From: Rhodocyclaceae bacterium | GTDB taxonomy: Bacteria; Pseudomonadota; Gammaproteobacteria; Burkholderiales; Usitatibacteraceae | Direction: 5' to 3' | NCBI GenBank assembly: GCA_020247545.1 | Contig: JADCIX010000009.1 | Coordinates: forward strand, 1 to 43,557 | Length of the DNA stretch: 43,557 bases | In this document: positions 1-43,557 of the stretch, piece by piece | Layout of the letters: each line of letters starts with the position of its first letter | Numbering within the stretch: the first letter of the stretch is position 1 | Notes under the pieces: model-generated | Told to the model about the DNA's origin: nothing | What the model saw: only the letters and a program-made list of their open reading frames with translations | Database searches by the model: none | Position numbers and translations under genes: made by a program

Positions 1-141
1 ACGACTCGCGTGAAGCGGCGTAGGCTAACCCGCGAAGCGGGGTTAAGCCCGGAGGGCGGCCGAAGCCACAAGCGCGATGCGGATAAAGCGCGAGACGAAA
101 AGCGCGAGGCGCAGCAGGCGATGAAGAAAGTGGTGAAATAA
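1..141 (+). CDS. C-terminal fragment of a Lys/Arg-rich protein (5' truncated by window edge)
   Basis: The frame is open from the first base and ends at TAA 139-141, giving 46 residues very rich in Lys, Arg, Glu and Ala and ending in AMKKVVK. The last ~23 residues look like a charged helix. The stop lies only 8 bases from the end of the convergent transporter gene. An inverted repeat (23-49) sits inside the frame, so this may be a repeat-derived tail rather than a conserved domain. I do not recognise a family, and real coding is only moderately likely. Confidence 0.3.
   Translation, partial: TTRVKRRRLTREAGLSPEGGRSHKRDADKARDEKREAQQAMKKVVK
23..49. repeat. GC-rich inverted repeat
   Basis: GGCTAACCCGC (23-33) and GCGGGGTTAAGCC (37-49) can pair around a GAA loop, with one or two small bulges. 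The sequence resembles short palindromes scattered near gene ends in betaproteobacterial genomes. Here it would be read through by the truncated frame at 1-141. Only one copy is visible in the window. Confidence 0.45.
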
Positions 142-149
142 GCGGGTGG

Positions 150-1109
150 TCAGGCGTGCGTCGTTGACTGCTGTTTCGCCATCAACGGCTCGGCAGTTTT
201 GCCGTTGCTTTCTCCAATGGCCGCTACCAGGCCGGCGGCGGCCAACATGCTGCCGCCAATCCACTCTTGAATTCGAGATACCTCACCGGCCAGATAGTGC
301 GCAGCAATCGCTGCAACGATGAGTTCGAACAGGAGAATCACCGCTGCCCGATTGGCAGACAGCTGACTCAGCCCGTGCTGCATACCAACGCTACTCGCGA
401 TCAGTACGATGCCGACAACGGCAAGCAGCCACCAATACTGCACCAACACAGGCCCCCAACTTACCATGGGTTGTACGACGACCAACAGAGCAACTGGCAG
501 CGCGACCACCGCCACACCGATTGAACCTGCCACTGACTTTGCCTCGGGTGTGGCGCGGTTTTCCCGTCGGACCAGAACGTTGCAAAGTGCAAAGAAAAAA
601 CCACCCAACATGCCAAGCCACTCGTGTGTGTTGCGAGGAAGCGGCATGCCGAGTTCAGGTCGCCATAACATGACAACAGCACCTGTCATGGCCACAGCGA
701 CCGTCACCACGCCACGTCCGCTGATGCGCTCGCCAATAAGAATTCGCGCCAACGGCACCGTCCACAATGGTGCCAGATAGAATAACAGTACGATTCGAAC
801 CACCTCTGCTTCCATGATCGCAACAAGGTAGGCTACGTTGGCAAGGCCGGCTGTCAGGCCGATCAGCAGCAACGAGACGGGATACCTTGGAAATTCGCGC
901 CATGTTTGGCGGAGCACAATAACGGCAAACATTACCGCTGCCATATATGAGAAAAACGTTGCGATCGGTACCGGCAAACCGGCTGTTTCCATAACCCGGT
1001 AGGGATACCAGATAACGCCCCATGACGTCGCCGCAATCAACAGCCCTGCTATGGGCAGTGGCGAACCTCGATGGGCGGCAGGAGCAGGGGAGACGACGCG
1101 CTGCTGCAT
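150..1109 (-). CDS. EamA/DMT-family inner-membrane transporter
   Basis: A 319-residue integral membrane protein made of about ten hydrophobic segments arranged as two EamA repeats, the drug/metabolite transporter superfamily layout. Typical elements visible are an N-terminal AATSWGVIWYP segment, the mid-protein GERISGRG turn after TM4/5, and the second-repeat counterpart with LAGEVSRIQEW. The family exports metabolites, amino acids or drugs; the substrate cannot be read from sequence. I chose the ATG at 1109. A TTG at 1151 in the same frame adds 14 residues, and neither start has a strong ribosome binding site. The gene is divergent from dapD (98-141 bases between starts), and the plus strand of that gap contains TATAAT at 1156-1161, a possible -10 box for dapD. 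Confidence 0.9.
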   Translation of the reverse strand: MQQRVVSPAPAAHRGSPLPIAGLLIAATSWGVIWYPYRVMETAGLPVPIATFFSYMAAVMFAVIVLRQTWREFPRYPVSLLLIGLTAGLANVAYLVAIMEAEVVRIVLLFYLAPLWTVPLARILIGERISGRGVVTVAVAMTGAVVMLWRPELGMPLPRNTHEWLGMLGGFFFALCNVLVRRENRATPEAKSVAGSIGVAVVALPVALLVVVQPMVSWGPVLVQYWWLLAVVGIVLIASSVGMQHGLSQLSANRAAVILLFELIVAAIAAHYLAGEVSRIQEWIGGSMLAAAGLVAAIGESNGKTAEPLMAKQQSTTHA

Positions 1110-1249
1110 GGACGACTGAGACAACGCGACGACCTTTCTAAAGTACAGCAAACTCTATAATGAGCGCTGGAGTAATTTTGCAACTTGAGAAATTCTACCG
1201 TCTTAAATCCTAACTCGGCGTAACCCGCATTCTAGAAAGCCCATCTAAT

Positions 1250-2083
1250 ATGTCCCATGTCTCACCGTCTGCATTACAAACCACCATCGATGGAGCCTGG
1301 GAACTGCGTGCCGGTTTCTCACCTGCCAGCCACCCGGCAGACGTTCGGGAAGCGGTCGATCACGTCATCAGCGACTTGAACGCCGGTCGCCTGCGGGTTG
1401 CGGAAAAACTTGGTGGCGAATGGGTCACACACCAGTGGATAAAAAAAGCCGTGCTGCTGTCATTCCGACTCAAGGATAACGTCCGCATTGAAGCTGGCGA
1501 CCTCGGTTTCTTCGATAAGGTGGATACAAAGTTTGCCAAGCTTGATGACGCGGCAATGCGCGCAACGGGCGTACGTGTGGTGCCGCCTGCGGTCGCACGG
1601 CGCGGCTCATTCATCGGCAAGAATGTGGTGCTCATGCCATCATATGTCAACATTGGCGCGTACGTCGACGAAGGTACCATGGTCGACACGTGGGCGACCG
1701 TCGGCTCGTGCGCCCAGGTCGGCAAGAATGTCCACCTCAGCGGGGGCGTTGGCATCGGCGGCGTGTTAGAGCCACTCCAGGCAAACCCGACCATCATTGA
1801 AGACAACTGCTTCATTGGCGCACGCTCGGAGGTGGTCGAAGGCGTGATTGTCGGCGAGGGCTCGGTGATATCAATGGGCGTGTACATCGGCCAATCGACC
1901 AAAATCTACAGCCGGGACAGCGGCGAAGTTTCGTACGGAAAGGTGCCGCCATTCTCGGTCGTCGTTTCGGGCAGCTTGCCGTCCGCAGATGGCAAGTACA
2001 GTCTCTACTGCGCGGTGATCGTGAAGACGGTTGACGCTAAAACGCGTGCAAAAACTGGTATCAACGAACTCTTACGCGCATAG
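1250..2083 (+). CDS. dapD: 2,3,4,5-tetrahydropyridine-2,6-dicarboxylate N-succinyltransferase
   Basis: DapD transfers succinyl from succinyl-CoA to tetrahydrodipicolinate in the succinylase branch of lysine and meso-diaminopimelate synthesis, in the cytoplasm. The 277-residue length is normal for the family. The N-terminal alpha domain (about 1-100) is followed by a left-handed beta-helix of imperfect hexapeptides (about 110-230), with [18 protein letters not shown] and the [11 protein letters not shown] stretch as clear DapD signatures. The C-terminal stretch [19 protein letters not shown] is also characteristic. The start ATG has no obvious Shine-Dalgarno. pilU follows after 39 bases on the same strand and is probably co-transcribed, although the two functions are unrelated. 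Confidence 0.97.
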
Positions 2084-2122
2084 TACGCATCAACCTATCG
2101 ACACCGTACAGCGAGGACAACC

Positions 2123-3262
2123 ATGGCGATTCTGGAAAAACTGTTTCGGCTAATGGCGGAAAAGAATGCGTCGGACATCTTTGTTTCCGCTGGCGCGCCT
2201 ATCAATTTGAAGGTCAACGGTACCGCGATGCCGATCAACCCCCAAATATTGTCGGCGGAAGATGCTAAACGCATTTGTTATGAAATTCTCAAGCCACATC
2301 AAATCGAAAAATTCGAAAAAGAACTTGAGCTAAACCTCTCGTTTCCTATTGAGGGGGTTGGAAACTTCCGCGTCAACATGATGCATCAGAAATCTTCCGT
2401 GGCTGCTGTCGTGCGCTACATCTCAACTGATGTTCCCGCGTTCGATTCACTCGGCGTGCCGAATGTATTGAAACAAGTCATCATGGAAAAACGCGGACTG
2501 ATCCTAGTTGTCGGCGCGACTGGTTCGGGTAAATCCACCACGTTGGCCGCGATGATGGATTACCGAAACATGATGAAACCCGGCCATATCTTGACGTTCG
2601 AAGACCCGGTGGAATTCATCTTCCAATCCAAAAAATGTATCGTTAATCAACGCGAAATTGGCAACGACTCTCTCTCATTCCATGAAGCAATGCGTAACGC
2701 CATGCGTCAGGCACCAGATTTGATTTTGGTGGGCGAGATCCGAGATGTCGAGACAATGAAATCCGCGATGATGTATGCCTTGTCAGGTCACCTATGTCTG
2801 GCTACGCTTCACGCGAACAACAGCTACCACGCGCTAAACCGGATCATCAATTTCTTCCCGCTGGAGCAACGCGCCGTATTGCTATCTGATCTCGGCGTAT
2901 CGCTACGTTGCATTATCTCGCAGCGACTCGTCAAGAATGTCGCAGGCACCCGCTCGCCAGCGGTTGAGATCTTGATGAACACCGGCAACATCGTCGACCT
3001 GATCAGCCAAGGCCGGGTCTCTGAAATCAAGGAAGCCATGGAAAAATCCATGACTCCAGGCTCCCAGACGTTTGAGCAGGATTTGTTTCGCCTGATTCAG
3101 GCAGGGAAGATTACCGTCCAAGAGGGACTGGCAAACGCCGATTCCGCAACCAACCTATCGTTGCTGGTTGGCAATAGCGGAATGGTCGAAGCTGGCATGA
3201 GTGATCTTCCCTCCAAGCCGGGCTCGGGCGGCCCGAACTTTAGCGAGTTCAAGATAAGCTGA
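2123..3262 (+). CDS. pilU: PilT/PilU-type type IV pilus retraction ATPase, PilU subgroup
   Basis: A 379-residue hexameric secretion-type ATPase that powers pilus retraction (twitching) at the cytoplasmic face of the type IV pilus machine. Visible motifs are Walker A GATGSGKS (131-138), the Asp-box ILTFEDPVEF (156-165), Walker B DLILVGEIRD (199-208) and the His-box TLHANN (228-233). The N-terminus MAILEKLFRLMAEKNASDIF and the overall length match PilU better than PilT. In many relatives pilT and pilU are adjacent; here pilU stands alone behind dapD, so pilT must be elsewhere. A palindromic repeat begins 14 bases after the stop. Confidence 0.93.
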   Translation: MAILEKLFRLMAEKNASDIFVSAGAPINLKVNGTAMPINPQILSAEDAKRICYEILKPHQIEKFEKELELNLSFPIEGVGNFRVNMMHQKSSVAAVVRYISTDVPAFDSLGVPNVLKQVIMEKRGLILVVGATGSGKSTTLAAMMDYRNMMKPGHILTFEDPVEFIFQSKKCIVNQREIGNDSLSFHEAMRNAMRQAPDLILVGEIRDVETMKSAMMYALSGHLCLATLHANNSYHALNRIINFFPLEQRAVLLSDLGVSLRCIISQRLVKNVAGTRSPAVEILMNTGNIVDLISQGRVSEIKEAMEKSMTPGSQTFEQDLFRLIQAGKITVQEGLANADSATNLSLLVGNSGMVEAGMSDLPSKPGSGGPNFSEFKIS

Positions 3263-3276
3263 GAAACTCGTTATTC

Positions 3277-3316
3277 GGCGGCGGTTTCCAAGCGTTTTCA
3301 CTTGGAAATGCCCGCC
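3277..3316 (+). repeat. Palindromic intergenic repeat, copy A (terminator-like hairpin)
   Basis: The left arm is GGCGGCGGTTTCC at 3277-3289, and the right arm GGAAATGCCCGCC ends at 3316. The inner stem TTTCCAAG (3285-3292) pairs perfectly with CTTGGAAA (3301-3308) around an 8-base loop. The repeat starts 14 bases after the pilU stop and lies between convergent genes. Two related copies occur at 8231-8269 (plus) and 31450-31489 (minus). It may end transcription of pilU and of the lipoprotein gene, but no long T-run follows. Confidence 0.7.
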
Positions 3317-3327
3317 AGTCGGGCACC

Positions 3328-3741
3328 TTAGTAGCTGCGCTTATAGTAGCGGCCACCAACCCACACGCCGTACGGTCGTGGTACCCAGCTGCTGTAGCCC
3401 CATCCCCAATAACCACGCCCATAGAACCAAGCATCTTGCAGGGCCTCGCGGCGGCCTTGCCGTTCCGCCATCTTCAACTGGCCGTGTTGCATAAAGTCGA
3501 GCACGGCGTCAGGCACCCCGTCACGCGAGAGTTTGGCGTATTGCGACGCCGTCACATCGAACACCGTGTTGGAGTCCTGGATCGCTTTGATGATGGTCTG
3601 GTCGTCCTTGCCGTCTTTCACCAGTGAAACCAACTGCTCGAGCTGCATGGGCTCGCGTTCAGGCCCAGCTAGGCTCGCACACCCCGCCAAACCCATCGCG
3701 GCACAGACCAAAAAAACAATTCCGAGTAAACTACGCTTCAT
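3328..3741 (-). CDS. Small outer-membrane or periplasmic lipoprotein, Tyr/Gly/Trp-rich C-terminus
   Basis: A 137-residue protein starting MKRSLLGIVFLVCAAMGLAGC. The lipobox LAGC puts the acylated cysteine at residue 21, so the product is a lipoprotein. The start at 3741 is fixed by AGGAGG (3753-3748) six bases upstream; an in-frame ATG five codons further up would leave no such site. After the lipobox comes a helical region with the phrase SLVKDGKDDQTIIKAIQDS, then a C-terminal tail rich in Tyr, Trp and Gly that ends in YYKRSY. I do not recognise a named function. It is divergent from the hppD operon and convergent with pilU. Confidence 0.85.
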   Translation of the reverse strand: MKRSLLGIVFLVCAAMGLAGCASLAGPEREPMQLEQLVSLVKDGKDDQTIIKAIQDSNTVFDVTASQYAKLSRDGVPDAVLDFMQHGQLKMAERQGRREALQDAWFYGRGYWGWGYSSWVPRPYGVWVGGRYYKRSY

Positions 3742-4008
3742 GTTGCACCTCCTCAATTCATCTACAAATATCCGCTCACGCTTTCGGTCGCCCCTCTGGG
3801 TAACGGTGAAACGACGCGGGTCACACTCCGCTTAATTCTGCTCGCTCAATTGTAGCGCGGCAGAAGGTTTAGTGTCGCCTCAGTCTGTTACCAATTCCGT
3901 CTCGTTACGCCAGACGACATGCTGAGTCAGACACCTCTTGGCCGACATAGTACTGTACGGCATCATCCGCAACCACGCGGCCCTGATAAGTCAATGATGG
4001 AGAACATA

Positions 4009-5070
4009 ATGGATTTTTTTGAAAACCCGATGGGCACCGACGGCTTTGAGTTCGTCGAATATACAGCCCCCGACACCAAGGCGCTTGGTCGACTATTTGA
4101 ACAAATGGGTTTTGTGGCGGTGGCAAAACATCGTTCAAAGAACGTCTTGCTCTACAAACAGGGCGACATCCAGTTTATTGTGAATGCCGAGCTGGACAGC
4201 TTTGCGCAGTCTTTTGCAAGGGTGCATGGGCCGTCGGCATGTGCATTTGGCATCCGCGTAAAGGATGCCGCCTATGCATTCAAACGCGCCGTCGAGCTGG
4301 GCGCAAAGCCCTATGAGGGTCCGGTCGGCCCGATGGAGTTGAATATTCCCGCGCTACAGGGCATCGGCGGCTCACTGCTCTATTTGATCGACCGTTATGG
4401 CACGCGCACCATTTATGACGTCGACTTTCTACCATTGCCAGGCGTTGATCAACACCCGGTTGGCGTTGGTCTCGAATATGTTGACCATCTGACACATAAC
4501 GTCTACGTCGGTCGTATGGACACGTGGGCACAATTCTATGAAAAGCTGTTCAACTTCCGCGAAATACGTTACTTCGATATCAAAGGCAAGAAGACCGGGT
4601 TGACCTCGCGCGCACTGACCAGCCCCTGCGGCAAAATTCGTATCCCGATCAACGAGCCATCCGATCAAAAATCACAAATTCAAGAGTATCTCGACGCGTA
4701 CAACGGCGAGGGCATTCAACATATCGCACTGGCGTGCAAGGACATCTACAGCACCGTTGAAGCGCTGCGTTCTCACGGCGTGAAGTTTCTCGATACCCCC
4801 GATGCCTACTACGCGTTGGTTGATAAACGCGTCAAAAATCACGGTGAAGATTTGGAACGCTTGAAGAAAAATCGCATCCTGATCGACGGCGAGGGACTCG
4901 ACCGAGAGTCCCATGAAGACAAGTTGCTACAAATCTTCACCGAGACGGCGATTGGCCCGATTTTCTTCGAGATCATTCAGCGTAAAGGCAACGAAGGTTT
5001 TGGTGAGGGAAACTTCAAAGCCCTATTTGAAGCCATCGAGGCTGACCAAATCGCGCGCGGGGTGCTGTGA
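4009..5070 (+). CDS. hppD: 4-hydroxyphenylpyruvate dioxygenase
   Basis: Converts 4-hydroxyphenylpyruvate to homogentisate, the second step of tyrosine breakdown, using Fe(II) and O2. The 353-residue protein has two vicinal-oxygen-chelate halves. The catalytic half carries the expected iron ligands His160 (YVDHLTHN), His238 (IQHIAL) and Glu321 (FFEII), with spacing as in bacterial HPPD. I chose ATG 4009 because GGAG at 3999-4002 sits six bases upstream and the protein then begins [13 protein letters not shown], the normal family start. The open frame extends to 3919, but the extra 30 residues look non-coding. It is first gene of a four-gene operon; hmgA begins inside its stop codon. Confidence 0.97.
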
Positions 5071-6368
5071 TGGGCGCGGTAGGAACGCCAAACCGATACA
5101 TGTCTGGCTTCGGCAATGAGTTCTCCACGGAGGCGGTTGCCGGCGCGCTTCCTGTCGGACGTAACTCTCCGCAGCAGCCGGCGTTCGGCCTGTACCCCGA
5201 GCAGGTTTCGGGAAGTGCGTTTACCGTGCCACGCGACCACAATCTGCGCTCTTGGCAATATCGTTTGCGTCCATCAGCCGAACACGGCTCGTACCATCAG
5301 ATTCCAAACGGCATGATCCGCACTGCACCTTGCCATGAAGCCTCGACATCGCCTAATCGTCTGCGCTGGAATCCCATCTCTTCGCCAGCTGCGCCGACTG
5401 ATTTTGTAGACGGCCTAATGACGATTAGCACCAACGGTAGCGCGCGCAGCCAGCAGGGCATTGCCGTGCACCTGTATGCCGCCAACATCAGCATGCGTCG
5501 CTGCCTTTGCAATGCCGACGGCGAGTTGCTAATCGTGCCGCAAGACGGCGCGCTGTGTCTGAAGACGGAGTTTGGCGTGATTGATCTTGTCCCCGGCGAA
5601 ATCGCGGTGGTGCCGCGTGGCATCAAGTTTCGTGTCGAATGCGTGGTGCCCGTCCGTGGTTATGTATGCGAAAACTATGGTCAGCCGTTTCGCCTGCCGG
5701 ATCTCGGTCCGATCGGCGCGAACGGGCTCGCCAACACGCGCGACTTTCTAACGCCTACCGCGTGGTTTGAAGATATCGCAGGCGAGACCGAGGTGGTGAC
5801 CAAGTTTGGTGGCAATCTCTGGTCTTACAAAACAGCGGGGTCGCCGCTAAATGTTGTTGCGTGGCACGGTACTTACGCACCCTATAAATACGACTTGGCT
5901 AATTTCAACGCCATCAATAGCGTCTCATTCGACCACTGCGACCCGTCAATTTTCACGGTGCTGACCTCGCCATCGGAATTCGCTGGTACTGCTAACGTGG
6001 ACTTTGTGGTGTTCCCGCCGCGCTGGATCGTTGCCGTGAATACGTTTCGACCACCCTGGTTCCACCGCAACGTGATGAGTGAATACATGGGACTCATCCA
6101 CGGCAAATACGACGCCAAGGCCGCCGGCTTCTTGCCCGGTGGAGGCTCACTGCACAATTGCTTCTCGGCGCACGGCCCGGACCTGGCAACCTATCAACGC
6201 GCCAGCATTGAGGAGCTTCACCCCGTATATCAAGCTAACACCCTCGCGTTCATGTTTGAGAGCCGTTACCTGTTTGAACCCACCGCGTTTGCGATGTCCA
6301 CTCCCGCGCTCCAAGCAGACTATGATGACGCGTGGAACGGATTTGACTCTGCAAAGGTAAACCCATGA
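5070..6368 (+). CDS. hmgA: Homogentisate 1,2-dioxygenase
   Basis: Opens the aromatic ring of homogentisate to give maleylacetoacetate. The length of 432 residues is normal. The opening [15 protein letters not shown] is a strong family signature, and the iron-binding C-terminal cupin has His332 and Glu338 ([13 protein letters not shown]) and His368 (SAHGPD), corresponding to His335, Glu341 and His371 of the human enzyme. The start ATG overlaps the hppD stop by one base (TGATG), implying translational coupling. A GTG one codon upstream is possible. The stop overlaps the fahA start as ATGA. Confidence 0.97.
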
Positions 6369-7393
6369 AATTTGCCACGCTAAAGCATCCGACCAAACGC
6401 GACGGCGTTCTGCACCTTGTCGAGCAAAAACTAAGACGCGCCATTGACGTCTCCGATATTGCGCCGACACTGCAATACGCACTCGAACACTGGACAAGCC
6501 TCGAGGGGAAGTTACTCGACGAATCCGAGTCACTCGAATGCGGCACGGACCGGCCGATTATCGATTTTGCCGCCGCCCTTGAGACGGGCCAGGTTGCCGC
6601 ACCGCTGCCCCGCACGTATCAGTGGCTCGACGGGTCTGCCTATTTGTCACACGTAGAGCGGGTCCGTCGCGCGCGCGGCGACAAGGTGCCAGAAAGTTTT
6701 TTCCGTGACCCCCTGATGTATCAGGGAGGCGGCGACGCCATGATGGGCCCACGCGACAATTTGGAGTGTCTTTCCGAGGACTGGGGCATCGATCTCGAAG
6801 GTGAGGTTGGCGTCATCATTGGCGACGTCAAGATGGGCGCTTCCGCAGCAGAGGCGGCTGCGGCCGTTAGGCTAGTCGTGTTGATCAATGATGTGTCTTA
6901 CCGCAAGCTCATTCCAGGTGAGCTCGCAAAAGGGTTTGGCTTCGTCAATGGCAAGGGACTCAACGCCCTTTCACCGGTCGCCGTCACACCGGACGAACTC
7001 GGCAGCGCATGGTGTGGCCCCAAGGGTGCGGGCAAGCTCGACTATCGCCTCGTGTGCCACGTACGCGAAAAGTGGTTTGGCAATCCCAACGCGGCTGACG
7101 ACATGACGTTTTCGCTGTTCGATTTAGTCGCACACGCAGCAAAGACGCGCCCGCTGATGGCCGGCACCTTGATTGGTTCCGGTACCGTGTCTAACCATGA
7201 CATGTCCACCGGGTATGCGTGCATTATGGAAAAGCGACTGGTTGAACAAGTTGAACTCGGCGCGGCCCAAGAAGACTTCCTGCGTTTTGGTGACACGATT
7301 GAAATTGATATGTTTGATCACCACGGCGAGACAATTTTTGGTGCCATCAAAAACAAAGTCGTGTGTGCTGGCGGCACAAATGGAGTGACATAG
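6365..7393 (+). CDS. fahA: Fumarylacetoacetate hydrolase (fumarylacetoacetase)
   Basis: A 342-residue FAA-hydrolase-family protein that would hydrolyse fumarylacetoacetate to fumarate and acetoacetate, the last step of the pathway. An N-terminal domain (about 1-90) precedes the catalytic fold. The segment [12 protein letters not shown] and the later stretch [20 protein letters not shown] are metal and substrate-site regions typical of the family, and the end [17 protein letters not shown] is the usual terminal strand. The start overlaps the hmgA stop (ATGA 6365-6368) and its TAG overlaps the GTG of phhA. No maleylacetoacetate isomerase is encoded in the operon, so its substrate depends on an isomerase elsewhere or on spontaneous or glutathione-dependent isomerisation. 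Confidence 0.92.
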
Positions 7394-8226
7394 TGGCAGG
7401 CCAAACCAATCACGCGCTGCGTGGGGATTACACCAATATCCGTCCCGACTACACCGTCGATCAAGACTACCGTCGATACACGGCGGCTGAACAAGATTTG
7501 TGGAAGCGCTTGTACGCACGGCAGTCGGCGTTGGTACCACAGTTCGCTTGTGACGAATTTATTGACGTCCTGAACTCACTCGACTTCGGTCTTGGCATTC
7601 CACACTTCGGTGCCATCAACGCAAAACTCTTTCCAGCAACACGTTGGACATTGGTTGCAGTACCGGGCTTGTTGCCAGACGATGTTTTTTTTACGCATCT
7701 GGCAAATCGACGGTTTCCGGTGTCCGTTTGGCTGCGCAAGCCGGAGGAATTCGAGTACATCGTTGAGCCTGATATTTTTCACGACTTTTTCGGGCACGTG
7801 CCGTTGCTCTTTGACCCAACTTTCGCCGACTATCTTGAGGCATATGGCAAGGGCGGCGTAAAGGCGAAGGGGCTGAACGCACTTGATTATCTGGCGCGGC
7901 TTTACTGGTACACGGTCGAGTTTGGGCTCATCAACACGCCGAAGGGTTTACGCGCCTACGGCGCGGGAATTCTTTCATCAGCGGGCGAGCTACCTTATTG
8001 CATACAGAGCGCCAAGCCAAATCGGATTCGATTTGATTTGCTGCGGGTGATGCAGTCGAATTACAAAATCGACACCTTCCAGGAAACTTATTTTGTGGTC
8101 GAAAATTTCCGCGAATTATTCGACGCGACCTCGCCTGATTTCACACCTTACTATCAGGAGTTGCATCGGCGGCCAAACTTGGCGGCGGCGACTGTGCTCG
8201 ACGCGGATCAACTCATTAAAGGCTAG
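7393..8226 (+). CDS. phhA: Phenylalanine 4-monooxygenase
   Basis: Tetrahydrobiopterin-dependent hydroxylation of phenylalanine to tyrosine, feeding the operon's own pathway. The 277-residue single-domain bacterial form has iron ligands His130, His135 (FHDFFGHVPL) and Glu176 (YTVEFGL), with the same spacing as the Chromobacterium enzyme. The start is GTG 7393, overlapping the fahA stop (TAGTG), with GGAG at 7382-7385 seven bases upstream; the longer open frame from 7363 would overlap fahA by 31 bases. No pterin carbinolamine dehydratase (phhB) is present nearby. A palindromic repeat begins four bases after the stop. Confidence 0.97.
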   Translation: MAGQTNHALRGDYTNIRPDYTVDQDYRRYTAAEQDLWKRLYARQSALVPQFACDEFIDVLNSLDFGLGIPHFGAINAKLFPATRWTLVAVPGLLPDDVFFTHLANRRFPVSVWLRKPEEFEYIVEPDIFHDFFGHVPLLFDPTFADYLEAYGKGGVKAKGLNALDYLARLYWYTVEFGLINTPKGLRAYGAGILSSAGELPYCIQSAKPNRIRFDLLRVMQSNYKIDTFQETYFVVENFRELFDATSPDFTPYYQELHRRPNLAAATVLDADQLIKG

Positions 8227-8230
8227 CGTT

Positions 8231-8269
8231 GGCGGGCAGTTTCCGGCATTTTTGCTTGAAGATGTCCGC
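8231..8269 (+). repeat. Palindromic intergenic repeat, copy B
   Basis: The repeat begins GGCGGGCAGTTTCC at 8231 and ends with GATGTCCGC, pairing imperfectly around a T-rich loop (TTTTTGC at 8249-8255). It aligns with copies at 3277-3316 and 31489-31450, and weak similarity continues about ten bases further (CTGAATGGCGGG). It starts four bases after the phhA stop, between convergent transcription units. Its stem is less perfect than in copy A. Confidence 0.65.
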
Positions 8270-8338
8270 TGAATGGCGGGTTTGACTACGTTAAGACTGG
8301 TTGCCGTTATTCGACGCGCCGTGGGCTGGGAATGCAGG

Positions 8339-9625
8339 TTATTCGTAACGCAATGCGTCAATCGGTGCGAGGTTCGCCGCTTTGCTTGCGGGCAAAATGC
8401 CAAAGATCATGCCGATGAGTGCGGAAAACGCACAAGCGCCGACAACCGCCACCCAAGGTACTGCCGGATTAGGAAAATTGGGAATCATTTTGGCAATTCC
8501 AAACCCAAGGGCAAAACCCAGCACGATACCGATCAGCCCGCCGATAATGGCAAGCACGATCGCCTCGATCAAGAATTGCATCAGAATGAATTGGCGGGGC
8601 GCGCCAAGCGCCTTGGCAATGCCAATTTCCCGCGTGCGTTCAGTGACAGATACAAGCATGATGTTCATGATCCCCACGCCGCCGACCAAAAGCGAAATGC
8701 TGACGATGCCTGCCACCACCAGTGTGATGGTGGTGGAGATTTGATTGAATGATTTAGCCAACGAATCGGATGCTTCGATTTTGAAATCATCGGGCTGGTT
8801 GGGTTTGAGCTGGTGAAGTTGGCGCATCAGCGTCCGCACGCGATCTTTGGTGGATTCGATGGAATCCAAGTTCGTCACGGAAAAGGTCACCCATAGATCG
8901 GGCTTTGTAACCACCCCAGTGACGGCGAGAGCAGTTTGGTAGGGCATGAGCAAGTAGCTGTCTTGGCTGAAGCCAAAGACTTCGCCCCGCGGCTCCATGG
9001 TGCCGACTACCTTGAACCATTCATCGCCGATCTGAATGAATCGCCCTACCGGATTCTGCGGCAGCTTTAAATCCTTACGCATTTGCTCACCGAGCACGAC
9101 CACCCGTCGACGCGTCACATCGTCACTTTGGGTGAGAAAGCGGCCGTACTTCGGAAAGGCCTTTTGAACTTCCTGGTAGCTTTCCGTGGTGCCGAAGAGC
9201 TGCCCTATCGCACTATTCGCTCCATTGCGAACGCCACTCGCCCCACCATTTCCCGCGAAGACGATCGGCGTCACGTTGCTAATTCCGTCAATGCGGTATT
9301 TGAGCTGATCTAGATCGGTCGGTCGCAATCGATTGCGCTTGCCCCGCAGTTGGTCTTCAAGCGGCGTTTCTGAACGCAGCGTTAGCGTATTGCTGCCCAA
9401 GTCTTGAAATTGTTGACTAATCGATTGGGACAACCCTTGCACCAACGCCACCACACAAATCACCGATCCGACACCGATGATGATGCCGAGCATAGTCAAG
9501 AAGCTGCGCAGACCATGGGCTTGAATGCTCGCAACCGCAGAGTGCAAACATTCCTGAACCGCGTAAAAATTCGATAAGACGCGGTTGATTTCGCCGTCGT
9601 TATCGGTGGTCAATACGTCGGCCAT
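8339..9625 (-). CDS. MacB-like ABC transporter permease (FtsX/MacB_PCD type)
   Basis: A 428-residue inner-membrane permease: one N-terminal transmembrane helix near LRSFLTMLGIIIGVGSVICVV, a large periplasmic MacB core domain (about 70-300), then three C-terminal transmembrane helices in the FtsX domain, with the typical VSVTERTREIGIAKALGAPR motif between helices. The family uses mechanotransmission to drive export from the periplasm rather than transport through the membrane. I use ATG 9625; a GTG at 9631 that overlaps the ATPase stop is an alternative. It is the last gene of the yip1-adaptor-ATPase-permease operon. Unlike canonical MacB, ATPase and permease are separate proteins. Confidence 0.93.
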   Translation of the reverse strand: MADVLTTDNDGEINRVLSNFYAVQECLHSAVASIQAHGLRSFLTMLGIIIGVGSVICVVALVQGLSQSISQQFQDLGSNTLTLRSETPLEDQLRGKRNRLRPTDLDQLKYRIDGISNVTPIVFAGNGGASGVRNGANSAIGQLFGTTESYQEVQKAFPKYGRFLTQSDDVTRRRVVVLGEQMRKDLKLPQNPVGRFIQIGDEWFKVVGTMEPRGEVFGFSQDSYLLMPYQTALAVTGVVTKPDLWVTFSVTNLDSIESTKDRVRTLMRQLHQLKPNQPDDFKIEASDSLAKSFNQISTTITLVVAGIVSISLLVGGVGIMNIMLVSVTERTREIGIAKALGAPRQFILMQFLIEAIVLAIIGGLIGIVLGFALGFGIAKMIPNFPNPAVPWVAVVGACAFSALIGMIFGILPASKAANLAPIDALRYE

Positions 9626-9627
9626 TT

Positions 9628-10380
9628 TCACGCCGCCGGACTAGATGCAGTGAGTGTCGCAGCTTCATCCGCGCGCACGACAGACTGAACACCCGATACC
9701 ACGGGTGTTTGTAATCGGTCCTCTGCGATGCGACCATCATGCAGTCTGACGATGCGATGACAGTACGCGGCCACATCAGGTTCGTGTGTCACCACGACCA
9801 GCGTTAAACCATCAAGGTGTAACTCGCCGAAGAGTTCCATGATCTCCATGGCGGTTTTGCTATCAAGGTTGCCGGTGGGTTCATCGGCGAGCAGCAACTC
9901 GGGGCGGCCAACGAGTGCGCGCGCGATGGCAACACGTTGCCGCTGTCCTCCAGACAATTCATTTGGCTTGTGGTGCAGACGATGTTCAAGACCGACGCGG
10001 GTCAGCGCTTCTTGCGCACGTGCCTGTCGTTGTGCTGGCGCGACGCCGCGATAAATCAGAGGCTGCGCAACGTTGTCGAGCGCCGATGCACGTGCGCGCA
10101 AGTAGAAGTTCTGGAACACAAAGCCAATCTTGCGATTTCGCACGCGCGCTAATGCGTCCTCATCCAAACCTGCCACGGCTTCGCCGTCGAGCGTATAACG
10201 CCCAACGGTCGGCAAATCGAGGCAGCCGAGTACGTTCATGATGGTCGATTTGCCCGAGCCAGACGCGCCAGTGAGCGCGACATATTCGTTGCGCTCGATC
10301 GTCAAGTCGATATCGACCAGTGCGGGGAAGTCGTTTTCGCCAAGACGGTAGGTCTTGCCGATGCCTTCAAGCTTGATCAT
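9628..10380 (-). CDS. ABC transporter ATPase, MacB/LolD class
   Basis: A 250-residue ATPase with Walker A GASGSGKST (38-46), Q-loop near VFQNF (88-92), signature LSGGQ (142-146), Walker B LLLADEP (162-168) and the following H-loop VVTHE. The sequence is closest in type to the LolD/MacB/YvrO group that pairs with FtsX-like permeases. Its ATG overlaps the adaptor stop (ATGA, 10380-10377) and its stop abuts the permease start, so the three proteins are probably translated together. About 20 residues after the H-loop form an extended tail of unknown role. Confidence 0.94.
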   Translation of the reverse strand: MIKLEGIGKTYRLGENDFPALVDIDLTIERNEYVALTGASGSGKSTIMNVLGCLDLPTVGRYTLDGEAVAGLDEDALARVRNRKIGFVFQNFYLRARASALDNVAQPLIYRGVAPAQRQARAQEALTRVGLEHRLHHKPNELSGGQRQRVAIARALVGRPELLLADEPTGNLDSKTAMEIMELFGELHLDGLTLVVVTHEPDVAAYCHRIVRLHDGRIAEDRLQTPVVSGVQSVVRADEAATLTASSPAA

Positions 10381-11678
10381 GGTGTGCTGCGGGCAGACGG
10401 CGCACCATCGGTACTCGATTTTTCCGTCTTGGCCGCAGGGTTTGCAGGTGTGTTTACCGCGATTTTTTCGCCGTCACGCAGGAAGCGCACGATTTTTGGC
10501 GGTCCGATGATGACCAGTTCGTTTTCATTGGCGCCTTTCAATATTTCGATGTACGCATCATCGGCAATTCCTACCTCAACTTCGCGTTTGATAGCCTTGC
10601 CGTCAACGGCGATGAGAATACTGGCTTTGCTGTCGCCGGATTTTTTGGCGGCGTCAGACGTTTCTGATTTCGCGGCGCCATCTCCCCTATCACCTTTTTC
10701 ACTCTTTTCTTTTGCATCCTCATAACGCACCGCTTGCACCGGAACCGCAAGGCTTTTGGGCCCTCCGCTCCTGTTTGTGAAAACTTCTGCGCGACAACTC
10801 ATGCCGGGTCGAAACTCAACACCGTCACTGGGCTGCAAACGAATTTTTATTGGGTAAGTCTTGCTCTGCCCAGGCTGTTGCCGAGGCGTGATGGCAACTT
10901 GTTCAACTTGACCCGTCAGCGATTTGTCGGGGAACGCCGCAGGAACAATCTTGGCTTCCTGTCCTTTGCTGATGCGGGCAATATCCGTTTCGTCGATGTT
11001 GACCTCTGCGTATAGGCTTCCCGTATCGGCGATCACCATTAGGCTGGAACCGGCAATGCTGGTCGCGCTCGGTACTGCGGTTTCACCGACTTTGATGTTG
11101 ACTGCCGTCACTTTGCCACTGACCGGTGCGCGGATTTCGGTTTTTGCCAAGCGTTCCTGAGCCTGCTTCAATTGTGCTTCTGTTTGTTTGAGCGCTTCTC
11201 GACTGGAGCGTAGTTCAACCACGGCAAGATCGCGCTGTGTCGCGAAATCATCGAACTTCACCGCCTCGATCATGCCCTGCGCACGCAATGCTTCATAACG
11301 CTTGTATTTGGCTTCTTGCGCATTGCTGTTGACTTGCTGACGGTTAATATTCAGCTCAGCTTGGCGAAAACCAGCTTGGATTTGCGCAATTTCTGCCCGA
11401 TAGGTTTCGGGATCTAGCCTTAACAGTAGCTGACCTTCCTTGACAACATCGCCTTCTTTGACCAGAACCTCCTTTACCCGCCCGACAACCTCGGACGCCA
11501 AGGTAATTTGACTCTCATAAATTAGCGTGCCCGATGCCAGGATAGAGGGCGTAAGGCTGCGCGACGAGATTTTTTCGACGTCAACTTTTTTTACGTCATC
11601 GCTTCGCAGAATCTTCAGCGTGACCGGCACGACGACGAGCAGCGCGATGACGCTAAGGACGATCCATTTTTTCCTCAT
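10377..11678 (-). CDS. Periplasmic adaptor (HlyD/MacA-type membrane fusion protein)
   Basis: A 433-residue adaptor linking an inner-membrane ABC exporter to an outer-membrane channel. An N-terminal membrane anchor (IVLSVIALLVVVPVTL) is followed by a biotinyl-lipoyl half-motif, a long alpha-hairpin coiled coil rich in Q, E, A and K (about 95-185), the second lipoyl half (IRAPVSGKVTAVN), a beta-barrel, and a membrane-proximal domain. A Lys/Ser/Asp/Gly-rich linker near residues 335-365 is unusually long. The frame stays open to 12137, but that part is antisense-like and overlaps yip1. Of ATGs at 11684 and 11678, I prefer 11678 because AGGA then sits nine bases upstream. No TolC homologue lies in the window. 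Confidence 0.92.
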   Translation of the reverse strand: MRKKWIVLSVIALLVVVPVTLKILRSDDVKKVDVEKISSRSLTPSILASGTLIYESQITLASEVVGRVKEVLVKEGDVVKEGQLLLRLDPETYRAEIAQIQAGFRQAELNINRQQVNSNAQEAKYKRYEALRAQGMIEAVKFDDFATQRDLAVVELRSSREALKQTEAQLKQAQERLAKTEIRAPVSGKVTAVNIKVGETAVPSATSIAGSSLMVIADTGSLYAEVNIDETDIARISKGQEAKIVPAAFPDKSLTGQVEQVAITPRQQPGQSKTYPIKIRLQPSDGVEFRPGMSCRAEVFTNRSGGPKSLAVPVQAVRYEDAKEKSEKGDRGDGAAKSETSDAAKKSGDSKASILIAVDGKAIKREVEVGIADDAYIEILKGANENELVIIGPPKIVRFLRDGEKIAVNTPANPAAKTEKSSTDGAPSARSTP

Positions 11679-11689
11679 CCGCATCTTTC

Positions 11690-12394
11690 CTATCCCGCGA
11701 ACAAGTGCGTGAACGTCGCCCATCCAGCGTAGATCAGCGCCAGCGGCACGATCACGACCACTGCGCTGTAGGTCGTCGATCTTTGGGAGAATACTTTCAC
11801 ACCAACGACGGTCAACCACCAAACATAGGGATTCAAGATGGTGACGGATGTCAGCAGGCCATGCCACTTGTGGCCTAGCGGTACGTGGAAGATGAGTTCG
11901 TTTAGGGACAATATCGATAACGCATCTGGCGTTATCCGGCCATCGCTTCGCAACAAAATCACCACCCACATCAACGCCACCGCCAAGATTGCGGGGAAGC
12001 CCGACCAACACGTGAGAGCAAACCATTGTTTGAAGTTGACCTCCAGCCGCGTCAACTTGCCGATGAACAAATAGTAGAGAGCTTCGAGCAGACGGACGAT
12101 TGGCAGTACGACGACCGCGCCGATGACGGTAGACCACATCATCATATTCTTCGAAAGCATGCCCGATGCTTGCTCACGCTGGGCGGCTGTCATTTTTTCG
12201 TACTGGGATCCGTTTGAAAGAATCTGATCGCGCAGCCACGGAAAATCGACGATTGAATAAAACCAAACAAAAGTCGCGGCCGTCAGTACGGATATCACAA
12301 TCAACGGAAACCAAAAGTTCGGCTTTTCCTTTAGAGCCTGAAACGCGGTGGCTGGGTTGAGAAGGAGCTGCCAGGCAAATTCCAGTTTCTTCAT
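11690..12394 (-). CDS. Yip1-family membrane protein
   Basis: A 234-residue polytopic protein with about five transmembrane segments. The N-terminal phrase LLLNPATAFQALKEKPNFWFPL is the typical start of bacterial YIP1 domain proteins. It lies 11 bases upstream of the adaptor start and is transcribed with it, so it may help assemble or regulate the exporter. Its exact function is unknown for the family in bacteria. The start ATG 12394 has only a weak ribosome binding site. Confidence 0.85.
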   Translation of the reverse strand: MKKLEFAWQLLLNPATAFQALKEKPNFWFPLIVISVLTAATFVWFYSIVDFPWLRDQILSNGSQYEKMTAAQREQASGMLSKNMMMWSTVIGAVVVLPIVRLLEALYYLFIGKLTRLEVNFKQWFALTCWSGFPAILAVALMWVVILLRSDGRITPDALSILSLNELIFHVPLGHKWHGLLTSVTILNPYVWWLTVVGVKVFSQRSTTYSAVVVIVPLALIYAGWATFTHLFAG

Positions 12395-12711
12395 GACGTC
12401 GCCTTAACCAATTGTTACCGTGTGCGATTATAAACACTCAGCGCACACGTACTTACGATTCACGATTAGTACCTGCGAAGCCCCGATGGATGCCTGATTC
12501 TGCGGCATGAAACACCGTTCGACCCTTTCGGGCTGCGGGGAGGCACCCTCGAATACACAGCAACCTTGATCAGGAGCGAGTCGGCGACATGCTCAACGTC
12601 CTGTGGAAGTGGAGAGTAAACTCGAAAATTGTTCAGGCCGCCTCCTGGCCAATCGCCGCGTTCACCGCCGCACGCGCTTTCCAGTCAGCTAGCGCGTCAA
12701 GCCCTACCGGA
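12395..12711. other. Intergenic region without a convincing gene
   Basis: This 317-base stretch lies between the yip1 start and the glutathione transferase stop, on the upstream side of the exporter operon, so it should contain that operon's promoter. On the minus strand, 12633-12711 reads as a short alanine-rich peptide ending in AAIGQEAA in another frame from the transferase; it may be a relic but cannot be assigned. No tRNA-like or terminator structure with a T-run is visible. Confidence 0.5.
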
Positions 12712-13323
12712 CTAACTCCCCGGCGGCTTAGTATCGATAAATTCTTGGCGGGCCTCAATACGCTCGATCCATGCGCGCAGATTGGGATACGTTTGGCGCC
12801 AGCCAATTTCTGGCAAGCGGAATTCGACCCAGAGCAGTGAGCACGCCAACGCAATATCCCCAAGCGTATACGTCTCACCCTGACAGAACTTGCGGTCGCC
12901 CATCTCGCGTGCGGCACCTGCAATGCCGTTTTCCACTTTGCCGAGTTGCCGTGTGATCCAATCCTGGCTCTGCAATTCAGCAGGTCGTTTGCGCTCCAAG
13001 AAAATCGCGATGCCAGCATCGGCGATACCGTCTCCGAGCGCCTCCCAACGTTTCACCATTGCGCGCTCTCGGCCGCCCTCCGGAATCAAGCGTGATACCG
13101 GTACGACGCCGTCAAGGTATTCGACGATGACTCTCGAGTCATACAAGGTTGTGCCATCGTCCAACACAAGCACCGGAATCTTTGTCAACGGGTTGTATAA
13201 ACCCACTTTAGTATCGGCAGCCCAAACGTTTTCTTCCAGCCACTCAACATCAAGATGTTTTTCGGCAATAACAACTCTGACCTTGCGGCCGTAAGGGGTG
13301 GTGAGGGATGAAATTAGCTTCAT
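12712..13323 (-). CDS. Glutathione S-transferase family protein
   Basis: A 203-residue protein with an N-terminal thioredoxin-like domain starting MKLISSLTTPYGRKVRV and the conserved cis-proline phrase KIPVLVLDDG, then DSRVIVEYLD, the usual glutathione gamma-glutamyl contact (the Glu/Asp-Ser region). The C-terminal helical domain contains TLGDIALACSLLWVEFR. It looks like the YibF-type group. It lacks the SSCS/SSAS-type N-terminal motif of zeta-class maleylacetoacetate isomerases, so I do not call it maiA despite its distance of only 5 kb from the tyrosine operon. I chose ATG 13323; 17 extra residues upstream lack family character. TATAAT on the minus strand at 13365-13360 is a plausible -10 box. 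Confidence 0.88.
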   Translation of the reverse strand: MKLISSLTTPYGRKVRVVIAEKHLDVEWLEENVWAADTKVGLYNPLTKIPVLVLDDGTTLYDSRVIVEYLDGVVPVSRLIPEGGRERAMVKRWEALGDGIADAGIAIFLERKRPAELQSQDWITRQLGKVENGIAGAAREMGDRKFCQGETYTLGDIALACSLLWVEFRLPEIGWRQTYPNLRAWIERIEARQEFIDTKPPGS

Positions 13324-13368
13324 GAAGACTCGTAAAAACATCGGAATGTACCGATCAAAATTATAACA

Positions 13369-13384
13369 GCGCACCTATGTGCGC
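13369..13384. repeat. Short perfect hairpin upstream of purB and the GST gene
   Basis: GCGCAC (13369-13374) and GTGCGC (13379-13384) form a perfect 6-bp stem around CTAT in the divergent region between the GST and purB genes. It could be an operator half-site pair or a 5' leader hairpin; nothing further can be said. Confidence 0.35.
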
Positions 13385-13505
13385 CGCCGCGCCGTAGTCA
13401 TCTGAGAGACAGAAACACCCCTCAAATGGGCTTGACTCGGCGGCTTAATGTGAAGCTCTCGGTATGCTGAGCACATGCTAAAGTCTTTTCCGTCAGTTAG
13501 ATTGA

Positions 13506-14897
<1,392 letters not shown>

Positions 14898-14980
14898 ACG
14901 CAACAAATGGGCCCGCATTCAGCAGACCCAATCGGTCGATAACGGCGGCGCGCGCAACATCAGCCCCCAACACCCGCAGG

Positions 14981-16516
14981 TTAGCCCACTTGGGGATTCA
15001 ACCGTGCAAACGTTGCTGTCATCTTGTTTAGCGCGTTTAGATATGCCTTCGCCGAAGCAATGACAATGTCGGTATCCGCTCCAATGCCGTTGACCACTCT
15101 GCCACCTTTGGTCAGGCGTACCGTTACCTCACCCTGGCTATCCGTGCCCTCTGTGACATTGTTTACCGAATAAAGAAGCAATTCTGATTCACTCTTCAGT
15201 ACGGATTCGAGTGCCTTAAAGGTTGCATCAACCGGTCCCGCACCTTTGGCCTCACACTTCACCTCGCGTCCATGGTCGGTGATGATGAGCTTCGCATAAG
15301 GCGATTCACCGGTCTCAACATGCGCGATGAGCGAAACAAGTTGGTACTGCTCAACCTCCGGCGTGACCGCTTCATCGGAGACGATGGCGTGTAGGTCTTC
15401 ATCAAAGATATCCGTCTTCTTATCCGCCAACTCCTTGAACTTCTTAAACGCCGAGTTCAGCGCCACTTCCGATTCGAGCTCGATACCTAACTCCTTTAAT
15501 CGCTCGCGGAATGCGGAGCGCCCCGAGAGTTTGCCCAATGTCAGGCGGTTGTTGTGCCAGCCGACATCTTGGGCACGCATGATTTCGTAGGTTTCACGAT
15601 GTTTCAAAACACCGTCTTGATGGATACCCGATTCATGGGCAAAAGCATTTGCGCCAACCACCGCCTTATTCGGCTGAACGGGATATCCGGTAATTGTCGA
15701 AACCAGCTTTGAGGCCGGAACAATCTGTGTCGCATCAATTTGCGTCTCCACACCAAAGTAGTCTTTTCTCGTCTGGATGGCCATGACGATTTCTTCCAGC
15801 GCCGCGTTTCCAGCGCGCTCGCCTAAACCGTTAATCGTGCATTCCACCTGACGTGCGCCCGCCTTGACCGCCGCCAGTGAATTCGCCACCGCCATGCCGA
15901 GGTCGTTGTGGCAATGTGTGGACCATACCACTTGATCAGCGTTTGGCACGCGCTCCAATAACGTTTTGAAGCGTTCAGCCCACAGTTCTGGAATGCTATA
16001 GCCTACCGTATCAGGCACGTTGATGGTTTTTGCGCCAGCCTTGATGACGGCCTCAAACACGCGACAAAGAAAATCCATCTCGCTCCGTACCGCATCTTCA
16101 GCTGAAAATTCGACGTCATCGGTAAAGGTGCGAGCAAATTTCACCGCATCAATCGCCCCTTGCAGCACTTGGTCAGGTGTCATACGCAACTTGTGCTGCA
16201 TATGGATCGGCGAGGTCGCGATAAAGGTATGAATGCGTCCCCGTGCCGCCGGCTTGATCGCGTCGCCAGCCTTTTGAATATCCCCCACCTGCGCCCGAGC
16301 GAGCGAGCAAACGGTCGAATCCTTAACCGCGGTGGCGACGGCGTGGATCGCCTCGAAATCACCCTGACTCGCAGCCGCAAACCCTGCCTCGATTACATCG
16401 ACCCGCATCTTTTCGAGTTGTTTGCCGATGCGTACCTTTTCTTCCTTTGTCATCGATGCACCCGGGCTCTGCTCGCCATCGCGCATGGTGGTGTCAAAAA
16501 TAATCAAGTGTTCCAT
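14981..16516 (-). CDS. leuA: 2-isopropylmalate synthase
   Basis: Condenses acetyl-CoA with 2-ketoisovalerate, the first committed step of leucine synthesis. The 511-residue protein opens with the HMGL-like TIM barrel, [13 protein letters not shown] at residues 7-19 carrying metal and catalytic residues, and the [13 protein letters not shown] metal motif near residue 203. The C-terminal regulatory domain (about 385-511) is the LeuA allosteric domain for leucine feedback. GGAG lies eight bases upstream of ATG 16516, preceded by a small hairpin (GCGCC/GGCGC). Its precursor 2-ketoisovalerate comes from the ilvBHC products upstream. A leucine-rich small frame and a TGACGTCA palindrome precede it. 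Confidence 0.97.
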
Positions 16517-16545
16517 GGTTTTGCTCCGCGCCGCAGGGGCGCTAA

Positions 16546-16557
16546 ATTGACGTCAAT
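16546..16557. promoter_or_regulatory. ATTGACGTCAAT palindrome upstream of leuA
   Basis: A perfect 12-base palindrome lying 30 bases upstream of the leuA start, between the small ORF and leuA. The core TGACGTC is also found twice upstream of ilvB (22030-22064). It could be an operator for a shared branched-chain amino-acid regulator; this is inference, because the same 7-mer also occurs in several coding regions. Confidence 0.35.
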
Positions 16558-16622
16558 AGACAACATGTTCTCGCTCGCCAGACTGTGGCGGACGGGGATC
16601 TACTTGGCAGGAGGGGGTTGGG

Positions 16623-16754
16623 TTATTTTTGCGCGGGGAGCGCAAGCAGTAGACCGAGCGGCAGCAGCGATGCGCATAACAACGGCAATACACGCAACAA
16701 TACCCGCCCATAGGAGGAGGCGGCAAGTTGCGGAGTCGTTGCAGAAAATTTCAT
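16623..16754 (-). CDS. Possible leucine-rich small ORF / leader peptide upstream of leuA
   Basis: A 43-residue frame (ATG 16754, TAA 16623) that is not annotated by length-limited gene finders. Thirteen residues are leucine, most in the second half (VLLRVLPLLCASLLPLGLLLALPAQK). It lies between pssA and leuA on the same strand, 44 bases after the pssA stop and 106 before leuA. It could be a leucine leader peptide for attenuation, or a small one-helix membrane protein, because leucine-rich helices are common. There is no clear ribosome binding site and no poly-T terminator in the leader, which weakens the attenuator idea. Confidence 0.3.
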   Translation of the reverse strand: MKFSATTPQLAASSYGRVLLRVLPLLCASLLPLGLLLALPAQK

Positions 16755-16798
16755 GTCGTCAATATAACGCGTTGAAAGATGGCGCGCAACGGCACCCT

Positions 16799-17593
16799 CT
16801 ACTTTGGTGCCGCAGGGGGCTTACCGGGATTCGCCGGATTTTTGGGCGAACGAATCGCGCGCATTATCCAGACGAGATAGCCAGACAATGCGTAACAAAG
16901 AAATAGTCCAAACAAAACGTGCGAAGGCTGAATCGATATCAACAAATATCCCACCACAATGGCCGGAATCACCCAAAACGGTACACTACGCCGCAGGTTG
17001 AAATCCTTGCCGCTATAGTATGGGACAGTAGAGATCATGGTGACACCGGCAAACACCGCCATCACCCAAGCAACCCAGCGAACATCACCGCCACTGACTT
17101 GCCATTCGTTGAGCACCCAAATCAGACCTGCCATGAGGCAGGCAGCGGCAGGACTCGGCAGCCCTTGGAAAAAGCGTTTGTCAACAACGCCTAGGTTGGT
17201 ATTGAAGCGCGCGAGCCGCAGTGCTGCACAAACACAGTAGATGAATGCACCAATCCACCCCCACTTGCCGAGTGGTTGCAGCGCCCACGCATACATCACG
17301 AGTGCCGGAGCAGCGCCAAAGGAGACCATGTCAGATAACGAGTCAAGTTGCGCGCCGAACTCGCTGGTGGTGCGCGTCATACGCGCCACGCGACCATCAA
17401 GGCCGTCGAGCACCATCGCGACAAAAATGGCAATACAGGCAACCTCAAACTTTCCGTCCATCCCCTGTACGATCGCGTAGAACCCGGCGAACAACGACGC
17501 CGAGGTAAAGAGGTTCGGCAAAACGTAGATACCCTTGCGGCGACGCTCGGGATCCAGCAGGCCCTTCTTGAGACGTGGGATTGGTGAATTCAT
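16799..17593 (-). CDS. pssA: CDP-diacylglycerol-serine O-phosphatidyltransferase
   Basis: Makes phosphatidylserine from CDP-diacylglycerol and serine at the inner membrane. The 264-residue protein has about seven to eight hydrophobic helices and the CDP-alcohol phosphotransferase signature with its Asp residues in DGLDGRVARM followed by GAQLDSLSD (about residues 64-87). This is the subclass II membrane-embedded type, unlike the peripheral enzyme of enteric bacteria. It begins nine bases after the psd stop, so substrate maker and user are encoded together (psd is upstream in the operon). The C-terminal tail is proline- and lysine-rich. Confidence 0.96.
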   Translation of the reverse strand: MNSPIPRLKKGLLDPERRRKGIYVLPNLFTSASLFAGFYAIVQGMDGKFEVACIAIFVAMVLDGLDGRVARMTRTTSEFGAQLDSLSDMVSFGAAPALVMYAWALQPLGKWGWIGAFIYCVCAALRLARFNTNLGVVDKRFFQGLPSPAAACLMAGLIWVLNEWQVSGGDVRWVAWVMAVFAGVTMISTVPYYSGKDFNLRRSVPFWVIPAIVVGYLLISIQPSHVLFGLFLCYALSGYLVWIMRAIRSPKNPANPGKPPAAPK

Positions 17594-17602
17594 GGCTGCA
17601 TT

Positions 17603-18472
17603 CTAATCCGAGCGACCAAACCGCGCCGGGGTTGACATCCCCATCGACTCGCCCATCAAAATTGAGCGCGCAGGCGCCCAATCGGGGTTAAATGCGAGGG
17701 CATCTTTTGGAAATAACAGAACAACGGTAGAGCCAAGTAAAAAACGCCCCATTTCCGCACCACGTTGCAATGCGATTCGCTCGCCATCGTAACGCCATTC
17801 GCGCACAGCGCCCAGGCGTGGCGGGTTCACCACACCATGCCACACGGTGGCCATGCTGCCCACAATGGTGGCACCGACCAGTACCAACACGAACTGCCCG
17901 AATGGTGAATCAAACACGCATACCACTCGCTCATTGCGGGCAAACAGTCCCGGCACAGCACGCGCCGTGGTCGGATTGACTGAAAACAAATCGCCGGGCA
18001 CGTAGATCATTCGTTTTAGCACCCCGTCACATGGCATGTGAATGCGGTGGTAGTCCTTGGGGCTGAGGTAGAGGGTCGCGAAACTGCCATCTTGAAACTC
18101 TTGTGCGAGTGCCGCGTCACCGCCGACCAACGCGGTGGTGCTGTATTGGTGTCCCTTGGCTTGATAGATTAGATCTTTCTCAATTATCCCAAACTGGCTG
18201 ATTGCGCCGTCAACCGGACAGATAAAGTCTGCCGCTGCCAGCAGTCTTGCACCATCACGTAACGGTCGAGTGAAGAACTCGTTAAATGTCGGATAACTTG
18301 CGACGTCCGGGTTAGCGGCTTCGGCCATATTCACACCGTAGCGCCGTACGAACCACCTGATCAGCGAAGTGGTAGTTGATCCTAACTTGGCTCCAGCGCA
18401 CTTACCTGCAAGCGCCGTAATAGCCTGTTTTGGCAGCAAATACTGAAGAGCAACTTTAAGGCGGTCGGACAC
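17603..18472 (-). CDS. psd: Phosphatidylserine decarboxylase proenzyme
   Basis: Decarboxylates phosphatidylserine to phosphatidylethanolamine. The 289-residue proenzyme carries the self-cleavage motif LGST at 246-249, where Ser248 would become the pyruvoyl group of the short alpha chain. The stretch KDYHRIHMPCDG holds the conserved catalytic histidines. It is first of psd-pssA, which follows the ilvC terminator. Because a strong terminator separates it from ilvC, it probably has its own promoter in 18473-18531. Confidence 0.97.
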   Translation of the reverse strand: MSDRLKVALQYLLPKQAITALAGKCAGAKLGSTTTSLIRWFVRRYGVNMAEAANPDVASYPTFNEFFTRPLRDGARLLAAADFICPVDGAISQFGIIEKDLIYQAKGHQYSTTALVGGDAALAQEFQDGSFATLYLSPKDYHRIHMPCDGVLKRMIYVPGDLFSVNPTTARAVPGLFARNERVVCVFDSPFGQFVLVLVGATIVGSMATVWHGVVNPPRLGAVREWRYDGERIALQRGAEMGRFLLGSTVVLLFPKDALAFNPDWAPARSILMGESMGMSTPARFGRSD

Positions 18473-18531
18473 GGTAGCTCGAGGAATGAGAGATCACAGA
18501 TTGACCACTTGTGATTGTGGCCGCGGTGCGA

Positions 18532-18561
18532 GACAAAATGAAACGGGCGCTGCGCGCCCGT
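18532..18561 (-). terminator. Rho-independent terminator after ilvC
   Basis: On the minus strand ACGGGCGC (18561-18554) pairs perfectly with GCGCCCGT (18550-18543) around a three-base loop, followed by TTTCATTTTG. It lies 20 bases past the ilvC stop and ends the ilvBHC operon. Confidence 0.85.
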
Positions 18562-18581
18562 CTCTGTGGGACATGATGAAT

Positions 18582-19625
<1,044 letters not shown>

Positions 19626-19629
19626 TTAC

Positions 19630-19670
19630 TTGGGCGTTTCACGTTAGGGGATCCTATGCTCAACGCCCAA
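19630..19670. repeat. Nine-base inverted repeat between ilvH and ilvC
   Basis: TTGGGCGTT (19630-19638) and AACGCCCAA (19662-19670) are perfect complements across a 23-base spacer. The RNA hairpin would lie 23 bases after the ilvH stop and 31 bases before the ilvC start. There is no adjacent T-run, so it looks more like an mRNA-processing or stability element, or a regulator site, than a terminator. Confidence 0.5.
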
Positions 19671-19693
19671 AGCGGAGCATGCAATCCCATTTT

Positions 19694-20185
19694 TTAGGCT
19701 TTGACGATCCATTCACCGCGGCCCAGTCCGCACGCTCCAGTCCGGACGGCTTCAAGTACGAGCGCGCGATCGATCGCCTCAAGAAATGCGTCTAGCTTAT
19801 CTCCGGTACCGGTCAGCTCAATAACGTATGTCTTCTCAGTTAGATCAATTACCCGCGCACGAAAAATGTCTGCGGTACGTTTAAGCTCGTCGCGGTCTTT
19901 GCCAACCGCGCGCAATTTCACCAACATTAGCTCACGTTCGACGTGTTTGCCTTCATTCAAATCGACTATCTTCACCACGTCAACCAGCTTGTTCACCTGC
20001 TTGGTGATTTGTTCAATCACATCGTCAGAACCAGTCGTGACAATCGTCATACGCGACAGGGTGGCGTCTTCAGTAGGTGCGACCGTCAACGATTCAATGT
20101 TGTAACCACGCGCTGAAAACAGCCCTGCTACTCGCGATAACGCACCCGCTTCGTTTTCCAGCAGTAGAGAAAGGATGTGGCGCAT
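19694..20185 (-). CDS. ilvH: Acetolactate synthase small (regulatory) subunit
   Basis: The 163-residue regulatory subunit that gives valine feedback and stimulates the catalytic subunit. It opens with an ACT domain (MRHILSLLLENEAGALSRVAGLFSARGYNIESL), followed by the ALS_ss_C domain (about 80-160) containing DLTEKTYVIELTG. The length and N-terminus are normal. It begins three bases after the ilvB stop, indicating an operon and stoichiometric translation. Confidence 0.97.
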   Translation of the reverse strand: MRHILSLLLENEAGALSRVAGLFSARGYNIESLTVAPTEDATLSRMTIVTTGSDDVIEQITKQVNKLVDVVKIVDLNEGKHVERELMLVKLRAVGKDRDELKRTADIFRARVIDLTEKTYVIELTGTGDKLDAFLEAIDRALVLEAVRTGACGLGRGEWIVKA

Positions 20186-20188
20186 CGC

Positions 20189-21943
20189 TTATAGATCCTC
20201 TGCAAGAATCATTTCAGAGATGCCCTTGCCACCAGGCACCATCGGGAATACATTTTCTGTTTGGTCCGTTTGGAAGTCCAAAAACACCAAACGGTCTTTC
20301 ATCGCGAACGCATCCCTGAGCGCACCTTCAACGTCACCCGGCTTTTCAATTTTCATCCCGACGTGTCCGTACGCTTCGGCCAATTTCACGAAATCAGGCA
20401 GCGCTTCCATATAACTTTCCGCATGACGATTCCCGTGAAAAAACTCCTGCCATTGGCGAACCATTCCGAGATAACGATTATTTAGCAGGATGACTTTGAT
20501 CGGCAAACCATATTGCTTACAGGTCGATAGTTCCTGAATATTCATCTGGATTGACCCCTCGCCGGTGATACAGGCGACATCCGCGTCGGGAAATGCAAAC
20601 TTACAACCCATTGCATACGGCAGGCCAACACCCATGGTGCCAAGTCCACCGGAGTTGATCCAGCGACGTGGCTTGTCGAATCCGTAGTACTGCGCGGCCC
20701 ACATCTGATGCTGGCCCACATCTGAAGTGACATAGGCCTCTCCCTTCGTCACTTCCCACAACTTTTGCACCACGTATTGCGGCTTAATGATGGTCTCCGA
20801 CTGCTTGAACTTCAGGCAGTCTTTGGCGCGCCATTCTTCGATTTGTTTCCACCATGCAGCAATGTTTCCTGGCTTCTGTTCCGCGCTCTGCAGTTGGCCA
20901 ATCAAATCGTCGAGCACGTCTTTGATATTGCCAACAATCGGCACATCAACCTTCACTCGTTTGGAGATCGAAGAAGGGTCGATATCGATATGAATGATTT
21001 TGCGCGTCGGATTGCCGGCATTAAAGTGTGTCGGGTTGCCGATCACGCGATCGTCAAACCGCGCCCCAATCGCGATCAACACATCACAGTTTTGCATCGC
21101 CATATTGGCTTCCACGGTACCGTGCATACCGAGCATGCCGACGAATTGTTTGTCAGTTGACGGATAAGCGCCAAGCCCCATTAAGGTGTTGGTACAGGGG
21201 TAGCCTAACATTCGAACCAGGGCCGTCACTTCCGCCGAGGCGTTACCAAGAATCGCGCCGCCACCGACGTAGATCATCGGGCGGTCTGCGGACAGCAACA
21301 TTTGCATGGCTTTCTTGATCTGCCCGCTATGTCCCTTGTTGGTCGGGCGATAGGAACGCATTTCCACCGTCCCCGGATACAGAAATGGTGCCCTTGCCAT
21401 CGAAACGTCTTTGGGAATATCGACTACTACCGGGCCCGGCCGACCCGTCTTTGCAATGAAGAATGCTTTCTTGATGGTCTCTGCCAGCTCGCCGACATCT
21501 TTGACCAAGAAGTTATGTTTCACACATGGTCGCGTAATGCCGACGGTGTCACATTCTTGAAACGCATCTTGCCCAATGGCGTAGGTTGGAACCTGCCCGG
21601 TGATGATGACCATCGGAATTGAATCCATGTAGGCGGTGGCGATTCCGGTAACGGCGTTGGTGACACCGGGACCGGAGGTGACCAGGGCGACGCCTGGACG
21701 GCCAGTGGCACGCGCATACGCATCGGCAGCATGAACGGCTGCTTGTTCGTGGCGCACAAGTATGTGTTTGAAATGGTTTTGTTTATGGATCTCGTCATAA
21801 ATCACGAGGACCGCGCCGCCAGGGTAGCCGAATACAAATTCGACCCCCTCGGCTTTCATCGCGTGACAGACAATTTCTGCGCCGCTCAAGAGATTGCCGG
21901 AGGCCTCGAGTGAGGCGGATTGTGGAACGTCCGAGAGTTTCAT
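20189..21943 (-). CDS. ilvB: Acetolactate synthase large (catalytic) subunit
   Basis: A thiamine-diphosphate enzyme of 584 residues that makes 2-acetolactate or 2-aceto-2-hydroxybutyrate. The N-terminal pyrimidine-binding domain contains the catalytic glutamate in VRHEQAAVHAADAYARATG, the middle FAD-type domain follows, and the C-terminal domain has the ThDP/Mg motif GLGTMGVGLP then CITGEGSIQMNIQEL. GEGS in place of GDGS is a known natural variant. The frame starts at 21943 with MKLSDVPQSAS. This is the first gene of ilvB-ilvH-ilvC; its upstream region holds two direct GTGACGTC repeats. It could equally be called ilvI, since the sequence does not decide between isozymes. Confidence 0.97.
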   Translation of the reverse strand: MKLSDVPQSASLEASGNLLSGAEIVCHAMKAEGVEFVFGYPGGAVLVIYDEIHKQNHFKHILVRHEQAAVHAADAYARATGRPGVALVTSGPGVTNAVTGIATAYMDSIPMVIITGQVPTYAIGQDAFQECDTVGITRPCVKHNFLVKDVGELAETIKKAFFIAKTGRPGPVVVDIPKDVSMARAPFLYPGTVEMRSYRPTNKGHSGQIKKAMQMLLSADRPMIYVGGGAILGNASAEVTALVRMLGYPCTNTLMGLGAYPSTDKQFVGMLGMHGTVEANMAMQNCDVLIAIGARFDDRVIGNPTHFNAGNPTRKIIHIDIDPSSISKRVKVDVPIVGNIKDVLDDLIGQLQSAEQKPGNIAAWWKQIEEWRAKDCLKFKQSETIIKPQYVVQKLWEVTKGEAYVTSDVGQHQMWAAQYYGFDKPRRWINSGGLGTMGVGLPYAMGCKFAFPDADVACITGEGSIQMNIQELSTCKQYGLPIKVILLNNRYLGMVRQWQEFFHGNRHAESYMEALPDFVKLAEAYGHVGMKIEKPGDVEGALRDAFAMKDRLVFLDFQTDQTENVFPMVPGGKGISEMILAEDL

Positions 21944-22353
21944 AGGTTCACCGCAGGAAAATCAATACCGACGACGGGGCTCGCGGGTCTCGGCCAGCGT
22001 TCGCTTCCATCGCAATTGGTGACTCTTAGGTGACGTCTAGGGGGTAGGCATGGCGCGTGACGTCGCCGGAATTGAGTATTTGAGCAATTTGCATCGTAGC
22101 CGGCGGGGATCGCCCATCCCATGCTGCGCTGCAAAACGATACCTTACCACAACTGCCTTCCGACTTGAAGCTTCTGACCTCTAAACTGTCACAGAGCAGG
22201 ATTCTTGCTAGACTGTTTTTTGGTCCACCAATTATTGCTTCAAGGCGTTGCCTTATTGGCCCTGAGCTTGCCCGGTGCGCGCTGCACCGCCGCATATGTG
22301 CATTTGGCAACATTAGTGCCTACAATAACCAGAATATCAACACGAGGTAAATC
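21944..22353. other. Divergent intergenic region, ilvB and sigma-factor promoters
   Basis: About 410 bases between divergent ilvB (minus) and the sigma factor (plus). Besides the GTGACGTC pair, TACAAT at 22321-22326 on the plus strand is a possible -10 box for the sigma factor cluster, with no good -35 at the right distance. Any open frames here are short and have no family character. No leader peptide rich in Val, Leu or Ile is visible before ilvB. Confidence 0.5.
22030..22064. promoter_or_regulatory. Paired GTGACGTC motifs upstream of ilvB
   Basis: GTGACGTC occurs at 22030-22037 and 22057-22064 as direct repeats 27 bases apart, 86-121 bases upstream of the ilvB start. The same TGACGTC core forms the palindrome upstream of leuA. 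Two helically near-aligned copies suggest an operator, but the regulator is unknown and the match could be coincidental. Confidence 0.4.
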
Positions 22354-22938
22354 CTGGCTTCCCGGCAAGAACTTTCCGATTTTTTGGCTTCGGTAGAGCG
22401 TAGAGCGTTCAAGCAGGCTGTGTTTGCGGTTAAGGACGATGATTCTGCGCTAGACGTGGTGCAAGACTCTATGCTCCGGCTATCCGAAAAATACGCAGAT
22501 CGGCCGCCGGAAGAGCTGCCAATGCTGTTCCAAAGAATCCTCCAAAATGCGATCCGTGACTGGTTCCGGCGCAGCAAGGTAAGATCGACGTGGACAACCC
22601 TGTTTTCATCGTTCAGCAGCAAAGATGAAGAAGATGAATTCGATATCCTGGAAACTTTAGCGGCTGAACAAGCGTCAAATGTGCCTGTATCGCCCGATGA
22701 TCGACTCGAACAGTCTCAAGTCGTTGGGGCGATAGAAGAAGCGTTGGAAAGGTTGCCGGCGCGTCAACGTGAAGCGTTTATGTTGCGTTATTGGGAAGAT
22801 TTTGATGTGGCCGAGACGGCCAAAGTGATGGGATGCTCGGAAGGCAGTGTGAAGACCCACTGCTCACGGGCAGTCAGTGCGCTGTCGGCTCTTCTGCGAG
22901 CCAAAGGTATCACTCTTGAATCAATCGTTGCGAAATAA
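22354..22938 (+). CDS. RNA polymerase sigma factor (RpoE/ECF-like), probable CTG start
   Basis: A two-domain sigma-70-family factor: region 2 (about 20-75, including DDDSALDVVQDSML) and region 4 helix-turn-helix (about 130-185, RLPARQREAFMLRYWEDFDVAETAKVMGCSEGSVKTHCSRA). No anti-sigma factor is evident, although the next gene encodes a one-pass membrane protein. The first ATG/GTG/TTG is TTG 22384, but the reading frame continues upstream as ASRQELSDFLASVERR, which matches how homologues begin. The only start-like codon after the in-frame TAA at 22348 is CTG 22354, which has GAGG (22344-22347) six bases before it. I therefore annotate 194 residues from CTG; TTG 22384 would give 184. Confidence 0.85.
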   Translation: MASRQELSDFLASVERRAFKQAVFAVKDDDSALDVVQDSMLRLSEKYADRPPEELPMLFQRILQNAIRDWFRRSKVRSTWTTLFSSFSSKDEEDEFDILETLAAEQASNVPVSPDDRLEQSQVVGAIEEALERLPARQREAFMLRYWEDFDVAETAKVMGCSEGSVKTHCSRAVSALSALLRAKGITLESIVAK

Positions 22939-22971
22939 ACTGCCAAAGTCGAGACCAAACAACGTCGTAAC

Positions 22972-23358
22972 ATGATGAATGAAAAAGACTTTTCCCATAA
23001 ATTGACTTCCTATTTGGATCTCAGCGCGGGCCGGGTCAGCACCTTTACTGTAGGGAAGTTGCGGAGCGCGCGTGAGCGTGCGCTTGCATCGTATCGTCCG
23101 CCGATACGCGTTCTCGGATTGGTGACTGTTTCAGGCCGCTTGGCCGACCCATCATTGCTTGTACGCAACCCATTGTTTTGGTTACCGATATTGCTGATCA
23201 TCACCCTCATTTTTGCTTTACAACCCTCGACCGATGATCTTTATGATGAAACTGGGGTTATCGACGCCAAACTGTTGACGGGCGAATTGCCAATCGACGC
23301 ATTCCTAGATAAAGATTTCGCCACATGGGTGCAGGAAAAAGAGGCGGCAACGCAGTAA
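22972..23358 (+). CDS. DUF3619 family small membrane protein
   Basis: A 128-residue protein with one transmembrane helix (LFWLPILLIITLIFAL, about 69-84) after a cytoplasmic arginine-rich half and an acidic periplasmic tail (LLTGELPIDAFLDKDFATWVQEK). This matches the DUF3619 layout, usually found directly behind the same sigma factor in Burkholderiales. Given this position and topology it could act as a sigma-factor regulator, but no zinc-binding anti-sigma motif is visible, so this is speculation. ATG 22972 or 22975 may be used. It overlaps the next gene by 34 bases. Confidence 0.85.
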   Translation: MMNEKDFSHKLTSYLDLSAGRVSTFTVGKLRSARERALASYRPPIRVLGLVTVSGRLADPSLLVRNPLFWLPILLIITLIFALQPSTDDLYDETGVIDAKLLTGELPIDAFLDKDFATWVQEKEAATQ

Positions 23359-23891
23359 AAGCGTTCACCGAGTTTTCGCCAAACAGCTTTTCCCGCGTTG
23401 TGAGCCTCGCTGCGCTTACCGCGCTCATTTGTGCCAGCCCTCTCGCCATAACAGGAGTAGCGGCGCAGGCGGCAAGTACGCCCGGCCCAGTGCAGGGGCA
23501 ATCCGGACACGCAGCGGGGTCGACTAGTCAGTCCAAACCCAAGTCGGTGGCGACCGTCCCGTGGAAACGTGTTCCGGATGCACAGAAAAAAGTCTTGGCT
23601 CCACTTGAGGCGGAGTGGCCAACGCTCCAGGGGACGCAACAACGCAAACTACTTGGCGCAGCCAAGCACTACCCAAGCTTGACCCCTGTCGAGCAGGAGC
23701 GCTTCCAAGAGCGCTTGAGGAGCTGGTCGACACTTACGCCAGAACAGCGTTCAGCTGCGCGAGATCAATTTCAGCTGCTGAGCAATCTGCCGAAGGAAAA
23801 GCAAGCCGCACTCACCTCGCGGTGGCAGCAGGAAAAACAAGCCGAAAAGGCGGCCAAGGAGTCGCCTGCCCCTGCCCCCGCCACCAAATAG
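23325..23891 (+). CDS. DUF3106-domain exported protein
   Basis: A 188-residue predicted periplasmic protein. An N-terminal hydrophobic segment (VVSLAALTALICASPLAITGVAAQA) looks like a signal peptide although preceded by 25 extra residues, so the true start could be further in (a GTG at VSLAAL). A low-complexity Gln/Ser/Lys linker is followed by the DUF3106 repeat region, where lines such as WPTLQGTQQRKLLGAAKHYPSLTPVEQERFQERLRSW recur in similar form (PEQRSAARDQFQ, PKEKQAALTSRW). The C-terminus is Pro/Ala/Lys-rich. It overlaps DUF3619 and is 6 bases from the RDD gene, so it is in the same operon. Confidence 0.85.
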   Translation: MGAGKRGGNAVKAFTEFSPNSFSRVVSLAALTALICASPLAITGVAAQAASTPGPVQGQSGHAAGSTSQSKPKSVATVPWKRVPDAQKKVLAPLEAEWPTLQGTQQRKLLGAAKHYPSLTPVEQERFQERLRSWSTLTPEQRSAARDQFQLLSNLPKEKQAALTSRWQQEKQAEKAAKESPAPAPATK

Positions 23892-23897
23892 CGCGCT

Positions 23898-24443
23898 GTG
23901 TCAGAAGCCGAAACAGTTTCGTCGCCAGACGAAGATATTCCCGCACTTCCTACAACACCCAGCATCGTGCGTCGTGTGGCGGCGATTCCATATGAGGGTC
24001 TACTGCTGCTCGCGCTCGTGTTGATCGCCAGCTTTCCGATTGCCGGACTGAATGGTCTCACCCTAACCGGGGTGGCACACATTGTTTTTCAAGCATATCT
24101 GTTGCTGGTTACAGGGATATATTTCACTTGGCAATGGCAGAAAAACGGGCAAACACTGCCCATGAAAACTTGGCGCTTTCGGGTTGTAGCGGTTGACGGC
24201 AAGCGCTTAAGTTGGCCCAGGGCCATTCTGCGTTTCACCAGCACCCTTTTCTTTTTTGGCCCCGCCTGCACTGGCGTACTGTTACTCTTTTTCCCTGATC
24301 GCGTTAGTCCCTTGATCACGATGTGGGCATTTTTTCCGCTGATGGCAACAGTGCTTTACGCGCGCTTTGATGCCCAGGGTCAGTTCCTACACGACCGTTT
24401 AGCTGGCACGCGGCTTGATAACGTCCCACCACCCCAACGCTGA
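23898..24443 (+). CDS. RDD-family membrane protein
   Basis: A 181-residue protein with an RDD domain (RRVAAIPYEGLLLLALVL, where the Arg and Asp of other family members are partly replaced: here RR...E), about four transmembrane segments and a C-terminal FDAQGQFLHDRLAGTRL that is characteristic of the family. Start is GTG 23898, six bases after the previous stop. It is last of the sigma factor cluster and ends five bases from the convergent lptG. Function of RDD proteins is not established; transport is suspected. Confidence 0.9.
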   Translation: MSEAETVSSPDEDIPALPTTPSIVRRVAAIPYEGLLLLALVLIASFPIAGLNGLTLTGVAHIVFQAYLLLVTGIYFTWQWQKNGQTLPMKTWRFRVVAVDGKRLSWPRAILRFTSTLFFFGPACTGVLLLFFPDRVSPLITMWAFFPLMATVLYARFDAQGQFLHDRLAGTRLDNVPPPQR

Positions 24444-24448
24444 ATCGG

Positions 24449-25549
24449 TTAATGCAAGAAACGTCGCGGGTACTCCTTCAGGAAAAGCAATGTGCTAGCG
24501 ACGGCCAAGAATGTAACCAGCGGCAGAGAGGCAGTCAACGAAGGCGGCCAATCATTGAGTACGGTGAGATGACCGATCATCTGGTTCAAGAAATATGCGC
24601 CGATACCCACCATGGTGCCCAATACCAGCATGGCACCAGCCCCACCCGCTCGATTCGACTGGATGGCGAATGGTATGGCGAGCAACATCATCACAATGAC
24701 GCCAATGGGTTGGAAGACCTTGTGCCACAACGCGACCTCATAACGCGTACTATTTTGTTTATTCTCACGCAGATGCTGAATATACGCGTTCAGGTTCACA
24801 ATCGACATCTCTTCAGGTTTTACCCGTAGAACCGAGAGTAAATCCGGCGTCATCGCGGAGACCCATGTCGCGCTAGGAAGCTTCGAGATCCGCGCAAATC
24901 CAGTCGAGTCAGGGCCGTCAAAGATGGTGTGCTCAACGTTGGTCAACCGCCAGCGATTCTTTTCTTCATACTGCCCACGGTCGGCTAGACGAATCGACTT
25001 CAGCCGGTACGCGGCATCAAACTCAAAAATCCGCAGGTTCATAAGTTCGGTGTCAGGCGTAACGTTCTGAATATTCACAAATGATCGGTCGTCTTTGACC
25101 CAGAACCCTGATCGAAACTGCCTCGCCACTACGTTGGTGGTTGCCGAGACACGCATTCTTTTTGCCGCCTCTTCCGCGGCAGGCGCAACCACTTCACCGA
25201 AGACAAAGATGATGGCTGAGAACAGCACACCAATCAGCGAGGCCAGAAGCGCTAACCTAGCCAGCGATAGCCCGGATGCCCGCATCACCGTCAGTTCTGA
25301 CTGCATCGAGAGGCGTGATACAGCGAACAGGGTTCCCAGTAGCGCAGCGACCGGGAACACCACTACCACGTGTGATGGTTGCGAAAGCAACACATAGGCA
25401 AAGGCGGTCATCAGGCCATATCCCCCCTTGCTGAGCGCGCCGAGTTCACGGATAAGATCGAACAGTGCAAACAGCGCCAACAAAGCAAGCAATAGAAATG
25501 CAGTGGCGAGGGCAATTTCCTTGGCGAGATAACGAAACAAGATCGACAT
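24449..25549 (-). CDS. lptG: Lipopolysaccharide export permease LptG
   Basis: A 366-residue YjgP/YjgQ-family permease of the LptB2FG complex that extracts lipopolysaccharide from the inner membrane. Six transmembrane segments flank a periplasmic beta-jellyroll domain (about 135-265). The N-terminal RYLAKEIALATAFLLLALLALFALFDLI and the phrase QSELTVMRASGLS are LptG-like. I chose ATG 25549; the frame also has TTG one codon earlier. Its usual partner lptF is not adjacent: upstream lies a small membrane protein instead, so lptF must be elsewhere. It is convergent with the RDD gene. Confidence 0.93.
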   Translation of the reverse strand: MSILFRYLAKEIALATAFLLLALLALFALFDLIRELGALSKGGYGLMTAFAYVLLSQPSHVVVVFPVAALLGTLFAVSRLSMQSELTVMRASGLSLARLALLASLIGVLFSAIIFVFGEVVAPAAEEAAKRMRVSATTNVVARQFRSGFWVKDDRSFVNIQNVTPDTELMNLRIFEFDAAYRLKSIRLADRGQYEEKNRWRLTNVEHTIFDGPDSTGFARISKLPSATWVSAMTPDLLSVLRVKPEEMSIVNLNAYIQHLRENKQNSTRYEVALWHKVFQPIGVIVMMLLAIPFAIQSNRAGGAGAMLVLGTMVGIGAYFLNQMIGHLTVLNDWPPSLTASLPLVTFLAVASTLLFLKEYPRRFLH

Positions 25550-25592
25550 CAAACGATTATCCCATCGGCAGGGTGCATGCCGCCAGCGCCCA

Positions 25593-25880
25593 CTAACCTG
25601 CGTTAATCCTAAAATAAATTAGCCCGATCACGGTCGCGACCCAAACCCAAAAAACCAAGCCAAACGCAACCAACGGCATGTGCTGATCACGCACAAATCT
25701 TGGCGACAGCAACCTCGCCAACTTCGTCGCCGGGCTCGTGATGATGCGAAGCAGGACATACACAAAGTTCTTTTCCCGGTTGATGCCTGCAAAAAGATAA
25801 ACCAGCCCTTGCCCCAGCAGGGCGAATCCCGCCACCTCGGCAAGCGCCTTCAGAATCTTAAGTAGAAATACGACATCCAT
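25593..25880 (-). CDS. Small two-helix membrane protein, unknown function
   Basis: A 95-residue protein starting MDVVFLLKILKALAEVAGFALLGQGLVYLFAG and ending in a second hydrophobic helix (FGLVFWVWVATVIGLIYF). The middle (LLRIITSPATKLARLLSPRFV) is mildly reminiscent of YggT-like proteins, too weakly to name. The frame is open from 25958 but that part overlaps a terminator, so I chose ATG 25880. It lies between the symporter terminator and lptG and shares their strand, with 43 bases before the lptG start, so may be co-transcribed with it. Confidence 0.6.
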   Translation of the reverse strand: MDVVFLLKILKALAEVAGFALLGQGLVYLFAGINREKNFVYVLLRIITSPATKLARLLSPRFVRDQHMPLVAFGLVFWVWVATVIGLIYFRINAG

Positions 25881-25915
25881 CTCATCAATCCCAACAAATT
25901 CACATCGCAACAAAG

Positions 25916-25948
25916 AAAAACCCGCGCCGCCTCTCGGCAGCGCGGGTT
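25916..25948 (-). terminator. Rho-independent terminator after the symporter operon
   Basis: On the minus strand AACCCGCGC (25948-25940) pairs with GCGCGGGTT (25927-25919) and is followed by a T-run (minus-strand T at 25920-25916). It lies 25 bases beyond the symporter stop. On the plus strand the hairpin is followed only by GTTTTAC, so it terminates best in the minus direction. Confidence 0.88.
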
Positions 25949-25972
25949 GTTTTACCAACTAGCGCGATAGGA

Positions 25973-28060
25973 TTAGCCCATCTGTCCAGCGGTATTCATC
26001 TTGTCACCCTTGATGGATGGGTAGCGTACGTGCTCAACCAGGTCCTGCACTTCTTGTGCCGGTGCCTTGGTGATCAAGCTAACAACGATCATCACCAACA
26101 GACCTACCGCCACCCCAAACACGCCGGAACCGATCGGCAAGATGTCGAACCAAAGAGGCATCTTTGGCACACCCAAATTGGTAAAGAATGGGTAGGTCCG
26201 CAGCATGTAATACATCACCGTGCCCAAGCCAGCCAACATACCGCAGATTGCCGCGATCTTGTTGGCACGTTTCCAGAATACGCCGAGTACCAGCGCTGGG
26301 AAGAATGCCGATGCCGCTAACGAGAAAGCCGCGCCAACCAAGAACAAGATATCACCGGGCTTCTGCGCTGTGACGTAAGCCGCAACGATTGCAACCACCA
26401 GCAGCAACACTTTGGATATTGTGATGCGACGAGCCGTCGTTGCATCGGGATTGATCATCTTGTAATAGACGTCGTGCGACAGCGCGTTGGCGATGGTCAG
26501 CAGCAACCCGTCGGCGGTGGACAACGCGGCAGCCAAACCGCCGGCAGCCACGAGGCCGGAAATCACATAGGGCAGACCGGCAATTTCGGGGGTTGCCAAC
26601 ACGATGATGTCCTGACCAATCACAATTTCGGCGAGTTGCACGATTCCGTCTTTGTTGATGTCGGTAATACTCAGGAGTGTTTTATCCACGGCCTGCCACG
26701 AGTTCACCCATTGCGGTAGATCGGCAAACGCCTTTCCGACCACGTTGGTATAAATGTCAAACTTCACGAGTACCGCGAGCGCAGGTGCTGAGAAGTAAAG
26801 CAAGAAGATAAAGAACAACGACCAGAACACCGAGACACGAGCTTCATGCACGGATGGTGTCGTGTAGTAGCGCATCAGGATGTGCGGCAATGCGGCCGTA
26901 CCTACCATCAGTGAGAAGACGAGAGCCAAGAAGTTATTTCGCTTCGTGTCAGAGGATTTCTGTTTGTCCTCATCGGTCTTGCCCGTACCTACAAATGGCG
27001 TTCCGTGCGGCAGCGGCGGAGCGGCACGTCCGGCTGCACCTTGTTGTCCCTTCAGCTGTCCCTCATAAGCTTTGACGTCTTTCGGGAACGCGTCGACCGC
27101 TTTCTCCGCCGCTTGGATGGCTGCGCCATCAGGCGTTGGAGCCGCTTTCAGTTCGTCAACTTTTGCCACCAACGCGGCTTTGTCGGCATTGTAAGAAGTC
27201 TCGGCTCCGGCCGTAAGCTTCTCACCGGCAGTCTTCGCGCGGTCAGCAAAAATCTTGCGGACTTCCAGTTCCTTTGGGTCAGCCGTCAGCTTCTTTTCGA
27301 CAGCGGTCACCTTTTCAAGCACGCTGCCATAGACCAGCTGCGGAATCGGGATGCCAGTCTGCTTAACCGACAACCAAACTACTGGGATCATGTAGGCAAC
27401 GATCAGGATGATGTACTGCGCCACCTGTGTCCAGGTCACGGCTTTCATGCCGCCCAGGAAGGAGCAAACCAAGATGCCCGCCAGACCAACAAATACGCCA
27501 ACGGCAAATTCCAAGCCGGTGAAGCGGCTGGTGATTAGACCTACACCGTAGATTTGTGCAACGACATACACAAACGAACAGATGATGGCGGCGATCACAC
27601 CGATGGTACGAACGAAGTTACCGCCGTACCGAGCGCCAAGGAAGTCAGGAATCGTAAACTGGCCAAACTTACGCAGGTAGGGTGCTAGGAACAGTGCCAC
27701 CAAACAGTAGCCGCCCGTCCAACCCATGATGAAGGCCAAACCGTCGAAGCCTTGTAGGTAGAGGCCACCAGCCATACCGATAAACGATGCTGCCGACATC
27801 CAGTCGGCACCCGTCGCCATCCCGTTAAACATCGCCGGGACTTTTCGCCCCGCCACGTAGTACTCGGCGACGTCCAGCGTACGGCTCATGATGCCAATAG
27901 TTGCGTACAGCAGGATGGTCGCCACCAAGAAGGCGTAACCAAGGTACGCCCGCGGCGTACCCATTTGTTCTGCGATGCCCAACAGCACGACAAAGCCGAT
28001 GAATCCGCCGGTGTAGATGGAGTAGTACTTCTTCAGTTGTTGATTAAAGGTCTGACTCAT
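25973..28060 (-). CDS. Sodium:solute symporter, VC_2705/ActP-like large subunit
   Basis: A 695-residue Na+-coupled carboxylate (probably acetate) permease with about thirteen transmembrane segments. The core helices are normal for the SSS family, including TGADWMSAASFIGMAG (83-98) and GLAAALSTADGLLLTIANALSHD (508-530). It is longer than typical ActP because of a charged Ala/Lys/Asp-rich insertion at about residues 246-375, and has an EF-hand-like loop D467-E478 (DINKDGIVQLAE). Its start overlaps the stop of the DUF4212 gene (ATGA), the arrangement of a two-subunit symporter. acs in the same region fits acetate uptake; the substrate is inferred. Confidence 0.92.
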   Translation of the reverse strand: MSQTFNQQLKKYYSIYTGGFIGFVVLLGIAEQMGTPRAYLGYAFLVATILLYATIGIMSRTLDVAEYYVAGRKVPAMFNGMATGADWMSAASFIGMAGGLYLQGFDGLAFIMGWTGGYCLVALFLAPYLRKFGQFTIPDFLGARYGGNFVRTIGVIAAIICSFVYVVAQIYGVGLITSRFTGLEFAVGVFVGLAGILVCSFLGGMKAVTWTQVAQYIILIVAYMIPVVWLSVKQTGIPIPQLVYGSVLEKVTAVEKKLTADPKELEVRKIFADRAKTAGEKLTAGAETSYNADKAALVAKVDELKAAPTPDGAAIQAAEKAVDAFPKDVKAYEGQLKGQQGAAGRAAPPLPHGTPFVGTGKTDEDKQKSSDTKRNNFLALVFSLMVGTAALPHILMRYYTTPSVHEARVSVFWSLFFIFLLYFSAPALAVLVKFDIYTNVVGKAFADLPQWVNSWQAVDKTLLSITDINKDGIVQLAEIVIGQDIIVLATPEIAGLPYVISGLVAAGGLAAALSTADGLLLTIANALSHDVYYKMINPDATTARRITISKVLLLVVAIVAAYVTAQKPGDILFLVGAAFSLAASAFFPALVLGVFWKRANKIAAICGMLAGLGTVMYYMLRTYPFFTNLGVPKMPLWFDILPIGSGVFGVAVGLLVMIVVSLITKAPAQEVQDLVEHVRYPSIKGDKMNTAGQMG

Positions 28061-28323
28061 GCCTCTTCTCCTTCATCAACACCATGCTCAATGTCGAGCT
28101 TACGCATGTAGACGGCGTAAAAGCCGATGATCAGTACGTAGACAATCAGGGAGCCTTGAGCGGCCATGTAAAAGGAAAACGGCCAGCCAAAGAAATTAAT
28201 CGTGGCAAGCTCGCGTGCAAAATACGCCATGACAAATGTCACGATGAACCAGATACTGAGTAGGAACGCTGTGATTCGCAGGTTCTTTCGCCAGTAGTCG
28301 CGATGTTGATCAGTCAACTGCAT
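28057..28323 (-). CDS. DUF4212 small subunit of the sodium symporter
   Basis: An 88-residue protein with two transmembrane helices (AFLLSIWFIVTFVMAYF and MAAQGSLIVYVLIIGFYAVYM) separated by the conserved NFFGWPFSFYM phrase. This is the DUF4212 / small-solute-transporter subunit that always accompanies VC_2705-type symporters. Its start is well supported: AGGAGG lies five bases upstream of ATG 28323. It is translationally coupled to the large subunit (ATGA). The two form one operon ending at the terminator at 25916-25948. Confidence 0.93.
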   Translation of the reverse strand: MQLTDQHRDYWRKNLRITAFLLSIWFIVTFVMAYFARELATINFFGWPFSFYMAAQGSLIVYVLIIGFYAVYMRKLDIEHGVDEGEEA

Positions 28324-28681
28324 TGAGTCCTCCTAGTTTTTTGTCAAATGATGCGTGTGCCAAAACATTTCACGCCTGCCATCGTTGGGCAGGAAAACCT
28401 TGTCATGTGAGTAATCTCACATTCGCCGCATTAGTATAGGGGGACATTCTTAGTCCGGCAATGCAAAACTGAGGATTTGCTCTAAGTTTATCTGCTGCGT
28501 CGCAACATTACTGTTGCCTCTCGCAGGCAAGTACACACGGTCTTTACTTTGATGCGGGGAACCGCCGTTAACCCGAACATTTCACCGGGCGCTTTTGGCA
28601 ACCACGGTGCCGTTCCATTGCCCGGCAGCAACGTCCTTAGAATCAGCGGGCACCCCATGAAATACTCCGGTTAGCCTCCGG
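28324..28681. other. Intergenic region upstream of the symporter genes
   Basis: This 358-base gap separates the symporter pair from the exonuclease gene on the same strand. Seen from the symporter start it contains AGGAGG, a CCTGCC/GGCAGG hairpin (about 28375-28393), then the CRP-like palindrome. No convincing gene is present. The gap means the symporter pair has its own promoter and is not simply read through from acs. Confidence 0.6.
28405..28422. promoter_or_regulatory. CRP-type palindrome upstream of the symporter operon
   Basis: ATGTGA-GTAATC-TCACAT: the half-sites TGTGA (28406-28410) and TCACA (28417-28421) with a six-base spacer match the E. coli CRP consensus exactly, and the flanking A and T extend the symmetry. 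Its centre lies about 90 bases upstream of the DUF4212 start. A CRP/Vfr-like activator of acetate uptake is a reasonable reading; no cAMP-dependent regulator itself is in the window (the DUF294 protein nearby has a cNMP-binding fold but no DNA-binding domain). Confidence 0.6.
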
Positions 28682-29422
28682 TTAGCGTCGCCGCAGCCAC
28701 TCATAGTCCTTGGCACACTCCAAAACCGCCTCGACATTGGCGACCCCTTGTTTTTCGGCAGTCGATAGCAGAATCACCAGCAACTGCGCGGTACCGAGCG
28801 CGTCGGCCGCAGCGTTGTGCCGTGCCGAGACCTCGATGCGGTATCGCTCCAGCCACCAGTCCAAGGGGTGCCCGCGCCCGACCGCCCTGGTTTTCGCTGA
28901 TCCGTGTTCTGTATCAACGAGGGCTGGTGCCAGCGCCGCAAGGTCGAGCCATACCTTCTCAACCGGGGTTCCAAGGTATTTTTTGCAGGCCCGCTCCAAC
29001 ATGATCCGGTCAAAATTAGCGTGATAGCCGACTAACGGGCTGTTGCCAACGAACTCCAAAAACGTAAGCAAGGCTTCAACCGGATCCTCCCCAGATTGTT
29101 GGTCGCGCCCGGAAATGCGATGTATCAGAATATTGTCTTGTGAGGAAATCCTGGTCTGCTTGAGCACCACCTCGTGGCTTTCCCCAAGTTGCACGTTAGT
29201 GCCAGTAACAACAACCGCCCCAATGGCGATTAACTGATCATTCCAGACATCCAATCCGGACGACTCAACGTCGGCAGCAACCCAGCGTGCTTGAGTAAGG
29301 CTGATCCCCGACAGATCGCTCGGCAAGGGAATGTTTGACTCAATCGCCCGCAACCTCGAACGCTGCAAGTCGTCTAGTGGAACGGGGTTTCCGAATAGGT
29401 GCCGCAGCCATTCCATCGCCAT
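28682..29422 (-). CDS. DEDDh 3'-5' exonuclease (DnaQ/PolC epsilon-like)
   Basis: A 246-residue exonuclease fold. The catalytic residues are visible in order: Asp and Glu in AADVESSGLD (about 49-58), Asp in GYHANFD (about 137-143) and His and Asp in ARHNAAADALGTAQ (about 200-213). The N-terminal ~45 residues before the fold are a small extra domain. It starts 15 bases after the DUF294 stop, and the pair is a recurrent arrangement near VC_2705-type symporters and acs in proteobacteria. Its substrate is unknown; it could trim RNA or DNA or act in signalling. An ATG two codons further in (29416) may be used instead. Confidence 0.9.
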   Translation of the reverse strand: MAMEWLRHLFGNPVPLDDLQRSRLRAIESNIPLPSDLSGISLTQARWVAADVESSGLDVWNDQLIAIGAVVVTGTNVQLGESHEVVLKQTRISSQDNILIHRISGRDQQSGEDPVEALLTFLEFVGNSPLVGYHANFDRIMLERACKKYLGTPVEKVWLDLAALAPALVDTEHGSAKTRAVGRGHPLDWWLERYRIEVSARHNAAADALGTAQLLVILLSTAEKQGVANVEAVLECAKDYEWLRRR

Positions 29423-29437
29423 TGGAATGTCCGCCAG

Positions 29438-31405
29438 CTATGCTTGAAAGTCCATCTCGACTCGCGCCTGAAGCTTGCGTGCTTGTCGCAGTGCCTCCTT
29501 CAGTATGCGGCGGTCAAGATCGTTGAGCGCATCAGTCCGGATGCGGTTTGCCATATGTACGTTTGGTTCGGTGTCCGGTTCTGTCTGCGCGGCGACCAAG
29601 GCGCTCCGACCCGCAATATCCGTATCCGCCGTACGCTGATTACTTCTGAGTCGCAGCAACTGCACAAAGTGGAATGAGTCTATATAGGCGCTGATCTCGT
29701 CGTCCCCAACCCGCATTTTTCGCATGGCTTGGCGAAGCCGATCGGCGGTGTTGGTTGCCGAAACTTCGTTCGCCAGCGCGAAGATTCGCGCGGCATCAAT
29801 AAATGGGCGCGTCCCAAATTTCTTGAGGTCGATAGTTCCGGGATATGCATCATCTGCATCGACAAAATCCCGGACAAGCCCCAAGGGCGGACGAACCTGC
29901 AGGGCATTTGCCGCCATCTGATACAGGAACAATTTTTGTGTCGGTGCAACCGACCGCAGCCAATCTCGCAGCTCCGTCACCAACTCGGATTTCCCATGCA
30001 AGGCACGAAAATCAAAAAAAATTGCGGCATTGAGCAACGCCGGCGAGCTGGGGGAACGCATCCACGCTTCAAACAAGTTGCGCCACTCGGATTGCGTCAG
30101 ACACCAACGCGGATTCTTGGCCATGATGTCGCCCCGGCAGAATGGGAAACCAGCTTGATCAAGCAGGCGATTTGCAACGGTGGCAAAGGCCAAAAATCCA
30201 GCACGAAGCGCCTCAATCTCTGTGCTGCCGGCCGACACGGCTGGCGCAAAAACAAGAGCGTTGTCCTGATCAGTGACCAGCGTTTGCTCCATCCGCCCTT
30301 CAGAGCCCAAGCCGATCCAACACCAGTTAATATCTGGCGGCGGGGACTCGATGGCTGCAAGTTCAATTGCTTTGCCGACAATGGCGTCATTCATGGTCGT
30401 TACAAACTGAGTAAGCTGCTCGGCGGCAACGCCCTGACCGACCAGCGCCTCTGCCATTTGGCGAACATCATCAGCCGCCTTGGCCAGCGACACTCCATCA
30501 GCGCAACGGTCAATGGATTTCGCAATCTCACCAAGCGACAGGCGCTGCATCTTAAAGAGATCGCGCTCGGAGACAAGCCCGACTAGCTGTCCCTCATCTG
30601 TCACAAGCACGTGTCGGAAGCGTCGTTCCGCCATTAACTTTGCCGCCTCAAACACTGTTGCGGTCGAGGGTAATGCAACCGGGTCAACGGTCATCACCTT
30701 AGAAATTGGCGCAGATTGGTCCACTTGTGGAAGCGCAACACGCGCCAGCACATCGCGCTCGGTAAAAATACCGCAGGGGATCGTTGATGAGTCTCCGACC
30801 ACTATCACCGAACCAATTTTGAGGCCCTGCATCATCGCCAGCACTTGGCAAATCGGGGTAGCCGCGGTGACCGTTACCGGCGAACGCTTGATTAGTGACC
30901 GCAACGGGCTCGCCATCGTTTGTGCACCCGAGACGTTTCGGCTGAATACGCTTTGTATATGTTGCCGCGACAAGTCAAGCATATGTGCGAGGCGCGCGGT
31001 CGCGAAATTCCGAAACTCAGGTGAAGCCTCCATCAATTCAGCGAAGCCAGATTCACTCAACTCATAACAGAACACATCCGTTGCGGCGGAAAACGTCAGC
31101 ACCGTGGCACGCTTGGAAATCAAGGCACCGATTGGAAACATCTCGCCCTCGACCAGCGTAAGCGGTCGTTCGCTTGAGGAGGGCGAAAGATTGACGCCCA
31201 GCACCTGGCCGCGCTGCAAAATGGAGAGCGTACTCACAACACCGTCCTCCGGAGACCTGATGACACTACCCTCGGCGAAGTAACGCAACGTCAGATTCGC
31301 CGCGAGTCGGCTAATCGCCGACTCAGTCATTTGATCAAAAGGCGCGTGTATACGCAGTTCAGCGACGGTTGCGGCGAGGATCGTGGGTGATGGTTGGACG
31401 GCCAT
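29438..31405 (-). CDS. cNMP-binding / CBS / DUF294 nucleotidyltransferase-like regulator
   Basis: A 655-residue soluble regulator built from an N-terminal cyclic-nucleotide-binding domain (about 15-135, GEMFPIGALISKRATV), paired CBS domains (about 170-290), a DUF294 nucleotidyltransferase domain with GSEGRMEQTLVTDQDNA (about 367-383) and a helical DUF294_C domain (about 480-630). The GSxGRxE...DxD pattern is shared with GlnD/GlnE-type enzymes and suggests transfer of a nucleotide onto a protein or molecule. CBS domains often sense adenine nucleotides, so it may modify acetate metabolism in response to cell energy. It is read from the strand of acs, with the repeat copy C between them. No biochemical function can be claimed. 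Confidence 0.9.
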   Translation of the reverse strand: MAVQPSPTILAATVAELRIHAPFDQMTESAISRLAANLTLRYFAEGSVIRSPEDGVVSTLSILQRGQVLGVNLSPSSSERPLTLVEGEMFPIGALISKRATVLTFSAATDVFCYELSESGFAELMEASPEFRNFATARLAHMLDLSRQHIQSVFSRNVSGAQTMASPLRSLIKRSPVTVTAATPICQVLAMMQGLKIGSVIVVGDSSTIPCGIFTERDVLARVALPQVDQSAPISKVMTVDPVALPSTATVFEAAKLMAERRFRHVLVTDEGQLVGLVSERDLFKMQRLSLGEIAKSIDRCADGVSLAKAADDVRQMAEALVGQGVAAEQLTQFVTTMNDAIVGKAIELAAIESPPPDINWCWIGLGSEGRMEQTLVTDQDNALVFAPAVSAGSTEIEALRAGFLAFATVANRLLDQAGFPFCRGDIMAKNPRWCLTQSEWRNLFEAWMRSPSSPALLNAAIFFDFRALHGKSELVTELRDWLRSVAPTQKLFLYQMAANALQVRPPLGLVRDFVDADDAYPGTIDLKKFGTRPFIDAARIFALANEVSATNTADRLRQAMRKMRVGDDEISAYIDSFHFVQLLRLRSNQRTADTDIAGRSALVAAQTEPDTEPNVHMANRIRTDALNDLDRRILKEALRQARKLQARVEMDFQA

Positions 31406-31449
31406 GCAGACTCCCGAAGGGCCAACGTCGACTGGCTAACCCCAGTATC

Positions 31450-31489
31450 GACGGGCATTTCCGAGCAAAACATACTGGAAACACCCGCC
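31450..31489 (-). repeat. Palindromic intergenic repeat, copy C
   Basis: On the minus strand it begins GGCGGGTGTTTCC at 31489 and ends GGAAATGCCCGTC at 31450, with TTTTGC in the loop. Thirteen-base arms pair almost completely. It lies 13 bases behind the acs stop, before the DUF294 start at 31405, in the same orientation relative to the preceding gene as copies at 3277 and 8231. It may attenuate readthrough from acs. Confidence 0.7.
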
Positions 31490-31502
31490 GATGCTAGACT
31501 TT

Positions 31503-33488
31503 CTAAATTGGCTTCTTCAGCTGTTCCAGAATCGCCGGATTCTCCAAGGTCGAAACATCCTGCGTGATGTTTTCCCCTTTTGCAATGGAGCGCAGCAGAC
31601 GCCGCATGATCTTGCCACTGCGCGTCTTTGGCAGGTTATCGCCAAAACGAATGTCTTTCGGCTTGGCGATGGGGCCGATCTCTTTGCCCACCCAATCCCT
31701 CAACTCTTTCGCAATGCGCAGTGCTTCTTCGCCCTCAGGCCGTTTGCCCTTCAGCACCACAAAGGCGCAAATCGCTTCACCGGTCAGATCATCCGGGCGA
31801 CCAACCACTGCCGCTTCCGCAACCAATTTCGAATTCGACACCAGTGCCGATTCAATTTCCATCGTGCCAAGTCGATGGCCGGAGACATTGAGCACGTCGT
31901 CGATGCGCCCCATGATGGTGAAGTAGCCGTCATCTTTGTCACGTACCGCGCCGTCGCCAGCCAAGTAAAGCTTGCCGCCCAACTCTTCGGGGAAGTAGGT
32001 CTTCTTGAAGCGCTCAGGGTCACCCCAGATGGTGCGCACCATCGATGGCCAGGGGCGTTTGACGACCAAGATTCCGCCCTGCCCGTTCGCTACATCGTGG
32101 CCGGTTTCATCCACAATTGCCGCCTGAATTCCGGGAAGCGGCAAGGTGCAAGAGCCGGGCTTGAGCGGCGTGACGCCGGGCAACGGCGTAATCATGTGGC
32201 CACCGGTTTCGGTTTGCCAGAATGTATCCACAATCGGGCAGCGTGATCCGCCGATGTTCTGGTAGTACCACATCCACGCTTCCGGATTGATCGGCTCACC
32301 AACAGAGCCAAGAATTCGTAGCGAGTTGAGGTTGTAGTTACGCGGGTGTACGGTCGGGTCGACTTCACCCGCCTTAATGAGCGAGCGAATCGCCGTCGGT
32401 GCGGTGTAGAAGATCGTCACTTTGTGGCGCTGAATCATGTCCCAGAAGCGGCCGGCATTAGGATAGGTGGGAACGCCCTCAAAAATGAGCTGCGATGCAC
32501 CGGCTGCCAGCGGTCCGTATGCGACGTAAGAGTGGCCGGTCACCCAACCGATATCCGCGGTACACCAAAATAGGTCGGTGGGCTTCACGTCGAAGGTCCA
32601 CTTCATCGTTAGCGCGGCCCACAATAGATAACCACCCGTTGAGTGCTGAATACCTTTAGGCTTGCCTGTCGAACCCGAGGTGTAGAGGATGAACAATGGG
32701 TGCTCCGCGTTCACCCACGTCGGCTCGCACTCATCCGATTGCGCAGGCTCGAGGTCATGCCACCAACTATCGCGACCCGCCACCATGTTGACGGCGTTGC
32801 CAGTGCGCTTATAGACGATGCAGTTCTTCATATGTTCGCAGCCACCCATCGCAATCGCCTCATCGACAATCGCCTTGATCGGCAGTGCCTTGCCACCACG
32901 CATCTGTTCGTCCGAGGTGATGACCGCAATTGCACCGGCGTCAATAATCCGTTCCTGCAATGACTTTGCCGAAAACCCGCCGAAGACTACCGAGTGCGTA
33001 GCGCCGATTCGTGCACACGCTTGCATCGCGATGACACCCTCGATGGTCATCGGAATATAAATAATGACCCGGTCGCCTTGTCTAATACCCTTTGCCTTCA
33101 GTACATTGGCAAAACGGCCCACCCGCGCCAGCAGGGCCCGATAGGTAATTTCTGTTACCGCACCATCGTCGGCCTCAAACTTAATTGCCACCTTATCGCC
33201 GAGTCCGGCCGCAACTTGCCGATCGAGGCAGTTGTAAGACGCATTCAGTTCACCATCGTGAAACCACCGATAAAACGGCGCATTGGTTTCATCCAACACC
33301 TTGGTGAACGGTGTTTTCCAAGACAGATGCTCGCGAGCAAGCCCGCCCCAGAAACCGGTCTCATCGCGCCGGGCATCGGCACACATGGCGTCATACGCCG
33401 CACGGCCTGAAATCGCAGCCGCTTTCATCAGCGCCTCAGGCGGCTGAAACAAGCGGTTTTCGTGCATGACTGATTCAATGCCTGACAT
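31503..33488 (-). CDS. acs: Acetyl-CoA synthetase (acetate-CoA ligase)
   Basis: Activates acetate to acetyl-CoA through acetyl-AMP. The 661-residue length is normal. The adenylation motif [14 protein letters not shown] is in the middle, and the C-terminal mobile domain has [15 protein letters not shown], in which Lys626 is the conserved catalytic lysine usually acetylated by Pat-type enzymes. A strong ribosome binding site (GAGGAG eight bases upstream of ATG 33488) confirms the start. It heads the minus-strand group acs, DUF294, exonuclease, with the symporter beyond, a sensible acetate uptake and activation module. A divergent promoter region separates it from the CitE-like gene. Confidence 0.97.
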
Positions 33489-33677
33489 CTTCTTTCTCCT
33501 CGTACACTTATTGTCTCAATTTGGTGGTGGCATTTATAGCACACCGGCCATTAAACATGCCCACAAAACACCCTCTGCCCTAATTCGCACCGGCGACAAA
33601 GTCTGACCGCCCAACCATTCCGACCACTACGGGCAGCATCACCAGCGCAAACTGTCTTATGTCTTATATAAGAGTTG

Positions 33678-33706
33678 TTGACGCACTGCAACATCTTGGG
33701 TATCGT
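33678..33706 (+). promoter_or_regulatory. Sigma70-like promoter for the CitE-like gene
   Basis: TTGACG (33678-33683), a 17-base spacer and TATCGT (33701-33706) form a near-consensus promoter on the plus strand, about 50 bases before ATG 33757. A perfect 10-base palindrome CTTATATAAG (33663-33672) lies immediately upstream and may be a regulator site. Confidence 0.6.
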
Positions 33707-33756
33707 AGCGTCTGCATATCCGCTGTTTTTGATCCAGGACAAACAAAGTCGAGACC

Positions 33757-34884
33757 ATGAGCAACCTCAACGATATCCATCTTTCCAGCAACTCCGCCGC
33801 GCTGCTTGGCGACTACTGGCCCGGCATTCAGATCTACTATCCGCCGGTAAAGTACGCGCCATCGCTAGGAATATATGAGGATCTCGAACAGGCTTCACAG
33901 CGCTTCAAGAAGCACGCTGTACATACAACGGCACACACCCTTTTGTTCGATCTTGAAGACGGTTGCCGGCAAAAAGAGATGTCGCGTGAGTTACTGCGCC
34001 ACGAGCTCCCTAGCATGCCAAGGCGCAAACAGGTGCAGATTGCGATCCGCATCAATCCGTTTCGCACGGAAGAATATGAAAAGGATTTATCGCTCATCCG
34101 CGATCTTGCCGATTACATTGACGTCGTGATGTTGGCCAAGGCGGGAGAGGCGTATGGGTCCGCCGAGATACGCGATCTTTCGGCCGTATTGGTCGGCCTG
34201 AATCACCGCATGACCATTCAGCCGATCATCGAACACCCGAAATCGCTCAAGATTGCGCCTGACCTGATGCAATACGCGACCGTCAAACACGTCGTCTTTG
34301 GCATCCACGATTTTTCGAAGGCGATGGGTATCCAAATCACGCCACGTCAGTGGACAGTGGAACTCGCCTACTTCATGAACCAAGTGCTCTTTGAAGCCCG
34401 GATCGCCGGTAAGGGGGTTATCGGCGGGGTGGAAACGCTAATCGGCCAGTCGGCGATGCCCGAGTCCAGTGTGGAGCCGGATGATGTGCGACGTTGGCTC
34501 GACCTGCACGGGGACGACGAGTCTCGTGTTGTCTACCAACACGCATGCGAAGAGGCCGCGATGGGAATGACCGGCAAACAGGTAATTCATCCTTTTCATA
34601 TTCATCCCTGCAAAGTTGCCTATACCCCCTCGCCGACAGATACAAGAACCAAAATCGCCATCCTCAAGGCGGCCATCGAGGCGGATGCCCTGCTCGGCGG
34701 CGCAATCAAGTTCAACGGTGAGATGCTCGATCCGCCAATGTTCGGCAAGGCATTACAGACACTGCTACGCGCACATTCACTACACGCACTGTCCGTCGAA
34801 GACACCGCTTTTGCCGTTGAAGTGTTGAAGAAACTGCCGGAGCAGGTCATCCGGGAGAACTGGCCATACGGCGTCATCCTCTGA
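33757..34884 (+). CDS. HpcH/HpaI aldolase / CitE-like CoA-ester lyase family protein
   Basis: A 375-residue (beta/alpha)8-barrel protein of the CitE/malyl-CoA lyase superfamily. The metal and substrate motif LLFDLEDG (residues 62-69), IAIRINPF (arginine near 98, CoA ester contact), QPIIEHPKSL and IHPFHIHP (near the C-terminal third, equivalent to the IHPxQ of citrate-lyase beta chains) are present. Members cleave or form bonds between acetyl-CoA (or propionyl-CoA) and an oxo-acid, or are repurposed hydrolases. Its substrate here is unknown. A CoA-ligase gene follows after 90 bases, suggesting the pair acts on an organic acid it first activates. GAG four bases before the ATG is a weak ribosome binding site. 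Confidence 0.85.
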   Translation: MSNLNDIHLSSNSAALLGDYWPGIQIYYPPVKYAPSLGIYEDLEQASQRFKKHAVHTTAHTLLFDLEDGCRQKEMSRELLRHELPSMPRRKQVQIAIRINPFRTEEYEKDLSLIRDLADYIDVVMLAKAGEAYGSAEIRDLSAVLVGLNHRMTIQPIIEHPKSLKIAPDLMQYATVKHVVFGIHDFSKAMGIQITPRQWTVELAYFMNQVLFEARIAGKGVIGGVETLIGQSAMPESSVEPDDVRRWLDLHGDDESRVVYQHACEEAAMGMTGKQVIHPFHIHPCKVAYTPSPTDTRTKIAILKAAIEADALLGGAIKFNGEMLDPPMFGKALQTLLRAHSLHALSVEDTAFAVEVLKKLPEQVIRENWPYGVIL

Positions 34885-34974
34885 TTGCTGAACTGTTGTC
34901 TTTGTTGCGCCAGCTTTATGAATATCCGGTTGCCATCCGCATAGCCACTATCACCACAGCTTAAACATCGAGCC

Positions 34975-36615
34975 ATGAACGCCAGAAAATTCGCTTTCCC
35001 GCCCTACCCCGCTTGGACGTGGCACGTGCCACAGTTGTTCAACATTGGTGTTGCATGCACGGATGCGCACTTAGAAACGGAGGTTGAGTCCCGGGTCGCC
35101 ATGATCGTTGAAGACGACGCGATGGGCACAGTTACCGCAAGTTATCGTGAGCTCGCCGAACGCAGCAGCCAGTTCTCCCAGGTACTGCGAAAACATGGCG
35201 TCGTTGCAGGCGAACGTGTCCTTGTTCGCCTACCCAATAGCCTTGAATACCCCATCGCATTTTTTGGCACGATGAAAGTCGGAGCGATCGCCGTGCCAAC
35301 ATCCACACTTCTCACGCCGGAGGAAGTGCAGTACCTGGTGAAGGACTCCGGCGCGAAGGTACTGGTGATGGACAAAGCGAGTTGGTCACTATTGGCAAAG
35401 ACATTGCCAAACAGTGGAAATGTTGAACTCGTATTAACAACCGGGGAAGGGCAACAAGCGGCGCTGCCAGGTGTTGAGGTGCGCGACTTAAATCAAGCGC
35501 TGCGAGAAATCACTGCGTTCTCCGCACCACACGCAACCCGCGCTGATGACCCGGCCTATCTCGTCTACACGAGCGGCACAACCGGCTATCCCAAGGGTGT
35601 CTTGCATTCACACCGCGCGTTGATTGGGCGCGAACCCGCGTCGCAATACTGGTTCAACTTCAGCGGGACGCAAGTTGACCGCATTGTGCATTCTGGGAAA
35701 TTCAACTGGACCTATGTACTCGGCTCGGGCCTGATGGATCCTCTCTATCGTGGTAAGACGGTTATCGTCCACGAGGGAAAGAATGATCCGCTGTTATGGC
35801 CACGCCTGATCGCCAAACACAACGCGACAATTTTTATTGGTGTGCCAACCATCTATCGGCAGATCGTACAAAAGACTACGATCGGCAAAGCCGACGTGCC
35901 CAGCCTGCGCTTTTGCATGAGCGCTGGCGAGCACTTGTCTGATGACATGCTCACGCAGTGGCGCGATCGATTTGGCATGGATATTTTTGAAGCGGTCGGC
36001 ATGAGCGAGTTTTCATACTATCTCTCTCAGTCGGTTCATCGGCCGATCCGTGCGGGATCGGCAGGCTTCCCGCAGCCGGGACACGATGTCCGGCTGATCG
36101 ATCCAGAAACGTTGGCGCCCACACCAGTTGGTGAGGAAGGCATGATTGTCATCCCGGAAAATGATCCCGGACTATTCCTGCGCTACTGGCAATTGCCGGA
36201 GGAAACGGCAAAGTTACGCCATGACGGCTATTTCTTTACTGGCGACCACGCGCGTATCGACGAGGATGGATACTGGTGGTTCCTCGGCCGCAAAGACGAC
36301 ATCATCAAAAGCTTTGGCTACCGCGTGTCGCCGTATGAAGTCGAGCGGGTGATGAAATCGAACGATGCCGTGGCGGATTGCGCCTGTATCGGCGAAACGA
36401 TTGACAAAGACAAACTTATCGTCGTCGCCTACGTGATCTTGCAGCCCGGCAAAACGACCTCTAGCGAAGAACTACTTGCCTTCGGCCAGGCACACCTTGC
36501 AGCCTATAAAGCACCCAAACGCATCTATCTGGTGCGAGATTTCCCGCGTACTAAGAATGGTAAAATTCTTCGCAGAGACATCGCGCCTTCGATGGCGACA
36601 CACCGGTCTGTCTAG
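34975..36615 (+). CDS. AMP-dependent acyl-CoA synthetase (benzoate-CoA-ligase-like type)
   Basis: A 546-residue member of the ANL superfamily. The phosphate loop is YTSGTTGYPKG (198-208), the middle motif FEAVGMSEFSYY acts as the acid-substrate pocket edge, and the C-terminal hinge FTGDHARIDEDGYWWFLGRKDD precedes the catalytic lysine in RTKNGKILRRD (Lys530). By sequence type it resembles aryl- or medium-chain acyl-CoA ligases rather than Acs. The substrate is unknown. It starts 90 bases after the CitE-like stop and is likely in the same transcript. The stop is followed by a 143-base gap with a terminator-like hairpin. Confidence 0.9.
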   Translation: MNARKFAFPPYPAWTWHVPQLFNIGVACTDAHLETEVESRVAMIVEDDAMGTVTASYRELAERSSQFSQVLRKHGVVAGERVLVRLPNSLEYPIAFFGTMKVGAIAVPTSTLLTPEEVQYLVKDSGAKVLVMDKASWSLLAKTLPNSGNVELVLTTGEGQQAALPGVEVRDLNQALREITAFSAPHATRADDPAYLVYTSGTTGYPKGVLHSHRALIGREPASQYWFNFSGTQVDRIVHSGKFNWTYVLGSGLMDPLYRGKTVIVHEGKNDPLLWPRLIAKHNATIFIGVPTIYRQIVQKTTIGKADVPSLRFCMSAGEHLSDDMLTQWRDRFGMDIFEAVGMSEFSYYLSQSVHRPIRAGSAGFPQPGHDVRLIDPETLAPTPVGEEGMIVIPENDPGLFLRYWQLPEETAKLRHDGYFFTGDHARIDEDGYWWFLGRKDDIIKSFGYRVSPYEVERVMKSNDAVADCACIGETIDKDKLIVVAYVILQPGKTTSSEELLAFGQAHLAAYKAPKRIYLVRDFPRTKNGKILRRDIAPSMATHRSV

Positions 36616-36694
36616 CCCTACTAGGGTGCTAACCCCCTGTCCGTCATGTGAATGTCTCACACCACGCTGAAACTTAGCGACCCCGTCCACTTTT

Positions 36695-36730
36695 CCCGGC
36701 AAATGTAAGTTTGGCGGGATTTGCTTTTTC
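36695..36730 (+). terminator. Probable terminator after the acyl-CoA ligase gene
   Basis: CCCGGCAAA (36695-36703) can pair with TTTGGCGGG (36710-36718) with one mismatch around TGTAAG, and the hairpin is followed by ATTTGCTTTTTC. It lies 79 bases beyond the ligase stop and before the UPF0114 gene, so the two are probably separately transcribed. Confidence 0.55.
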
Positions 36731-36758
36731 TACATTTAAATTTGAATGCGCCCCTGAT

Positions 36759-37355
36759 ATGGATCAGATCACGACCCGCCAAAAGTTTCTGAACCCACTT
36801 TCTGGCTTTATCTTCTGGAGCCGCTGGCTGCAAATGCCGCTCTACATCGGCCTCATCCTCGCGCAAGGCGTTTACGTGTTTCATTTTTGGGTCGAACTTG
36901 TGCATCTGATAGAAGCTGCTCTAGGAAACAAGGATGCACTTGCCTCGCTAGTGGCGAGTGTCGGATATAAGGGTGAGCCAAAATTCAACGAGACGGTGAT
37001 CATGCTTGTGGTCCTCGCGCTGATCGACGTGGTGATGATTTCAAATTTGCTGATCATGGTAATCGTCGGCGGTTATGAGACCTTTGTCTCCCGTCTCGGC
37101 CTGCAGGATCATCCGGATCAACCGGAGTGGCTTTCGCACGTCAATGCCTCGGTGCTAAAGGTGAAACTCGCCACTGCGATCATCGGCATATCATCAATTC
37201 ATCTACTCAAAACGTTTATCAATGCCGAAAATTACTCAGAAAAAGTATTGCTCTGGCAAACGCTGATCCACATGGCGTTCCTGTTCTCTGCGATGGCAAT
37301 CGCCGCCTGTGATCGCATCCTGCCGCAGCCTAGCAAGCACAGCACGCCGCACTAG
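36759..37355 (+). CDS. UPF0114 (YqhA) family inner-membrane protein
   Basis: A 198-residue protein with about four transmembrane helices and the family phrases [20 protein letters not shown] (near the start) and [17 protein letters not shown] in the middle. The function of this family is unknown. The long frame starts at a TTG (36711) inside the terminator-like hairpin, so I chose ATG 36759, [19 protein letters not shown], which starts as other UPF0114 members do. There is no strong ribosome binding site. Fumarase follows ten bases after its stop and could share its transcript. Confidence 0.85.
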
Positions 37356-37364
37356 GAGCCGCAA

Positions 37365-38897
37365 ATGCCCACCGTCATCAAGCAGGAAGACTTCATCAGC
37401 TCGGTTGCGGATGCGTTCCAATACATCAGCTACTACCATCCGGTCGATTACATCAAGGCATTGCACGAGGCTTACCAGAAGGAGCAATCACCCGCGGCTA
37501 AAGATGCGATGGCGCAAATTCTGATCAATTCGCGAATGGCGGCAGAAGGCCATCGTCCGATCTGCCAAGACACCGGCATTTGTATCGCGTTTATTCGTGT
37601 TGGCATGGATGTGCGTTTTGAAGGTCCCGCCGTTGGGCCACGGCTAACGCCGGAGCAGATGGTGAGCGAGGGTGTGCGCCGCGCCTACACCGATATCAAT
37701 AATCCGCTGCGCGGCTCGATGTTGACCGACCCGGATGGCAAGCGCAAAAACACCACGGACAATACGCCCGGTGTCACACACATTGAAATCGTACCGGGTG
37801 ATAAGGTGGAAGTCATCGTCGCTGCCAAAGGCGGCGGCTCGGAGAATAAATCCAAGTTCGCCATGTTGCTGCCAAACGACAACATCGTCGATTGGATTCT
37901 TTCCGTCGTGCCGACTATGGGTGCCGATTGGTGCCCGCCAGGCATGTTGTCACTCGGTATCGGCGGCTCGCCGGAAAAAGCCATGCTCATGGCGAAGTGG
38001 GCGATGATGGAGCCGCTAAACATCCACGAACTTCAAGCGCGAGGGCCATCCAACCGAGCCGAAGAACTGCGCTTGGAAATCTACGAAAAGGTAAACGCTC
38101 TCGGTATTGGTGCACAGGGTCTTGGCGGACTGAGCACGGTACTCGATGTGAAAGTGACCGACTATCCCACCCATGCCGCCTCGAAGCCGGTGGCGTTGTT
38201 ACCAAACTGTGCGGCAATGCGGCACGCGCATTTTGTATTGGATGGCAGCGGCCCCGCCGTCCTTGAACCGCCTTCGCTCGCGGACTGGCCTTCACTGACG
38301 CAAGATCTATCGACTTGCAAACGTATCAACATCGACGGCATTAGCAAAGCCCAGTTGGGTGAGTTACGTTCGGGTGATCGCGTCCTGCTTAGCGGCAAGA
38401 TTCTCACTGGACGCGACGCCGCACACCGTCGGCTGGTGGAGATGATGAACCGTGGTGAAAAACTGCCTGTCGATTTCACCGGACGCATCATCTACTACGT
38501 CGGTCCGGTAAATCCGGTTCGCGACGAGGTCGTTGGCCCTGCGGGCCCAACCACCGCATCACGCATGGATAAATTTACGGCGGATATGCTCGAACGAACG
38601 GGCCTGATCGGCATGATTGGCAAATCCGAGCGCGGCACCGCCACGATTGAAAACATCAAAAAGAACGGCGCGACTTATTTCATTGCGGTCGGTGGCGCGG
38701 CCTACTTGGTATCCAAAGCCATCAAGTCATCACGCCTAGTTGCGTTCGAAGACCTCGGCATGGAAGCTATTTACGAATTTGAGGTCAAAGACATGCCGGT
38801 CACCGTCGCGGTTGATTCGACCGGAACGGCGGTACATCGCACGGGTCCGCAAGAGTGGCGTACAAAAATCGGCAAGATCCCGGTTGTCATTGTCTAG
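37365..38897 (+). CDS. fumA: Fumarate hydratase, class I ([4Fe-4S])
   Basis: Hydrates fumarate to malate using a labile [4Fe-4S] cluster. The 510-residue protein has the class I N-terminal alpha part and C-terminal beta part fused in one chain. The likely cluster ligands are Cys67 (ICQDTG), Cys190 (GADWCPPGM) and Cys282 (LLPNCAAMRHAHF), whose spacings (123 and 92) resemble those of the Leishmania enzyme. Other motifs such as GGGSENKSKFAMLLP and DMGLGPMxx-like GGxxY are as in family members. Start ATG 37365 has AGGAG six bases upstream. It links the fumarate released by the tyrosine operon and by purB to the citric acid cycle. Confidence 0.96.
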   Translation: MPTVIKQEDFISSVADAFQYISYYHPVDYIKALHEAYQKEQSPAAKDAMAQILINSRMAAEGHRPICQDTGICIAFIRVGMDVRFEGPAVGPRLTPEQMVSEGVRRAYTDINNPLRGSMLTDPDGKRKNTTDNTPGVTHIEIVPGDKVEVIVAAKGGGSENKSKFAMLLPNDNIVDWILSVVPTMGADWCPPGMLSLGIGGSPEKAMLMAKWAMMEPLNIHELQARGPSNRAEELRLEIYEKVNALGIGAQGLGGLSTVLDVKVTDYPTHAASKPVALLPNCAAMRHAHFVLDGSGPAVLEPPSLADWPSLTQDLSTCKRINIDGISKAQLGELRSGDRVLLSGKILTGRDAAHRRLVEMMNRGEKLPVDFTGRIIYYVGPVNPVRDEVVGPAGPTTASRMDKFTADMLERTGLIGMIGKSERGTATIENIKKNGATYFIAVGGAAYLVSKAIKSSRLVAFEDLGMEAIYEFEVKDMPVTVAVDSTGTAVHRTGPQEWRTKIGKIPVVIV

Positions 38898-38992
38898 CCA
38901 TTTGTTTATCTCGCGCTGACGAGCGCAATAGTCGCATCCACAACCACCAGCCACCACCAACCGGCACCCAACACGAAACACGCCGCAGCACC

Positions 38993-39184
38993 ATGGATCT
39001 ACGATTGAGTCGGACATCAAACTCTGGAGGGCGCGTCACCCTCATTGACGGCTCGGCGGGGCTCGGGACGACGATCGCGGCGTTGGTGAGCAACTACTTT
39101 CCCGATGCCGCCATCGAAGATACTGATCTGTTTTCACAAACCATGCGTGGTGCCGGCATGGCCGCCAGGATAGCGACCACCTGA
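38993..39184 (+). CDS. Doubtful small ORF in the fumA-mfd gap
   Basis: The 410-base gap 38898-39307 between fumA and mfd is otherwise empty. It holds a 63-residue frame starting MDLRLSRTSNSGGRVTLIDG. The phrase VTLIDGSAGLGTTIAALV recalls a P-loop NTPase strand-loop-helix but lacks the Walker A lysine, and the protein is too short to be complete. It may be a truncated ATPase relic or a chance frame. A small GCGCT/AGCGC hairpin (38913-38926) and GCGAC/GTCGC just before mfd are seen, neither followed by T-runs. Confidence 0.25.
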   Translation: MDLRLSRTSNSGGRVTLIDGSAGLGTTIAALVSNYFPDAAIEDTDLFSQTMRGAGMAARIATT

Positions 39185-39307
39185 TCGTTATGTTGGTCGC
39201 TCAAAGTTTAATCAGCCCGCGCGACGCTTTTGTCGCCTCTAAATCAACATAAGCACCACCCTCCCCGGCAGACCCGCAACGGCGCGACCGCCAAAAGAAT
39301 ATTCTTG

Positions 39308-42300
39308 ATGAGCCAACCCACTGTCTTTATTCAATCGTCTGATTCCCTGTTGCTGGCGCGCGCCGCACGGCAGACCGCACCGGTGATGATTCTTGCCGCA
39401 GACGCGGCAGATGCTGAACGACTCGCCACCGAGATTGCCTGGTTCGATCCCACACTCCGGGTTTGCCGCCTACCCGACTGGGAGACTCTGCCATACGATC
39501 ATTTTTCACCCCATCCAGACTTGGTGTCAGAGCGTATCTCGACACTCTATCGATTGTCGCGGGGTGATTTCGATGTTGGCATCGTGCCGGTCACCACCGC
39601 CATGACACGCTTGGCACCACGCGAGTATCTGGCGGGTCGCGCTTTCTTGTTGCGAATAAAAACACCGCTTGATCTTGAGGTGTTCCGCAACGACCTGAGC
39701 TTCGGCGGATACACGTCCGTCAAACAGGTAATGGCACCGGGCGAATACGCGATTCGCGGCGGGCTCGTTGATTTGTTCCCGATGGGTTCAACCGTGCCCT
39801 ACCGCATCGACCTGTTCGGTGATGAGATTGAAGCAATCCGCACCTTTGACGTCGACACCCAGCGCAGCATTTATCCCGTCAACGAAATTCGTTTGTTGCC
39901 GGCGCGTGAATTTCCGCTCGACAAACAGGGGCAGCATCAGTTTCGCGAGCAGTTCCGCGACCGCTTTGAAGGTGACCCGTCGAAGTCGCGTATGTACAAA
40001 GATGTCTCGGCGGGCATGGCACCCAACGGCATCGAGTATTTCCTGCCGCTGTTCTTTGCTACCACCGCCACGGTGTTTGATTATTTGCCGCCAACCGCGC
40101 GGATGTTCCTGCATGGTGATGTCGAGCCGATCGCGGACGCATTCTGGCGCGACGTGAAATCACGTTACGACTTGATGCGTGGTGACCGCGATCATCCACT
40201 TTTGCCACCGGCTGATGTGTTTCTACCGGTTGAGGAGTTGTTTCGTGGCGTAGGCCGTTTCGAGAAACTTACCGCCGCGCAGATCACGCAACCGATCTCG
40301 TCATTGCCGGCCGTCGAGGTTGACCGCAAAGCGGCAGATCCACTCGCGCGTCTCAAGCAATTCGTTGCTACCTTCGATGGCCGGGTCGTAGTCGCCGCCG
40401 AGAGTCTCGGGCGACGCGAAACCATACTGACCTTCTTTAATGACCACAAGCTAAACACCAGCACTGGCGGGGACTTTCAGGCACTTTTGGCTGAAAACGC
40501 CCGTCCTGATTCGACTTTGCCTAGTTTATTGGTCACGGTAGCGCCGATCCAACGCGGCTTTACTGCCGTCGATGACAAGCTCGCCATCATCACTGAGAAC
40601 GAGCTTTACGCCAGCGAGGTGAAACAATCGCGGCGACGAGAGAAATCCCGCACCAACGCCGAAGGCATGTTGCGTGATTTGGCCGAAGTGAAGTTGGGCG
40701 ACCCGGTGGTCCACGAGTTACACGGCATCGGCCGTTACATGGGCTTGGTGTCGATGGACCTTGGCGAAGGTGCCATGGAATTCCTCGAGCTTCACTACGA
40801 TGGTGAAGACAAGCTGTTTGTGCCGGTCTCGCAGCTGTCGGTGATTTCACGCTATACCGGTGCCAATCCCGATTCGGCACCGCTGCATCGGCTGGGCTCA
40901 GGCCAATGGGAAAAAGCGCGTCGCAAAGCGGCTGAACAAATCCGCGACACCGCCGCCGAGTTGCTCAATCTCTACGCACGCCGCGCCGCACGCCAGGGGT
41001 TTGCCTTTCCCATGAAGGCCAATGAAGTGGATGCATTTGCAGCCGGGTTCCCGTTTGAAGAAACGGTCGACCAAACCGCGGCGATACAGGCCGTGACCGC
41101 CGACATGACCTCCGGCAGGCCGATGGATCGGCTGATCTGCGGCGATGTAGGCTTTGGTAAAACCGAAGTCGCCTTGCGTGCGGCTTTCTTAGCCGTGAAC
41201 GCGGGAAAGCAAGTGGCGATACTGGTGCCGACCACGTTGCTTGCCGAACAGCACTTCCACAACTTCTCGGATCGTTTTGCCGAGTGGCCGGTTAAGCTCA
41301 CCGAGTTCTCACGTTTTCGGTCCGCCAAGGAAACTGCCGAGGCGATCAAAGGACTGGCCAACGGCACCGTCGATATCGCCATTGGCACACACAAACTCAT
41401 CCAGAAGGATGTCGTCTTCAAGAATCTTGGTTTGGTCATCATCGATGAGGAACATCGTTTTGGCGTGCGCCAGAAAGAAGTCCTCAAGGCACTGCGCTCC
41501 GAGGTCGACGTACTCACACTCACCGCGACACCGATTCCGCGAACACTCGCCATGTCGCTAGAAGGCCTGCGTGATTTTTCCGTGATTGCCACCGCCCCGC
41601 AACGCCGCCTCTCAATCAAGACGTTTGTCCACACACTGTCTGAAGGCACGGTGCGCGAAGGCATCATGCGTGAACTGAAGCGAGGTGGGCAAGCTTACTA
41701 TTTGTACAACGAAGTTGAGACCATCCAAAACCAGCTGGAACGCCTGCAACGTCTCATCCCCGAGGCGCGTATCGCGGTGGCGCACGGCCAGCTACCCGAG
41801 CGTGAACTCGAACGCGTCATGCGCGACTTCTATCACCAGAAAGCCAACGTGTTGTTGTGCTCGACCATCATCGAGACCGGCATCGATGTACCCACTGCCA
41901 ACACCATCCTCATTCATCGTGCGGATAAGTTTGGTCTGGCGCAGTTGCATCAGTTACGCGGACGGGTTGGGCGTTCACATCACCAAGCCTACGCTTATCT
42001 TTTGACGCCGCCTGAAGAGGGTTTGAACATCAACGCCAAACGTCGTTTGGAAGCAATTCAAACCATGGAGGATCTGGGCGCGGGTTTCTACCTTGCCATG
42101 CATGACTTGGAGATTCGTGGTGCCGGTGAAGTTCTAGGTGATTCCCAGTCCGGCGGGATCCAAGACATCGGCTTTACGCTTTACACGGATATGTTGAACC
42201 ACGCGGTGAAGTCCCTCAAAGCAGGTAAGGAGCCGGATCTCTCCAAGCCGCTGAGTGTCGCAACGGAGATCAATCTGCATGCGCCGGCATTGTTGCCAGA

Positions 42301-42718
42301 TACCTACTGCGGCGACGTGCACGAACGTTTGGTGATCTATAAACGCCTCGCCAACTGCGATTCGGCCGACATGCTCGAGCAACTCAAAGAAGAGCTGATC
42401 GACCGCTTCGGTACCTTGCCAGACGCCACGTCGAATCTCTTCGACAGTCACGCGCTACGTATCACCGGCAAGCCGTTGGACCTGATCAAAATTGATGCGA
42501 GCGCCGTGTCGATCACCATTCAGTTCGGGCCCGACACACAAATACATCCACACCGCGTGATCCAACTCGTGCAGCAAAAGCGGCACTTCAAATTGGCCGG
42601 TCCTGATAAGCTGAAGATCGAGAAGCCGATGCCCAATCTGCACGATCGTGTCCTCGCAATCAAGGCCGTCTTGTACGAACTCACGCCCATCGTACCGCAG
42701 GCAAAGGTGGCGGCATGA
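39308..42718 (+). CDS. mfd: Transcription-repair coupling factor Mfd
   Basis: Removes RNA polymerase stalled at DNA lesions and recruits UvrA. The 1136-residue protein shows the UvrB-homology N-terminus, the RNA-polymerase interaction domain (about 450-530, EVKLGDPVVHELHGIGRY), helicase motor with Walker A GDVGFGKT (612-619) and DEEH box (713-716), motif III TATPIPRTLA, and the C-terminal TRCF domain. I chose ATG 39308 (MSQPTVFIQSSDSL), which fits the family; the open frame from 39230 adds 26 residues without family character. Its stop overlaps the serB start (ATGA). Confidence 0.97.
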   Translation: MSQPTVFIQSSDSLLLARAARQTAPVMILAADAADAERLATEIAWFDPTLRVCRLPDWETLPYDHFSPHPDLVSERISTLYRLSRGDFDVGIVPVTTAMTRLAPREYLAGRAFLLRIKTPLDLEVFRNDLSFGGYTSVKQVMAPGEYAIRGGLVDLFPMGSTVPYRIDLFGDEIEAIRTFDVDTQRSIYPVNEIRLLPAREFPLDKQGQHQFREQFRDRFEGDPSKSRMYKDVSAGMAPNGIEYFLPLFFATTATVFDYLPPTARMFLHGDVEPIADAFWRDVKSRYDLMRGDRDHPLLPPADVFLPVEELFRGVGRFEKLTAAQITQPISSLPAVEVDRKAADPLARLKQFVATFDGRVVVAAESLGRRETILTFFNDHKLNTSTGGDFQALLAENARPDSTLPSLLVTVAPIQRGFTAVDDKLAIITENELYASEVKQSRRREKSRTNAEGMLRDLAEVKLGDPVVHELHGIGRYMGLVSMDLGEGAMEFLELHYDGEDKLFVPVSQLSVISRYTGANPDSAPLHRLGSGQWEKARRKAAEQIRDTAAELLNLYARRAARQGFAFPMKANEVDAFAAGFPFEETVDQTAAIQAVTADMTSGRPMDRLICGDVGFGKTEVALRAAFLAVNAGKQVAILVPTTLLAEQHFHNFSDRFAEWPVKLTEFSRFRSAKETAEAIKGLANGTVDIAIGTHKLIQKDVVFKNLGLVIIDEEHRFGVRQKEVLKALRSEVDVLTLTATPIPRTLAMSLEGLRDFSVIATAPQRRLSIKTFVHTLSEGTVREGIMRELKRGGQAYYLYNEVETIQNQLERLQRLIPEARIAVAHGQLPERELERVMRDFYHQKANVLLCSTIIETGIDVPTANTILIHRADKFGLAQLHQLRGRVGRSHHQAYAYLLTPPEEGLNINAKRRLEAIQTMEDLGAGFYLAMHDLEIRGAGEVLGDSQSGGIQDIGFTLYTDMLNHAVKSLKAGKEPDLSKPLSVATEINLHAPALLPDTYCGDVHERLVIYKRLANCDSADMLEQLKEELIDRFGTLPDATSNLFDSHALRITGKPLDLIKIDASAVSITIQFGPDTQIHPHRVIQLVQQKRHFKLAGPDKLKIEKPMPNLHDRVLAIKAVLYELTPIVPQAKVAA

Positions 42719-43380
42719 GCGCCCCGCAACCGAGGAAACTCGGCGAGTTTCGTCTGCTCGCGATCGATATGGATTCCACCCTGATCACCATCGAGTGTAT
42801 CGATGAGATCGCGGACTTCGTCGGAAGAAAAGCTGAAGTTGCCGCGGTGACAGAAGCCGCCATGCGCGGTGAAATCGACTGGCCTACCTCGTTCAGGCAA
42901 CGCGTCGCGCTGCTTGCGGGGCTCGATGAGGCCGCTCTGCAACAAGTTTATGACCAGCGGCTACAACTTTCGCCCGGCGCGGAAACATTGGTGGCGGCTG
43001 CAAAGGCCGGGGGAATATTTACCCTGCTTGTTTCGGGTGGTTTTAACTTCTTCACCAATCGGCTGAAAGAGCGCCTTGGATTGGATGCCGCGTTTTCCAA
43101 TCAACTGGAAATCATCGACGGCAAACTCACCGGACAGGTGTTAGGGCCGCTTTGTGATGCCGATGCCAAGGCACAACACGTGCGCGATTTTGCACAACAA
43201 CTTGGTGCCAGCCGCGAGCAAATCATGGTGATCGGTGATGGGGCCAACGATCTAAAGATGATGGCGGTCGCCGGAACATCTGTCGCTTACTACGCCAAAC
43301 CAGTCGTACAGGAACAAGCGACGATGGCGATCAACGCCGGCGGGCTGGACGAGGTGTTACGCCATTTCCCGGCGCCTTAG
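42715..43380 (+). CDS. serB: Phosphoserine phosphatase
   Basis: A HAD-superfamily phosphatase that makes serine from phosphoserine. The 221-residue protein has the catalytic DxDST motif at Asp18-Met-Asp20-Ser-Thr, motif II VSGGFNFF (Ser near 104), and motif III GDGANDLKMM. It lacks the N-terminal ACT-like domain of enteric SerB, so the length of 221 is the short form. It overlaps mfd by four bases (ATGA), suggesting translational coupling of a repair gene to serine synthesis, a neighbour arrangement known in related bacteria. The region following has an intron-like sequence. Confidence 0.96.
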   Translation: MSAPQPRKLGEFRLLAIDMDSTLITIECIDEIADFVGRKAEVAAVTEAAMRGEIDWPTSFRQRVALLAGLDEAALQQVYDQRLQLSPGAETLVAAAKAGGIFTLLVSGGFNFFTNRLKERLGLDAAFSNQLEIIDGKLTGQVLGPLCDADAKAQHVRDFAQQLGASREQIMVIGDGANDLKMMAVAGTSVAYYAKPVVQEQATMAINAGGLDEVLRHFPAP

Positions 43381-43557
43381 TTTGCGGAGTGGTAACGGGA
43401 TCGCAAAGCACCGGAGCTGGTAGAGTCGGGATGTGGCGCGGTAGCAGTAGGTTTTGCATAGCGGTTGCCGTCCCTTTCGTCTGACGGTGCCTCAATAGCC
43501 AACCATAACCCCGTTTCCACATCCCTCTCATCGAACCGGACTTGCAGATCTCCCGCA
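43381..43557 (-). mobile_element. Probable 3' end of a group II intron (domain V/VI-like), cut by window edge
   Basis: On the minus strand the window begins TGCGGGAGATCTGCAAGTCC, then GGTTCGATGAGAGGG. This reads like the 3' half of a group II domain V (GAGA-type loop in GGGAGATC and the strand GCAAGTCCGGTTC that would pair with GAGCCGGA just outside the window). The following ~100 bases include GACGAAAGGGACGGCAACC and CCGCGCCACATCCCGACTCTACC, phrases I associate with intron 3' regions, though from memory only. No reverse transcriptase lies inside the window. A TTTGCG/CGCAAA hairpin (43381-43408) sits just behind serB on the plus strand. Confidence 0.5.

Follow-up and report, generated by a model that had tools for sequence, protein, structure and literature searches.

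The window analysed here, positions 1-43,557 of contig JADCIX010000009.1 of a Rhodocyclaceae bacterium (assembly GCA_020247545.1), carries four copies of a palindrome that matches in each of the 13 genomes compared from the host's betaproteobacterial genus, and we consider it probable that the copies belong to an old, genus-restricted, REP-like 66-bp family that is constrained in sequence and offers other mobile DNAs a landing site in the genome. The unit of about 66 bp has the consensus AAACTC..GACGGGCaTTTTCAGGCA-TTTT-TGCCTGAAAATGCCCGTC..GAGTTT. A preliminary description of this DNA had placed three palindromes of about 40 bp at distances of 14, 4 and 13 bases from the stop codons of pilU, phhA and acs. 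All three are present there, and the distances are correct for a core of about 40 bp; the palindrome was rightly seen but not its length, as the aligned copies have the common ends AAAC and GTTT and span 66 bp (Table 1). No fourth copy had been found by eye, but there is one, a copy of 60.2 bits that lies in frame within mfd, in the D3 domain. Copy 1 starts 1 nt past the pilU stop codon and at its right end overlaps by 2 nt the end of a convergent ORF (3328-3756, minus strand), the phhA stop codon (TAG, 8224-8226) is within copy 2 and is supplied by the left end of that copy, and copy 3, whose RNA folds at -37 kcal/mol (z -8.2), adjoins the acs stop codon (TAG, 31505-31503). The names pilU, phhA and acs are those of the preliminary description; Pfam supports the protein classes, namely a type II/IV secretion ATPase, an aromatic amino acid hydroxylase and an acetyl-CoA synthetase.

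Table 1. Palindrome copies and the genes next to or around them, in window positions; scores in bits.
Feature	Position	Strand	Score	Score with other-species profile	Remarks
Palindrome copy 1	3264..3329	+	58.3 (in model)	51.4
Palindrome copy 2	8218..8283	+	67.1 (in model)	60.0
Palindrome copy 3	31437..31502	-	72.2 (in model)	63.0
Palindrome copy 4	40453..40518	+	60.2, E 7e-13 (outside model)	69.2
pilU-like ATPase gene	2123..3262	+			PF00437; upstream of copy 1
phhA-like biopterin-dependent hydroxylase gene	7363..8226	+			PF00351; end lies in copy 2; start at 7393 by our gene caller
acs (acetyl-CoA synthetase) gene	31503..33488	-			PF16177, PF00501, PF13193; upstream of copy 3
mfd gene	39230..42718	+			TRCF and MFD_D3 matches; holds copy 4 in frame; start at 39308 by our gene caller

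The genome-wide count called for in the preliminary description gave not three copies only but 101 in 1,217,829 b sampled, biased to gene ends, which scales to about 290 per genome; 1,200,000 b of strain UKL13-2, a cultivated member and second species of the genus that was sequenced from an Aphanizomenon co-culture, gave 89. The lowest own-genome copy scores 20.1 bits compared to 15.5 bits for the best match in a first-order Markov simulation, and reversed sequence reached at most 10.6 bits (own genome) and 10.9 bits (UKL13-2). A profile from the other species, trained on 85 of the 89 copies with the four at or next to window-orthologous sites omitted, scored positively on the four palindromes of Table 1 and nowhere else in the window; its best score on the reversed window was -5.6. 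Similarity by chance is ruled out by this profile together with the reversed controls. In the full 3.54-Mb genome the pattern GGAAATGCCCG was counted 17 times, and the reversed pattern not once. Single arms alone give a weak signal within the window: 28 matches with up to three mismatches were counted where 19.4 were expected, a number reached by 3 of 100 shuffles, and a second count gave 30 compared to 27.8 expected. As only seven orphan half-sites of at least 18 bits were found (none in the reversed control), solo halves are rare. An Rfam scan of the window at the gathering score returned no match.

The family was detected in all 13 genomes of the genus, the own genome included, and in none of 18 outside it. 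Seventeen of 20 mapped sites are common to the own genome and UKL13-2, and all 21 UKL13-2 copies that could be mapped have an own-genome partner, three of them going to one place via flanking repeats; at larger distance within the genus the sites are often empty. Judged from the sequences compared, the palindrome sites are old. Recent transposition was rejected in view of the sites common to both species, and the sole identical set, four UKL13-2 copies, occupies a region around 134-159 kb that is itself locally repeated. No palindrome was caught moving: direct repeats of 2-9 bp at the flanks showed no clear excess that would mark a target-site duplication (11 compared to 7.6 at 2 bp, 2 compared to 2.0 at 3 bp), no insertion could be dated against a clean empty site, and no mobiliser of the palindromes was found. 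We suggest that the family was spread by past transposition and that it would now pass mostly by vertical inheritance between the nearer species.

The term REP-like, which the preliminary description had offered, is borne out by the number of copies, their dispersal, their bias to gene ends and their restriction to the genus: these are short imperfect palindromes in high copy, dispersed in one genome, mostly extragenic and near 3' ends, with 82 of the 101 copies outside called genes (the gene calls are our own and miss some small genes). GTAG/CGTC REPs, in the account of PMC3733652, lie in convergent and co-directional gaps, in most cases no more than 20 bp from the 3' end of a gene, their ends can provide the stop codon, and many of the intragenic ones are in genes for DNA repair, tRNA synthetases and pseudouridine synthases. 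The present palindromes are like them in being high-copy, short, placed at gene ends, stop-supplying and in part intragenic, and unlike them in consisting of one 66-bp palindrome rather than the 5-13-bp stems with a tag of that account, in ending with AAAC/GTTT, and in that a dedicated transposase was not found. With REPINs, described by Bertels and Rainey (2011, PMC3116915) as REP doublets tied to specific RAYTs, they share a symmetric, hairpin-forming unit that is dispersed and non-autonomous; unlike those, they show no tie to RAYTs at the three such genes checked, and no two of the 101 own-genome copies are more than 83% identical. That they are nevertheless REP dimers (REPINs) of the GTAG or CGTC type, moved by a tyrosine transposase of the RAYT kind, is, in our view, very improbable. 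A search for such a transposase, as the preliminary description advised, gave RAYT-type Y1_Tnp matches in 12 of the 13 genus genomes, and the gene-end placement, the repeat-supplied stops and the insertions in DNA-repair genes also fit REPs as described (PMC3733652). Yet neither the consensus of the 101 copies nor that of the 89 has a GTAG or CGTC tag at its ends, the three Y1_Tnp genes within the sampled stretches of UKL13-2 (of six matches) have 0, 1 and 0 palindromes within 8 kb, and genus genome G006 (85% complete), which is without a Y1_Tnp match, still has 32 palindrome matches.

The placement of the copies is far from even. In the own genome 47 of 72 copies in co-directional or convergent gaps are within 15 nt of a stop codon, stops inside the element included, compared to 26.1 expected (maximum 35 in 2000 simulations); left out of the 72 are seven copies from divergent gaps, three at edges and the 19 that lie in genes. 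Among gaps of at least 100 nt the count is 23 of 43, compared to 4.4 expected, and in UKL13-2 it is 32 of 68, compared to 11.6 (maximum 21 in 3000). Convergent gene pairs hold a palindrome more often (31 of 128) than co-directional ones (41 of 675; odds ratio 4.9, p 6e-9), as they do in UKL13-2 (odds ratio 2.8, p 8e-4). It could be argued that these are purely selfish old palindromes, with the gene-end bias marking the places where insertion is harmless and the conserved columns reflecting what transposition needs. Such a view agrees with the genus restriction, with sites that are often empty at greater distance, with a median pairwise identity between copies of 0.56 and with a tolerance of copies within genes, where two reading frames prevail (11 of 19 in frame 1, six in frame 2 and two in frame 0). 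We regard it as quite unlikely, however, since even in convergent gaps 100-300 nt wide, in which an insertion should do no harm anywhere, a stop is within 15 nt of 8 of 11 copies compared to 2.2 expected, and since orthologous copies retain the conserved columns better than the others, which is unexpected for decaying debris. When orthologous intergenic copies are compared, column identity is 0.86 at conserved and 0.68 at variable columns (8 pairs; 0 of 5000 permutations); the full rate result covers 16 pairs, half of which are from genes, and in these pairs the copy of the second species had been centred with the profile, a procedure that favours conserved columns. The pair at C16:85536 was excluded from this test as its two copies are out of register. 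Returning to the reading of an old and constrained family, we propose that the palindromes survive where harm is small or where there may be some benefit, that is, just after stops and in protein linkers.

The arms could be conserved for the sake of an RNA hairpin, and the palindromes would then be RNA devices, either terminators or hairpins that stabilise 3' ends, which were selected after stops and are common to convergent genes, an explanation that we find unlikely. The strong bias to positions after stops and to convergent gaps speaks for it, as do hairpins of -20.8 to -37 kcal/mol (z -2.4 to -8.2), and an effect on translation is reported for E. coli REPs that lie no more than 15 nt from a stop (PMC12306157). 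Against it stand the 19 of 101 copies within genes and the absence of an overall excess of compensatory changes between the arms in 91 copies (the 10 of 101 below 35 bits were excluded). At pair 20-57, for example, these 91 include AT 28, GT 25, AC 24 and GC 12 times, and the excess over column independence in the true register, 12.7 for the inner and 6.8 for the outer stem, is beaten by slid registers, which reach 30.3 and 26.0. Selection on RNA structure through compensatory change was rejected on this ground, yet single pairs in the larger covariation set reach z 2.8 and RNAalifold, on a 14-copy alignment, finds changes on both sides in 2 of 11 pairs.

Intrinsic terminators consist of a GC-rich stem with a U-tract directly after it. 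The palindromes resemble them in forming a hairpin directly after stop codons and in being common to convergent genes, and differ in their poor U-tract, their greater length, their conserved sequence and their presence in genes. The 8 nt after the inner stem contain 2.5 T on average, with at least five T at 9 of 65 gene-end positions, and at the outer end at least seven T in 10 nt were found at 6 of 65. No terminator-like site was called at the three gene-end copies of the window; a small one was called on the opposite strand at the mfd copy, where it spans the left end. The poor U-tract, the absence of called sites at these three copies and the lack of covariation between the arms make intrinsic terminators of the ordinary kind unlikely, and of the transcript-end hairpins suggested in the preliminary description what remains is a fitting position and an RNA that folds well. 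By analogy with E. coli REPs, a strong transcript hairpin after the stop may slow down ribosomes or protect the 3' end.

Symmetry and conservation at the level of sequence point towards a site for a regulator or another protein. We propose that the conserved sequence would act mainly at the DNA level, as a symmetric recognition site, which may once have been read by the family's own mobiliser and may now be read by the machinery that transposes a MITE and perhaps also by that of an IS30-like element. In the UKL13-2 stretches 44 of 60 MITE loci are within 15 bp of a palindrome, compared to 0.13 expected (maximum 2 in 500 random placements), and 41 of those 44 are 5-11 bp outside it; in the own-genome sample all three MITE loci are 8-10 bp from a palindrome. 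The MITE sits on either side, and its 4-bp target duplication was seen in 15 of 27 scored. The UKL13-2 palindromes with a MITE (38 of 89) are as diverse as the remainder. REPs are also known as targets of insertion sequences, which break the REP (type 1) or sit near it (type 2) in the description of Tobes and Pareja (2006, PMC1525189). The palindromes are similarly hot spots for other mobile elements and differ from those targets in that the MITE is mostly 5-11 bp outside, on either side. A more far-reaching version, possible rather than likely, is that the palindromes are genome-wide safe-harbour landing pads, at which a putative sequence-specific factor binds the DNA and steers insertion of the MITE or related TIR elements to a near-fixed distance outside, after stops, with the family also being translated as 22-residue peptides in essential proteins. 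The near-constant spacing between MITE and palindrome makes it testable whether proteins recognise repeats as DNA and whether mobile elements use harmless landing sites. A search for an autonomous partner of the MITE found none; the end sequences expected of such a partner are GGGAACTTCT/AGAAGTTCCC.

The preliminary description had stated of its three palindromes that they are not inside coding sequence, but the family does enter it, with 19 of 101 copies within genes by our own calls; 14 of the 19 are above 40 bits, and the five below 35 bits may be decayed or due to chance. In-frame copies in unrelated protein genes, as well as copies between genes, are a likeness to Rickettsia palindromic elements (RPEs), which are about 150 bp long with nearly half in genes (PMC10969869). 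By that description the present family is set apart, with its 66 bp, 19 of 101 copies in genes and another bacterial class. A tag-less REP-like family is added to the known REPs and to the RPEs, with the same habits of hugging stop codons, supplying stops and lying in frame in DNA-repair and translation genes, and that these habits are common to all three suggests repeated origin rather than one transposase family. Compared to PDB relatives, the proteins have net extra residues near the site of about 12 (GatA), 12 (ligase), 11 (acyl-CoA synthetase), 9 (Mfd) and 4 (MutS), with none in LeuS. In the RluC comparison the aligned part begins behind the element.

The palindromes behind pilU, phhA and acs lie in the window where the preliminary description had placed them, and an alignment of 14 copies, which includes others located through an exact 11-mer, defines a unit of 66 bp whose outer ends, AAAC and GTTT, are conserved. 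A fourth copy, which that description had missed, sits in mfd and was detected by a model from which it was absent. Trained on 85 of the 89 copies of Betaproteobacteria bacterium UKL13-2 (CP012157.1), a second species of the genus, with the four at or adjoining window-orthologous sites left out, a profile scored above 0 at only these four places of the window. The 11-mer matched 17 times in the 3,541,102-base Rhodocyclaceae genome and its reversed pattern 0 times; the matches represent 16 sites, one palindrome being counted on both strands, of which one (L015) is without the remainder of the element and two others are at mobile-element ends. Separately, window positions 28594-28676, upstream of an ORF at 28682-29422, hold a second repeat family with 7 more weak matches in the sample of this genome and 23 in that of UKL13-2.

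Coordinates of palindromes and of the mobile elements found with them (G000, Rhodocyclaceae genome; G003, UKL13-2; C, contigs; L, fetched stretches)
Feature	Location	Positions	Strand	Remarks
Palindrome copy 1	window	3264-3329		alignment
Palindrome copy 2	window	8218-8283		alignment
Palindrome copy 3	window	31437-31502	-	alignment
Palindrome copy 4	window	40453-40518		in frame within mfd; 60.2 bits, E 7e-13
Mobile-element end breaking palindrome	G000:C7 (L002)	1-143		contig end
Mobile-element end breaking palindrome	G000:C17 (L004)	6316-6462		contig end
MITE, example	G003	2929373-2929495		one of 60 loci in L237-L296
MITE	G000:C16	74447
MITE	G000:C16	75746
MITE	G000:C3	28057

A covariance model gave at least 150 scored rows in the Rhodocyclaceae genome (from 1789 first-look candidates), all at E <1e-5, many palindromes being counted twice, once per strand. 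An iterated profile found 101 copies in 1,217,829 bases, the lowest at 20.1 bits versus a best Markov-simulation score of 15.5, which scales to about 290 palindromes per genome from a non-random sample of 11 contigs, including the window, picked mainly by length. UKL13-2 has 89 copies in 1,200,000 bases. With at most 150 candidates scored per genome, matches at E 1e-4 or better were present in all 13 genomes of the genus (the Rhodocyclaceae genome included) and in 0 of 18 outside it, six of these from the same family. A locally repeated stretch of UKL13-2 (~133000-160000) holds four identical palindromes with common flanks.

The preliminary description, having seen three copies right behind stop codons, had called for a bias to gene ends to be looked for, and this bias is present in both species. 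At most 15 nt from a stop were 47 of 72 copies compared with 26.1 expected from random placement in their own gaps (2000 simulations, maximum 35, stops within the element counted), and in gaps of at least 100 nt 23 of 43 compared with 4.4; in UKL13-2, over gaps of all lengths, 32 of 68 are this close to a stop compared with 11.6 expected. Among the 71 gene ends no more than 40 nt away, 15 have their stop 3 nt or more into the palindrome. Of the 101 copies, 41 occupy co-directional gaps, 31 convergent and 7 divergent ones, 19 are inside genes and 3 lie at edges of the sample, in which our gene caller found 950 genes, missing some small ones (e.g. at ~22-24 kb of the window), with 675 co-directional, 128 convergent and 136 divergent pairs spanning 102,891, 30,204 and 53,057 intergenic bases. 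In UKL13-2 convergent gaps are enriched (odds ratio 2.8, p 8e-4) and 13 of 89 copies are within genes.

The usual signs of an intrinsic terminator are missing, as judged by T-tract counts and by terminator calls in the window. REPs are described as dispersed palindromes situated close behind stop codons and exploited as targets by other elements (PMC3733652, PMC12306157, PMC1525189), and in these respects our palindromes work like REPs. They lack the tags of the GTAG and CGTC superfamilies as defined in PMC3733652 and therefore stand outside both. With Rickettsia palindromic elements, as portrayed in PMC10969869, they share in-gene copies but differ in size and host. No tie to a RAYT was found at the three UKL13-2 RAYT genes checked. 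The Rhodocyclaceae genome has only three partial, RAYT-like Y1_Tnp matches (C41, C72, C66; L018-L020), one with an internal stop, and several relatives carry a full-length Y1_Tnp. The UKL13-2 genome paper, in whose main text no word starts with "palindrom", reports enrichment for repeats (PMC5248499); within the partial literature covered, no paper mentions these palindromes in its title or the opening of its abstract.

Flank mapping placed 20 of the 101 copies in the UKL13-2 sample, and 17 of these sites are occupied there; of the three empty sites, two belong to weak copies. In reverse, 21 of 89 UKL13-2 copies were placed, each with a partner; three fall at one place via flanking repeats. 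The nearest genome, G008, has a copy at 6 of 6 sites tested. The pilU site holds copies in G008, UKL13-2 and G009 and none scored in G004, G011 or G002; the phhA site, copies in G008 and UKL13-2 and none in G009, G004 or G011; the acs site, copies in G008 and UKL13-2 and none in G004, G011 or G005. Sites thus turn over at greater distance within the genus. By eye, G002 carries look-alike palindromes with a different core behind phhA and acs.

Orthologous copies have on average 51.9 of 66 bases in common (17 pairs) versus 38.3 for random pairs. Between species, identity at columns that are conserved and at columns that are variable among copies is 0.86 versus 0.68 in intergenic pairs (n=8) and 0.96 versus 0.81 in genic pairs (n=8), with some bias from centring the second-species copies with the profile; protein selection may contribute to the genic difference. 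Two-sided changes occur in 2 of 11 arm-to-arm pairs of the 14-copy alignment. As conserved columns are slower between species and the arms show no overall covariation, constraint appears to fall on sequence more than on pairing.

In the Rhodocyclaceae sample 14 of the 19 in-gene copies score >40 bits; the 19 are translated into 22-23 residues, and two of the three frames account for most of them. Pfam assigned types to ten of the host proteins: an AMP-binding enzyme, leucyl-tRNA synthetase, an amidase (GatA by comparison with relatives), a two-domain ABC ATPase (presumably Uup-like), Tex, an RNA pseudouridine synthase (RluC-like by a comparison of its own), a heavy-metal P-type ATPase, an ATP-dependent DNA ligase, a UvrD-type helicase with a nuclease domain (which we take to be RecB-like) and MutS; Mfd is the eleventh. 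Relative to solved relatives, GatA and the ligase each have ~12 extra residues at the site; for the acyl-CoA synthetase the figure is ~11, for Mfd ~9 and for MutS ~4, and LeuS has none. Since these are only 0 to ~12, the copies are not clean 22-residue insertions, and native residues were lost or overwritten. Four Mfd proteins of the genus carry the element, the one in G009 with 3 residues fewer; those of G004, G005 and G011 are 7 residues shorter at the site.

Other elements use the palindromes as targets. One mobile-element end, which by eye looks IS30-like in translation, lies at the centre of two palindromes (C7:143 and C17:6316). A UKL13-2 MITE of ~122 or ~134 bp has the ends GGGAACTTCT/AGAAGTTCCC and a target duplication of 4 bp, which is exact in 15 of the 27 cases scored. 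At 44 of its 60 loci a palindrome is no more than 15 bp away, versus a random expectation of 0.13, and at 41 of these the MITE is 5-11 bp outside the palindrome, to one side or the other. Of the 89 palindromes 38 bear a MITE and six bear two; all three MITEs of the Rhodocyclaceae sample are 8-10 bp from a palindrome. Co-amplification of the two is rejected in favour of targeting, because MITE-flanked palindromes are as diverse as all UKL13-2 copies (median identity 0.61 in both). Behind acs and phhA the palindrome probably preceded the MITE, since UKL13-2 has both and the window the palindrome alone. By eye, a ~517-bp stretch (G000:C1 6632-7148, L139) that has similar ends, GGGAACTTC..GAAGTGCCC, along with a GACT duplication, and that contains an array of GGTCCCCGCC-type repeats, lies ~8 bp from a palindrome.
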